A stretch of DNA of 37,885 nt from positions 1 to 37,885 of the IMG/VR virus record IMGVR_UViG_3300046011_003262; one strand, given 5' to 3'. The stretch comes from a virus. This document shows, one piece after another, positions 1 to 37,885 of the stretch (the first letter of the stretch is position 1; each line of letters starts with the position of its first letter). Both the position numbers and the translations under genes were made by a program. The notes below the pieces were generated by a model. The model did not search any database and was not told where the DNA came from. It was given only the letters and a program-made list of their open reading frames with translations.

Positions 1-156
1 GGATGTGCCAAAAAATCCAGATAGGCCGCTCGCAGGCACAGTGATGCCATTTGGCCCAGATCTGACGCGAAAACTGTATAAGCCAGTACCGGCGTTGCCA
101 GTAATAGCTGTTGGTATCGTTACGCGCCTGCCTGTCGCAAACCTTAAAGCGCCCAT
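1..156 (-). CDS. N-terminus of repeat-rich virion protein (continues at right end)
   Basis: This is the first 52 codons of the protein whose remainder lies at 36682-37885. Translation from the ATG at 156 begins MGALRFATGRRVTIPTAITG and reads in frame through the 126-bp overlap, meeting the right-end reading frame residue for residue. The full protein is 410 residues. The upstream bases give GAGAGCGAG before the ATG, a modest ribosome site. A late-type promoter at 183-204 and a terminator at 205-231 lie just upstream, so this gene probably starts its own transcription unit. The N-terminal half resembles beta-sandwich (concanavalin/LamG-like) virion proteins, but I cannot name a family. Confidence 0.85.
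   Translation of the reverse strand, partial: MGALRFATGRRVTIPTAITGNAGTGLYSFRVRSGPNGITVPASGLSGFFGTS
2..127. repeat. Left copy of 126-bp terminal overlap (circular join)
   Basis: Bases 2-127 are identical to 37760-37885. Base 1 (g) differs from 37759 (a), but the change is silent in the gene that crosses the join. Because that gene reads through the overlap in a single frame, this looks like the closing overlap of a circular assembly rather than a true terminal repeat; unit length is about 37,758 bp. A short direct terminal repeat of a linear genome is the alternative. Confidence 0.9.
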
Positions 157-182
157 CTGTTACTCGCTCTCAAATTTTGAAC

Positions 183-204
183 AGTTTAGCGCACAACGGG
201 TAAA
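183..204 (-). promoter_or_regulatory. Candidate late promoter (weaker copy)
   Basis: On the minus strand a -10 box TAAACT (183-188) is preceded, after exactly 4 bp, by TTTACCCGTTGT (193-204). The first half matches the late-promoter palindrome GTTACnCGTAAC well; the second half is degenerate. The -10 and the spacing are the same as in the site at 2159-2181. It lies between the terminator at 205-231 and the ATG at 156, the same terminator-then-promoter arrangement as at 29.6 kb and 30.7 kb. Confidence 0.45.
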
Positions 205-231
205 TAAAAAAGCCGCTATAAAGGCGGCTTC
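205..231 (-). terminator. Intrinsic terminator after 55-residue gene
   Basis: A 7-bp stem AAGCCGC/GCGGCTT (210-216 with 224-230) with a 7-nt loop is followed on the minus strand by TTTTTT-A-TTTA. The stop codon of the 55-residue gene (216-218) lies inside the hairpin, so it ends the capsid transcription unit. Confidence 0.8.
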
Positions 232-383
232 TTTGGCTTCTGCTTGCTGTTGGAATCTTCGCCGTCTTCTGGTGGAACGTAATCATCAGGAGCATAAGCT
301 ACATCTAACACCTGATAACCTTTCTTATTCCACTCGCGCTTTTCTTCAAAGCCAACCGGCATCGGTAAATAAACTGGCTTCAT
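216..383 (-). CDS. Small charged protein after major capsid gene
   Basis: A 55-residue protein, too short for usual gene calls. The ATG at 383 is preceded by GAGG with 5-base spacing (CTGAGGTTGAT-ATG), a good ribosome site lying just after the capsid terminator hairpin. The sequence starts MKPVYLPMPVGFEEKREW and ends with a lysine-rich tail containing SNSKQKPKKPP. The same SNSKQKPK octapeptide opens the 19-residue ORF at 33994-34053. It is hydrophilic with no membrane segment. Its position directly after the capsid gene suggests a small virion or head-assembly protein, but the family is not recognised. Confidence 0.7.
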   Translation of the reverse strand: MKPVYLPMPVGFEEKREWNKKGYQVLDVAYAPDDYVPPEDGEDSNSKQKPKKPPL

Positions 384-394
384 ATCAACCTCAG

Positions 395-418
395 AAAGAA
401 AGCGGGGCGAACCCCGCT
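395..418 (-). terminator. UUCG-loop hairpin after major capsid gene
   Basis: On the minus strand, AGCGGGG-TTCG-CCCCGCT (418 to 401) is followed by TTTCTTTCT. A 7-bp GC-rich stem closed by a UUCG tetraloop 5 bases after the capsid stop codon is a typical intrinsic terminator. It may be leaky, letting part of the transcription through to the 55-residue gene. Confidence 0.75.
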
Positions 419-423
419 AGATA

Positions 424-1395
424 TTAGGCTTTCGCTTCGTCGCCGATAGTGACAACACCAGCGGTCATCTTGATGTCAGTAGCCACTTTGTCCCAGTTTG
501 AACCGGTGCCAAGCTCTGCATCTGTTGGTGATTTGCCGCCGTTTGTTTCGTCCCAAGTGTAACCCTTCAAACCTAAGCCGAAGGTGTAATCGACTTGCAT
601 CGTGGTTTCAATGCGGTCTTTACCGTTGTTGGTTTGGATGTTGCTGATGACATCGCCAGCGTCGTGAACGATAGCTGCAGAGTCAACCAGTGACAGCGCA
701 TAAACCTTGTTTGGCGTGCCAGCAACACGTAAAGCTGGCGCGTCAGTGACAATCATTGCCTTGCCTAAAATATCCACGATGCGGACGTTTTGAGCCTGGA
801 ACAATTGCGGCGTATTGGTCAGGTTGTCGCCAATCAGCTTGTGATATACAGCGCCAGTAATTACGGTTGCCACTAAGTCGCCTGAGCGGTCGCCGAACTT
901 CGCGTGAGCGCCGTTTAAGCTGGTGTAGTTAATGCCTGCAGTTGCAGAAACGTCGTTTGTCGCTGTTGCTTGTGCTGCGATGGCTGCACGCAAACCTAAG
1001 ATTGCAGAGTTGAGCTGGTCAGACAGCAACGCTTCAGCGAAGTTGCGGCTTGCCACCTCAATACCTTCTGATGTTGGCTTTTGCAACCAAGTCAGTTGTG
1101 ACGGCTCAAAACGGATTGGACCAAAGCCACCAGCAACTTTTACAGTGCTGCGCTTCAGTTGAGTCAGGTCAGTTACTGATGGAGTGCCGTTTGCTGCATA
1201 ACGGTCAACGCGGCGTTGAGCTGTGTGGATTGCTGCAAAGAAAGACTCTTGCAGGAAATCGCCGTCAAAGCCGGTAGTTGTTAAGCGGATCGCACCGTTA
1301 GAAGCTGCGTTGAACTTTTGAATCATCTGGCCAAGCGTCTCGATAGTTGCCGGCATGATGTATTCGTTAAAAACCTGCATTTGTGATAATGCCAT
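424..1395 (-). CDS. Predicted major capsid protein
   Basis: The 323-residue product has the size and composition of a major capsid protein: alanine-rich, many small polar residues, and no membrane segment or enzyme motif. It lies directly after the scaffold-like gene and downstream of portal and MuF-like genes, the usual head order. Features include an N-terminal stretch starting MALSQMQVFNEYIMPATIE and a central segment with VRIVDILGKAMIVTDAPAL, typical of coat proteins in phages that have separate scaffold genes. The start at 1395 has GAGG about 9 bases upstream. No promoter is visible in the 11-bp gap before it, so it is co-transcribed with the scaffold gene. Fold assignment (HK97-type) is known for the class, not shown here. 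Confidence 0.85.
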   Translation of the reverse strand: MALSQMQVFNEYIMPATIETLGQMIQKFNAASNGAIRLTTTGFDGDFLQESFFAAIHTAQRRVDRYAANGTPSVTDLTQLKRSTVKVAGGFGPIRFEPSQLTWLQKPTSEGIEVASRNFAEALLSDQLNSAILGLRAAIAAQATATNDVSATAGINYTSLNGAHAKFGDRSGDLVATVITGAVYHKLIGDNLTNTPQLFQAQNVRIVDILGKAMIVTDAPALRVAGTPNKVYALSLVDSAAIVHDAGDVISNIQTNNGKDRIETTMQVDYTFGLGLKGYTWDETNGGKSPTDAELGTGSNWDKVATDIKMTAGVVTIGDEAKA

Positions 1396-1406
1396 GATGT
1401 CTTACC

Positions 1407-2102
1407 TCATTCTGGTAGTTTATATTTTGCCTTAATGGCTTGCCGGCGCTCATCTCGTGAGCCACCAAATTTGCCAGCCGCGAATGAGGCACTGCCACTT
1501 TGCGAGCCGTTAGCGTTGCCACCACCAAAGGTTACAACGCCTGATTTTAACAGCGGCGCATAACTTGGATCATTACCAAGCTCTGCTTTCAATCCCGCCA
1601 AATCTAAAGATGAGGCACTGCCGTCATCGTTTAAAACTGTTACTTTTCCGGTTTCTGCATCAACGTCAATACGAGATGCAACCAACCGCTGGAATGCTTT
1701 ACTGCCGGTTTCTGTGGCTAACTCTGCAGCCAGCGCTGCAACGATGTTTGACCGCTTCTCAGTCTTAATCGTGCCAACCAGTTTATTTAAACGCTCTTCA
1801 TACTGCCGCTGCGTTTCACCAATGCGGCGCTCAGCGTCAGCGATAATCTCATCGACCTTGCCTTCTGACTTCAGCTTTTCAAGCGCCTTGCGCTCAGCTT
1901 CAGCCGTTAATTCAGATTGGCGCTTTTCGTACTCACTGAGCTTGCCGGTTGTTTCTTTAAACTTGCCGTCTAGGTCATTCAGCGAGCTTTTTAACTTCTG
2001 CGCCTTCAGCTCACCAACAGGCACATATGCGCCTTCATGCTCTGTGTAATCAGCCTTTACCACATCAGGCAAAGACTCGTAAATTTCTTTTGCTAAAGCC
2101 AT
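1407..2102 (-). CDS. Predicted scaffold protein
   Basis: A 231-residue, highly charged, helix-rich protein. Residues about 20-120 are Lys/Glu/Gln-rich with heptad-like spacing and no proline, consistent with a long coiled coil, and the C-terminus is basic (RDERRQAIKAKYKLPE), as in scaffolds that bind coat protein through a basic tail. The ATG at 2102 is preferred over an in-frame TTG at 2111 because GAGGG lies 9 bases before the ATG but directly abuts the TTG. It sits between portal and capsid genes and has a candidate late promoter (2159-2181) immediately upstream. No protease gene is visible, so the scaffold is probably released rather than cut. Confidence 0.82.
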   Translation of the reverse strand: MALAKEIYESLPDVVKADYTEHEGAYVPVGELKAQKLKSSLNDLDGKFKETTGKLSEYEKRQSELTAEAERKALEKLKSEGKVDEIIADAERRIGETQRQYEERLNKLVGTIKTEKRSNIVAALAAELATETGSKAFQRLVASRIDVDAETGKVTVLNDDGSASSLDLAGLKAELGNDPSYAPLLKSGVVTFGGGNANGSQSGSASFAAGKFGGSRDERRQAIKAKYKLPE

Positions 2103-2158
2103 TGGGTACAACCCTCAGTTAGTTATCATTCAAGCACAGGCACCGCCTGCGCTTTTGT

Positions 2159-2181
2159 AGTTTAAACGGTTACGTGTTACT
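2159..2181 (-). promoter_or_regulatory. Late promoter site A (before scaffold-capsid)
   Basis: Minus strand: palindrome-like GTAACACGTAAC (2180 to 2169), 4 bp, then -10 box TAAACT (2164-2159). No TTGACA-like -35 box. It overlaps the stop codon of the portal gene and drives the scaffold and capsid genes, the most abundantly needed head products. One of a family of matching sites at 3656, 29579 and 31595. Confidence 0.7.
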
Positions 2182-3630
2182 AATCAAATCTCCGCCATCA
2201 GAGCGGGTTAACAAGTCTTCAGCGCTGCTAACTGTCCAACCGCCTTGAGCCAGAATCTTAATGGCTTCCTCGCGGTCAATGGTGCCTTGCATTTGAGCGG
2301 CCAACACTTGCTGAACTTCCTGCGGCGTCAGCTTGGTTGCGCTGAAGTCTTTAGTAAGTGCGATCACAACTTGCTCGTTTTGCTCAACTGCATCTTGCGA
2401 CCACAGTCCTTCAAACATACCGCAATACAGAATCGCCCGCTCGAACGCCTCTTCTACGCAATTCGCCAGGGCAATAAGCCGGCTTGTTTGCTCTGCAGAA
2501 TCAATGTTAGCCTCTGTTGCTGTCTTGTCCGCAGATGCCTTGGTAGGAAATGAACCGCCAAGCGCACGAATCTTTGCTTCGTTGTCTTTGAAATATCGCT
2601 CATACCCTTCCAAGCTGATATTGGCAGCAAGGATTTCGCCGCGAGACTCTGCAGCAAATACGTTAACTGCGCCGGCGCCAGTGGCCACATAGTCGCGCCC
2701 GTTCACTGCTTTAAACTGACCCCAAGCATTCTCGTCAATGCCGTAAAAGTTAGTCGTAGGCGGTAGCATCCGCATAGCTTCTTTGTACTCTGCGCTGACC
2801 TGATACCGGTTTAATGACAGGTCGCAGATTGGCGCAAGATAACCAAGCTCTACCGGCATTGAGCCAGATTGGAATGGCTCATCTGATAGTATTTGCACTG
2901 GCAACCACTTAAGCGGCTGGTTTTTTACTGTGACATAAGAGCGCTCGCCAATTGCCATGCCGCCTTCACTTTTGACAATCTTCTGCTGGTAATAATTGCC
3001 TTCTTCATCGAGCGCGAGAATTAGGTAAGACTCAATCTTGTTGCTCAGCATCTTGTATGGATCAAACTTCAATCCAATCTCGAGCAGCATGATATAAGAC
3101 AGCTGCATCTTGCCGTTGATGCGCTCAAAATGCCAATAGATAACGTTTTCACGTGGGTATTGTTTGATGGTTGCTCGCGGGCTTAGCTGTGCAGCATCCG
3201 CCATAGACAACTCAGTTAATGGTAGGTCAGACAATCCGCGATAATCAGAGACTAAAACGTGCCATTTGACAGCTAAGGCGTTAGCGATTGATTCAGACAT
3301 TGAAGAGCGCAAAGATAAGCCGTCACCGTCTGCGTCTTCTTCCAAATACGATAACCGGTCAGGCAGCTCAACATCAGCGGCGTTTGGATTGAGCTTGCCA
3401 ACTAATGACTTGAGCGTCTGCCCTGGGATTTCGTCAAACTCTGCGCCGTCAATATACTGACTGTATCGAATCTTCGCTTGCTGGCTTGAGCTGTCCAATG
3501 ATGACGGGTGAGGCAGTAACTTTTCGCGCTCAGCTTTTACAAATGGCGAACCTTTGATGCAGACTCGAATCTTCCGGATTTCATTTTCCATCAGCGCTGC
3601 TTCAGGGTGCTTTGTAATATTTTCCAGCAT
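2170..3630 (-). CDS. Portal protein (DUF4055-like)
   Basis: A 486-residue protein in the usual portal size range and position next to the MuF-like and scaffold genes. Long helical segments, a central charged region and the C-terminal 'EVQQVLAAQMQGTIDREEAIKILAQGGW' type segment are as in DUF4055 phage portal-like proteins. Portals form the dodecameric ring at one capsid vertex through which DNA is packaged. The ATG at 3630 has GAGG 7 bases upstream. A late promoter (3656-3678) lies in the gap before it, so portal expression can be raised apart from the terminase genes. Family assignment is by pattern memory; a profile search would settle it. Confidence 0.82.
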   Translation of the reverse strand: MLENITKHPEAALMENEIRKIRVCIKGSPFVKAEREKLLPHPSSLDSSSQQAKIRYSQYIDGAEFDEIPGQTLKSLVGKLNPNAADVELPDRLSYLEEDADGDGLSLRSSMSESIANALAVKWHVLVSDYRGLSDLPLTELSMADAAQLSPRATIKQYPRENVIYWHFERINGKMQLSYIMLLEIGLKFDPYKMLSNKIESYLILALDEEGNYYQQKIVKSEGGMAIGERSYVTVKNQPLKWLPVQILSDEPFQSGSMPVELGYLAPICDLSLNRYQVSAEYKEAMRMLPPTTNFYGIDENAWGQFKAVNGRDYVATGAGAVNVFAAESRGEILAANISLEGYERYFKDNEAKIRALGGSFPTKASADKTATEANIDSAEQTSRLIALANCVEEAFERAILYCGMFEGLWSQDAVEQNEQVVIALTKDFSATKLTPQEVQQVLAAQMQGTIDREEAIKILAQGGWTVSSAEDLLTRSDGGDLISNT

Positions 3631-3655
3631 GGCTCAGCCTCAATTCGTTTTGTCA

Positions 3656-3678
3656 AGTATAGCTTGGTTATGCGTAAC
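3656..3678 (-). promoter_or_regulatory. Late promoter site D (before portal)
   Basis: Minus strand: GTTACGCATAAC palindrome (3678-3667), 5 bp, then -10 TATACT (3661-3656). No -35 hexamer. It lies in the 51-bp gap between the MuF-like gene and portal. Confidence 0.72.
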
Positions 3679-3681
3679 CAA

Positions 3682-4833
3682 TCAACCGCCATCAAGTGCC
3701 ATTAGCTCTGCAACGGTTAGTGGCCTGCCAGACAAGTCGTTAAATTGCGTAATTGAAACTTTTCCAGACATGAATAGCTCGGCGCGTTTCTTCCCCAGCG
3801 CCGATTGAATAAACCAAGTGGGCTGCTTTTCTAGCCAGCTATCGTATGGCGTGTATGGCACCTGACCAGCTTTGAACGCATTGGAGTCTTTGCGCCCTTT
3901 GTAGACTGGCTTTGTTGGCGTCGATGGTGTCGCGATACCTTCCGCCCTTTCTTCTGCTCGCGCGTCTCGGCGCTGGTCTAGTGTTTCCTTTTTGGCGTTG
4001 TATGCTTTTTCAGCCCCTCGTCCCTCTTTACCGCCAACCGCTGCTCTTGTTTCGACGTCCTGCATGGCTATATCTGGGAGCCACTGGCTGCGGCAACCAT
4101 AATGCGCTGGAAGCGATGGGCGCTTTGGGTCTGATATTTTCCAGCGCTTGCCGTCTCTGCCGGCGCAAAGGGTGGTGGTTCTATTGTCGAGGGTCGCAAG
4201 ATAAATAACCTCATCAACATCATTGTCGATAAACATCGCTTCACGAGCATTCACCGCATAATGCTGAACCCCAGTTCTAGCCAAAGCCTCAGCTTCATTC
4301 TGTAACATGCCATCAGTCGCGATACGCATTTGCTGAGCCATCTGGTTGACTGTCAGCCCTTGTGAATATCCAGCCTTCACGATTGAATCATAAACATCAG
4401 CGTGCCGCGCGTTGTAGGCTTTGACGAATTCAGCCCACGTTCCGGCATCGACCTTTTGACCTTGCGTCAGGCTAAGTAGTGATTTGTTGATATAGCTAAC
4501 AATCTTCTCGTCAGCAGGCGTCGATAACTTCACCGACGCAGCCGAGCCAACTAAACCGGCATAATATCCGGCGTCATAAATGGCTAAATCTTCCATTTCT
4601 TTGGTGACTTCAGCCCATCCAGCCGAATCAATCTCAGTAACAGCTTTGCGGATCTGCGCAGTGACTTGGTTTAGCTTTGTAATGCTGGTGATGTTTTCCG
4701 CATCCAACAAAATAAGACGCGCTGCACGATATGCCTCGTCAAGTGTCGGAAATATTTTTGACTTGAGCAGGCCGGCGGCTAGTCTACCCAGATAAACGGT
4801 TCTGCGCTCGGTGTCGTTTATGATGTTATTCAT
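3682..4833 (-). CDS. Minor head protein, MuF / SPP1 gp7-like
   Basis: A 383-residue protein with the MuF-type signature: residues about 186-250 carry 'ARTGVQHYAVNAREAMF', then 'TLDNRTTTLCAGRDGKRW' and 'PSLPAHYGCRSQWLP'. The Cys, His-Tyr-Gly-Cys arrangement is characteristic of the family (PF04233). These proteins bind portal and enter the capsid in small numbers, and in some phages are ejected with DNA. It starts at 4833, overlapping the preceding small gene by 8 bp (ATGAATAA), so translation is coupled. It precedes the portal gene, the reverse of the common portal-then-MuF order. Confidence 0.88.
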   Translation of the reverse strand: MNNIINDTERRTVYLGRLAAGLLKSKIFPTLDEAYRAARLILLDAENITSITKLNQVTAQIRKAVTEIDSAGWAEVTKEMEDLAIYDAGYYAGLVGSAASVKLSTPADEKIVSYINKSLLSLTQGQKVDAGTWAEFVKAYNARHADVYDSIVKAGYSQGLTVNQMAQQMRIATDGMLQNEAEALARTGVQHYAVNAREAMFIDNDVDEVIYLATLDNRTTTLCAGRDGKRWKISDPKRPSLPAHYGCRSQWLPDIAMQDVETRAAVGGKEGRGAEKAYNAKKETLDQRRDARAEERAEGIATPSTPTKPVYKGRKDSNAFKAGQVPYTPYDSWLEKQPTWFIQSALGKKRAELFMSGKVSITQFNDLSGRPLTVAELMALDGG

Positions 4834-5017
4834 CTATCGCATCCAATAAAGCTCTTGCTAGTAATCTTATGAGCATATCACAATCTCCTTCATACGGCTG
4901 ACCATTAGCCAGCATCCGAATCTGAGTGAAGCAGATGATATGCGCCTCTTCTGGCTCAATGTCGTTTGGCAGATAAACAACCAAGTGCGGTTGATGGTCT
5001 GATAGGTTATCTGCCAA
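4826..5017 (-). CDS. Small acidic protein between terL and MuF gene, TTG start
   Basis: A 63-residue protein read from a TTG at 5017, 6 bases after GGGGA. The open frame extends farther upstream into terL, but no better start with a ribosome site is seen. It overlaps the end of terL by 11 bp and the start of the next gene by 8 bp, a compact coupled arrangement. The product (LADNLSDHQPHLVVYLP...) is acidic, leucine-rich at the C-terminus and without recognised domain. The frame is confined to the gap between two real genes, which favours a true gene. Confidence 0.6.
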   Translation of the reverse strand: MADNLSDHQPHLVVYLPNDIEPEEAHIICFTQIRMLANGQPYEGDCDMLIRLLARALLDAIDE

Positions 5018-6242
5018 ATTTAATCCCCGTTGCAAGTGGAGCCTTAACACTAAACCGACGATTGATGAAGTAACCAGCCGAATCAACCCAGTCATCGACA
5101 GCAGGGTGCTCGTTAAACTTCTCAGGCTCGCCTTTGTCGGTGTAGCCTTGAACCTCTAATGCGTTTGTCAGCTCAGGGCACTTGTTCGTATTTATTTTAA
5201 TCTTGTCATGAGCAAACAGCGCATTGAATGAGTTGATCCGGTCTCTGACTAATGGATTCATTGCCGGCGCGTCCACTGCATATCCGGCGTTTTTAATCAG
5301 CTCAATGTCAGACGCTGCGGCATTGGTTCTATTCGCGCCCCCAGAAGCATCAGGGAATATTGTTAGCTTATGGTCTTTGTATCTGGTCAGGTTGTTTATA
5401 AAGTCCTGCGTATCGTGGCTAACGAACTCATCTACGGCAATCGGTATATTTGAATCGATAACCCACACAGTCGCACAACATCCGCCGATGTTGAAGTCGA
5501 TAGAAACACAGAGCCTTTCACCTGGTTGAATCCTGCGTTCAGTGTGATGGCGTTCACGACTAAAGAAGTGGTAAACCTTCTTGTCGTTTAGGCTGACGAA
5601 TTCGCCGTTAATGTAAAGGTCTGCCAAGATTGGATCGTAGTTTGCGCGTATCTGCTCAACGTACCCGGGCGGCAGGTATGGATTACTTGTTGTTGGCGCT
5701 TTGATTAATTCGTACCCGGGCTGCTTCTTCTTAACCCACTTATCATACACAAAGCCGTTAATGCCTTGGTCCGGTGTTGTTACCACCGCAACTGTGTTTG
5801 CCCGGGCGCGCTTTTGCCGAACACGCTCAGATATCTTCCGCCACACCAATTCGGCTTGGTCTTTTTTAAGCGTGTCAATTTCATCGACGATCGCATCTGA
5901 GATTTCAAAAGAAACAATTCGGCCCGGGTTGTCGTAGCTTCTGAAAATGATAAACCCATACCCGGGCACATCGATTCTGTATTCCGATTTGTTGATTGAG
6001 TATTCAGCACCTACCATCTGCAAATCTTCTTCAACACCTGGCATTGCTCGAAGCCGTAACAGGTCGTAAGTTGGAAGGAATATTCCGACATTGCACCCCG
6101 GGTCAGACAGTAGAAGTGCAACAGCTCGCATGGTGCCAGCTCTCGTTTTTCCTGAACCCAACCCACCAACGATACCCGGGTGCGGTTGAGTGCTTGAAAC
6201 GAAATCAAGCTGAGGCTGCGTCAGTGCAATATCAATCTGCAT
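5007..6242 (-). CDS. terL: Terminase large subunit
   Basis: A 411-residue packaging motor: N-terminal ATPase and C-terminal nuclease. Walker A is GGLGSGKT at residues 26-33; Walker B is IVDEID with D120-E121. The nuclease part shows the RNase H-like acidic positions in CVSIDFN, TIFPDASGG and HPAVDDWVDSAGYF. Length is at the short end for TerL. It starts at 6242, overlapping terS by 11 bp (coupled). The ATPase-coding part holds seven CCCGGG sites, far more than elsewhere in the genome. Together with TerS and portal it cuts and packages concatemeric DNA; headful or cos mode cannot be told from the protein alone. Confidence 0.95.
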   Translation of the reverse strand: MQIDIALTQPQLDFVSSTQPHPGIVGGLGSGKTRAGTMRAVALLLSDPGCNVGIFLPTYDLLRLRAMPGVEEDLQMVGAEYSINKSEYRIDVPGYGFIIFRSYDNPGRIVSFEISDAIVDEIDTLKKDQAELVWRKISERVRQKRARANTVAVVTTPDQGINGFVYDKWVKKKQPGYELIKAPTTSNPYLPPGYVEQIRANYDPILADLYINGEFVSLNDKKVYHFFSRERHHTERRIQPGERLCVSIDFNIGGCCATVWVIDSNIPIAVDEFVSHDTQDFINNLTRYKDHKLTIFPDASGGANRTNAAASDIELIKNAGYAVDAPAMNPLVRDRINSFNALFAHDKIKINTNKCPELTNALEVQGYTDKGEPEKFNEHPAVDDWVDSAGYFINRRFSVKAPLATGIKFGR

Positions 6243-6398
6243 CTGGTGCAGTTGCTTTCACGAAGTTGATAACGAATGGTTTGGCTGCTGGTTGCTCTTT
6301 CTTCTCGCGGTCAAAGCCTAGCAGCTTAGCCTTTCCCATTGTCGCAGCAACAGCGGCGCTTGTTTGTGGTGTAGGTGCGGATAGTGCAACTGCCCGGG
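5664..6398. repeat. Cluster of eight CCCGGG palindromes in terS/terL
   Basis: CCCGGG occurs at 5664, 5715, 5801, 5923, 5961, 6097, 6175 and 6393 (first base of each). I found only one other copy in the window (31067). Six of the sites encode Pro-Gly in terL (HPG, DPG, VPG, NPG, QPG, PPG); the sites at 5801 and 6393 are in other codon phases encoding Ala-Arg-Ala. Amino-acid use alone therefore does not explain the cluster. Function unknown. Confidence 0.85.
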
Positions 6399-6630
6399 CT
6401 TCTTCAAGCTCATCTAAAATGTTTTTAAGGGTGATCCCGTGGTTGGCTTTCAGTGCTTCGCGGATTTCTTCTACCCTTAGCGAAACATTAGTTTCTGAAA
6501 GCAGCTTAGATGCATTGACAGCAACAGATTCTTGCTTGGCTGATGAATTATACGCCCTGCGATACGCTTCGCTTGCGTTGCCTAGCTCTACGTATAATTG
6601 ACAGAATTTTTCCTGTTTAGGGTTTAACAT
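6232..6630 (-). CDS. terS: Terminase small subunit (Terminase_2-like)
   Basis: A 132-residue protein starting MLNPKQEKFCQLYVELGNAS, the characteristic opening of Terminase_2-type small subunits: an N-terminal helix-turn-helix that recognises the packaging site ('NASEAYRRAYN...', residues about 16-50), followed by an oligomerisation region. The start at 6630 is chosen over an in-frame ATG at 6666 because GAGG lies 8 bases upstream. It overlaps terL by 11 bp. Upstream lie a strong terminator (6682-6708) and a 13-bp palindrome (6652-6664), so a promoter would have to fit within about 50 bp or transcription must read through. Confidence 0.92.
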   Translation of the reverse strand: MLNPKQEKFCQLYVELGNASEAYRRAYNSSAKQESVAVNASKLLSETNVSLRVEEIREALKANHGITLKNILDELEEARAVALSAPTPQTSAAVAATMGKAKLLGFDREKKEQPAAKPFVINFVKATAPDAD

Positions 6631-6651
6631 CGGCACAGCCTCTAGGTTAAC

Positions 6652-6664
6652 GAGGCACTGCCTC
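6652..6664. promoter_or_regulatory. Perfect inverted repeat just upstream of terS
   Basis: GAGGCA-C-TGCCTC, a 6+1+6 perfect palindrome, 22 bp before the terS start codon. Candidate binding site for a regulator or for TerS itself; no direct evidence distinguishes these. Confidence 0.4.
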
Positions 6665-6681
6665 ATTGGTTAGAGTCTAGC

Positions 6682-6708
6682 AAAAAAAAGCCACTCGTTA
6701 AAGTGGCT
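6682..6708 (-). terminator. Intrinsic terminator closing the left early operon
   Basis: Minus strand: AGCCACT/AGTGGCT stem (7 bp, 6-nt loop; 6708-6702 with 6695-6689) followed by eight T. It separates the small early genes from the terminase genes. Confidence 0.85.
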
Positions 6709-6742
6709 CTGAACAACAGCGGGGGAACGTTCTAAATTGATA

Positions 6743-6772
6743 TACACAGCGTACAAGTGCAGAGGCTGTGTA
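6743..6772. repeat. Inverted repeat between early genes and terS
   Basis: TACACAGC (6743-6750) and GCTGTGTA (6765-6772) form a perfect 8-bp inverted repeat with a 14-bp centre. The surrounding 6709-6793 has no open frame I can support. It could be an operator or part of a packaging (pac/cos) region next to terS. Confidence 0.45.
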
Positions 6773-6793
6773 CGTAATGCAATTGCGATAATT

Positions 6794-6931
6794 CTAGCAC
6801 AACACCTTCAAAAGCCGATAACTCTTTTTGCTAAACATCTCGCCTTTGACGTTAAACGCGCCAAAGCCATAGCTGATAGCCTCAAATACTTCGCCGGTCT
6901 TTTTGAGCTTGATTAGGATTCGTGTTGACAT
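6794..6931 (-). CDS. Small hypothetical protein (45 residues)
   Basis: ATG at 6931, stop TAG at 6794-6796. The product begins MSTRILIKLKKTGEVFEAIS and is basic, with the look of a small folded beta/alpha protein and no membrane segment. The start overlaps the previous gene by 19 bp; the ribosome site is weak (GACGCAGAAAA), so expression would depend on coupling. It is the last gene before the terminator at 6682-6708. Family not recognised. Confidence 0.5.
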   Translation of the reverse strand: MSTRILIKLKKTGEVFEAISYGFGAFNVKGEMFSKKSYRLLKVLC

Positions 6932-7089
6932 TTTTCTGCGTCCCATTTGGCCTGAGTGCGCAACTCGTCCGCATAATCGCGCAATCTGGAAAATTTATCA
7001 AATCTTAGAGTGCACACTAGACCTTCAACCATAATTTGAGCATGCTGAGTGTTTGCTCGTCTTATCACGATTTTATTGATGCTTTTCAC
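6913..7089 (-). CDS. Small hypothetical protein, GTG start
   Basis: 58 residues from a GTG at 7089, with a perfect AGGAGGT 6 bases upstream, so longer upstream starts are rejected. The GTGA at 7086-7089 overlaps the stop of the previous gene. The product (KSINKIVIRRANTQHAQIMV...) looks like a small beta-rich N-terminus followed by a charged helix (FSRLRDYADELRTQAKWDAE). Function unknown; early-operon position only. Confidence 0.65.
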   Translation of the reverse strand: MKSINKIVIRRANTQHAQIMVEGLVCTLRFDKFSRLRDYADELRTQAKWDAEKCQHES

Positions 7090-7565
7090 GCCGCCACCTC
7101 CTGAACATGCCGATAGTTCCAATGCTTATCCACATCAAGCAGGCGCAGTAAATCCCGCTCCATTTCTTCCTCTGTGCCGTATGGCACCGGTATCGCAGCC
7201 CAGCCAGCATTTACAACAGTCATCACTGCTTTGCATTCATCGATGATTCGCTGATGCTCTGCGCGCAGATATTCGCTTAACTGGTCGTGCCGGTATGCCG
7301 CCTTGAGCTTTAGCGGCTGCATGACTAATTTCTGCTTGCCGTTTGATTCCAAGCAGTAAACCGCCAGCACTACAAACCAGTCAAACGCAGTGCGGTTAAG
7401 GGCTTCAGCGACTGCAGGCCCAATTTGTACCGGTTTGCCTGTTTTTTGTTTGACCAAATCAACCAGCTTGTCGGCAAATGTCATAACCAATGCCAAATCA
7501 CGCACGGCAAGTTTTGACTGAGTGATAAGGCGTTTGATTTTACAGTGCGGTTTGCGCTTACTCAT
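7086..7565 (-). CDS. Hypothetical early protein (159 residues)
   Basis: A basic N-terminus (MSKRKPHCKIKRLITQSK) leads into a mostly helical protein with a hydrophobic central segment (RTAFDWFVVLAVYCLES, about residues 59-75) that is probably buried rather than membrane-spanning. The C-terminal half is acidic (TEEEMERDLLRLLDVDK). It starts at 7565, overlapping the HNH-like gene's stop by one base (TAATG), and ends in a GTGA overlap. I do not recognise the family. Position late in the leftward early operon would fit a regulator, but nothing in the sequence shows it. Confidence 0.7.
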   Translation of the reverse strand: MSKRKPHCKIKRLITQSKLAVRDLALVMTFADKLVDLVKQKTGKPVQIGPAVAEALNRTAFDWFVVLAVYCLESNGKQKLVMQPLKLKAAYRHDQLSEYLRAEHQRIIDECKAVMTVVNAGWAAIPVPYGTEEEMERDLLRLLDVDKHWNYRHVQEVAA

Positions 7566-8137
7566 TATAAGTACCTCGCTCTTAATGCGTTAGCCACCCG
7601 ACTATCTTCTTGCATAAAAGACAACCTAACGGACAGCTCATGTTTTCGTTTTTTCCACTGTCGGTGAGCATCTAAAGCGTCCTCAAAATACCCTAAATGC
7701 TCTAGCTTCTTTGTAAATGGATTTTGGCATCTGGCCCTGAATCTTCCTGTCTTTTTGCAAATATCTACACCTATCGGGAATTCACCTCTTGATGAAAGAT
7801 TTTCATTAATAAACGTGTTTGTAAGTGCGTCAACAAAAGCGCAATTTTCTGGCGAGTACAGCTTTCCGTCTCCGAGAATATCCTTGTCAAGCTCCTTGCC
7901 TGCCCAGTCTTGATTTTTCATCCAGTCTTTAAAATTGCTAAATTTTATCCACTCATCACACACAACACAGCCAACATATGTTGGTCTTTTAAGTTGGTAA
8001 ACCGCTGAATAGCACCTTGTTATCATGCGCTCCCATTTACTAAAAAATACACACGCAACTTGCTTGCCATTAATGACGGGCTTTACAGTGTACCCAGCAT
8101 CATTAATTCCAACACCTTGTATTAGTTTAATAGCCAT
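7565..8137 (-). CDS. HNH/AP2-like endonuclease-type protein
   Basis: 190 residues from the ATG at 8137, chosen because GGTGG lies 5 bases upstream; the extra residues of the longer frame fall in the terminator-like leader. The core reads 'WERMITRCYS', 'YVGCVVCDEWIKFSNFKDWM' and 'LDKDILGDGKLYSPENCAFV', the pattern of free-standing phage homing-endonuclease-type proteins of the HNH/AP2 group. The C-terminus (TGRFRARCQNPFTKKLEHLGYFEDALDAHRQWKKRK) is a good AP2-type DNA-binding match. Two Cys pairs could bind zinc. It is preceded by its own promoter and a structured leader (8148-8271). It interrupts no visible gene, so it appears to be a free-standing mobile element gene. Catalytic competence is not established. 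Confidence 0.7.
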   Translation of the reverse strand: MAIKLIQGVGINDAGYTVKPVINGKQVACVFFSKWERMITRCYSAVYQLKRPTYVGCVVCDEWIKFSNFKDWMKNQDWAGKELDKDILGDGKLYSPENCAFVDALTNTFINENLSSRGEFPIGVDICKKTGRFRARCQNPFTKKLEHLGYFEDALDAHRQWKKRKHELSVRLSFMQEDSRVANALRARYL

Positions 8138-8147
8138 AAAAACCACC

Positions 8148-8271
8148 AAAAAAAATAAACCCCGCATCAGTTAGGACGGCCAGCTAGTTGGCACCTGATG
8201 CAGGGTTATAATCGTCTAGCCTGTCTTCGGCTTTTGGCCTGCAATCAACTCACGTCCTACGGCTTGTTGAT
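8148..8271 (-). ncRNA. Candidate structured leader / attenuator RNA
   Basis: The RNA, read on the minus strand from about 8271, opens with a hairpin AUCAAC/GUUGAU (8271-8266 with 8249-8244). Its loop holds UAGGAC, complementary to GUCCUA (8177-8172) inside the 3' hairpin, a possible kissing loop. The 3' hairpin CCC(U)GCAUCAG/CUGAUGCGGG (8205-8195 with 8170-8161) encloses a small GCCA/UGGC stem and is followed by GUUUAUUUUUUUU, terminator-like. UGCAGG (8243-8238) can pair instead with CCUGCA (8204-8199), the 5' arm of that terminator, giving an antiterminator. The Shine-Dalgarno and ATG of the HNH-like gene follow at once. I cannot match a known riboswitch family. Confidence 0.55.
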
Positions 8272-8277
8272 ATTTAC

Positions 8278-8305
8278 ATTATACACCAACATTAATCGCC
8301 GGCAA
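8278..8305 (-). promoter_or_regulatory. Sigma70-type promoter for leader RNA and HNH-like gene
   Basis: Minus strand: -35 TTGCCG (8305-8300), 16-bp spacer, perfect -10 TATAAT (8283-8278). The predicted start at about 8271 is the first base of the leader's first stem. It lies immediately after the stop of the upstream gene (8306). Confidence 0.65.
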
Positions 8306-8560
8306 CTACTTGTATGCCACTCCTGCTTTGTCTAGCTCATTGATAACCATGTGCAGCTCAACATAAGTCAAAGTAGACCCGTCGCTGTATTCGTCAATGA
8401 TTGATGGTGGCAACTCAACAACCAGCGCTTGGCGGGATGCTTGCCATGATTTAAACCACTCTCGAGTCATTGAACTGACGTATTCACCCTCTCGCTTCAT
8501 TGCGTCTCCGCATCGAGACTTTACCCACTCTTCAAACTCAGCCCGCATTTGTTCGCTCAT
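8306..8560 (-). CDS. EAE-like small phage protein
   Basis: 84 residues: 'MSEQMRAEFEEWVKSR...WFKSWQASRQALVVELPPS' is the familiar pattern of small accessory proteins found in many enterobacterial and related temperate and virulent phages (EAE-/Ea-type; 'FExW...WxAWQASRxAxxxELP'). The function of the family is unknown. The ATG at 8560 overlaps the stop of a 15-codon ORF (ATGA), suggesting coupled translation. Confidence 0.75.
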   Translation of the reverse strand: MSEQMRAEFEEWVKSRCGDAMKREGEYVSSMTREWFKSWQASRQALVVELPPSIIDEYSDGSTLTYVELHMVINELDKAGVAYK

Positions 8561-8604
8561 TTACGCTTCCCCACGTTAAACACTGCCTCTGGATTAATAA
8601 TCAT
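8557..8604 (-). CDS. Possible 15-residue coupling peptide
   Basis: ATG at 8604 with a strong AGGAGAGG 5 bases upstream; reads MIINPEAVFNVGKRK then TGA, overlapping the next ATG as ATGA. It overlaps the preceding gene's stop region by 11 bp. The next gene has no strong ribosome site of its own, so this micro-ORF may serve to deliver ribosomes. It could also be a chance frame. Confidence 0.35.
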   Translation of the reverse strand: MIINPEAVFNVGKRK

Positions 8605-8839
8605 CACAACCTCTCCTTTTTTCTCTGTATTTGTCATATTCAGCTTGCGGACTAAGCCCGCCAAAAAACTCTGCGTGGCGCTTTCTGTCGGCTTCCCATT
8701 GCTCAGCGTCGTAAACCGGACCAAGTTGATAATGCACTACCCACGGATTAACTCCTGCCGCATTCGCGATATCGACTCGGTTAGTGTGGCCGGCTTCGAT
8801 AGCGGCTTGGATAGCGATAGCGGTTGTTGTGCGCTTCAT
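8594..8839 (-). CDS. Small HTH-like hypothetical protein
   Basis: 81 residues. The N-terminal 40 residues (TAIAIQAAIEAGHTNRVDIANAAGVNPWVVHYQLGPVYD) fit a winged-helix or HTH plan: an adaptor helix, 'RVDIANAAGV', then a recognition helix 'NPWVVHYQL'. The remainder is charged (AEQWEADRKRHAEFF...KYREKRRGCDDY). It starts in an ATGA overlap with the gene before it. A DNA-binding role is inferred only from this pattern. Confidence 0.65.
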   Translation of the reverse strand: MKRTTTAIAIQAAIEAGHTNRVDIANAAGVNPWVVHYQLGPVYDAEQWEADRKRHAEFFGGLSPQAEYDKYREKRRGCDDY

Positions 8840-9090
8840 TTCACCCCCAACATTTGCCGCGCTTTGTTCGTAATCACATCAGCACAAATCAACCTAACCA
8901 TGTGCCGCAACTCCTGGTCATTTGAATCAACGACCATTTGAAAAAACTGGTCAGCTTGTTCTTGTGTGACAAATGACAGGCAGATGCCAAACTCATAACC
9001 AGTCACCACAACAGCCTCCCGAGCTGCATCAAGTGCGGCGTCGTGTTTGGCTGCAGTGTCTGCTGCGTGGTCGTGTAGGTTATAGTCCAT
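8836..9090 (-). CDS. Hypothetical early protein (84 residues)
   Basis: The ATG at 9090 has GGAGGT 5 bases upstream and is preferred over a longer in-frame start at 9213 that would run inside the previous gene. The product (MDYNLHDHAADTAAKHDAAL...) is helical and alanine-rich at the N-terminus, with 'TQEQADQFFQMVVDSND' and 'ADVITNKARQMLGVK' later. It overlaps the previous gene by 11 bp and the next by ATGA. Not recognised. Confidence 0.65.
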   Translation of the reverse strand: MDYNLHDHAADTAAKHDAALDAAREAVVVTGYEFGICLSFVTQEQADQFFQMVVDSNDQELRHMVRLICADVITNKARQMLGVK

Positions 9091-9478
9091 CGCGCACCTC
9101 CAAAGACTCTGCCAAATACTTGGCATCACGCAGCACCTCGTAAGGTATGCGCTCAAATGGTGATGGGTGATTATCGTAATTGTCGTGAATATGGTTGTAA
9201 TCACTGCCAACAATCTTTGTCGTTACTCGCTGCTGCCAATCGTACTTGATTTCAGTTGGCTGCGTAATTCTGATGCTGTCGTGCGTGCATCCGCCGTTAA
9301 ACGGCAAATTTTGCAGCGCGTCATTATCATCAAACTTTGGATGACTTGACTGCACGTAGGCGTAAACGTTCCACATCCACTTGCTGCCGTCATGCCAAGC
9401 TTTAGCGCTTACAGAGTGCGTTAACTCACGCACAAAAAAGAACTCGCAAGATGGGTTTGGTTTTTCGTTAAATTTCAT
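9080..9478 (-). CDS. Hypothetical early protein (132 residues)
   Basis: Begins MKFNEKPNPSCEFFFVRELTHSVS at 9478, where ATGA overlaps the stop of the 42-residue ORF; the nearest ribosome-site-like run (AAGAAGGG) is 10 bases off, so coupling is likely. The sequence is rich in Trp, His and Asp and looks like a soluble beta-rich protein (SKWMWNVYAYVQSS). The C-terminus 'PFERIPYEVLRDAKYLAESLEV' is helical. No family recognised. Confidence 0.65.
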   Translation of the reverse strand: MKFNEKPNPSCEFFFVRELTHSVSAKAWHDGSKWMWNVYAYVQSSHPKFDDNDALQNLPFNGGCTHDSIRITQPTEIKYDWQQRVTTKIVGSDYNHIHDNYDNHPSPFERIPYEVLRDAKYLAESLEVRDGL

Positions 9479-9603
9479 TTCACTGTACCCTTCTTGTGCT
9501 GCGCATAACGACATTTAGCCGCATCAACACCGGCCACTAAACACGCCAGCCATAACCAGCGATACGTTTTATCTTTACCCCAAACTGCGTAACGTGTTGC
9601 CAT
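9475..9603 (-). CDS. Small Trp-rich protein (42 residues)
   Basis: ATG at 9603, GAGG 9 bases upstream. Product MATRYAVWGKDKTYRWLWLA then CLVAGVDAAKCRYAQHKKGTVK: a hydrophobic middle that could be a short membrane-associated helix, flanked by basic residues. It fills the space between two genes and ends in an ATGA overlap with the next, which supports it as a real gene. Function unknown. Confidence 0.55.
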   Translation of the reverse strand: MATRYAVWGKDKTYRWLWLACLVAGVDAAKCRYAQHKKGTVK

Positions 9604-9604
9604 A

Positions 9605-9850
9605 TTAATAATCCTCGCTCAGTGAGTTATATTCGTCTTGTTCATCGCTTTCGTAATCGCTGTCAGGCGTCAGCATGTCGTAAAGATTAACCGCGTTGAT
9701 GCCGGTTAACTTGGTCACCTTATGACCATCGCTAAACAGCTCAATTACCGGCCTGTCGTTTGGCTCGCTATAACCCCACGCATTAAAGCCGAAAATGCCC
9801 TTGCTGGTTTCCAGCTCATACGTGCCGTCGTTGTCTTTTCTTAATTTCAT
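9605..9850 (-). CDS. Small acidic-tailed hypothetical protein
   Basis: 81 residues from the ATG at 9850 (GGAG 7 bases upstream). The longer open frame to 9961 is rejected because it runs into the GTGACATG repeats of the candidate origin and has no ribosome site. The N-terminal half is predicted beta (KLRKDNDGTYELETSKGIFGFNAWGY); the last 20 residues are strongly acidic (DSDYESDEQDEYNSLSEDY). It is the first gene downstream of the candidate origin. Family not recognised. Confidence 0.65.
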   Translation of the reverse strand: MKLRKDNDGTYELETSKGIFGFNAWGYSEPNDRPVIELFSDGHKVTKLTGINAVNLYDMLTPDSDYESDEQDEYNSLSEDY

Positions 9851-9941
9851 ATCCACTCTCCGCTGTTTAAGTAAATCAAGAATACCAGCTGGGTTAAATA
9901 ATGCAAACTGGTCCGATGAGTTATTAATGACACCATTAAAA

Positions 9942-10197
9942 GGTGACATGAAACGTGACATGCTCTGGATGCCGCGTCGTTATTGACTTCCGCCACCCAT
10001 GTACACCATTGTCACTGATATATAAACATTTATAATTAATAGGTAATATAGGAATAGTGCGTATAACGCGATCTGCTATATGGAAACCAGTGTCTTTTTA
10101 GTCATTGGTGACATAGAGCCGCTTTCTCATTACATATCAATAAGTTAAGCCATGTCACCATACAAAAATAAGACGTGTCACGTAGAAAGGTGACATG
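9942..10197. other. Candidate replication origin with GTGACATG repeats
   Basis: The 372-bp stretch 9851-10222 has no gene. It holds six copies of the 9-mer (G/C)GTGACATG or a one-to-two-base variant: 9942 and 9954 forward (12-bp spacing), 10107 forward (ending ATA), 10151 and 10174 reverse, 10189 forward. Between the two groups is an AT-rich core (about 10016-10060) with runs such as TATATAAACATTTATAATTA. Repeats flanking an AT-rich segment, directly downstream of the phage primase/helicase-like gene, suit an iteron-type origin. A regulator operator array is the alternative. Two copies have the same strand and are one helical turn apart. Confidence 0.5.
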
Positions 10198-10216
10198 AAA
10201 AACCCGCCGAAGCGGG
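10198..10216 (-). terminator. UUCG-loop terminator after prim-pol gene
   Basis: Minus strand: CCCGC-TTCG-GCGGG (10216-10203) followed by TTTTT, 6 bases after the stop of the replication gene. It closes the helicase-nuclease-primase operon before the candidate origin. Confidence 0.85.
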
Positions 10217-10222
10217 TAGTGG

Positions 10223-12454
10223 TTAAAACTTAGCTGGTGGCAGCAACAACTGCCTGCCGTCAGATGTTCGCCTGCATAAGTTGCCGTTCAGCTTGCGGAT
10301 AATCAGTCCTGCGTTTGTTGCATCTCCCTTGGTTGGGCGTTCATATCCACACTCATTCAGCACAGCTGTAGCCGTTTTCCAGTCGCTCCACCTGTCTTTA
10401 CTTGCAGACCAATCAAACCTGCTGGTTATGGCTTCCTCAATTGGGTCTATGGCTGTGAACTCTTCATTGTGGCTATTCAGCTGAGTCATTTCTTCAGGCG
10501 TCAAATAGAAACCTTCACCGCTCAACCACTCTTGATACACCTGCGCCCAAACCTGCTGCATGTCAATATCGTGTGAGTGATTCAGCTTAGCTACTTCAAT
10601 AGTCCAATAGCGCCTGTTGCCAGTTGGGTCGTGCAAGAACTCTTTCGGGTTCACTGAACCAAAAAACACCGTGCGCCTAGCGTATTGACTTTCTTTTCTC
10701 GCATAGGCCCTCCTCAGCACGTCCTTGTCATTAGTCAGAAACGCTTTCAGAGCGGCTATGTCAGCCTTTCTAAATGTACTGTCTAACTCACCAAGCTCGA
10801 CAAGCCAAAAGCTAACAGCCTGCTTTACGCTGTCTCTATCGTCTGGTTTTAGTATTACGCCGTCTTTGATTAAGTTCTTGTCTTCAGGCACTAGCGACTT
10901 AAACCACTTAGTTTTACCAACGTACTGATCGCCCTGAAACACAAGGACACCTGAGGCGCTAACACCTTTCGGACTGAACGCTCCTGCAATGGCTGAAATC
11001 ATCCATCGAACAATGAGGGTATCTTTAAGCGCAACAGCCTTGGCGTTGTCAGAGTCCTTTATGGTAACTGTATCGAGCAGATTGCTCAGATGGTCTTGAC
11101 CATCCCAAGGCTTTGAAGTAACCCACTGTGCGACAGGGTTGTACTGGTTCTGGTCTGCAATGTAAGTGACGAATCCTGGCAGCTTCGCTGTCGGCATACG
11201 AAACAGGCTGCACTCAGATTCTAGCCAAGCCAGTGATGCGTTACCCTCGTTGTCTAAGCTGAATGACTGACCAGGAATAATTACTTCCTCTTCCTTACTT
11301 ATAACGTTGTATCGGATGTTAACGCCAAGTCTGCGGCAAATCTCCTGCAGGTTTGCGATATGCGCAACAGGTATGCCCTTTTCAGTGCAAAACGGCAATG
11401 GTGAATCAGGATCAGCGTCATAAAAGACAGCTGGTTGTTGCGGCTCTGTCTTGGCTTGCGTCTGCTCAGTTGGCTTTACTTTCGCCGGCGCCTTCAGCTG
11501 AATACCTAGCTGTTCAGCTGCCTTTCTGAATGCCATCTTATAATCGCCGTTGCATTCATAATAAGCAAACAGGTCATAACTGCTAACAGGCTTGCCAGAT
11601 GATTCGCTGCAAAGCGGGTCTGATGCGTGGTGGATCCAACAGTGTTGCGAGTCCAGCACATGAACACCAGCCAGCCCAGTACCAGAGTGCGGCGACAAGT
11701 AACGCTTGCCGCGCTTGCTGTACCCGTACCGCTCAAGCGTGCTGAATAAGTCATTACGTGCGTTGAACTCCCCCTGTACGTCTGGCAGGTCGCCTTGGTG
11801 CGATTTAGCCGCCGGCGCTGCTGGCTTGTGAATCTCCTTGACAGACCAAGGGCAAACGCCTTGCAGTTGAGGCTTGAAAGCATCCCAAGCAGACCAGATT
11901 GCAAGCAACCAATCAGGAGGGCATGGCCATTCATCAAGCGACTTCGGCGGCTTCACACTCCACTCATATGGTTTCAGTGTTTCAGGGTGAACAGATGGAG
12001 GGATAACGTCTTGCTTCTGCGAACCATCACAAGCGGCACGCAGCTCGACTATTGTGTAATGCTTCTTCTGGTCTTCTTTGCGCGGCCAGTTAACTTTGCA
12101 GTATGGCAGGTGCATGTCATCAGGCACGCGAAACATGACACGAGTGCCGCGCCCTTTGATAGTCGGATAGTCCTTGAGCGCATCAGATGGAATGCCGAAC
12201 TCTTCAAGGATAAGCGACCACCCTTCAGCGTCGTCTATGTCAAGCGAGCACATGCGAGAAGGCCCAAGAGCAGCGCCCATGTTCCAATCTTTGTGCAGCT
12301 CCCAATAAGCGAAAGCCTGGGCAGGCTCAGTTAACGTCTTGTTGCCCCAGTCTTCGTATGTTGGAAACTTGCGCAGCGGCTCGATTGGAACTAGGTGCCA
12401 GTTGTAACGCTCAGCGTAAATTTTTGCGTATTGAGATGCGGTTAACTTACTCAT
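10223..12454 (-). CDS. Prim-pol / VirE-type replication protein
   Basis: 743 residues. The N-terminal region (about 1-200) matches bifunctional primase-polymerase proteins: 'YNWHLVPIEPLRKFPTYEDWGN', 'WNMGAALGPSRMCSLDIDDAEG' (the acidic D-I-D-D motif), 'GRGTRVMFRVP' and later 'DVIPPSVHPE'. The C-terminal half is a VirE-type P-loop ATPase: Walker A GDQYVGKT near residue 505, 'WLVELGELD' near 550, 'LKAFLTNDKDVLRRAYAR' and 'TGNRRYWTIEV'. This primase plus putative helicase fusion is a common phage replication initiator. The ATG at 12454 has AGGAGGG 7 bases upstream, better than the in-frame start at 12484. It overlaps the zinc-binding gene by 8 bp, and the candidate origin lies just downstream. 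Confidence 0.9.
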   Translation of the reverse strand: MSKLTASQYAKIYAERYNWHLVPIEPLRKFPTYEDWGNKTLTEPAQAFAYWELHKDWNMGAALGPSRMCSLDIDDAEGWSLILEEFGIPSDALKDYPTIKGRGTRVMFRVPDDMHLPYCKVNWPRKEDQKKHYTIVELRAACDGSQKQDVIPPSVHPETLKPYEWSVKPPKSLDEWPCPPDWLLAIWSAWDAFKPQLQGVCPWSVKEIHKPAAPAAKSHQGDLPDVQGEFNARNDLFSTLERYGYSKRGKRYLSPHSGTGLAGVHVLDSQHCWIHHASDPLCSESSGKPVSSYDLFAYYECNGDYKMAFRKAAEQLGIQLKAPAKVKPTEQTQAKTEPQQPAVFYDADPDSPLPFCTEKGIPVAHIANLQEICRRLGVNIRYNVISKEEEVIIPGQSFSLDNEGNASLAWLESECSLFRMPTAKLPGFVTYIADQNQYNPVAQWVTSKPWDGQDHLSNLLDTVTIKDSDNAKAVALKDTLIVRWMISAIAGAFSPKGVSASGVLVFQGDQYVGKTKWFKSLVPEDKNLIKDGVILKPDDRDSVKQAVSFWLVELGELDSTFRKADIAALKAFLTNDKDVLRRAYARKESQYARRTVFFGSVNPKEFLHDPTGNRRYWTIEVAKLNHSHDIDMQQVWAQVYQEWLSGEGFYLTPEEMTQLNSHNEEFTAIDPIEEAITSRFDWSASKDRWSDWKTATAVLNECGYERPTKGDATNAGLIIRKLNGNLCRRTSDGRQLLLPPAKF

Positions 12455-12680
12455 CAAACAGCCCTCCTTGCCAGCTGCCATCATCCGTTTGCATAAACTC
12501 GTGAATTTGGTAGCCGGTTGGAATTTCAGAATGCTTGATGAAAAGCTTGCCGCCGTGCCGCTTGGTCTTTACAACCTTGCCGCACTTGCTGCACTGAACG
12601 CAGTAATGCGCTGTCCCGTTTTGAAATGTTCGTCTTGCGTAGCGTAGAAAATCAACATGATCGCAATCATTCTGATTCAT
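12447..12680 (-). CDS. Small zinc-ribbon-like protein
   Basis: 77 residues with Cys/His groups 'DCDHVDF' and 'HYCVQCSKCGKVVK', the latter like half of a zinc ribbon. Preceded by GAGGTGAACCA before the ATG. It lies between VRR-NUC and prim-pol genes and overlaps the latter by 8 bp, so it is likely a replication accessory. Single-domain zinc-binding proteins in this position are usually unassigned; metal binding is inferred from the cysteines. Confidence 0.7.
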   Translation of the reverse strand: MNQNDCDHVDFLRYARRTFQNGTAHYCVQCSKCGKVVKTKRHGGKLFIKHSEIPTGYQIHEFMQTDDGSWQGGLFDE

Positions 12681-12733
12681 TGGTTCACCTCGTAAAGTGC
12701 GGGATTCGCAAACCCCTGATTGTTACCGCCAAG

Positions 12734-13087
12734 CTAGCGGGGAAGTAAGTCTATAGCCTCTTGCACTGAACGCGCAATACCTGCAATGCCGTTTGCTGCT
12801 CTGACCTGCTCAATGAAATTAATCTGCTCCTTTGTTGGCCGGCCTTTTTCTGTTTTAACCTCAACAGCTAAAAACTGACCGGTTGGTTTGTATATCCCTA
12901 CTATGTCAGCACTGCCGACGCACAGGCCGAACGTCATCAGGTGCGCATTAGATAGCGTTACAACGCGAGCATCCTTGTGTATCACCTGCCCAACGTATGC
13001 TCCTGCCGTTTCATTGCGCCAACAAATGCAGTTGTTGGCAGATAGTGCCACCATGATTAGTCGCATTAGTTTGGTTTCTTGGTTCAT
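12734..13087 (-). CDS. VRR-NUC domain nuclease
   Basis: 117 residues covering a stand-alone VRR-NUC (PD-(D/E)XK superfamily) domain: 'GSADIVGI' supplies the catalytic Asp, 'FLAVEVKTEKGRPTKEQ' the E-x-K pair and following Gln, and 'QINFIEQVRAANGIAGIARSVQEA' the terminal strand-helix. Such phage enzymes cut branched DNA or nick during replication and recombination. It overlaps the end of the helicase gene by ATGA, so the two are translationally coupled, and helicase-nuclease pairing is typical of SNF2/SF2 plus VRR-NUC phage modules. Confidence 0.9.
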   Translation of the reverse strand: MNQETKLMRLIMVALSANNCICWRNETAGAYVGQVIHKDARVVTLSNAHLMTFGLCVGSADIVGIYKPTGQFLAVEVKTEKGRPTKEQINFIEQVRAANGIAGIARSVQEAIDLLPR

Positions 13088-14550
13088 TTCGTCAACTCCA
13101 TCTGGATGCGCCGCGCTTCGTTAAAGTCGGCAGGCGTTGGCTTTCTATTTTCCCTAGCGGCCGCAGTGATCGCCGCCCACTGGCTCGCCTTACCCATCCC
13201 ACGACGCATACCAAGCGCAACTAGGTCGCGCAATGTACGCGCACTGCCTTGCTCTTTGCGTTGCTGCTTTCTAACCAATGACAGGTCTATTTTTTCCAAC
13301 TCGCCATCAGATTCGGTTATCTTGCGGATTTTCTTTTCGATGACCGCGCCGCAATATGGGCACTTGTCAGGCCCAGGCAAGAACACCGCATAACATGAAC
13401 CGCACTGCTGCACATTAACGTCTGGATCTTCATCTTTCTTTTTGCGCTTTCCTTTCACATGACCAAGCAGCGACCAATCACGCGACTGGCAAGGAAGGCC
13501 ATGCTTTAAGATGCAGCCGGCGTGGTCAAGTATCACTGCAGGCTCGGGCTTTCTACGCAGCGCACGGAACACCATCTGAAGGTAACGCGCTTCCGATTGA
13601 GTTGGGCGCAACAGAATGCAGCACTCCAGCGTTACATCACGACCAACCTGTGCAGACAGGTCAAAACCTTCGATGACCAGCTCGCAGTTGACCAGAACAA
13701 GCACTCGGCGATCAGCTAAATCCTCGCAGATTGTTTTCAGCTCTTGCTCAGTTGTGCTTGCGTCAACATGCGCAGCCGGAATGCCAGCACTTTTAAATGC
13801 CTCTGCTGTATGCTTGCTGTGAGCAACGTTGCAGCAGTACACAACTGCACGCTTGCCACTGGCAAAACGCTTGTAATGCGCAACAGCGTCACCAACGATT
13901 GTAGGCTTATCCATAGCTGCGGCTAAGTCGCCTATGTTGTAATCACCAGCAAGCGTTTTGACGGCAGACAGGTCAGGCTTAACTGGCGTTGTGTATGCAA
14001 CGTATTCAGACAGCCTGCCTTGCTCAATCAGCCACTTTGTTGACTTGGCCTCAATGATGATTTCAAACAAATCACCAAGGCTTTTCCCATCAAGCCGAAC
14101 TGGAGTGCCAGTTAACCCTATGACGATAGCACCAGCAGACCGCGCCCAAGATATGACTGTTTGAAACATATTGCCTTTCGCAAGGTGCGCTTCATCAATA
14201 AACAAAATCTTTGGTGGCTTCAGTGAATCAAGCCGACTGTGAACTGTGCCGATTGTGCCAACCTGTATCGGTTGAGTTGTTCGCATCTTACCGCTTGTGA
14301 TTAGCCCATGCTCTATCTTGGCAGACCAAAATGACTTGCTTGTTTGCCGCAACAGGTTTTTCCTGTGAACCAGAAACCATACGCTTGCGTTACCATCACG
14401 CGCACGAGCTTGCTGCGTAATGTGGGCAGCAACAACAGTTTTGCCAAATGCTGGAGAAGCAACGCCAAGCACTGACTTAATGCCAGACTTTAAAGCCTCT
14501 CTTAGCTTAGCAACAAACTCTTCTTGATCTTCGTAAAGTTGAAAGCTCAT
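13084..14550 (-). CDS. SF2 DEAH-box helicase with C-terminal zinc ribbon
   Basis: 488 residues. Motif I is SPAFGKT (32-38), motif II DEAH (near 120), motif III 'GLTGTP', and motif VI is the unusual 'QMVFRALRR' in place of QxxGRxxR. A CxxC...CxxC zinc ribbon ('QCGSCYAVFLPGPDKCPYCG') lies near residue 390, followed by a basic tail. This is the phage SF2 helicase type seen in replication modules with prim-pol and VRR-NUC genes; it may remodel forks or recombination intermediates. The ATG at 14550 is preferred over GTG at 14553 because GGAGG lies 4 bases before the ATG but only 1 from the GTG. Coupled to the regulator gene by TGATG. Confidence 0.92.
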   Translation of the reverse strand: MSFQLYEDQEEFVAKLREALKSGIKSVLGVASPAFGKTVVAAHITQQARARDGNASVWFLVHRKNLLRQTSKSFWSAKIEHGLITSGKMRTTQPIQVGTIGTVHSRLDSLKPPKILFIDEAHLAKGNMFQTVISWARSAGAIVIGLTGTPVRLDGKSLGDLFEIIIEAKSTKWLIEQGRLSEYVAYTTPVKPDLSAVKTLAGDYNIGDLAAAMDKPTIVGDAVAHYKRFASGKRAVVYCCNVAHSKHTAEAFKSAGIPAAHVDASTTEQELKTICEDLADRRVLVLVNCELVIEGFDLSAQVGRDVTLECCILLRPTQSEARYLQMVFRALRRKPEPAVILDHAGCILKHGLPCQSRDWSLLGHVKGKRKKKDEDPDVNVQQCGSCYAVFLPGPDKCPYCGAVIEKKIRKITESDGELEKIDLSLVRKQQRKEQGSARTLRDLVALGMRRGMGKASQWAAITAAARENRKPTPADFNEARRIQMELTK

Positions 14551-14723
14551 CACGCCTCCAGAGCTGCCGCAACAGCTTCAAGCGTTGCGATTGTTGGGTT
14601 TGCAGTTCCTGCTTTAATAGCAAGCAGCGTATTGTAAGCAACTCCTGTTTTTCTTGAGACTTCCATCAGGTTTGCAGTTTTGAGTTTTTCGCTGATTTCT
14701 TGATACGCTTTCGATATATTCAT
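14550..14723 (-). CDS. XRE/Cro-like regulator
   Basis: 57 residues, essentially one XRE helix-turn-helix: 'ANLMEVSRKTGVAYNTLLAIKAGTANPTIATLEAVAAALE'. The ATG at 14723 has GGAG 8 bases upstream; the longer frame to 14765 crosses the promoter. As the first gene of the leftward early operon it is placed to repress its own and the divergent rightward promoter through the operator near 14757-14778. No larger CI-like partner is present, so it is more likely a timing regulator than a lysogeny switch. Confidence 0.85.
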   Translation of the reverse strand: MNISKAYQEISEKLKTANLMEVSRKTGVAYNTLLAIKAGTANPTIATLEAVAAALEA

Positions 14724-14741
14724 TTTATTGGCTCCATTGTG

Positions 14742-14771
14742 TTGACATTGCCAGTGTATACGCATTATATT
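14742..14771 (+). promoter_or_regulatory. Rightward early promoter
   Basis: TTGACA (14742-14747), 18-bp spacer, TATATT (14766-14771). A near-consensus sigma70 promoter 28 bp before the exonuclease ATG, and the strongest promoter match in the window. Confidence 0.8.
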
Positions 14772-14782
14772 GCATACGTCAA
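14755..14782 (-). promoter_or_regulatory. Leftward early promoter, overlapping the rightward one
   Basis: Minus strand: TTGACG (14782-14777), 16-bp spacer, TATACA (14760-14755). It overlaps the rightward promoter face to face, so polymerase binding at one should exclude the other. Confidence 0.6.
14757..14778. promoter_or_regulatory. Candidate operator of the XRE regulator
   Basis: Imperfect inverted repeat TATACGCA-TTATAT-TGCATACG spanning the -10 boxes of both divergent promoters. Size and position suit an XRE dimer site; binding is inferred only. Confidence 0.5.
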
Positions 14783-14798
14783 CAACAACGGAGGAAGC

Positions 14799-15647
14799 AT
14801 GAACATAATCACTTATGAAGAGTTAACGCCAGAGCTGGCGCGGTTAGGATGCCTTGTGACTGGTATGCCAAATGACGCTTATCACGCATATGAAGGCATC
14901 AGCAAATCTGGCCTTGACCTGATTGCTCGCAGTCCAGCGCACTACGCATACAGAGCGGCATCAGAGCCGTCACGCGCAATGGTTATCGGCAGCGCAACGC
15001 ATGCAGCAATATTAGAGCCTGAGCAGTTCGATAAACAATACATGCTACTGCGTGACGTAACAGACCGCCGTAGCTCAGTTTACAAACAAGCTGCGGAGCA
15101 ATTTGGAGCTGACAACGTATTGACCGGCACTGAAGCGGATTCAGTTATCGGTATGCGCGAATCAGTGCGACTGAACAGCACAGCAGTTGAACTGTTAGAC
15201 GCCGAAGGCTACGTAGAGGTTGCAGCGTTTGCTACAGATCCAATCACCGGCGTTTTGGTCAAGTGCAAATTTGACAAGCTGCTGAAAGAACTGCGCTCAG
15301 TTGATTTAAAGACAACACAAGACCTGCGCGACTTTGCGAAGTCAGTAGCAAACTATCGTTACCACGTACAGCAAGCGTACTACTCCGATGTGTTTGCATG
15401 GGCGACTGGTTTGCAGCTAGAGTCTTTCGACTTTCTGGCGGTTGAGAAAGATGCCCCAAACGCAAGCAAGGTATTCAGGCTTGATACGCCGTCAATAGAC
15501 TATGGCCGCAAGCTGTACCGGCAGGCGCTTGATTTGTACGCAGAGTGCTTAACACATAACGAATGGCCAATGCCGGCAGGTGATTTGGAATACATCACAC
15601 TGCCATCATGGGCTGCAGATCCAGAACAATACGAAGGGGAATTTTAA
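14799..15647 (+). CDS. PD-(D/E)XK exonuclease (RecE/DUF3799-like)
   Basis: 282 residues from the ATG at 14799 (GGAGGAA just upstream). Typical elements: 'AYHAYEGISKSGLDLIARSPAHYAYR' (substrate-side helix), 'GSATHAAILEPEQF', 'VKCKFDKLLKELRSVDLKTTQD' holding the catalytic D and D-x-K, and 'YRYHVQQAYYSDVFAWATG' (the Q-x-x-x-Y region). This family degrades one strand of linear dsDNA 5'-3' to feed an annealing protein. First gene of the rightward early operon, followed at once (TAATG) by a recombination accessory gene and SSB. Confidence 0.9.
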   Translation: MNIITYEELTPELARLGCLVTGMPNDAYHAYEGISKSGLDLIARSPAHYAYRAASEPSRAMVIGSATHAAILEPEQFDKQYMLLRDVTDRRSSVYKQAAEQFGADNVLTGTEADSVIGMRESVRLNSTAVELLDAEGYVEVAAFATDPITGVLVKCKFDKLLKELRSVDLKTTQDLRDFAKSVANYRYHVQQAYYSDVFAWATGLQLESFDFLAVEKDAPNASKVFRLDTPSIDYGRKLYRQALDLYAECLTHNEWPMPAGDLEYITLPSWAADPEQYEGEF

Positions 15648-16243
15648 TGGCTAATTTCATGCAGACGCTTGAAGCAAAGTCAGACCAGCTTAACGCGACT
15701 GATATCATGGGGATTGATTTGGTTATCCGCATCCGTGATGCAGTTCTGACTGGAAGCAAAGAACAGCCACTGTCTATCTATTTCGATGGCGACAACAACC
15801 GGCCATGGAAACCAAGCAAAGGCATGCGCCGTGTGTTGGCTGCAGCGTGGGGGCCAGATACAGACAGCTTAATTGGTAAATCAGTTCAACTGCACTTTGA
15901 CCCATCAGTTAAGTACGCAGGCAAGGAAGTTGGCGGAATCCGCATTAAGGCAATGTCTGACATCGACAAACGCGGCATTGTCGTCGTTGAAACTATCAAC
16001 CGGCAGAATCGGATCCCTCTGCAGATTGCTTATCTGAGTACGGAGCGCCCAGCATATCCGGCAGACAAGTTTAATGCAGCGATGCAAACAATGGCTGGAT
16101 ACATGCAATCCGGCAAGATGACACTTCAGCAAGTGATTGCCAAGTGCCAGGAAACCGGCCAACTGTCACAAGAACAACTTGCGCAACTCGAAGCGGCGGC
16201 GCCAGTAGTAATCGAATCACATGAAGAAGAGCCGGAGCTGTAA
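15647..16243 (+). CDS. Conserved recombination-module protein
   Basis: 198 residues from ATG 15647, overlapping the exonuclease stop by one base, with AAGGGGA upstream. The segment 'RPWKPSKGMRRVLAAAWGPD...GKSVQLHFDPSVKYAGKEVGGIRIKAMSDI' belongs to a recurring phage protein type that sits next to exonuclease/annealing and SSB genes and whose function is not established; an OB-like fold has the right look. The C-terminus is acidic (ESHEEEPEL). No RecT, Erf or Rad52-type annealase is seen elsewhere, so this protein is the candidate annealing partner by position only. Confidence 0.75.
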   Translation: MANFMQTLEAKSDQLNATDIMGIDLVIRIRDAVLTGSKEQPLSIYFDGDNNRPWKPSKGMRRVLAAAWGPDTDSLIGKSVQLHFDPSVKYAGKEVGGIRIKAMSDIDKRGIVVVETINRQNRIPLQIAYLSTERPAYPADKFNAAMQTMAGYMQSGKMTLQQVIAKCQETGQLSQEQLAQLEAAAPVVIESHEEEPEL

Positions 16244-16271
16244 TAGCTCAGCAAAACAGAGGTAATAAATA

Positions 16272-16739
16272 ATGGCAACAACAGTAACAGGAAAGCTAAA
16301 CAAGGCTGCATCACAATTTCAGGCTGGCGATTCGACTGGCTTTGGCGTTCGTTTAGGCGTTAAGCATTACGACCGCGAAACAAAATCTGACGCATGGACA
16401 AATTACGAAGCAGTTGTATTTGCGAAAGCTCCGGCGCAAGTGAAGTTTTATCAAGAAACGCTAGTCGAAGGCGCGATTATTGAAGTGTCAGGCGACAAGA
16501 CGAGAATCCGCCAATTCCAAGGCAATAACGGACTTAGCCTGTCGATTGAGATTCTGGACGCTAAACTTGGCGTAGTGTATGCGCCGCAGCAAGCACAACA
16601 AGCCGCACCAGCGCAACGTCAACAACCAACACAGCCAGCCAGACAAGCTCCGCCGCAGGGTTATCAGGGCGCTATGCCGCAGCAGAATCGCGGACCAATG
16701 GAGCCGCCGATTGATTTTGATGACGACATTCCATTCTAA
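16272..16739 (+). CDS. ssb: Single-stranded DNA-binding protein
   Basis: 155 residues: an OB-fold-like N-terminal domain (about 1-105) with 'YEAVVFAKAPAQVKFYQETLVEGAIIEVSGDKTRIRQF', a Gln/Pro-rich linker (PQQAQQAAPAQRQQPTQ...), and the diagnostic acidic tip ending DFDDDIPF that recruits partner proteins. Placed after the exonuclease in a three-gene recombination and replication group. AGAGGT lies upstream of the ATG. Sequence of the OB part is divergent from bacterial SSB, as common in phages. Confidence 0.9.
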   Translation: MATTVTGKLNKAASQFQAGDSTGFGVRLGVKHYDRETKSDAWTNYEAVVFAKAPAQVKFYQETLVEGAIIEVSGDKTRIRQFQGNNGLSLSIEILDAKLGVVYAPQQAQQAAPAQRQQPTQPARQAPPQGYQGAMPQQNRGPMEPPIDFDDDIPF

Positions 16740-16800
16740 CAACAACCAGCGCCCTCGCGGCGCTACTCATCTGACCAGTGAAATAATTTAATTAACTAGC

Positions 16801-16828
16801 TTTACTTATTCAACCACGCTGATATATT
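16801..16828 (+). promoter_or_regulatory. Possible promoter for accessory gene block
   Basis: TTTACT (16801-16806), 16-bp spacer, TATATT (16823-16828), in an AT-rich stretch after the SSB gene. A hairpin (16748-16764) without a T-run lies before it. Weak -35, so only a candidate. Confidence 0.35.
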
Positions 16829-16873
16829 TAAATCATGAACAGCGGCATGGTGCCGGTGAGTGAGGATAGAAAG

Positions 16874-17050
16874 ATGCCAATGAAAAAAGATGAGCGCAAG
16901 CAAGAGTACGTCAGAATTATGAAATTAATGCTAGAAGGCGAGCACCAGAAAGCATTTGATGCGCTTGCAAGCATGTGTGGAACCGATACGGGCCTATTTT
17001 GGCTGGTTGATTATGATGCGGCAGTCAAAGCCCTGGCTGCAAAGAAATAG
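16874..17050 (+). CDS. Small hypothetical protein (58 residues)
   Basis: The ATG at 16874 has GAGG 8 bases upstream; earlier in-frame ATGs at 16835 and 16847 lack a site. The product starts MPMKKDERKQEYVRIMKLML and is helical and charged, with 'CGTDTGLFWLVDYDAAVKALAAKK' at the end. No recognised family. First gene of the accessory block after SSB. Confidence 0.6.
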   Translation: MPMKKDERKQEYVRIMKLMLEGEHQKAFDALASMCGTDTGLFWLVDYDAAVKALAAKK

Positions 17051-17116
17051 CAGGCTTCTCAGCCCGTACAATAACAACCCGCCGCCAGTCGGTTACTGGC
17101 AATTAACGGAGGAACA

Positions 17117-17467
17117 ATGAAACAACTAGCATCATATTTTGGAGTATCGCTAAGCGCTGCTTACAAATGGAGCGCTGAAACAATACGGCGCAAGACTATC
17201 ATCATGGAGTCAGGAGCTGAGCCACAAATCATCAAGCTGATTGGTGAGATTAGTCAGCTGTGTTACATCTTTGATTGTAAGCATGTTGAAGGTGATAAGT
17301 GGCTAAAACATGCTGACATTTCTTTCAGCAATGATTGGCTTAGCTTAAAAATAACTCAGCCGCATGGTCGCACAATATTCAGCTTGTCGCCAATCAACCT
17401 TAACTTATCAACCGCAGTCGCAGAGCTGCAGAAAGTTAAACAGACTTTAGAGTCATTTATTTACTAA
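17117..17467 (+). CDS. HTH-type small regulator-like protein
   Basis: 116 residues. The first 25 (MKQLASYFGVSLSAAYKWSA...) have a plain helix-turn-helix pattern, 'LASYFGVSLSAAYKW', as in Cro/excisionase-like proteins. The rest is a soluble alpha/beta domain ending 'LQKVKQTLESFIY'. GGAGGAACA precedes the ATG. Upstream is a GCCAGT/ACTGGC hairpin (17084-17100) without a T-run. DNA binding is inferred. Confidence 0.65.
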   Translation: MKQLASYFGVSLSAAYKWSAETIRRKTIIMESGAEPQIIKLIGEISQLCYIFDCKHVEGDKWLKHADISFSNDWLSLKITQPHGRTIFSLSPINLNLSTAVAELQKVKQTLESFIY

Positions 17468-17481
17468 TAAGGGGAATGAAA

Positions 17482-18156
17482 ATGAAATACAAATTTACAG
17501 GGAAAACAAAATTACACCTCGGGCACACACTGCATCAGATCGTATGCGTCACTGCGTTTGCACATATTTCCTCCGGCGAAATTGGCGGGTGGATTGAAAA
17601 AGAAGAAAATTTGAGCCAGTCCGACAGTGCTTGGGTGCACGGCAATGCTCGTGTGCAAGGCGATGCTCGTGTGTACGGCAATGCTCGTGTGCAAGGCGAT
17701 GCTCGTGTGTACGGCGATGCTCATGTGTACGGCAATGCTCGTGTGCAAGGCGATGCTCGTGTGTACGGCGATGCTCATGTGCACGGCAATGCTCGTGTGT
17801 ACGGCGATGCTCATGTGTACGGCAATGCTCGTGTGTACGGCAATGCTCATGTGCACGGCGATGCTCATGTGTACGGCGATGCTCATGTGTACGGCAATGC
17901 TCGTGTGTTAATTGGTCAGTACAAAGTAAAAGATGTTTGCTTATTGCAAGTTCAAGGCTCCAAGCATCCGGTGTTCAGCCCCGATTTTGTTCACATTAAA
18001 ATTGGTTGCCAAAAGCGCACGCCGCGAGACTGGCAAGAAAATTTTGAATCGGTAGGTAGATTAAATGATTATTCTGATGAGCAGATTGTCGAATATAAGC
18101 TGTACATTGATTTGTTTTCTGCTGTTATTTCAGAGCATCAACAGAAGCAGGTATAG
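17482..18156 (+). CDS. Hexapeptide-repeat left-handed beta-helix protein
   Basis: 224 residues. Residues about 53-142 are 15 perfect-length hexapeptides G(N/D)A(R/H)V(Y/Q/H), each a face of a left-handed beta-helix, so about five turns. They are flanked by an N-terminal cap (ISSGEIGGWIEKEENL) and a C-terminal domain (LIGQYKVKDVCLLQVQ... and 'RDWQENFESVG...YSDEQIVEYK'). Such 'GNARVYGDAxVYG' proteins recur in phages and prophages with unknown function. The ATG at 17482 has GGGGA 6 bases upstream, better than 17476. The DNA is an 18-bp tandem repeat (17641-17910), prone to unit gain and loss. Confidence 0.85.
   Translation: MKYKFTGKTKLHLGHTLHQIVCVTAFAHISSGEIGGWIEKEENLSQSDSAWVHGNARVQGDARVYGNARVQGDARVYGDAHVYGNARVQGDARVYGDAHVHGNARVYGDAHVYGNARVYGNAHVHGDAHVYGDAHVYGNARVLIGQYKVKDVCLLQVQGSKHPVFSPDFVHIKIGCQKRTPRDWQENFESVGRLNDYSDEQIVEYKLYIDLFSAVISEHQQKQV
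17641..17910 (+). repeat. 18-bp tandem repeat, 15 units
   Basis: Fifteen 18-bp units of GGC(A/G)AtGCTC(G/A)tGTGyAn type, varying at codons 2 (AAT/GAT), 4 (CGT/CAT) and 6 (TAC/CAA/CAC/TTA). Variation is confined to those codons, with some multi-unit blocks repeated in order, as expected from duplication of blocks. Because the unit length is a multiple of three and stop-free, several other frames are also open through it; they are artefacts. Confidence 0.95.
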
Positions 18157-18196
18157 GCCGGTTGAGTTGTACGGCACTTTTAATGGAGTGCTACAA

Positions 18197-18421
18197 ATGA
18201 CAAACTTTATTGACTACCACAAACCAGACACACGGAAGGGCGAGCTAATGAAACAGGATAAACCTTTAATCGACTACGCAAACCACAAGCGCTGCGACGA
18301 TGATTTACGGCTGGCTGATCGTTTAGCTACTGCATCAAAGTATATCGGAATTGGTTTGTTTTGCTTTGTCGCTTGGTTTGTGATTCTGGATTTAACTTTT
18401 AAAGCTTTGGAGATGATGTGA
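18197..18421 (+). CDS. Small single-pass membrane protein
   Basis: 74 residues from ATG 18197 (GGAG 8 bases upstream). An inner ATG at 18248 with AAGGG 7 bases upstream would give 57 residues and is a fair alternative. The soluble part is charged (KQDKPLIDYANHKRCDDDLRLADRL); near the C-terminus is one membrane helix (KYIGIGLFCFVAWFVILDL). The stop overlaps the YopX ATG (TGATG). Function unknown. Confidence 0.65.
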   Translation: MTNFIDYHKPDTRKGELMKQDKPLIDYANHKRCDDDLRLADRLATASKYIGIGLFCFVAWFVILDLTFKALEMM

Positions 18422-18807
18422 TGAATCGAGTGATTAAGTTCGAATTTTTGTATCGAGGCATGCCGTACAGTTTTGAAAATCAGGAGCGCCCTTGGTTTAA
18501 AAAACACTACACACTAGGTCAGTTGATTGATAGCAAGTTACCTGAATTGTCTGACGTTCATGCATTTTCTGAGCTGGTGGCCAAGCGTCAATTCATTGGC
18601 CTTTGCGACAAAAACGGCGTTGAGATTTATGAGGGAGATATTTGTGTTTGGTACATCAATAATCTAGAAAGGCTTGGTGAAGTTTATTATCACGACCAGT
18701 CTTTTGAAATGCGCTCACCATCCCTTGGTTATATCGGATGGGATGCTAATCGCGGCGAGATAAAAGTCATCGGCAACGTCTACCAAAATCCGGAGCTACT
18801 AAAATGA
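18421..18807 (+). CDS. YopX family protein
   Basis: 128 residues with the YopX core: 'AKRQFIGLCDKNGVEIYEGDICVW...GEVYYHDQSFEM...GEIKVIGNVYQNPELLK', closely matching the family motif 'FTGLxDKNGxxIYEGDI ... VIGNxYENPELL'. YopX proteins are common small phage and prophage proteins of unknown function with an SH3-like beta barrel. Start chosen at 18421 (GGAG 8 bases upstream). ATGA overlap with the next gene. Confidence 0.92.
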   Translation: MNRVIKFEFLYRGMPYSFENQERPWFKKHYTLGQLIDSKLPELSDVHAFSELVAKRQFIGLCDKNGVEIYEGDICVWYINNLERLGEVYYHDQSFEMRSPSLGYIGWDANRGEIKVIGNVYQNPELLK

Positions 18808-19016
18808 CCCCACTATCAGAAGCAAAATGCGAGCTGTCAAACTGCCGCAATCGTGACCAGCTTTATAACAAGCTCAGCAGCCTTTGCGAGCAGGCTGGTT
18901 ATCAGTATGACTACAATCGCAGCATGGGCAGCAACGCACGATGTGCGGCGGAGTCGATGCGATATGGCGTGGCTGAGTTGATTAAGATGGCAGAGAAGAT
19001 TGAGGAAAGATTATGA
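18804..19016 (+). CDS. Small hypothetical protein (70 residues)
   Basis: Starts in ATGA overlap with YopX and ends in ATGA overlap with the next tiny gene. The product (MTPLSEAKCELSNCRNRDQL...) is helical and charged, with three cysteines and no membrane segment. Not recognised. Confidence 0.65.
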   Translation: MTPLSEAKCELSNCRNRDQLYNKLSSLCEQAGYQYDYNRSMGSNARCAAESMRYGVAELIKMAEKIEERL

Positions 19017-19144
19017 TCACTTTCGGATTTGCAATTGCAGAGCACTTTATAGGCGCAAATTTTAGCGGATGGCTGTACGTGCTGCCCGTGCTCATGGACC
19101 TTGCGCTAATAGGTCGCGCATCAGTTGTTGCGGTGAAGAAATGA
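19013..19144 (+). CDS. Tiny hydrophobic protein (43 residues)
   Basis: ATG 19013 to TGA 19144, GAGG 7 bases upstream, ATGA overlaps on both sides. The product MITFGFAIAEHFIGANFSGW continues LYVLPVLMDLALIGRASVVAVKK: mostly hydrophobic, with a likely membrane helix in the second half and a basic end. First of four tiny hydrophobic or membrane proteins in a row. Confidence 0.6.
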   Translation: MITFGFAIAEHFIGANFSGWLYVLPVLMDLALIGRASVVAVKK

Positions 19145-19305
19145 CCATCCGCACAATCCTATCCGCAATCGCGCAGCTCCTGTTTTGGACTGCGTGTTTT
19201 GCGGCGGTGATATGGTCACTGACCAATGTTTATGTGTTTGTTGTCGTTGCGTTGTTAGTGTTTGTTTTCTGCATGGTTGGTATTTATGGAGAGGATGAGC
19301 AATGA
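19141..19305 (+). CDS. Small two-helix membrane protein
   Basis: 54 residues from ATG 19141, in ATGA overlap with the gene before. Two close membrane helices, roughly 'ILSAIAQLLFWTACFAAVIW' and 'VYVFVVVALLVFVFCMVGIY', separated by only a few residues (SLTN), then an acidic tail (GEDEQ). Could be a single bent hairpin. The longer frame to 19069 is rejected because it overlaps the previous gene deeply. Confidence 0.65.
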   Translation: MTIRTILSAIAQLLFWTACFAAVIWSLTNVYVFVVVALLVFVFCMVGIYGEDEQ

Positions 19306-19421
19306 AAGGTAAGGTGATGTTCTTTTGTGCGGCTCTTGCGGTATTACTTGCCTGTATTGGCGAGTTCGGGCTGTCTGCTTTGTATGGCTTCTTTTTTGGT
19401 TATTTGTGGGGGATGGATTAA
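19302..19421 (+). CDS. Tiny membrane protein (39 residues)
   Basis: ATG 19302, GGAGAGG 7 bases upstream, ATGA overlap with the gene before, TAA directly followed by the next ATG. Product MKGKVMFFCAALAVLLACIG then EFGLSALYGFFFGYLWGMD: a membrane helix or signal-like N-terminus with a second aromatic hydrophobic stretch. A signal peptide with 'LLAC' resembling a lipobox is possible but the spacing to the N-terminus is ordinary, so a lipoprotein cannot be excluded. Confidence 0.6.
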   Translation: MKGKVMFFCAALAVLLACIGEFGLSALYGFFFGYLWGMD

Positions 19422-19574
19422 ATGAGCGATACAACATTCTGGTCGGATTTCATCCTGACATTATTTGCTGTAGCTTTATCGGTGCTTTATGCCATGAATT
19501 ACCCTGGCGAAGCAAAAAAGAAGCCTAGAAAGGCGAAACGTGATTTTAAGCGGGAATGGGAGGAGATAGGATGA
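19422..19574 (+). CDS. Small membrane-anchored basic protein (50 residues)
   Basis: ATG 19422, stop in ATGA overlap with the next gene. N-terminal membrane helix (SDFILTLFAVALSVLYAM) followed by a strongly basic tail (AKKKPRKAKRDFKREWEE). The architecture suggests a cytoplasmic basic tail held at the membrane. Not recognised. Confidence 0.6.
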   Translation: MSDTTFWSDFILTLFAVALSVLYAMNYPGEAKKKPRKAKRDFKREWEEIG

Positions 19575-19846
19575 AAACACAATCAAAAATGACTCAGCTG
19601 ATTCTGCAGCAGCCTGTGACGCTGACCAATAAGCAGGTGGCAGAGTTGTTGGGCACTACCGCTGATTGCGTCAGGCTGGCACGGTATCGTTACGGACTAC
19701 CGGTGCCGAAGCGTGACAAAGGCTATGCCGAAAAGATTGCTGCAAAGTTTGGCTGTATCGATGCTAAAGCAGTTGCCGCTGAGATTGGCTGCAGCCCGAT
19801 TTATGTGCGTCAGGTGTGGAGGCAAATTAGAAATGCTGCCAATTGA
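19571..19846 (+). CDS. Tandem-HTH protein 1 (candidate late regulator)
   Basis: 91 residues from ATG 19571, GGGAGGAGAT upstream. Two helix-turn-helix-like units: 'TNKQVAELLGTTADCVRLARYRYG' and 'DAKAVAAEIGCSPIYVRQVWRQIRN'. The C-terminal unit resembles that of the next gene ('VA.E.GC....V....' and both proteins end AAN), so the two may be paralogs. As the penultimate gene of the early operon it is a candidate activator of the palindromic late promoters; no direct evidence. Confidence 0.75.
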   Translation: MKTQSKMTQLILQQPVTLTNKQVAELLGTTADCVRLARYRYGLPVPKRDKGYAEKIAAKFGCIDAKAVAAEIGCSPIYVRQVWRQIRNAAN

Positions 19847-20105
19847 AACTCAAAATATGATTGCTAGCGCATACGCAAGCGGGATGCCACTAAAGGTCAT
19901 ATCAAGCAAGTATGGGTGTGAAGCATCAACGGCATGCTGCATAGCCAAGCGCAAGGGAGTTAAATTAAGAAAGCAAGGGGGAAGCGTCAGGCATAAAAGA
20001 ATACTTGAGCTTCTGTCGTCAGGGATGCGCGCCATTGACGTTGCAAATGAAGTGGGCTGCGCATTGCAGACTGTGTACAACGCAAAGAAGAGAGCCGCTA
20101 ATTAG
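19833..20105 (+). CDS. Tandem-HTH protein 2 (candidate late regulator)
   Basis: 90 residues from ATG 19833 (GGAGG 10 bases upstream), overlapping the gene before by 14 bp. Two HTH units: 'ASGMPLKVISSKYGCEASTACCIAKRKG' and 'SSGMRAIDVANEVGCALQTVYNAKKRA'. Each has the plan of homeodomain-like or resolvase-type HTHs. Small basic proteins encoded last in an early operon are often late-gene activators. The final codons and stop lie within the palindromic terminator 20093-20110. Confidence 0.75.
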   Translation: MLPIETQNMIASAYASGMPLKVISSKYGCEASTACCIAKRKGVKLRKQGGSVRHKRILELLSSGMRAIDVANEVGCALQTVYNAKKRAAN

Positions 20106-20110
20106 CGGCT
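20093..20110. terminator. Bidirectional palindromic terminator between convergent operons
   Basis: AGCCGCTAATTAGCGGCT is a perfect 18-bp palindrome. Plus-strand transcripts leave it into TTTTCT, minus-strand ones into CTCTTCTTT. The stop codons of the convergent genes (20103-20105 plus, 20098-20100 minus) lie inside it, and it encodes Ala-Ala-Asn-stop on both strands. Confidence 0.85.
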
Positions 20111-20577
20111 TTTCTGGCTGCGTTGTATTCTGCGTTGCAGTTAATCAGAGCTATTCGATTTCTGTCAGCTTCTGCTGCGTAGACTCCCGCCAATCGGTCA
20201 GACTCTTCAAGCATCCTTCCCAGCACAAGTCTGTCGGTTGCGGCGCTTGCGCTGATGCGGAGAGTGGAGGGATCACCATTTTCGGGCATGGCTTTAATTC
20301 TGTTGAGTTGCTCGCGCATCCTGCTAGCAGAAGCGTCGGCAGCAGCCAAAGCGGATTGGTGTTTATCTTGTAAATCTTTTGCAGTCTTGTAAGCATGCTC
20401 AAGCTCCACGGTTAGTCGTTTCTGTTTGTTTTGTACTTCTTCAATCGCTTTTTGGTTGGCCATGGCATCTTCTGCCATATGCGCAGACCATTTGGACTGC
20501 CACTGCCAATCAGCGACTTTGTAGCCGCCGAGCGACGCAACAACGATAGCGCCGGCCATTAGGTAGTATTTAATCAT
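20098..20577 (-). CDS. Rz-like i-spanin
   Basis: 159 residues: one N-terminal membrane helix (YYLMAGAIVVASLGGYKVADW) and a long periplasmic coiled coil (about 40-100: 'NQKAIEEVQNKQKRLTVELEHAYKTAKDLQDKHQ'), the Rz plan. It joins inner and outer membranes with the lipoprotein encoded inside it (20151-20396) and acts last in lysis. The start overlaps the holin gene stop by ATGA. Last gene of the late operon. Confidence 0.87.
   Translation of the reverse strand: MIKYYLMAGAIVVASLGGYKVADWQWQSKWSAHMAEDAMANQKAIEEVQNKQKRLTVELEHAYKTAKDLQDKHQSALAAADASASRMREQLNRIKAMPENGDPSTLRISASAATDRLVLGRMLEESDRLAGVYAAEADRNRIALINCNAEYNAARKAAN
20151..20396 (-). CDS. Rz1-like o-spanin lipoprotein, nested in Rz
   Basis: 81 residues in a different frame wholly inside the Rz-like gene. 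ATG 20396 has GGAG 7 bases upstream. The N-terminal signal ends in a lipobox, 'LLPTLLLAGC', with the acylated Cys at residue 27; the mature part is proline-rich at the start (KPCPKMVIPPLSASAQAPQP), as in Rz1. The nested Rz/Rz1 arrangement is well known from lambda-like phages and indicates a Gram-negative host. Confidence 0.87.
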   Translation of the reverse strand: MLTRLQKIYKINTNPLWLLPTLLLAGCASNSTELKPCPKMVIPPLSASAQAPQPTDLCWEGCLKSLTDWRESTQQKLTEIE

Positions 20578-20831
20578 GCGTCGTCGTCCTTAAGGTTGGC
20601 TTTGTGCATGCCGTTGATGGATTGCCATATCTGCACGATTAAAGCCGCCGCAATCGCGCCATAAGCCATCGCAGCTTGAGTTGCATCTAAGCCCTTCAGA
20701 TTATCAACAATGCGCCATAGAAGCGCCTGAGAGCTTACAACAAGGCATATTTGCACAATCCTCATCTGCCTAAGCGTGACATGCAAAGGTTGTGACCACA
20801 TGAAGCCAAAAACAGCTTTAAATGCGTCCAT
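20574..20831 (-). CDS. Predicted holin
   Basis: 85 residues with two likely membrane segments (about 'IVQICLVVSSQALLWRIV' and 'AAMAYGAIAAALIVQIW') and a charged C-terminus (HKANLKDDDA). Sits between lysozyme and spanin genes, the classic holin place; it overlaps lysozyme by 14 bp. Holins form the membrane holes that time lysis. The opening MDAFKAVFGFMWSQPLHVTL recalls some proteobacterial phage holins. Confidence 0.75.
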   Translation of the reverse strand: MDAFKAVFGFMWSQPLHVTLRQMRIVQICLVVSSQALLWRIVDNLKGLDATQAAMAYGAIAAALIVQIWQSINGMHKANLKDDDA

Positions 20832-21258
20832 CTCGCCACGCCTGCCAGTCGTTCAGGTATTTATCCGGCGTCGCTTTGCCGGTGCGATTCCAATAACTTT
20901 TGCAATACGCCGCCATTGCTTCAGGTGTTTTCGGCAGTGGGTTTTTATCCATTGCCAAATAATGCCGCGCAACCCAAATGCTGTACCGGTCATCCGATTC
21001 GAGATTGCTGACATCTTCAGTGATGCCGTATCTCTTAGCTCGTGCGCGAATACTGTCGGAATTATCCCAGACTGAGTTATGCGTAACCGGCTCGATTTGA
21101 AACAGCCCTAATGCCGGCCCGCCAATCTGCTTGCGATGCTTGCCACCAAGACTTTCGTGTGCCGCGATCATCGCTAACAACTCAACGCAATGGTCAGAGT
21201 GCAAGCCCCAATCAAGCAAGGCTTCTGTGCAAAAATGCTTGAATTCTGGATATTTCAT
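20818..21258 (-). CDS. Endolysin, lysozyme/transglycosylase-like
   Basis: 146 residues from ATG 21258 (AGG 8 bases upstream); an in-frame TTG at 21276 is less likely. The active-site region is 'LLAMIAAHESLGG', with Glu as catalytic candidate, followed by 'GGPALGLFQIEPVTHNSVW' typical of SLT-like phage muramidases. No signal peptide, so release would need the holin. It starts in ATGA overlap with the NlpC/P60-like gene. Confidence 0.8.
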   Translation of the reverse strand: MKYPEFKHFCTEALLDWGLHSDHCVELLAMIAAHESLGGKHRKQIGGPALGLFQIEPVTHNSVWDNSDSIRARAKRYGITEDVSNLESDDRYSIWVARHYLAMDKNPLPKTPEAMAAYCKSYWNRTGKATPDKYLNDWQAWRDGRI

Positions 21259-21725
21259 TTTGATAGCCTGTGCCAATCAGCGACCGTTGCGCTGTAGCTG
21301 TTTATAAATCGCCTGGCGATCGCGTTAACGAACTCGCTGCAGTTAAAAGCATGCTTGCTGCCAAGCTCAATGCGCAGCAGGCGAAATATCCAAAGCGCGC
21401 CAACGGTTGCCGAGAAATCATACTGAACTTTTCCACTAACCATTCTTTCGCAGTCATCACGCCATAACTCGTTGTCTGTCCAAACCTCCTTCACCCGCCA
21501 CGCTGAATAACGTTTTTTAAAGTCGTTGATGTCGGTCTTGATAACACCTTTACGCCGACCTAGCCTGCCTTTGTAGCGCATACCGACTGACTCGTACACC
21601 ACGCCGTTTCCTTCGTCGTAAATCGCCACATGGGACCACGGGCTAATATCGAAGAACCGGATAAGCAGCCCGACCAATTTCGAGCTGCGGCCAAAGATTA
21701 TTTTTATTCTAACCACGGTCAACAT
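21255..21725 (-). CDS. NlpC/P60-like (YiiX-type, permuted) protein
   Basis: 156 residues. 'SPWSHVAIYDEGNGVVYES' near the N-terminus and 'HAFNCSEFVNAIARRF' near the C-terminus give the His-first, Cys-last order of circularly permuted NlpC/P60-type papain-fold enzymes. Members are amidases, peptidases or acyltransferases; the substrate here is unknown. Placed between tail and lysis genes, it could act on peptidoglycan at entry or exit. It overlaps the previous gene by 17 bp and has no clear ribosome site. Confidence 0.7.
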   Translation of the reverse strand: MLTVVRIKIIFGRSSKLVGLLIRFFDISPWSHVAIYDEGNGVVYESVGMRYKGRLGRRKGVIKTDINDFKKRYSAWRVKEVWTDNELWRDDCERMVSGKVQYDFSATVGALWIFRLLRIELGSKHAFNCSEFVNAIARRFINSYSATVADWHRLSK

Positions 21726-22152
21726 ACCAAAGAGTCAGAATCGCGCCAGTAGAAAGCGGTTTTCTGGCTCTTATCTTCAGATTTCTGTCAACCTGAATAG
21801 CGTTAACGCCGACAGGTGTCTGCGCTGAGCTTCCACCTAAAATGTAAAGGTTGCTAATGCCAATAGGGTTTGATGCTGCAGTTTTCAAAACCACAACGCC
21901 ATCTACTTCAATCTCCACGTCGAGCTGGTTGGATGTTGTTTCTAAACCAGAAAGCGTAGCAGCAAGTAAAACTCTACTGAGCCCAGCAGGGGTATCAAGG
22001 TTGCAAAGCTGTGTTAATGCGGCAGATATGCTTGTGGCTGATGATGTGAATGCAGCACTGTAAGTTGCCCCGCCACCGGCGATAAGTATTGTTGATTGTA
22101 GCGTTGTAAAATAATTGACACCAAGGCTGTTAATATCAAATGGACCGGACAT
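21709..22152 (-). CDS. Predicted virion protein, tail region
   Basis: 147 residues, alanine/serine/threonine-rich and beta-predicted, with no charged coils: 'TLQSTILIAGGGATYSAAF' and 'TTSNQLDVEIEVDGVVVLKTAAS'. Such composition is typical of small structural or receptor-side proteins. The start has AGGAG 7 bases upstream and overlaps the gene before by one base (TAATG). Not recognised. Confidence 0.65.
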   Translation of the reverse strand: MSGPFDINSLGVNYFTTLQSTILIAGGGATYSAAFTSSATSISAALTQLCNLDTPAGLSRVLLAATLSGLETTSNQLDVEIEVDGVVVLKTAASNPIGISNLYILGGSSAQTPVGVNAIQVDRNLKIRARKPLSTGAILTLWYVDRG

Positions 22153-22358
22153 TATTCTGCTCCTGTGATTTCTTTAAAGTGATCTTCGCTATCGAATACA
22201 TAATAGTGTTGCTTCGGCTCACCCGCATAAACGCGAGATGGTGAATTTGGATAAACTTCGAAATCATCAGCGCCTAAAATTGGCTGCAGGCTGTTCACAT
22301 GCCAGCCAGCCAAAGCGACTTCACCATCATACATGGTGCCAATAATATCAAATCCCAT
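22152..22358 (-). CDS. Small hypothetical protein, tail region
   Basis: 68 residues starting MGFDIIGTMYDGEVALAGWH, overlapping the exported protein's gene by 11 bp. Soluble, acidic, with no cysteine. The DNA has the coupled layout of the rest of the tail group. No family recognised; the size and place recall small tail-fibre assembly or fibre-tip proteins, but nothing in the sequence proves it. Confidence 0.6.
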   Translation of the reverse strand: MGFDIIGTMYDGEVALAGWHVNSLQPILGADDFEVYPNSPSRVYAGEPKQHYYVFDSEDHFKEITGAE

Positions 22359-23172
22359 TCGTTGCGCTCCGCATTGATTCGACTACCTCGCCAAAGGTGC
22401 CGACAAAGATATAAACCCTGAAGTGGTATGAGCCGGACGGGTTTGCGTACCGGTAAACCGTGTTCCATTTTACCACTCTTTCCGGCGTGAATCTCCATCT
22501 ACCATAACCGGCAGTCGGCCAGGCAGCTTGCGGCAGCTCCGGCGACCAAGCGCCCATTGCGTGCTGCCCGTCTGGCGTTGTGAAAATAACCGGCAGCGAC
22601 TGCTCGCCAGGGCCATCTGATAACGCGCCAATCGACTGCGTGACCGGGTTGTAAGTCCAGAACACTGAGAAATTCTCAGGCATGTAACCAGTCAGCACTT
22701 CGAATGTCGCGGAGCTGTGCGATTCGCCCGCTGGTACGTTGAACTGCACTGAGTATTCGATTTTGTTTCCGGTCAACACAGTAACGCGCTTATTAAGCGT
22801 GTGCTGGCTGATATACGCGCCGTTAACCGGCCGCCAAAATGCCATCTGCGAATACGTTGCCAGCGTGTCAGCGATGCGCCACGATGCGATTAGCCTGCTA
22901 GTTGATGGTGATGGATTCACTCCATCAAGCTCTGAGCCAGCTTCAGTCGGGTTGAATGCTTCGCCAAGCCCACTAAATGAACTGGCACTCTGCAACTGCC
23001 TGCCGTGGTCGTAGTCGTCAATATACTCTACGCCACGAAGTGTTACGCTGCACACCGCGCCGGCGTCGTGCGTGCAGGTTTTAACGGCTAACTGCCCGTT
23101 GCTGATAGTGATGGCCGACTGTGGCGCAGCTGCCACACAAAGCGGTATGATTAACGCAATTATTTTAATCAT
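22348..23172 (-). CDS. Exported or virion protein with signal peptide, tail-fibre region
   Basis: 274 residues. The N-terminus MIKIIALIIPLCVAAAPQSA is a clear Sec signal peptide with a likely cut after VAAA. The mature part is beta-rich with 'DHGRQLQSASSFSGLGEAFNPTEAG' and many aromatic residues, compatible with a carbohydrate-binding or glycosidase-like sandwich fold. Four cysteines fall early (CTHDAGAVC...). A phage tail gene with a signal peptide is uncommon. It overlaps the fibre gene by ATGA, so it is made late. It may act in the periplasm or at the cell surface. Confidence 0.7.
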   Translation of the reverse strand: MIKIIALIIPLCVAAAPQSAITISNGQLAVKTCTHDAGAVCSVTLRGVEYIDDYDHGRQLQSASSFSGLGEAFNPTEAGSELDGVNPSPSTSRLIASWRIADTLATYSQMAFWRPVNGAYISQHTLNKRVTVLTGNKIEYSVQFNVPAGESHSSATFEVLTGYMPENFSVFWTYNPVTQSIGALSDGPGEQSLPVIFTTPDGQHAMGAWSPELPQAAWPTAGYGRWRFTPERVVKWNTVYRYANPSGSYHFRVYIFVGTFGEVVESMRSATNGI

Positions 23173-24632
23173 GCTGTCAACGCCTGTGCTTCTGCTGCGG
23201 TTAAAGCTCTCGGAATGTACGTGCAGCGTTTTACGGTCTTGCTGTGTATACCTACAGCACCGGAAATACGGAAGCCGCCCGCAATATACAAGTGAGACAC
23301 AAAAGCGCTAATGTCTACGGCTGATGGGTTTGTTACTTCAGATACAACACCATTCACGGCAACCATTATTTTCAGAGCTATATTATCAAACGACACAAGC
23401 GCTTTCATCGGCTGCAAAGAATCGGCTACAGTGATGCTTGCATTGCTAACTGATGAGGCGCTGCGTATCCATGCCTGGATAGAATTGTTTTCAATAGTTA
23501 AGGCGAATCCTCGCTCGTTTGATTGAGTTGCAGCGTTTAGGCTGACGATAGTGGTATTCCCGACTTTGCTATAGCTCGTTAAATCGAACTCAACAAAAAT
23601 ACTGCCCGCATTGGCATTTGTCGTCGTCAGCGCCCGACTAATAACATCGGCTGACCTAGTAACTTGACTTCCTTCGCTTCCACGGATGATCGATGTAGCA
23701 AACGAACCTAACTCCAACTGCAAATCAACAACAGATCCAGAAGGAGTCATTGTCAATGTTCCGGCAGATGGCGTAAACGTCAGCGTTACCCGCGCCGACG
23801 TACCTGTTCCTGAGAGCGTAGCAGAATGAACTCCACTCAAAACAACGCTGCCAGTGCCGTAAAAGCTGATTGTGTGCGCAGCAGCTGTTACTGTCGCATT
23901 CTGCGGGGAAACAGGCAGTGCGCTTGCGGTGTTCAATCGAGTGCGCTGCTCTTCAACAAGCAACCCAAGACAAGCTCCAGTTAACGGACTGTATTCAATG
24001 CGCGATACATTAGCCAGCGCAACGGCGATGCCGGTCGGGCTGTTATATGTTGCTTGAGAGCCACGAACAGAAGCAACCACTCTGCGCAGCTGTTTTGGTT
24101 CTAGTCCATTGCTTTCATAAACCCTTAAATTGTTGTTGGAAAAATCAAGGTCAAGAGTTGCCTTTGTCATTATGTTATCGATAAATCTTCGGTATGAATC
24201 ACCAGAAGCAACAACCCATGACGCGCTAATTCCAGGTTCTGCAGCTGCAACGTTTGCCAGATTAGACAGCAAGACCCAAGTAAGCCCGTTATGATATACG
24301 GATGCTGGGATGGCAAGAGCGCCTAAAAGGCTAGACCAAGCCCCTTTAAAATTTGCGGTGCCAGCAGCAAGGTCCTTGTATGATAAAGCAAGTTGGGCTG
24401 AAGCATCTGCAGCAGTTGCACTTGCAGCCGCGCTAGCTTCAGAAGCATCTGCAGCGGCGACATCTGCATCGATAGCGGCGCCGACAGAGTCAACGTAAGC
24501 GCCGAATGTGTTTATCTCTGCTCTAAATGCTGGCAAGGCACCTAGAAAAGCATCGCCCTTAGTGGCAAACTCTGCAGGCGGCTGCGTGCGTTGCGGGACG
24601 GCTGGTAGTGCTGTAATCGGAGGATAAGCCAT
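23169..24632 (-). CDS. Tail fibre / receptor-binding protein
   Basis: 487 residues. The N-terminus 'PPITALPAVPQRTQPPAEFATKGDAFLGALPAFRAEINTF' is the familiar attachment segment of phage tail fibres, followed by an Ala/Ser coiled segment (about 55-95, 'DASEASAAASATAADASAQ'). The C-terminal region (about 350-480) looks like a concanavalin/LamG-type lectin domain ending 'RALTAAEAQALTA'. Likely trimeric and host-binding. The start overlaps the upstream gene by TAATG. Confidence 0.82.
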   Translation of the reverse strand: MAYPPITALPAVPQRTQPPAEFATKGDAFLGALPAFRAEINTFGAYVDSVGAAIDADVAAADASEASAAASATAADASAQLALSYKDLAAGTANFKGAWSSLLGALAIPASVYHNGLTWVLLSNLANVAAAEPGISASWVVASGDSYRRFIDNIMTKATLDLDFSNNNLRVYESNGLEPKQLRRVVASVRGSQATYNSPTGIAVALANVSRIEYSPLTGACLGLLVEEQRTRLNTASALPVSPQNATVTAAAHTISFYGTGSVVLSGVHSATLSGTGTSARVTLTFTPSAGTLTMTPSGSVVDLQLELGSFATSIIRGSEGSQVTRSADVISRALTTTNANAGSIFVEFDLTSYSKVGNTTIVSLNAATQSNERGFALTIENNSIQAWIRSASSVSNASITVADSLQPMKALVSFDNIALKIMVAVNGVVSEVTNPSAVDISAFVSHLYIAGGFRISGAVGIHSKTVKRCTYIPRALTAAEAQALTA

Positions 24633-25552
24633 TAAATCAAGCCCTCAATTTGTAGTGTTGCCGAGCATATAACCGGCCCATCGATTGTGTTAATGTAATT
24701 TCTGTAATAACCGTAAACAATCGTATCATCATCAGATGAATCAGTGCCAACCCATACGCATGGCGTGGTTGCAAGACCTGAAAGATTGCGTAACACGTAA
24801 CCAATTCTACCCTTATCTATGCGAATGTCAAAATCCACCAACTTAGCAGTGCGCCGAGGGGCAATGATAAAGTTTCCAAATTCGTCACGCTCTTTACGTG
24901 AGAAGTCTAGAAGTTGCAGTGATGTGCCATAACACGCCACACCAAGCACAAGTTGCGGCCCCATTACCATTGTGCCAACTGAAACTGATGAATCTCCATC
25001 AAAAGTTACGGTTGTAGTCGCTGCAGAGTATGAAGGCAAATCAAGCACAATAAATTCTGAGCGTATGACGATAGGCGCAAAAAAGTATTGATACCAATCA
25101 ACAACCTGTGAATTGTCTTGTAGGTTTACTGTTTCGTTGTAAACCTCGCCATCAACTGGATCATCCATGACAATAGTTACTTCAGACACGCCCGCCATAT
25201 TGAACGCTGCGACAGATGTTGCAATTCTGCCAGGTGTCACTTCAACAACCAGTGGCGCGGCTGACTCCGTTGATACTGTGCCGACAACTTGGTCAAACAT
25301 ACGATAGCGGTTGGTGTAGCTAACCTCAATCCACGTTGGAACAGCTTTAGCTGCCCCGATATCAGGCTGGTCCGTGGTGGATGGCGTTGCGACAACCTCA
25401 TAAATCTTATGTGTCGATGTCATGATGCGCCGGTCACCGGTGTTGTACGTGCCGGCAGTCCAAAGCACTTCTCCTGCAGCGGAGTCAGGCTCAGGGATTG
25501 TACTGCTAGTTAATGCTGAGCCAATCAAGTTAACCGGCTGAATTACTCTCAT
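24632..25552 (-). CDS. Tail tip / baseplate-type protein
   Basis: 306 residues, directly after tape measure, where phages encode distal-tail and hub proteins. 'AGEVLWTAGTYNTGDRRIMTSTHKIYEVVATPSTTDQPD' resembles the carbohydrate-binding-like or chitinase-type fold segment found in several such tail proteins; later parts are beta-rich. Starts in ATGA overlap with the tape measure gene. Precise role (hub, distal tail) is not determined. Confidence 0.7.
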   Translation of the reverse strand: MRVIQPVNLIGSALTSSTIPEPDSAAGEVLWTAGTYNTGDRRIMTSTHKIYEVVATPSTTDQPDIGAAKAVPTWIEVSYTNRYRMFDQVVGTVSTESAAPLVVEVTPGRIATSVAAFNMAGVSEVTIVMDDPVDGEVYNETVNLQDNSQVVDWYQYFFAPIVIRSEFIVLDLPSYSAATTTVTFDGDSSVSVGTMVMGPQLVLGVACYGTSLQLLDFSRKERDEFGNFIIAPRRTAKLVDFDIRIDKGRIGYVLRNLSGLATTPCVWVGTDSSDDDTIVYGYYRNYINTIDGPVICSATLQIEGLI

Positions 25553-28500
25553 GCGATTGTCCTTGTATCTAATCCGTCAAGTTCGAATCTTTGCAGTGTA
25601 TCAGCTGTTTTTGCTGTGTGCTTGGCGTTTGACTCGCTGGCGTGCAGTATGTTTTTCAGTAAATCTACCATCTCGCGTGTTACCGGCTCGTTGTCAGCGG
25701 CCACTCTATCAGGCTGGGTAGGTGGCACCCAAACGCGATCAAGTGGCTTATTAATTTCGACAATCTGCTGGCCAACCTGCAGAATTGCCGACTCAACGCG
25801 ATTGATTGCATCAATCTGAGCGGTGCCAGTCTCAACTTGCAGTGACTGCGCTTTTTCAAGAGATGCGTAAAACTCACTAAGCGCCTCGCTCATGGTCAGC
25901 ATTCTGTCATCAATACCTAACAGTGCATTCAGTTGCTTCTGCGCTTCTGACAGCTGCTTGTCGATTTCGGCGACTTGTTCATCATGCAGCTTTTGCGCTT
26001 GCTCTGCGGCTTGGTCAAGTTTGAGCAGCTGAGTTTCGTAATATTCCGATGCCTCTTTTGTCTGCAGCTCTAGCCATTGCAATTGTGATTTGGCGCCGGC
26101 AAGTTGACCGCCAACGATACCGCCGATTCCTGCAGCTTGGTTTCGTGCAACAGCCATGGCGCGTTGTTGGTCGAATGCAGAGCCAAAGCTGCCACCACCA
26201 GAATTAATCGCGCCGAGCACAGATTGAAGCTCTGACTGGTCAGGCAGCAATCCGGCTTTTGCCTCGTTGAAAATCTGAGTTAAACGCCGGAATGGGTCCT
26301 CGGCTGCACCAGTAGAACCAAGGAAGCCATTGATAACGCTATTCAAGCCTTCGAGCTTGCTGATGTATTGATCAACAGCCTGAGATTGCCGCTCATAACC
26401 TGCAATGACAGAATCACGCTGAGACTCTAACGCCTCGCGCTCTTTATCGATGGCAGACAGTTTTAAATCAAGCTCAGTTGCTAACCGGTCTTTTTCTGCT
26501 TGTGCAGAGTCTTGCAGTTTGCCGAAAGCGTTTTGCGCTGCGTCCATTGCAGCAGCAGCCGCATCCCGAGCAGAGTTTGCAGCCGCATCTTGTGCTGCCG
26601 CCAATTCGCGCTGAGCTGTTGCTGCGTCCTCTGCTGCGTAAATAGACAACAGCATTGCCCGCAACGTTTCGTCAGTAGCCTCAAGCTCCATCTGCCGGCG
26701 TAATGCCAACGCCTCAGCAGACTGCCCAAGCGCATCATATAGGCGCAGTTGCAAATCTAAACCTTGCTGTTTCAGTGCCGCGGCTTTTGCCTCTGCTTCT
26801 TTCTGCGCTGCTTCTGCTGCAGCTTCAGATGCTGACCTCTGTGCTTCTAACGCTGCCAAGTATTGATCCATGCCTGGCACTAACTGCATCAGTGCAGCAA
26901 ACTGCGCCTGACCTGCAGCGGTAGTTAAATCAATGGCGTCAACCAGAGCGCGGAAACCTTCGCGTGTCGTCGGCATGGTTGTATTGATTGCTGCGAATTG
27001 CTCTGCCAGCTGTTGCTGTAGCATTAATTGCCGCTCAGTCTCTGAGTAGAAAGACTGATAATACTGCGTTGACAGCGCGGATAATTGGTCAATGCCACCA
27101 GCCAGATTAACGATGTTAGTCGCCGCTTCTGCAGCCGCTTTGCCGGTTAAGCCGTAGTTAATCCCGAGCGATTTGGTGATTGACTCAACCGCAGCCATAT
27201 TGCCGGCAACACGGTTTAACGTATCAAGCAGTGTTTCGCCTTCAGCTTGCAATCCGCCAAGCATATCGCCAAAGACAGCCGAAACCATGCTTGATGTCGT
27301 GCCGGCAACCCACTCTTGAATGGCAGCATCAATCTCTGTTTGGCTCTTGTCTTTTACTGACAGATTGAAAGATGCCGTGAAGTTTTTCAGCACTTCATCA
27401 GCGCCGGTAATGCCGATGCTTTTCGCGGCAGATGCCAATGCGTCTTGAATATCATCAAAAGCCGCATCGATGCTTGATGTGTCGAATGCTTCAGTGCTTG
27501 TTCTGCGCTTAGTGCCGCCAAATAGTGCGCGTTTTTTGCTCTCCTGTGTAGTGATAGAGCCAGATACGTCGCCACCACCTAAAGCCAGCGACAGGTCTTG
27601 CGCGGTAGTCTTGTAAGATGTGCCAAACAGCCCGCCGCCAGAAATCTTGTTAACAACGCCAGCAATTGCAGCGCCTGCAGCAATGATTGGCAATGCAGCG
27701 CCGATACCAGTCATGATTTCGCCGGCAGCAAACAGATTGCCGGTTAACCCAAAAGCCGTACCGACCTGACCGGAACCAAGCAAAGCAGCTGAGCCGGTGA
27801 AGCCTGAACCTAAAGCGCCAAGACCGCCGGCAATCCCGCCCAAGCTACCAAGTGAGCTCAGCCCGCCGGCGCCAGTTGCAGCGCTTGCTCCGCCAGGCAA
27901 CATGCCGCCCATGCCAAGACTAACCATAATCGGCTTAGTCAAAGCCATGTGCGCCATTTCAGCCAGCAGCCGTTTGAAGGCGTTTTTCATGCCGTCAACG
28001 ACAGATTCAAAGCCGTCAAAAGCATTCAACCATGCATCAGCAAATGCTGCCTCGATGCGCTCTGCTGCTTTTTCGCTGACTGTGGCAACAGTCTCCATGC
28101 CCTTGCTTGTTTTTTCTTCCCACTCGAGCGACGCTTCAATTTCTTCTTCAAGTCTGGCGATGCGAGTTTTGTCGATTTCTTCGAGCATTTCCAAACCTTC
28201 GAAATGCTCATCCATCGCAGCTGTCATATCGTCGAATGCTTTTTTGCCAATCTTGCCGACTGATTCAGCCGTCTTGCCGTATTTCTCTAACCGGTCAATG
28301 CCGAAATCAAGCGACTTAGCCTGACCATCATAAGCAGCCCGCACCTTATCAGCGCCGTCTAGCTGGGCTTTAAATGTATCGATTGATGCTTGGCGCTCAT
28401 CCATAATTTTTTGGATCATCGCAGCGCGGGCATCGTTTGTCTTAGCAAAGTCAGCAGTTGGATCGTAAACCGCTGTGAGCGGATTGATTGCGTTAGCCGC

Positions 28501-29553
28501 CATCTTGCCGTAGATGATTAAGCGGTCAACGTAGGCAGCAACCTCAACAGTTGCCAGCTGCAAAAATGCCTTGATGTTTTCCGGCAGACTGACAAATGCG
28601 TCAACGATCAACTCAGCGCTCTTTGCCATGTCGATATACCAAAACTTGCCAGCATTGGTGAACAGCTTTCCGACTTCTTCAAGGATGGCTTCGATGGCAA
28701 ATCCAAACCCAGAAAATTTACTGATTGCGGCATCGACGTATGCGCCAATCTGACCTGAGCCAATAGCGGCTGACAGGCTGCTGATTGCATCTGTTGCGGC
28801 TCTTACTGACGCCTCAATAACTCCGCCTGTGCCGGCAGCGCTGACGGTTCGGAATAAGCCATCCCAAGAATCTTCAAGGTTGCTGATTGCGCCGTCTAGC
28901 GTATTCATCCGGTTAGCCATTGCGCCGGCGAATTCGTTATTGCCAAGGCCCATCAAATAGCCTTCAATTTCATCAGCTGACTTTCTGACGGTGGTTGTCA
29001 TGCCTCGGAATGTGAAAGAAACACGATCGCCTTCTGATGATGCCTTGATGCCGAACTCTTTCAGGCGCTCAAACTCGCCAACAGTCGCATCTGCAACAGC
29101 TTCCACCATCTGAGACAAGTCTTTGCCCATCGCCGCGGCAGTGTTGCCGTATGATGTCAGTGCCTTTTCAGATGGAGTTAAGCCAAGGTTTACAAGCTGA
29201 GTAAATGCTTTGGTTGCTTGTGCCAGGCTATAAGGTGTCGTGGTGGCGAAATCTTCGATGGCTTTAAATGCGACTGCCGCTTCTTTAGCGCTGCCTGTGG
29301 CTGTGATTAATCCGGCGTTTAACACGTCAAACTCTCGCGTGACCGATACCAGCTTGCTTAGTGCCGCAGTGGTCGATACTAAACCGCCAATCGCAGCAGC
29401 AACACCGGCAAAGCCTTTTGACACGCTTGCCATTGATGAAGATACAGCGCGGTCAGTTTTCGCGCCTTGCTTGGCCAGGTCATCAAGCCCGCGCTCAGCT
29501 TTGAGTAATCCGCTTGTGTCTGCAACGAAACCCAGCCTTGCTAAATCCGCCAT
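25549..29553 (-). CDS. Tape measure protein
   Basis: 1334 residues, the longest gene. N-terminal part has the TMP signature 'VTREFDVLNAGLITATGSAKEAAVAFKAIEDFATTTPYSLAQATKAFTQLVNLGLTPSEKAL'; then hydrophobic Gly/Ala stretches (about 530-640, e.g. 'GMGGMLPGGASAATGAGG'), and long coiled coils (about 880-1280). It sets tail length; by the usual ~0.15 nm per residue rule the tail would be of ordinary siphovirus length (about 200 nm). GGAG lies 7 bases before the ATG, and its own promoter and a terminator lie upstream. Confidence 0.95.
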   Translation of the reverse strand: MADLARLGFVADTSGLLKAERGLDDLAKQGAKTDRAVSSSMASVSKGFAGVAAAIGGLVSTTAALSKLVSVTREFDVLNAGLITATGSAKEAAVAFKAIEDFATTTPYSLAQATKAFTQLVNLGLTPSEKALTSYGNTAAAMGKDLSQMVEAVADATVGEFERLKEFGIKASSEGDRVSFTFRGMTTTVRKSADEIEGYLMGLGNNEFAGAMANRMNTLDGAISNLEDSWDGLFRTVSAAGTGGVIEASVRAATDAISSLSAAIGSGQIGAYVDAAISKFSGFGFAIEAILEEVGKLFTNAGKFWYIDMAKSAELIVDAFVSLPENIKAFLQLATVEVAAYVDRLIIYGKMAANAINPLTAVYDPTADFAKTNDARAAMIQKIMDERQASIDTFKAQLDGADKVRAAYDGQAKSLDFGIDRLEKYGKTAESVGKIGKKAFDDMTAAMDEHFEGLEMLEEIDKTRIARLEEEIEASLEWEEKTSKGMETVATVSEKAAERIEAAFADAWLNAFDGFESVVDGMKNAFKRLLAEMAHMALTKPIMVSLGMGGMLPGGASAATGAGGLSSLGSLGGIAGGLGALGSGFTGSAALLGSGQVGTAFGLTGNLFAAGEIMTGIGAALPIIAAGAAIAGVVNKISGGGLFGTSYKTTAQDLSLALGGGDVSGSITTQESKKRALFGGTKRRTSTEAFDTSSIDAAFDDIQDALASAAKSIGITGADEVLKNFTASFNLSVKDKSQTEIDAAIQEWVAGTTSSMVSAVFGDMLGGLQAEGETLLDTLNRVAGNMAAVESITKSLGINYGLTGKAAAEAATNIVNLAGGIDQLSALSTQYYQSFYSETERQLMLQQQLAEQFAAINTTMPTTREGFRALVDAIDLTTAAGQAQFAALMQLVPGMDQYLAALEAQRSASEAAAEAAQKEAEAKAAALKQQGLDLQLRLYDALGQSAEALALRRQMELEATDETLRAMLLSIYAAEDAATAQRELAAAQDAAANSARDAAAAAMDAAQNAFGKLQDSAQAEKDRLATELDLKLSAIDKEREALESQRDSVIAGYERQSQAVDQYISKLEGLNSVINGFLGSTGAAEDPFRRLTQIFNEAKAGLLPDQSELQSVLGAINSGGGSFGSAFDQQRAMAVARNQAAGIGGIVGGQLAGAKSQLQWLELQTKEASEYYETQLLKLDQAAEQAQKLHDEQVAEIDKQLSEAQKQLNALLGIDDRMLTMSEALSEFYASLEKAQSLQVETGTAQIDAINRVESAILQVGQQIVEINKPLDRVWVPPTQPDRVAADNEPVTREMVDLLKNILHASESNAKHTAKTADTLQRFELDGLDTRTIA

Positions 29554-29578
29554 GCTATAACTCCAAAAACTTTTGTTC

Positions 29579-29601
29579 AGTATAACCGCGTAACGCGTTA
29601 C
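29579..29601 (-). promoter_or_regulatory. Late promoter site C (before tape measure)
   Basis: Minus strand: perfect 12-bp palindrome GTAACGCGTTAC (29601-29590), 5 bp, then -10 TATACT (29584-29579). No -35 hexamer. It lies just upstream of the tape measure ribosome site and after the terminator at 29740-29763. Between them, 29602-29739 holds no gene but has an orphan AAGGAGG (29680-29674) and an ACTGAT/ATCAGT inverted repeat (29637-29653). Confidence 0.75.
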
Positions 29602-29739
29602 TTGCCATAGCGTGGAAAGCAGACTATATTCGATTTACTGATTGCACATCAGTTGAGCCAGATTAACTGTGATCCTCCTTATCCGATGTTGTGTCTGGAA
29701 TTACTCTTTAATGTGCCCGCAAATTCTGTGTCATCTCAA

Positions 29740-29763
29740 TAAAAAAGCCCCTAACTAGGGGCT
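29740..29763 (-). terminator. Intrinsic terminator after second chaperone-like gene
   Basis: Minus strand: AGCCCC-TAGTTA-GGGGCT (29763-29746) followed by TTTTTT-ATTG. The stop codon of the preceding gene lies in the stem. It separates the tail-chaperone unit from the tape measure unit. Confidence 0.85.
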
Positions 29764-30158
29764 TTCTCTTTTGCTGAACCTCGCAATCTTTGCTTAATCA
29801 GCCTCGTTTCTTCTTTGCGGTGCTGCTGAATCAAATCCTCATCATCAGTTTCATACGGTGGCGGCATATTCGCATCAGATGCGCGGTGATGCATGCTGAC
29901 GTAAGCGCGAGACAAGCTCATCAATACATCAGCCTCCCACCAATCAATTTCCTCGCCTGAAAGCTCTTTGAAAGCCTTTATTTCCTGCCAAGATATTGAC
30001 GTTATGCCACCGGCGCCTTGAGAAACCATTCCGCACCGGTTGAGCATCTCAAGTAGATAATCACCTTGATCAACTGGTGGCAATATCCGGTGAATGTGAT
30101 GCTCATGGAATTGGTCGAGCCGACTTAATCTTTCTTTGTTTGATTCGCTATCTGGCAC
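29751..30158 (-). CDS. Second tail assembly chaperone-like protein
   Basis: 135 residues from GTG 30158 (VPDSESNKERLSRLDQFHEHH...), between the first chaperone gene and tape measure, where gpT/second chaperone proteins are usually encoded. No Shine-Dalgarno precedes the GTG, yet the frame stays open upstream to 30212, abutting the end of the first gene in the -1 frame. That suggests a frameshift product or a non-canonical upstream start, but the junction (CTTTTTAAGGCATAAAA) offers no canonical slippery heptamer: the -1 frame meets TAA there. The C-terminus is highly charged. Confidence 0.72.
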   Translation of the reverse strand: MPDSESNKERLSRLDQFHEHHIHRILPPVDQGDYLLEMLNRCGMVSQGAGGITSISWQEIKAFKELSGEEIDWWEADVLMSLSRAYVSMHHRASDANMPPPYETDDEDLIQQHRKEETRLIKQRLRGSAKEKAPS

Positions 30159-30205
30159 GGCGTGGAGCCATGCCAGATGTTGAACGTAAAGAATTAGGTC
30201 GGCTT

Positions 30206-30610
30206 TTATGCCTTAAAAAGTTCAGACCGGTCAGAGCATGCGGCGTCAACCTGCTCTTTAATCCATGGGTATTTCAGATACAGCGACTGAGCTGCGGCGA
30301 CAGAGAATGGCAGAGCTTTGCCATCCTCTTGGATGCCTGACCATGACAGCGTGCACTTAGCCAGAAGTTCAGCACCGCGCTTTTCCATTTCTTCCAAGTC
30401 AACATCGTCTTTCTTGGTTTTCTTCAGCATGTTTTGTTTCACGCGAGCGCGGATTTCAGCTTTGAATACTTTAGAGTCTGAGCCAGCAACGACGATTGCC
30501 ATAGGCTCATCTTTATCGTTAACCAGCGTTTCGCCGGTGGCAGGGTGCTTTAATTCAACGGTTACGCCTTTTTCAGCAAGCGAAACCACATCAAGATTGG
30601 ACAAATCCAT
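30206..30610 (-). CDS. Tail assembly chaperone
   Basis: 134 residues: 'MDLSNLDVVSLAEKGVTVELKHPATGETL...MAIVVAGSDSKVFKAEIRARVKQNM' is a familiar phage tail-chaperone type encoded between tail tube and tape measure genes. It binds tape measure during tail assembly. ATG 30610 with GAGG upstream; a weak late-type promoter (30684-30706) and a terminator (30707-30733) lie before it. Confidence 0.8.
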   Translation of the reverse strand: MDLSNLDVVSLAEKGVTVELKHPATGETLVNDKDEPMAIVVAGSDSKVFKAEIRARVKQNMLKKTKKDDVDLEEMEKRGAELLAKCTLSWSGIQEDGKALPFSVAAAQSLYLKYPWIKEQVDAACSDRSELFKA

Positions 30611-30683
30611 AATAACCTCATCAAGTTAGCATCCAGTGAATTAGTGGCAGGCGGTTGGATGAGTCCCGCTTTTCAGGCACGTT

Positions 30684-30706
30684 ACCCTAGCCGGTTACAG
30701 TGTAAC
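30684..30706 (-). promoter_or_regulatory. Possible late promoter site E (before chaperones)
   Basis: Minus strand: GTTAC-ACT-GTAAC (30706-30694), a perfect inverted repeat but with a 3-bp centre, then after 4 bp TAGGGT, a poor -10. It lies directly after a terminator and before the chaperone gene. Probably a weaker member of the late promoter family. Confidence 0.45.
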
Positions 30707-30733
30707 AAATAAAAACGGGGCAATGAAGCCCCG
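30707..30733 (-). terminator. Intrinsic terminator after 116-residue virion gene
   Basis: Minus strand: CGGGGC-TTCATT-GCCCCG (30733-30716) then TTTTTATTTG. Ends the tail tube unit. Confidence 0.85.
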
Positions 30734-30753
30734 TAATTAGTAACGCGCAACCA

Positions 30754-31104
30754 TTAAGCATTAGACAGCAATACGGCCTTAATGCCTGAACCGCCTGTTA
30801 CGGTAACAGTGCCTTGCAAAAACGCACTGATTGAATCCAGCGGAATTGCAGCGCGAGCACCAGCGCCGATTGATGGCACGGTGTAACCAGACGCAACGCT
30901 AACCAAGCCAACACCTGGCACAGATACGTTAGTGCCGGCAGCGCCATCAATCAGTGGAGTTAATGCGCCAGCAGTCACGTTATCCAATACCAGAACCTGA
31001 CCAGCGCCAGCTTTGTAGACCAGCGTGTCAGAGCTTGATAATGTGGTCACGGTCAATGCCCGCGAGCCCGGGCCGGTCATTAGTGTTTCAGCAATGACAG
31101 CCAT
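30754..31104 (-). CDS. Small virion protein, paralog of 35575-36015 product
   Basis: 116 residues, soluble and beta-rich (VLVLDNVTAGALTPLIDG...). The C-terminal 'ARAAIPLDSISAFLQGTVTVTGGSGIKAVLLS' aligns clearly with 'SVAIPLHSIREWLKGSVTLTGCAGCKAYIVT' of the protein at 35575-36015, and the 'LTVTTLSSSDTLVY' start with 'LSVTTLTGADSFIF'. So the phage carries two divergent copies, one after the tail tube gene and one in the head block. Structural role likely; family not named. Confidence 0.75.
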   Translation of the reverse strand: MAVIAETLMTGPGSRALTVTTLSSSDTLVYKAGAGQVLVLDNVTAGALTPLIDGAAGTNVSVPGVGLVSVASGYTVPSIGAGARAAIPLDSISAFLQGTVTVTGGSGIKAVLLSNA

Positions 31105-31105
31105 G

Positions 31106-31552
31106 CTACACCTCCACGATCACGGAGTTGATTTCAATCTGCACAGTAGAGCTAACCATGCTGTTTGCAGAGCCTGGCGCTTTCGTGTAAGAGAAAATCT
31201 TGCCGGTGAAATAGTCGATGCTGCCATCTTGGTAGGTAACACGGAAACTGTGTTCAGTGTTTTTGTTGATGCCTGTAACACCCAAGGACAAAACAGCCTG
31301 ACCAGCATCATCTGCATCACGCGCCAATGAAACTGACATAGAGCCGTTGTTGATGAAGCCTTTGTATTTTTCAGTGATACCGGTTGCTAATGGCTGGTGA
31401 GTAACAACCTCAGCAGATGCGCCATATTCTGGCAGGTCGGTTACTTCGCCAACGTTTACGAAAGTTAAAGCACCAAAACCAGCAGCATCAACTGTGGCAG
31501 GCTGAGCGGCGACTACTGCAAGCAGGGTGCCGGTGGAAGTCAATACTGACAT
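31106..31552 (-). CDS. Major tail tube protein
   Basis: 148 residues: 'GALTFVNVGEVTDLPEYGASAEVVTHQPLATGITEKYKGFINNGSMSVSL' and 'TEHSFRVTYQDGSIDYFTGKIFSYTKAPGSANSMVSSTVQIEINS' match the typical siphovirus tail tube fold. ATG 31552 has GAGGG 7 bases upstream. A strong late promoter (31595-31616) is dedicated to it, suitable for the most abundant tail protein. Confidence 0.9.
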   Translation of the reverse strand: MSVLTSTGTLLAVVAAQPATVDAAGFGALTFVNVGEVTDLPEYGASAEVVTHQPLATGITEKYKGFINNGSMSVSLARDADDAGQAVLSLGVTGINKNTEHSFRVTYQDGSIDYFTGKIFSYTKAPGSANSMVSSTVQIEINSVIVEV

Positions 31553-31594
31553 AATAAAACCCTCAAATTAGTGATTGATCAATCATCCGATTAC

Positions 31595-31616
31595 AGTATA
31601 AACGGTTACGTGTAAC
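31595..31616 (-). promoter_or_regulatory. Late promoter site B (before tail tube)
   Basis: Minus strand: GTTACACGTAAC (31616-31605), 4 bp (CGTT), then -10 TATACT (31600-31595). No -35 hexamer. It lies in the 68-bp gap before the tail tube gene. Confidence 0.78.
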
Positions 31617-31620
31617 TATG

Positions 31621-32025
31621 CTACTGGACCACGGTCCAGCGGATTGACAGGGAATATATAAAATGCTCGCCGTCAGTTCTGCCGCTAGAAAGTTGCGTGC
31701 CTTCAAGATTTATTTTCAAGCTGCCGACTATGATTGCCGGAGCTTGGCGCTGAAAGCCTGCTTTTACCTTCTCGACAATATCAAGCGCTGCCGGCCTGCC
31801 TTGATTCTTCGGTACGCACACATCAACCTGATAAATGCCATCTTGACGGCGCGGGCCGTCGGCAGATAAACCAAGCTCGAAAGTGTCGCCAAACAAAACA
31901 AATTCGCGCAGATAGCTCAATGTCGGCTGCATTGTCGCTGTGACGTTTTCAGTGATGATAGTTGGCAGATTGGCGATATTGCCAAGGCGAATGCGCAGCT
32001 GCTCAGCGATTATCTTTTCGTTCAT
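31621..32025 (-). CDS. Tail terminator-like protein (DUF4128-like)
   Basis: 134 residues: 'FVLFGDTFELGLSADGPRRQDGIYQVDVCVPKNQGRPAALDIVEKVKAGFQR' is the DUF4128 pattern of tail-completion proteins that cap the tail tube. It follows the gp10-like gene with ATGA overlap, the usual order connector, gp10, terminator, tube. Confidence 0.82.
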   Translation of the reverse strand: MNEKIIAEQLRIRLGNIANLPTIITENVTATMQPTLSYLREFVLFGDTFELGLSADGPRRQDGIYQVDVCVPKNQGRPAALDIVEKVKAGFQRQAPAIIVGSLKINLEGTQLSSGRTDGEHFIYSLSIRWTVVQ

Positions 32026-32432
32026 TTCGCCTTCCTGATTTCATCTTCGACGATAGACTGCCAGCTTGCCACTGATAAACGCACCATGCCGCTAGGGGCT
32101 TGCTGTGACCAGCCATATTCTAATCGCTCTGCGTATGGTAGCGAGTTGGTGAAATAGAAATATTGACCGGTGTCGAGTAAATCCAGTTTAGCTTTTAACC
32201 TGCCAACAACAGCGCCGCGACCTTCCCCAAGCTCTGTTTTTGCAAAGCTGTTTGTAGTTGAAACATCAGGCGCGCCATAAGCTGACATCCAGTTGTTTTT
32301 GAATCTACCGCTATCAACTGGGGACTTAGCAACGATAGAGCCACCAATTCGCATAAGTGAGTTTTGCGCAACTTTCACCATCTTGGCTTTGTTGCGTTGC
32401 GCTATTTTCTGGAGGTCGGCTGTTAGGCTCAT
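32022..32432 (-). CDS. HK97 gp10-like tail completion protein
   Basis: 136 residues with the typical 'VAKSPVDSGRFKNNWMSAYG' and 'NSLPYAERLEYGWSQQAPSGMVRLSVASW' motifs of gp10-like neck/tail completion proteins. The gene starts immediately after the stop of the head-closure gene and overlaps the next by ATGA. Confidence 0.88.
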   Translation of the reverse strand: MSLTADLQKIAQRNKAKMVKVAQNSLMRIGGSIVAKSPVDSGRFKNNWMSAYGAPDVSTTNSFAKTELGEGRGAVVGRLKAKLDLLDTGQYFYFTNSLPYAERLEYGWSQQAPSGMVRLSVASWQSIVEDEIRKAK

Positions 32433-32795
32433 TTAGCGCCTCATCTGCAAAGACCAAAGCACAATGGTATTGCCGTCAGGCTGCAATTTATTCGCCTGAA
32501 CAACTCGCCATAACTCGCCGCCGAGCGTGGTAGTCATTCCGATTAATGGAGTCTGTCGAGTTGACAGCAGTAATTTGCAGTCACCCATCTGAATCACTGA
32601 GCCGTCAATCTCTGCAGCTTTGTAATTCAGTTTAACGCCGGTTCCGGTAATTGATGCACCTGCAGATGGCGTAATCGGTGCTCCGGTGACTGGATCAAAC
32701 GCTGGGCCTGATTGCGTTGACAGCGTGACAGCCGCGCCAAACTCTGCAATTAGCGAATCAGCGACAGCTCGGGCTGAAATATAATCAAAACTCAT
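32433..32795 (-). CDS. Head-tail joining (head closure) protein
   Basis: 120 residues, starting MSFDYISARAVADSLIAEFG, beta-rich, ending 'GGELWRVVQANKLQPDGNTIVLWSLQMRR'. The C-terminal strand pattern with 'P.G..VLW.LQ..R' is usual for head-closure ring proteins. Located between the adaptor-like and gp10-like genes; ATGA overlap with the adaptor gene. Confidence 0.8.
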   Translation of the reverse strand: MSFDYISARAVADSLIAEFGAAVTLSTQSGPAFDPVTGAPITPSAGASITGTGVKLNYKAAEIDGSVIQMGDCKLLLSTRQTPLIGMTTTLGGELWRVVQANKLQPDGNTIVLWSLQMRR

Positions 32796-33235
32796 ACGCG
32801 CACCAAGCCGGCACCGCCAACAACAAACGGACGCAGCAGCATGTCTAATTCTGGCGTTTTGCGCTTGAAAGTGGATTGACTGCCATCGGCGTATTCAACC
32901 TCTTTCTCTAACACATCTACTTTCGTCATGATGCGCTTAACTGCACCAGCCGATACAGATGCGAGGTCAAGAGTTAATAAGCCACCCTGCTGCATCTCAA
33001 CGGCTTTTAGTGCAGCCTTCTTGATTGCAGCAATGGTCACTTGGTCGGTTGGCAACTTCATTTCCTGAGTGTCGGAAACCGGCTGACCTTTGAAGTTGTA
33101 GTAGGTGTCGATGAAATCAGCAGACTTGATTAAATCCGCATCCAAATTTGTTAGGTCAGCATTAATGCCCCGAGCGCTGGCGTATGCTTCGTAATCGGCA
33201 GATGTAACGTATGAATCAGTTCCCAAGGTCGGCAT
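32792..33235 (-). CDS. Head-tail adaptor (DnaT-like) protein
   Basis: 147 residues. 'MPTLGTDSYVTSADYEAYASARGI' is the common opening of phage proteins labelled DnaT-like, which sit in the adaptor place between head and tail genes. The helical middle and 'DMLLRPFVVGGAGLVRV' end fit. It overlaps the upstream membrane protein gene by 20 bp. Confidence 0.8.
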   Translation of the reverse strand: MPTLGTDSYVTSADYEAYASARGINADLTNLDADLIKSADFIDTYYNFKGQPVSDTQEMKLPTDQVTIAAIKKAALKAVEMQQGGLLTLDLASVSAGAVKRIMTKVDVLEKEVEYADGSQSTFKRKTPELDMLLRPFVVGGAGLVRV

Positions 33236-33518
33236 TTTTCTCTTGCTCCACTAATTCAAGTTTGCGTTGAGCTAATTTATATTCAGCCCGCTTAGCGAGA
33301 AAGTACATGATGGCGACGGGGATAGAGCAGAAACTTGCGATTGTTGACATGTCCCACGTATTCGGGTCAAAGATGCGGCTAAACGCGCCGCCAACAGTCC
33401 CAAGCCATAACAAAATAATCGTGGTAGTACTGCCGATATACTCAAACGCTCGATGCAAAACACCTTGATTATTTTCCATCAATGTCTGGCCGATTTGGTG
33501 GAATATGTCGTTGTTCAT
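33216..33518 (-). CDS. Small membrane protein inside the connector block
   Basis: 100 residues with two membrane helices (about 'STTTIILLWLGTVGGAFSRIF' and 'TIASFCSIPVAIMYFLA') and a charged helical C-terminus (KRAEYKLAQRKLELVEQEKNADLGN). Size and plan match class II holins. It is co-transcribed with virion genes, overlapping its neighbours by 4 and 20 bp. A second holin, an antiholin or a superinfection-exclusion factor are all possible. Confidence 0.65.
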   Translation of the reverse strand: MNNDIFHQIGQTLMENNQGVLHRAFEYIGSTTTIILLWLGTVGGAFSRIFDPNTWDMSTIASFCSIPVAIMYFLAKRAEYKLAQRKLELVEQEKNADLGN

Positions 33519-33994
33519 CTAACTCTCTCTGCTTTCTTTTCGTTACGCGCAACAGGTAAAAGCAGTATACGATAAGACCAAGAGAAAATAAAATCCTGAG
33601 CGCGTCTACGCAGTTGCTTGGCAAAAAGTCCAACATCCTGATTGCCTCCGCTGCTCAGAAATTGCCAAATGATCCAACAATCAATTCCATGGATAAGCCA
33701 AGGATAACACAGATAAAACGTTGTCTCGTACCGAAAAAAAGTATAGTCAATTAACGCAAGGAAGTTTACAGCAGACAACAGTAAAAAACCTTGATGGACT
33801 TTATACGGAAACTTGATATTTAATAGCGCCGGCAGACAGTAAAGGATAATCAGCCAGAATGACAGCTGTACTCCGGTCTCCGTTGATTCATAAACGCCAA
33901 CATCAGCCAACCAAATCAAAGCCGCCACTAGGCACCGCCAGTTAACGAAAAAAGCCGCAACAAGTGCGGCAATCTTTAAATGGTCAATATCCAT
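33515..33994 (-). CDS. Multi-pass membrane protein, unknown function
   Basis: 159 residues with about four membrane helices ('IAALVAAFFVNWRCLVAALIWL', 'SFWLIILYCLPALLNI', 'FLLLSAVNFLALIDYTFF', 'YPWLIHGIDCWIIWQFL') and a basic cytoplasmic-type tail (AKQLRRRAQDFIFSW...). It starts at 33994 on the stop of a 19-residue ORF and overlaps the 100-residue membrane protein by ATGA. Integral membrane proteins are unexpected among virion genes; the pair with the next gene suggests joint function. Confidence 0.68.
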   Translation of the reverse strand: MDIDHLKIAALVAAFFVNWRCLVAALIWLADVGVYESTETGVQLSFWLIILYCLPALLNIKFPYKVHQGFLLLSAVNFLALIDYTFFRYETTFYLCYPWLIHGIDCWIIWQFLSSGGNQDVGLFAKQLRRRAQDFIFSWSYRILLLPVARNEKKAERVR

Positions 33995-34053
33995 TATTTC
34001 TTAACCGGCTTTCCACCGGTTTTGCCTTTCGGTTTCTGTTTGCTGTTTGACAT
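33994..34053 (-). CDS. 19-residue Lys-rich ORF
   Basis: ATG 34053 with AGGA 7 bases upstream, reads MSNSKQKPKGKTGGKPVKK then TAA overlapping the next ATG (TAATG). The first part matches SNSKQKPK of the 55-residue protein encoded after the capsid gene. It fills the gap between spike and membrane-protein genes. Small, so chance is not excluded, but the shared motif and site favour a real gene. Confidence 0.5.
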   Translation of the reverse strand: MSNSKQKPKGKTGGKPVKK

Positions 34054-34061
34054 TTTAAATC

Positions 34062-35570
34062 CTACACGGTTGATGTTAAGAATGAGCCGGTAATTGTGAT
34101 TCGGCTGGTGTTTGTAATTGCGGCGTCAGTTAGTGCTGCGTTTGTCTCTGGGTTTCTCAGTGCGATACTAACAGTGTTGTTCGCTAACACCCCAACAGCT
34201 GGCAAAGTTCCGGACTGCGTCTCAATCAATGCCTGGAATACCAGTTTATAATCTGCGTATTCGTTTAGGTTTGCAACCTGTAAATCCACAGTCAGCGCTC
34301 CGGTCAGTGAGCCTTTTGATGTCAGGTTGATGTTAATGTTGAAAAACGCCATTGAGCCGACACGCTTAAACATCGCCCTGCGGTTGCCGTAAGTTATTCC
34401 GGTAGATGCGCCGCCAATCTTTAAATCAGGCGTCCATTGAGTGAATGAATCTGTGATATACAGGTTTTCCGGCATTGTCGCGCTAGAGCCTGTTACCCCT
34501 GTAATCGTGGCGTTCCGCAAAACCGCAGTTGTTGATGTCTGAACAAAGTTTGTTACAGCATCAGCGGTGCCTGAATCATTCCTAACCTTTGGGCTGGATA
34601 CAAGAACTCTTGCCCTGTCAGTGTAGATTGGGATGATCGACTGCGATGTCGGTTTATCGTCGCCGGCAGATGATAAAAACAGATAAGGATTAATCACCTG
34701 AGTATCTACTGCGTTTGTATCAATTAGCATCCCATAGCCACCGTTTGCAAGGCTGCTGGCTGAACCCCACGCAAGTCTTGAGGGGCTGTCGATAGTAACG
34801 CCATTAAAGATGTTGTTTTGCCCTTTGACATGGTAACAAATACGCATGCGGCAGTGACCGATGTAATATGTTCCCCAAGAGTGCATCATTGAGAATCTAT
34901 TGCCGCTGCCGATTACATCAACGCCAACTGCATTGCGGCTAGATGCGACATTCACAAAACTGCAGTCGCTGGCCAAAACTTGAAAGCCTACAGAAGTATC
35001 TGGAGCCGCAGTTTTTGGTGGAATCGGGCCTGAAATATTTATGTTGGTGCCGTAAAGCTCGTAACCGTCCGGCCCAACCTTGACGCCAATGTTTGAGTTG
35101 TTTTCAACACTAATCGAGTCAGCCGGCACGCGCTGGAAATTAACAAAGCTAATCCCAATCGCAGCCATTGAGTTTGCGTCAACTGTAAGTCGTGACACAC
35201 CAAAATCAGATGTGTTTGGCACTGATTCTGTGCCAAAGCCCACAACATACGCGCCAGAAAATCCAGTTGCTGCCACAATCTTGAGGTTAAAGCAGCCGGC
35301 TTTTCCGGTAAATGTTACAGGGGCTTTTACCGGATACCAAAGTTTTGAGTTGCCAGTTACCGCAGCGCCGACAGAATCAGCGTATGCAATGGCGGCGGCT
35401 ATTGCTGCTGAATTGTCATAGTTGAATGTTGGATCTGAATCACCAACAGCACCAAACTCATCAAGCAACACAAATGTCTGCAGCGCATTTACCGTGTCTG
35501 CTACATCTTGGCCGGTTGAGCCTGCCGCGTCGTTTACATCAACGCCAGCAACTAATGTTTTTACAGTCAT
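34062..35570 (-). CDS. Tailspike-like protein with beta-helix
   Basis: 502 residues. 'LLDEFGAVGDSDPTFNYDNSAAIAAAIAYADSVGAAV' is the typical start of pectate-lyase-like beta-helix spikes; the middle shows repeated short strands (ISVENNSNIGVKV..., 'YELYGTNINISG', 'NNIFNGVTIDSPS') as in parallel beta-helices; a C-terminal beta domain follows (about 395-502). Spikes of this kind bind or cut surface polysaccharide. It lies in the head-side block, far from the other fibre gene. ATG 35570 with GTGGGG 8 bases upstream. Catalytic residues are not identifiable by eye. Confidence 0.8.
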   Translation of the reverse strand: MTVKTLVAGVDVNDAAGSTGQDVADTVNALQTFVLLDEFGAVGDSDPTFNYDNSAAIAAAIAYADSVGAAVTGNSKLWYPVKAPVTFTGKAGCFNLKIVAATGFSGAYVVGFGTESVPNTSDFGVSRLTVDANSMAAIGISFVNFQRVPADSISVENNSNIGVKVGPDGYELYGTNINISGPIPPKTAAPDTSVGFQVLASDCSFVNVASSRNAVGVDVIGSGNRFSMMHSWGTYYIGHCRMRICYHVKGQNNIFNGVTIDSPSRLAWGSASSLANGGYGMLIDTNAVDTQVINPYLFLSSAGDDKPTSQSIIPIYTDRARVLVSSPKVRNDSGTADAVTNFVQTSTTAVLRNATITGVTGSSATMPENLYITDSFTQWTPDLKIGGASTGITYGNRRAMFKRVGSMAFFNININLTSKGSLTGALTVDLQVANLNEYADYKLVFQALIETQSGTLPAVGVLANNTVSIALRNPETNAALTDAAITNTSRITITGSFLTSTV

Positions 35571-35574
35571 ATCA

Positions 35575-36015
35575 TTAACCCCACAATCTCGAGTTAACCG
35601 TTAACTTGCCGGATGCAATTAAACGCCCAGCCTGAATAAATAATGGCTCAGAGTTTGGCACTGAAGTGTGCGTGACGATGTATGCTTTGCATCCAGCGCA
35701 ACCTGTGAGCGTTACAGAGCCTTTAAGCCACTCTCTGATGGAATGCAGCGGAATAGCCACTGAAGCGCCGGTAGATACTGCAGAGAACGTTAAGCCGCCA
35801 GATAAATCAGCGTAGCCGTAACCACGAATGAAGAAATTAGCCGGTGCAGTTGAGCCTGTGACTTTTGGCGTCTTTGCTGAGCCTGTGCCGTTTTCAATTA
35901 CTAGGAATTGATTGCCGTCAGGCTGAAAGATAAAGCTATCAGCGCCTGTCAGCGTAGTGACAGATAAGTCAACCGCGCCTTTAACATTGATGCTGGTTTG
36001 CGTGATTAAAGCCAT
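35575..36015 (-). CDS. Small virion protein, paralog of 30754-31104 product
   Basis: 146 residues from ATG 36015 (GGAGG 7 bases upstream; a longer frame to 36051 is rejected). 'AVDLSVTTLTGADSFIFQPDGNQFLVIENGTG' and 'ASVAIPLHSIREWLKGSVTLTGCAGCKAYIV' match the product of 30754-31104, with a C-terminal extension of about 35 residues. Placed in the post-capsid block with two other small beta-rich proteins, so a decoration or fibre-adaptor role is plausible. Confidence 0.72.
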   Translation of the reverse strand: MALITQTSINVKGAVDLSVTTLTGADSFIFQPDGNQFLVIENGTGSAKTPKVTGSTAPANFFIRGYGYADLSGGLTFSAVSTGASVAIPLHSIREWLKGSVTLTGCAGCKAYIVTHTSVPNSEPLFIQAGRLIASGKLTVNSRLWG

Positions 36016-36290
36016 CAGCATTCCTCCGTGACAATTGTGCCGTGCCTGCAAATTGTACGACCACCAGGGCTTGTTGTGGCGACAAACTCAATTTCAACAG
36101 TGCCTAGCGAGTTGGCAGTAAACATGAAAAACACGCTAGCGCCTGAAATCGTGATGGCGCCAACCGTAATCACCGCTGACGATGCCGTTACAGTGCAAGA
36201 CGCGATTGATTCAGTACCAAGCCAATCTGGATCAAACTGCGCCTCATACCTGTCAATCTTGCCAACTTGCGCATTGCGGGGAAATCGCAT
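36015..36290 (-). CDS. Small Ig-like virion protein
   Basis: 91 residues: 'FDPDWLGTESIASCTVTASSAVITVGAITISGASVFFMFTANSLGTVEIEFVATTSPGGRT' follows the plan of small single-domain beta-sandwich proteins (WLGxDSI...GGxxGxxYxVT...T..GR) encoded after the capsid gene in many phages; their exact role is not known. AAGGGG lies upstream of the ATG; stop overlaps the next ATG. Confidence 0.72.
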   Translation of the reverse strand: MRFPRNAQVGKIDRYEAQFDPDWLGTESIASCTVTASSAVITVGAITISGASVFFMFTANSLGTVEIEFVATTSPGGRTICRHGTIVTEEC

Positions 36291-36291
36291 G

Positions 36292-36672
36292 TTACGCCCC
36301 TTTTGTGATAGTCACAGAGGTGATTTGTGATGTGCCGCCGGCAACGTAGCTTAGCGAGCTGACAATAACCTGCGCGCCGCTTGTGCCGACAGTTAGCTGC
36401 TCAACATAAGAGCCTGATACGATGCGGGCAAATGTCGCAGTTTGCGTGCCTGAGCCGCCAATCGTGACATCTGCGATGGCGTTGGCTGACATGCTGCCAG
36501 ATGTTGCAGATGCAAAGCCGGCTAACGTGTGCGCAGCTAACGCTGTATTACCTGACAAAGCTGTATCAGCATTCGCCGGAGCTGCCCCGCTGTAAATTGT
36601 CAATGTGCCTGTGCCGATAGCCGCGCCGTAGTCGTTCAGTATTTTGTTTCGTAAAGCAACGTTTGCTGACAT
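36292..36672 (-). CDS. Conserved small virion protein
   Basis: 126 residues, 'MSANVALRNKILNDYGAAIGTGTLTIYSGAAPANADTALSGNTAL...' then an Ala/Ser/Thr-rich beta part ending 'SQITSVTITKGA'. This 'LRNKxLDxxG..GTLxIYxG.xPA.AD' type is often found with the Ig-like gene in phage genomes. GAGGG (overlapping the stop of the upstream gene) precedes the ATG. Role unknown, virion-associated by context. Confidence 0.72.
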   Translation of the reverse strand: MSANVALRNKILNDYGAAIGTGTLTIYSGAAPANADTALSGNTALAAHTLAGFASATSGSMSANAIADVTIGGSGTQTATFARIVSGSYVEQLTVGTSGAQVIVSSLSYVAGGTSQITSVTITKGA

Positions 36673-36681
36673 GTTAAACCC

Positions 36682-37885
36682 TCAAAATTTGATTGTGCGC
36701 GAGCCTTCTACAAATCGGATCGTGCGCGATAATTCCACAAAACTAATTGTACGTGATTTTTCAGTAAATGTAATTGATGCGCCATCTTGTGGAGCCGCTT
36801 CTGACGGTTGAGTTGCAAAGACTGAAAAGCCAAAGCTGCCCATATCAAACGCTGCCGTGGCAGTGATTGGCGGATTGATGACTGAAGCCGATGCAGCAAA
36901 GTCAAATGAGCCAAGGTCAAATGCGACAGATGCCGACTCGTTATTGCTGGCAATGCTTGCGACTACTGCAAAGCCAAAATCACCTAAATCAAAAACAGCG
37001 CCGGCAGAAACTACCGGAATAGATGAGCTGGCATCTACTGCAAATCCAAAGTCACCGATTGAAAAGTTAACCGTTGCGCCGCCTGATGGTGCCAGGTTAT
37101 CAGCAACAACATCGAATCCAAAATCACCGATTGAATATGCAATGTCAGCGCTAACCAATGGCACTGAGTTAGACGCAGAAACATCGAAGCCGAATGCGCC
37201 TATGTCGTAATTTACAGACGCGGTAAATGCAGGCGCTGTTACGTTAGCTGATGCTGCAAATCCGAAATCGCCAAGGTCGTAGCTGATGGTTGATGTGACT
37301 GCAGATGTGAATCCAATCCAGTTATCCGCATCTGTTGCGCCGAAACCGTCGAGCGTGCCGTTATTCGTGCCGCTAACTGTTGGAAGAGTTAACCCCGTGC
37401 CGCCGGATAAATCAGCTTGCCACTCTTGAGCATTCGTCAATCCAGTGACAGCGATTATTTCCATGTCGCCGACAAGATAGACAGCGTTACTGCTGCTTGA
37501 TCGGCCCATCTGGTTTAATGCGTTAGTGCCGCCAACCCAACTCGTGCTTGTTGAAAAAGTGCCGCTTTCGCCTGTTGGAGATCCAGTCAGGTTGTTGAAA
37601 ATATCCCACGCGCCGGCTGATGTATGCGTCAGCGTATAATCGAACTGCACACCACTTGTTATTAACGCAGATGTTGACCCATACCTGTTTGTTCCTGACA
37701 CGTATATGCGCAATTGGCCAGATGCGTTGACAACAGGGCCATTAGATGTAGTTGTTTGAGATGTGCCAAAAAATCCAGATAGGCCGCTCGCAGGCACAGT
37801 GATGCCATTTGGCCCAGATCTGACGCGAAAACTGTATAAGCCAGTACCGGCGTTGCCAGTAATAGCTGTTGGTATCGTTACGCGC
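36682..37885 (-). CDS. Repeat-rich virion protein (continues at left end, start at 156)
   Basis: This is the body of a 410-residue protein that starts at base 156 across the circular join. After a beta-sandwich-like N-terminal half come seven repeats of about 24 residues, each containing (F/Y)(D/S)(I/L/M)G(D/A/S)F(G/D)F followed by a Val/Ala/Ser-rich strand (about residues 225-395). The end carries three 9-residue repeats with SRTI (EKSRTISF, ELSRTIRF, EGSRTIKF). The regular pattern suggests a beta-solenoid or repeated strand-turn surface protein, perhaps a head fibre or tail adaptor. A late-type promoter and ribosome site precede the start. The apparent GTG start at 37797 is an artefact of linearisation. 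Confidence 0.82.
   Translation of the reverse strand, partial: RVTIPTAITGNAGTGLYSFRVRSGPNGITVPASGLSGFFGTSQTTTSNGPVVNASGQLRIYVSGTNRYGSTSALITSGVQFDYTLTHTSAGAWDIFNNLTGSPTGESGTFSTSTSWVGGTNALNQMGRSSSSNAVYLVGDMEIIAVTGLTNAQEWQADLSGGTGLTLPTVSGTNNGTLDGFGATDADNWIGFTSAVTSTISYDLGDFGFAASANVTAPAFTASVNYDIGAFGFDVSASNSVPLVSADIAYSIGDFGFDVVADNLAPSGGATVNFSIGDFGFAVDASSSIPVVSAGAVFDLGDFGFAVVASIASNNESASVAFDLGSFDFAASASVINPPITATAAFDMGSFGFSVFATQPSEAAPQDGASITFTEKSRTISFVELSRTIRFVEGSRTIKF
37760..37885. repeat. Right copy of 126-bp terminal overlap (circular join)
   Basis: Identical to bases 2-127. See the left copy: it is read as the assembly overlap of a circular map. Confidence 0.9.

Follow-up and report, generated by a model that had tools for sequence, protein, structure and literature searches.

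Operator-like dyads between the -35-like and -10 hexamers of putative late promoters in a siphophage and its relatives

The stretch of viral DNA analyzed here (IMG/VR record IMGVR_UViG_3300046011_003262; all 37,885 nucleotides are referred to as the window) carries on its minus strand the genes for a head scaffolding protein (1407-2111, PHROG 206), the portal protein (2170-3630, PHROG 145), the tape measure protein (25549-29553, PHROG 1538) and the major tail (tube) protein (31106-31552, PHROG 158). Upstream of each we found a minus-strand palindrome followed 4-5 bp downstream by TAAACT or TATACT. The scaffold unit consists of GTAACACGTAAC (2169-2180, including the TAA stop codon of the portal gene at 2170-2172) and TAAACT (2159-2164), the portal unit of GTTACGCATAAC (3667-3678) and TATACT (3656-3661), the tape-measure unit of the perfect palindrome GTAACGCGTTAC (29590-29601) and TATACT (29579-29584), and the tail-tube unit of GTTACACGTAAC (31605-31616) and TATACT (31595-31600). 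The tape and tube palindromes are intergenic; at the scaffold and portal promoters the unit overlaps or borders the end of the preceding gene. An earlier note on this DNA, made from the letters alone, had described these four units before virion genes: the coordinates agree with ours and the downstream genes indeed match the scaffold, portal, tape measure and major tail protein families. The full unit, defined as GTWACNNGTWAC with at most one mismatch, a gap of 3-6 bp and TAWACT, occurs four times in the window versus a mean of 0.015 and a maximum of 1 in 400 order-1 Markov surrogates, so the four sites are real and not a product of chance; the many equally good matches within genes that would have spoken against the note are absent for this unit.

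The bare palindrome GTWACRYGTWAC, with at most one mismatch, has 9 matches in the window versus 0.58 expected, a count reached in 0 of 100 shuffles. The five matches outside the four units are those at 21076 and 24790, both within ORFs, at 9589, the start of a 42-aa ORF, and at 30740 and 33542, which have no -10 box at the usual distance. The site at 30740-30751 (GTTGCGCGTTAC, minus strand) adjoins a terminator-like stem; its counterpart is GTTACGCGTTAC in G002 and L105 and GTTACGCATAAC in L022, and is absent in G001 and G003. It lies upstream of a tail assembly chaperone gene. The site at 33542-33553 (GTTGCGCGTAAC, minus strand) directly follows a TATACT where ORF 33515-33994 ends, and its counterpart in G002 is a perfect palindrome. 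The operator is degenerate: each half, GTWAC, is near-symmetric by itself and the W positions vary, and for the window operator an inverted and a direct repeat therefore look the same.

When the upstream regions in related phages were compared, as the earlier note had advised, the sites recurred before the orthologous genes for portal, scaffold, tail tube and tape, in phages whose portal identity is as low as 52%. Among the diverged phages the operator letters vary and the position before the same genes is kept, which supports a family of promoter-like units with a common dyad for a probably dimeric protein. The tape site of G003 is 24 bp upstream of TATACT and so falls outside the spacer. Two Vibrio phages at 42-44% portal identity showed, by eye, no such palindrome before 14 gene starts each. 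G005 has different late promoter-like sequences, and G010, a 29.8 kb record that is probably incomplete, contains a possible third dyad in a single instance. A portal-alignment scan of GTDB genomes seeded by two peptide patterns yielded 129 stretches, none confirmed as a relative, and a literature search with the exact operator letters gave no match in a paper with a phage title.

With the -10 box placed at -12 to -7, the palindrome covers approximately -28 to -17, i.e., it sits within the spacer with its center near -22. The earlier note had put the palindrome in place of the -35 box, with no TTGACA-like box present. In fact, minus-strand -35-like hexamers accompany three of the window units: TTGATT at the scaffold (2182-2187, 17 bp spacer) and portal (3680-3685, 18 bp spacer) promoters and ATGGCA at the tape-measure promoter (29603-29608, 18 bp spacer); that of the tube promoter is weak (3/6). 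Among 18 promoters with the window's type of operator (family A), 15 retain a hexamer matching TTGACA in at least 4 of 6 positions at 16-18 bp from the -10 box, and the other three match at 3/6. In scaffold promoters, the TTG of this hexamer also encodes a Leu of the portal protein. The proposed class II geometry is not supported either, since a class II site overlaps the -35 region (center near -41) and the window sites are centered near -22; the G003 tape site alone would fall near -42.

The best -35 match in family A averages 3.94/6 (n = 18 promoters, which are homologous groups and not independent samples) versus 2.44 (sd 0.26) at control offsets. In the sister lineage described below (family B) the mean is 4.29 versus 2.47 (n = 7 promoters), with at least 4/6 in six of seven, and neither family's sum was reached in any of 20,000 draws. 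The signal persists in the 13 more diverged family A promoters (3.92, p 5e-5) and in the seven tube and tape promoters (3.57, p 0.001). It is modest when only the four window sites are taken (mean 3.75, p 0.011); its strength comes from the comparison of relatives. By spacer length the family A score is 3.94 at 16-18 and at 17-19 bp, 3.22 at 18-20 bp and 1.72 at 19-21 bp. Near-duplicates were left out of the 18-promoter test (e.g., G002 portal and scaffold, G001 scaffold, tube and tape, L003, L091, L105, and L113), as were L108, the G003 tape site, an orphan site in G009, the G014 site at 7841 and the G007 copies. Sigma70-like promoters were not in excess when 28500-37885 was scanned with a plain consensus (7 versus 10.9 in shuffles); the scan recovers the tape promoter and misses the tube promoter.

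Family B phages have the same layout with another palindrome, ACTGGTNNNACCAGT, in the spacer. Its core, CTGGTNNNACCAG, is present in the fadB-pepQ gap of Escherichia coli K-12, where we take it to be the FadR repressor site; a match of this kind (two mismatches allowed, 2 kb) was equaled by 12 of 200 shuffles. The resemblance to FadR-type (GntR) operators lies in the shared core. Unlike those operators, the family B site stands in phage late promoters, and no GntR domain was detected in eight phage records, two of which are partial contigs of 11-13 kb. In the window, all four sites resemble GTWACRYGTWAC and not CTGGTNNNACCAG, and do not class as FadR (GntR) operators. In both families the dyad moves relative to the hexamers. 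In family A the gap between dyad and -10 box is 3-6 bp (18 promoters), and in portal promoters it takes 4, 5 or 6 bp while the spacers stay at 17-18 bp; in family B it is 0, 2 or 5 bp, a range of about half a helical turn, while the spacers stay at 16-17 bp. An operator that slides while the hexamers stay would be tolerated by occlusion and hardly by fixed contacts with polymerase.

The same composite, TTGACA-n-GTWACRYGTWAC-n4-TAWAMT, is located upstream of a HigB/HTH operon in L079 (Treponema) and of a HicA/HicB operon in L090 (a viral record), both unrelated to the window phage. Toxin-antitoxin operons as a class are described as autorepressed in the available text of PMC7730913. Like the autoregulated promoters of HigBA and HicAB, the phage units have a -35 hexamer, GTWACRYGTWAC in the spacer and a -10 box (two records compared); unlike them, where one promoter serves the operon itself, four promoters stand here before structural genes. 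In GTDB genomes the composite family A promoter had 9 matches, approximately the estimated chance number, and none was titled as a gammaproteobacterium.

The protein presumed to bind the dyad could be encoded by the phage or be one of the host's regulators. The earlier note had proposed two plus-strand genes, encoding a tandem-HTH protein (19556-19846) and a second HTH protein (19713-20105, internal start likely). Related ORFs occur in G000, G001, G003, G004, G010, and G011; none was detected in site-bearing G002 at E<=1e-3, and G010 (partial) and G011 carry them without perfect sites, which argues against these proteins. In G002 the corresponding place is taken by another HTH-like ORF (25584-25994, by eye). 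A small Cro/C1-type HTH protein (14550-14765, minus strand) was rejected since its recognition helices differ among operator-sharing genomes, G011 lacks a perfect site despite a helix nearly the same as the window's, and the protein was not detected in G003. A 116-aa protein whose model has an N-terminal HTH (17117-17467, plus strand; mean pLDDT 88) is found in each of the five genomes with sites, but G010 and G011 have it as well, and its helices vary such that G004, with sites, resembles G010, without perfect sites. The model gave one unnamed viral match and no PDB match at E<=0.001. The 70-aa protein at 18804 has the same distribution and hence also occurs in G010 and G011.

We favor, with about even confidence, a reading as sigma70-type late promoters in which a swappable operator serves a putative repressor. 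Each would consist of a TTGxxx-like hexamer, a 17-18 bp spacer filled by a 12-14 bp dyad RGTWACRYGTWACY near -22, and TATACT or TAAACT; a dyad flanked by a recognizable -35 and -10 that stand 16-18 bp apart is the arrangement of a repressor operator within a sigma70 promoter. A dimeric DNA-binding protein seated between the hexamers would block RNA polymerase until the late phase, and the block would then be lifted when the protein is removed, inactivated, or diluted over replicated genomes, whereupon the late operons would fire together. The promoters are presumed to be active, late, protein-bound and repressed. This reading draws on the -35-like hexamers, on the sliding of the operator, on the composites at toxin-antitoxin operons and on the fadB-pepQ core of family B. 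Against a repressor count that most -35 matches are only 4/6, a weakness that also suits an activated promoter, that the G003 tape site lies outside the spacer, and that extra operator-like sites lack a -10 box. Late expression in all well-studied phages is under positive control according to the available text of PMC10695390, and this too speaks for an activator.

That activator could resemble Lpa of phage P1, with a phage protein on the GTWAC dyad at about -22 recruiting or remodeling host RNA polymerase where the -35 is poor; we regard this as a possible but less favored explanation. It is supported by analogy with P1, whose activator site occupies the corresponding position and shares the 7-bp period and the GTnAC half-site, and by the imperfect -35 hexamers of the window, whereas the enrichment of -35-like hexamers here and not in P1 speaks against it. 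The Lpa family (PF25716) matched none of seven records in a search that is weak against distant relatives. Of the dimeric activator in the earlier note, the dyad for a dimeric protein stands, and activation is weakened by the toxin-antitoxin composites and by the 0-5 bp sliding of the family B site. Who binds is a partly separate matter, and the rather doubtful proposal that a host transcription factor does so (FadR or a similar GntR protein in family B, another host regulator in family A), with a host repressor timing the late genes, overlaps with our preferred reading. It draws on the fadB-pepQ core, on the lack of a GntR domain match in the phage records and on an operator that is constant in five family A genomes whose own HTH recognition helices differ (by eye), and it has a precedent in LexA acting with gp7 at GIL01 P3 (PMC6182141, available text). 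The chance-level GTDB count of the composite, without a gammaproteobacterial title, argues against it, and the fadB match is a single, presumed FadR core within reach of shuffling. MerR-type promoters are known for spacers of 19-20 bp; activation by a spacer-bound dimer that distorts the DNA and aligns both hexamers agrees with a dyad between -35 and -10 but is very unlikely here, given that the -35-like signal appears to lie at 16-18 bp and to fall off beyond, and that none of 10 scanned window proteins matched a MerR family. Least probable of all is that the repeats are chance or conserved gene ends with no regulatory role: the scaffold and portal units do stand at preceding gene ends and the five bare palindromes are not at such a promoter, but the excess of composites, the intergenic tape and tube palindromes and conservation before the same genes despite varying operator letters all point the other way.

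If the preferred repressor reading is correct, late promoters that look self-sufficient yet share a swappable operator would break with the positive late control described in the available text of PMC10695390; otherwise they may be a P1-like system with a different anatomy. Relatives that have swapped the operator offer a ready-made comparison through which the regulator could be traced, and the FadR-like variant suggests, in a form open to testing, that host metabolism may control when phage late genes are expressed. More speculatively, and in our view improbably, a siphophage group that is perhaps strictly lytic might hold its late operons under operators of host metabolic repressors, FadR-type in one lineage and those of another host regulator in the window's; replication would multiply the sites, titrate the repressor and start the late genes, giving a timer without a phage activator that is re-targeted by a dyad swap.

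Among known systems, the late promoter P3 of phage GIL01 is repressed by host LexA with phage gp7 (PMC6182141, available text) and is likewise a late phage promoter repressed through internal sites for a host regulator; it differs in that GIL01 is temperate and that LexA with gp7 is joined by an activator, gp6. The closest known design is that of the P1 late promoters, whose transcription depends on their activator and on SspA. Annotated P1 late promoters carry a 9-bp "-22 region" (AAGTnACTT-like) 4 bp from the -10 box in six of seven examined and 9 bp from it in LPhot, and the longer pattern TNACAAGTNACTTNNNNTANNNT matched six of the seven with at most one mismatch. As with P1 Lpa (gp10), several separate late promoters share a dyad near -22, usually 4 bp from the -10 box, with half-site GTnAC and, in those six P1 promoters, the longer layout TnAC-AA-GTnAC. 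Unlike in P1, a -35 signal is present here at 16-18 bp (P1 scores 1.71 versus a background of 2.57 in 7 of its 11 late promoters), the dyad is longer, and another lineage uses an unrelated dyad. The comparison suggests that the P1 -22 box is part of a longer TnAC-n2-GTnAC element.

The window is a virus record of 37,885 bases. Its first and last 127 bases are identical at 126 positions, which indicates a genome that is probably complete and circularly read; its head and tail genes lie on the minus strand. The four minus-strand sites reported in the earlier note, each a palindrome resembling GTTAC-n2-GTAAC followed by a TAWACT -10 box, were confirmed in letters and coordinates, and the genes downstream are indeed virion genes (scaffold, portal, tape measure and major tail protein). 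The bare palindrome GTWACRYGTWAC occurs nine times in the window at ≤1 mismatch versus 0.58 expected, and the composite unit (palindrome plus TAWACT at 3-6 bp) occurs four times versus 0.015 expected, with a maximum of one in 400 surrogates. Within 30733-30751, ahead of the tail assembly chaperone gene, an operator-like copy without a -10 box is followed after a few bases by a terminator-like stem; such a copy precedes this gene in four of six records compared (the window, the related phage G002, and loci L105 and L022) and is possibly a roadblock or accessory site. Another operator-like palindrome (33542-33553) stands immediately 3' of TATACT at the end of ORF 33515-33994 and is perfect in G002.

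The palindrome had been thought to stand in place of the -35 box, with no TTGACA-like box present. With the gap to the -10 box being 3-6 bp, a 4-bp gap puts the palindrome at about -28 to -17, thus not in place of the -35 box. At spacers of 16-18 bp, at least four TTGACA matches were found in 15 of 18 promoters carrying the window's palindrome (family A, near-duplicates excluded), so the second claim was not confirmed either. The best match averages 3.94/6 over all 18 promoters, which form homologous groups, compared to a mean of 2.44 (sd 0.26, maximum 3.06) at control offsets 24-74, and the observed sum was reached by none of 20,000 random-offset draws. The score is 3.92 for 13 more diverged promoters (p 5e-5), 3.57 for seven tube and tape promoters (p 0.001) and 3.75 for the window's four promoters alone (p 0.011). 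Several points weigh against this signal: most matches are 4/6, the window tube site has only 3/6, and part of the hexamers extend into the 3' ends of the genes before them. Nor are sigma70-like promoters in excess at 28500-37885 by a plain consensus scan (7 versus 10.9 in shuffles). Between the portal promoters of the window and its relative G001 the palindrome is displaced by one base, with an 18-bp spacer constant in both.

Relatives of the window portal are encoded at 12 loci. The composite unit was counted four times each in the window, G001 and G002, three times in G003, twice in G004, once in a different 66-kb record (G009), and not at all in G005, G010, G011, G014 and G017. The site is kept with differing letters in orthologous portal, scaffold and tube promoters, and likewise in tape promoters. 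Pattern scans also found it at loci L022, L026, L088, L091, L105, L108 and L113; many other matches are isolated sites in contigs that are low in GC or unrelated in other ways, and probably represent chance or other systems. Two late promoter-like regions of G005 (L010, L038), upstream of portal and tape, have by eye TGTRTCTGAWT in common, placed 0-3 bp upstream of TATAMT; this may be a further late motif. The G010 tape promoter (L045) has AGTGGACAGACCACT and G011 has ACTGCTCCGACCACT at position 26143, both 4 bp upstream of TATACT; these may represent a third type of operator. Four consecutive GTGAC-n5-GTCAC palindromes within an annotated helix-turn-helix gene of Vibrio phage 1.151.O (L076, 31426-31499) are perhaps replication iterons.

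A sister lineage (family B) carries another palindrome, ACTGGTNNNACCAGT, in the same promoter position, as seen in L009 and G014 (portal identity 48% and 45%, respectively). G014 (L071, L072) has seven copies, six perfect and one with a single mismatch, preceding homologues of scaffold, portal, tail tube, tape and tail assembly chaperone, as well as an unclassified neck-region ORF (39142-39522, no match in a Pfam scan) and a C5-cytosine methylase gene (PF00145). The methylase copy, being without a clear promoter, was excluded from the -35 test, in which six G014 promoters and one from G017 scored 4.29/6 versus 2.47; among them, the scaffold gene is preceded by a perfect TTGACA. The gap from palindrome to -10 is 0, 2 or 5 bp. 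The CTGGTNNNACCAG core is found as TCTGGTCGTACCAGA between fadB and pepQ of E. coli K-12, in a site presumably bound by FadR; of 200 shuffles of 2 kb, 12 gave a match of equal tolerance. No GntR domain was found in eight phage records (G007 and G017 partial).

A search with TTGNNNNGTWACRYGTWACNNNNTAWAMT yielded nine matches among GTDB genomes and, in IMG/VR, 16 stretches. Since about seven GTDB matches are expected by chance (a rough estimate), nine is not striking as a number; nine of the viral stretches are in the window's family, one is the G009 site and six are others. In Treponema (L079) the composite is followed by genes for a HigB toxin (PF05015, 74 bits) and an HTH antitoxin-like protein, in viral L090 by genes for HicA (71 bits) and a HicB-like protein (54 bits), and in L077 by a HigB-like ORF that scores under the cut-off (23.0 versus 27 bits). 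In Clostridia contigs L080, L083 and L085, it precedes small ORFs of KSRAEYM type or similar, ribbon-helix-helix-like by eye only (no Pfam match for L080 and L085), in the layout TTGACA / GTWACRYGTWAC / TATAAT; L080 and L083 have a second operator-like copy 3' of the -10 box. In L078 the composite is flanked by an ORF that looks GntR-like by eye and by a DctP gene; in L081, L082 and L084 it adjoins other or no clear genes. HigB/HicA-type toxin-antitoxin operons are self-repressing according to an excerpt of PMC7730913, so the composite fits the role of a repressor target, perhaps for several protein folds.

When ORFs of 30 aa or more were clustered (E≤1e-3), no likely regulator followed the distribution of the sites; the ORFs that did were all antisense or from the virion region. 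A host protein may therefore be the binder, or else a phage protein that the comparison did not single out. Two candidates, 17117 (an HTH protein of 116 aa) and 18804 (70 aa), were set aside: both are present in all five site-bearing genomes and also in G010 and G011, which are without perfect sites. The structure model of 17117 (pLDDT 88) has HTH-like short N-terminal helices and no PDB match at E 0.001. A small Cro/C1-type protein, with a variable recognition helix and none detected in G003, was also set aside. The tandem-HTH proteins put forward in the earlier note were not detected in G002 by the same clustering. In place of the window's two HTH ORFs at 19556-20105, which are separate, G011 has a single 203-aa ORF (9117-9728) with several HTH-like units by eye. 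An ORF of short GNARVQGDARVYG-like repeats occupies 17476-18156, and repeat ORFs overlap it in other frames.

We give about even odds to the sites acting via a repressor. Four observations argue for repression: hexamers resembling a -35 box, a palindrome that slides relative to the -10 box, the parallels with toxin-antitoxin operons, and the core of the family B site, which is like that near fadB. An Lpa-type activator is a less likely alternative; a match to the Lpa family was found in none of seven records. On the side of the activator, late expression is positively controlled in all well-studied phages according to an excerpt of PMC10695390, by which Lpa binds a 9-bp inverted repeat present in all 11 late promoters of P1; the annotated P1 "-22 region" (AAGTnACTT-like) lies 4 bp from the -10 box in six of seven promoters examined and has the GTnAC half-site in common with the sites here. 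Repressor action can also coexist with activation on one promoter, by analogy with phage GIL01 (excerpt of PMC6182141), in which both act on a single promoter.

No description of this regulon was found among the open-licence literature matches listed, by title and abstract start (exact letters, P1/Lpa, FadR with phage, host-factor late promoters, host-repressor titration). In P1 (NC_005856; L040, L041), a TNACAAGTNACTTNNNNTANNNT search at ≤3 mismatches gave 20 places versus 11 for a reversed-pattern control, and 0-1 mismatch was seen at 6/7 annotated late promoters examined (letters from GenBank annotation; 7 of the 11 counted in PMC10695390). In six of the seven, the 9-bp -22 box of the annotation seems to belong to a longer element, TnAC-AA-GTnACTT. 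The GTnAC half-site is common to the P1 and window promoters; the seven P1 promoters have no -35 signal by the same score (1.71 versus 2.57), whereas the window-family promoters carry -35-like hexamers.

Follow-up and report, generated by a model that had tools for sequence, protein, structure and literature searches.

The window, the whole 37,885-nt stretch of viral DNA analysed here, carries on its minus strand a structured leader RNA (8271-8148) directly before an HNH/AP2-type gene, and this leader belongs to an apparently new, undescribed family of RNAs found before phage HNH/AP2-type genes. The family comprises 12 distinct loci, the window and 11 homologues in phage contigs, and comparison of their sequences establishes the fold, both of its pseudoknots, the position of the promoter, the terminator, the linkage to HNH/AP2 genes and the variety of insertion contexts. 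On balance, we favour the view that the element is a portable promoter plus structured-terminator leader that would hold endonuclease expression low or conditional. A sigma70-type promoter is predicted to set the RNA start at the first base of hairpin P1, and the element is made up as follows.

8300..8305, minus strand: -35-like hexamer TTGCCG (10/12 matches together with the -10 box, spacer 16)
8278..8283, minus strand: -10 box TATAAT, 6 nt 5′ of the RNA start (same offset in 9/12 homologous loci)
8148..8271, minus strand: structured leader RNA, the whole predicted terminated transcript of about 124 nt (sequence, models and covariation)
8266..8271, minus strand: P1 5′ arm AUCAAC (pair 5 covaries G-C/G-U/A-U)
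8244..8249, minus strand: P1 3′ arm GUUGAU, partner of AUCAAC in the 6-bp hairpin
8254..8259, minus strand: PK1 5′ strand UAGGAC, within the P1 loop (kissing loop; 72/72 cells paired)
8172..8177, minus strand: PK1 3′ strand GUCCUA, within the terminator hairpin (covariation)
8237..8239, minus strand: P2 5′ arm GGC (covariation), with the conserved loop CAAAA
8229..8231, minus strand: P2 3′ arm GCC (covariation)
8216..8220, minus strand: PK2 5′ strand GCUAG, immediately 3′ of the conserved ACAG (60/60 cells, 5/5 positions covary)
8183..8187, minus strand: PK2 3′ strand CUAGC, within the P4 loop (covariation)
8195..8205, minus strand: P3 (terminator stem) 5′ arm CCCUGCAUCAG (130/132 cells paired, most positions covary)
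8160..8170, minus strand: P3 (terminator stem) 3′ arm CUGAUGCGGGG (covariation)
8190..8192, minus strand: P4 5′ arm GCC (middle pair C-G, G-C, A-U or U-A among relatives)
8179..8181, minus strand: P4 3′ arm GGC (covariation)
8148..8159, minus strand: predicted intrinsic-terminator U-tract UUUAUUUUUUUU (U-rich here in all relatives checked)
8143..8147, minus strand: Shine-Dalgarno-like GGUGG, outside the structure (from sequence; no conserved sequestration)
7565..8137, minus strand: HNH/AP2-type gene, 190 aa, phrog_953, with a predicted C-terminal AP2 fold (profiles and structure prediction)

Relatives of the window RNA were recovered with pattern searches and covariance models. An exact 16-mer scan of IMG/VR gave one real match among 21 (L015), the other 20 being coding matches of other genes, and a gapped pattern search gave the homologue L025. 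Across the window and these two leaders, P1, P4 and the terminator stem already showed compensatory changes. The covariance model built from these first three (R1) identified five further distinct leaders among 80 HNH/AP2 loci (E 1e-10 to 1e-17), and a fixed-spacing pattern with a second covariance model added four loci, so that the family consists of the window, L015, L025, L152, L158, L166, L167, L172, L173, L174, L182 and L184. L167 and L184 are two copies on one contig in opposite orientation. Members come mostly from metagenomic viral contigs, some of which are fragments, and the family size of 12 loci is a lower bound. A pattern scan of genome contigs produced two matches (Streptomyces and Trichococcus) and another pattern search produced seven, all due to chance. 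Rfam 15 scans of the window, at the gathering score and at E up to 10, gave only chance lncRNA matches, a DNA similarity search of phages and plasmids gave no real match, and we found no paper describing this leader RNA family in the open-licence literature. Its members share the covarying PK1 (between the P1 loop and the 3′ side of the P3 loop), the covarying PK2, a promoter at fixed distance, a terminator and a downstream HNH/AP2 gene, the last being missing in L025.

Folded alone, the window RNA is only moderately unusual (z -2.18; 5/200 shuffles were equally good), and the single sequence cannot settle the structure by itself. Judged against the 11 homologues, the fold is far beyond chance. 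In a hand-curated comparison of the 12 sequences, in which paired cells were counted per helix with shuffles as the control, PK1 was paired in 72/72 cells with 5/6 positions covarying. This kissing loop, UAGGAC with GUCCUA, had been proposed in a preliminary description of the window; it joins the P1 loop to a site just 5′ of the terminator 3′ arm, and relatives have UGAGAC/GUCUCA, UAGGAA/UUCCUA, UAGUGC/GCACUA, UGAUGC/GCAUCA, UGAAGC/GCUUCA, UGGAAC/GUUCCA or UGGAAA/UUUCCA in its place. The covariation evidence is the same for an intramolecular kiss and for a dimer. A second pseudoknot, PK2, which was absent from that description, pairs the five bases after ACAG with five in the P4 loop (60/60 cells; all five positions covary) and takes forms such as GCUAG/CUAGC, GUAGC/GCUAC, GUCAG/CUGAC and ACGGA/UCCGU; we picked out its strands manually in each sequence, using fixed anchor positions. 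P3 (130/132 cells), P4 (36/36 cells, with all four Watson-Crick types at the middle pair) and P2 (42/48 cells) each exceeded all 5000 shuffles. P1 varies little (68/72 cells paired, p 0.067), its fifth pair being A-U, G-U or G-C. Strongly conserved unpaired bases are UUG, CAAAA, ACAG and GGUG.

An independent counter applied to the model alignment, which lacks PK2 (384 cells), agreed with this picture: 97.1% of cells were paired compared with 76.4% in shuffles, 78 cells were changed on both sides compared with 24.9, and the covariation score was 0.617 compared with 0.194 in shuffles and 0.06-0.08 for slid structures. PK1 paired in 97-100% of cells although it had no part in the model behind the alignment, which was therefore not fitted to this pairing. 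Homologous leaders thus show compensatory changes both in the fold and in PK1, and the lack of such changes was what the preliminary description had named as refuting its structure. These data also bear on another explanation, that the upstream gene has an ordinary intrinsic terminator in which the complementarities arose by chance. The stem and U-tract would make a perfectly good terminator; nevertheless, the two pseudoknots, P2 and P4 covary in 12 loci beyond shuffles and slid structures, and the conserved unit begins at the promoter rather than at the end of the upstream gene. The covariation refutes this explanation, and we give it almost no credence.

The promoter is also conserved. The -10 hexamer lies exactly 6 nt before the RNA start in 9/12 loci and 4 or 7 nt before it in the others, with a summed match of 61 compared with 36.7 ± 2.8 at random sites (0/3000 random draws were as high); the -35 matches are weaker across loci, yet still enriched (p 0.006). 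Because of this conserved offset, the start site first proposed for the RNA, at the first base of the hairpin, stands. At the other end, the terminator-like 3′ hairpin and U-tract before the ribosome site are present in the window and in the relatives checked; the terminator hairpins have predicted energies of -19.5 to -26.1 kcal/mol and U-rich tails. The predicted terminator has the G+C-rich stem followed by a U-tract that would be expected of an intrinsic terminator. In the window, the U-tract ends 10 nt upstream of the AUG at 8137, and across the family the Shine-Dalgarno sequence lies just behind the terminator and is not sequestered. Sequestration of the ribosome site by a T4-type hairpin was rejected, since this site is behind the U-tract and shows no excess complementarity. 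Given the fixed order of promoter, RNA, terminator, ribosome site and gene, with the ribosome site free, control would be exerted by termination and not by hiding the ribosome site.

The preliminary description had also envisaged a choice between terminator and antiterminator, with UGCAGG displacing the 5′ arm of the terminator by pairing with CCUGCA. The complementarity exists in the window, but the displacement has no conserved counterpart: for the 5′ arm, a sequence's own pairing averaged 4.36 bp compared with 4.15 bp with the arms of other sequences, and for the 3′ arm upstream pairing was 4.09 bp compared with 4.37 bp in crosses. No conserved, mutually exclusive helix was detected with either terminator arm across the family, and the terminator/antiterminator choice was abandoned. 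Since PK1 and PK2 do not exclude the terminator, the family seems to have a single fold of which the terminator is part, rather than the two states of a classical switch. This weighs on the idea of a ligand- or protein-controlled switch (riboswitch or autogenous control), in which the level of termination would depend on whether a metabolite, a phage factor or the HNH/AP2 protein itself is bound. The compact double-pseudoknot fold with its conserved unpaired bases would suit such a switch, and T4 homing endonucleases do autorepress, though at the DNA level (PMC2988022). Against it, besides the lack of a conserved alternative helix, there is no Rfam riboswitch match, and the leader precedes HNH proteins that are only 43-55% identical, with a related type, described below, before a different HNH family. 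We consider a switch unlikely.

For the structured-terminator leader that we favour, transcription of the RNA, efficient termination, a role of the pseudoknots in termination and control of the downstream gene are all inferred. Transcription would start from the sigma70-type promoter at the first base of P1, and the nascent RNA would fold P1, P2 and P4, which the two pseudoknots would lock. The intrinsic terminator P3 (11-13 bp) would then close just before the HNH/AP2 ribosome site, the pseudoknots coexisting with it and bringing its arms together. Most transcripts from this promoter, along with readthrough from upstream phage genes, would stop there. The endonuclease-type protein would come only from transcripts that read through, or from those made while the terminator is overridden, possibly by phage antitermination or because a factor of phage or host origin attaches to the pseudoknots or unfolds them. 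Two pseudoknots exceed the needs of a plain terminator, which hints at an additional role. Counted against the structured-terminator leader are the L025 RNA that lacks an HNH gene, the scattered distribution in the HNH tree (7 changes, weak forks), the lack of a conserved alternative pairing that would make a switch, and the majority of examined HNH/AP2 leaders, in which these tests reveal no such structure.

Next to the RNA, a phrog_953-type HNH/AP2 gene lies directly 3′ in 11/12 loci (the window and 10/11 homologues). The leader is retained although the HNH proteins behind it share only 43-55% identity with that of the window. In L025, the complete RNA is followed by a 72-aa ORF and then an ATPase-GNAT gene rather than by an HNH gene. 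This L025 gene (4666-5718, directly behind the RNA) encodes a 350-aa protein with an ATPase and a GNAT-like domain, which we take to resemble Mom-type DNA modification proteins. The preliminary assignment of the window gene as HNH/AP2-type was borne out: the 190-aa protein (P0001) matches PHROG HNH families and was assigned to phrog_953, and its AlphaFold2 model (pLDDT 93.6) has a C-terminal part resembling the plant AP2 domain (Foldseek match to 1gcc, prob 1.00). In agreement, a profile match to the AP2 domain of WRI1 was obtained (E 7.5e-6) and Pfam AP2 was found in 6/26 members, so that profile and predicted fold both point to an AP2 DNA-binding domain at the C-terminus. A structure search with the predicted model gave no PDB match for the N-terminal HNH-like part, and by inspection the conserved motif LDKDLL..NK.YSP..C has no His at the usual DH place; nuclease activity is therefore not assured.

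That L025 keeps the RNA in the absence of HNH would also fit a stand-alone small RNA gene, whose product would be the terminated RNA of ~120 nt, with the downstream gene either carried along or a partner. Such an RNA could have a trans-acting effect on RNA or protein of the phage or the host, or form a stable RNP with the HNH/AP2 protein. It would have its own promoter and its own terminator, the latter included in the fold, and strongly conserved unpaired bases. However, its placement just before HNH/AP2 genes is near-strict, no antisense match of at least 11 nt to the leader RNA occurs elsewhere in the window, and the variable bases are mostly used in internal pairs, with little left for a target-specific seed. 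We therefore regard a stand-alone RNA as possible but doubtful.

The element is absent from the corresponding site of closely related phages. Neither the RNA nor the HNH gene is present there in L038 (91% identical neighbour protein), L047 or L050, and in L047 and L050 the flanking genes nearly touch at the site. No RNA copy was found in the whole records of 23 contigs related via the neighbour gene, nor in three reference phages. The flanks also differ in other phages that carry the RNA (terminase, single-stranded-DNA-binding-like, reductase-like and tail genes), and the HNH genes that carry the RNA do not group together in the tree (7 changes, many forks being weak). These comparisons indicate that promoter, RNA and gene form a portable unit and that the RNA is not strictly tied to one HNH lineage. 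We rejected the idea of a leader common to late operons in this group of phages, as close relatives lack the RNA and other phages carry it elsewhere. Another proposal is an insulator or processive-antitermination element, modelled on lambdoid put/nut or the lambda pR′-tR′ late leader, in which the RNA would modify RNA polymerase or shield the phage operon and so spare late genes a polar effect of the inserted cassette. The window element does sit between replication and terminase genes, in cis, with promoter, short leader, terminator and then genes; the insertion context nevertheless differs in other phages, and a terminator within it fits poorly with pure antitermination. Put RNAs are not known to end in an intrinsic terminator of their own, which also counts against this proposal, and we judge it very unlikely.

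In related phages, the stretch that separates the small upstream gene from the phrog_5434 gene (window 7566-8305 and L038-L061) is a hotspot for cargo, with HNH, DNA methylase, ATPase-GNAT and membrane-protein genes occupying it in turn. A short hairpin, GCGCTTCGGCGC, recurs before the ribosome site between swapped cargo genes in L047 (about 155-170), L054, L056, L057, L060 and L061 and is a possible recombination linker. Elsewhere in the window, 10223-12484 encodes a primase-polymerase with a VapE-like helicase domain, and the terminase is closest to those of Plesiomonas phage phiP4-7 and Kagunavirus.

Similar architectures occur in a wider set of HNH/AP2 leaders. Among 64 non-redundant leaders, a terminator-like stem precedes the start codon in 19, of which 12 also have a kissing 5′ hairpin, compared with 25 stems and two kissing hairpins in 256 shuffles of leaders; most of the HNH/AP2 leaders examined have no such structure by these tests. 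With a complete descriptor (P1, PK1, PK2, P4 and P3), L089, L103, L112 and L124 score at least 31. This amounts to 4/59 leaders, whereas 5785 rounds of shuffling averaged 0.025 and never exceeded 2; these statistics are exploratory, given that the descriptor was written after sight of some of these leaders. The four have the same topology as the family, no sequence match to it, and are unrecognised by the RNA models. Two of 359 leaders of other genes reach the score, the L025 RNA itself (as L052) and one inside a terminase gene, and further chance matches across all loci were L132 at 30 and L177 at 34. The L124 type also occurs in the cultured Pseudomonas phages Orisa01-03 (72.5% identity, E 1e-9), in which PK1 has changed in a compensatory manner from GUGAGAC/GUCUCAC to GUGGAAC/GUUCCAC, the 11-bp PK2 is unchanged, and the gene behind the leader belongs to a different, canonical HNH family (phrog_99). 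This comparison provides an independent check on the wider class.

Several other phage leaders were noted alongside. L015 contains a near-threshold int-alpA RNA (2429-2492, plus strand; 32.4 bits, gathering 35.8), and 7 nt behind it a second HNH/AP2 gene (2499-3083) that lies antisense among head genes; in Aeromonas phage 4_4512 (L206), another near-threshold int-alpA RNA (810-876) directly precedes an HNH/AP2 gene (896-1549). The int-alpA RNA may partly be an endonuclease leader. In Pseudomonas phage KIL1 (L208), a depositor-annotated promoter and terminator (930-989) stand immediately before a phrog_953 gene in the same part order. By eye, Aeromonas phage vB_AsaM-56 (L207, about 1080-1180) has an 8-bp hairpin before its HNH/AP2 gene, the loop of which (GUACGAG) complements CUCGUAC in the terminator loop, a simpler one-kiss form. 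In L103, a tRNA gene (2249-2321) is located just behind the HNH/AP2 gene that has a kissing-terminator leader. As a speculation that we think improbable, the double-pseudoknot RNA could work together with the endonuclease cassette and not just restrain it: the HNH/AP2-type protein or a phage factor would bind the RNA, which would couple expression or activity of the selfish gene to the infection state; the unrelated-looking HNH/AP2 leaders, int-alpA-like ones included, would then form one fast-evolving superfamily held by topology.

No known RNA class that we compared matches the window RNA. The int-alpA RNA (RF02996) is likewise small, phage-linked and ends in a terminator-like outer stem, but its model places two hairpins inside one outer stem without P1-loop kissing, and the window RNA gave no match to its covariance model at E up to 10. 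HEARO/omega RNA of IscB/IsrB also adjoins a gene annotated as HNH nuclease; it was rejected because there is no Rfam match, the 190-aa AP2-fold protein has no RuvC or PLMP match, and the window RNA begins directly in P1, leaving no room for a guide. Riboswitch and attenuator leaders share with the window a 5′ leader position, pseudoknots and a terminator before the start codon, whereas the window has no conserved antiterminator, no Rfam class and a downstream gene that is not metabolic. A Pistol-ribozyme-like order of elements was discarded (the strand order differs, and there is no Rfam match), as was a group I intron remnant suspected by eye before a Vibrio K62 HNH gene, which had no Rfam match.

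Few selfish genes are as common in phages as those for homing endonucleases, and the way in which they avoid harming their host phage is an old question, addressed mainly in T4 studies. RNA hairpin leaders are known before the T4-like homing endonucleases I-TevI, I-TevII, I-TevIII, segB, Aeh1 mobE and seg43(25), the last, in Aeromonas phage 25, being a hairpin of very high stability that directly precedes an exposed ribosome site (PMC2988022). That such a leader is unusual in a phage, as originally suggested, is therefore only partly right, because structured leaders recur on HNH/AP2 genes and hairpins are found in T4-like phages (PMC2988022). Both kinds are structured RNAs directly before an endonuclease-type gene, thought in the T4-like case to limit expression of a homing endonuclease, and this restraint by leader RNA structure is a precedent for the window leader (PMC2988022). 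T4 leaders hide the ribosome site, whereas that of the window is free behind a terminator-like hairpin, and, unlike T4 leaders, the window-type RNA comes with a promoter of its own and is defined as a family by two covarying pseudoknots. The leader probably keeps a selfish endonuclease gene mostly off. Leaders unrelated in sequence can keep one topology, and the Pseudomonas phages Orisa01-03 offer a cultured relative to work with. Since the RNA family that travels with such endonuclease genes is supported by covariation and brings along a promoter and a terminator, the question of how such genes are held in check would become testable by simple reporters.
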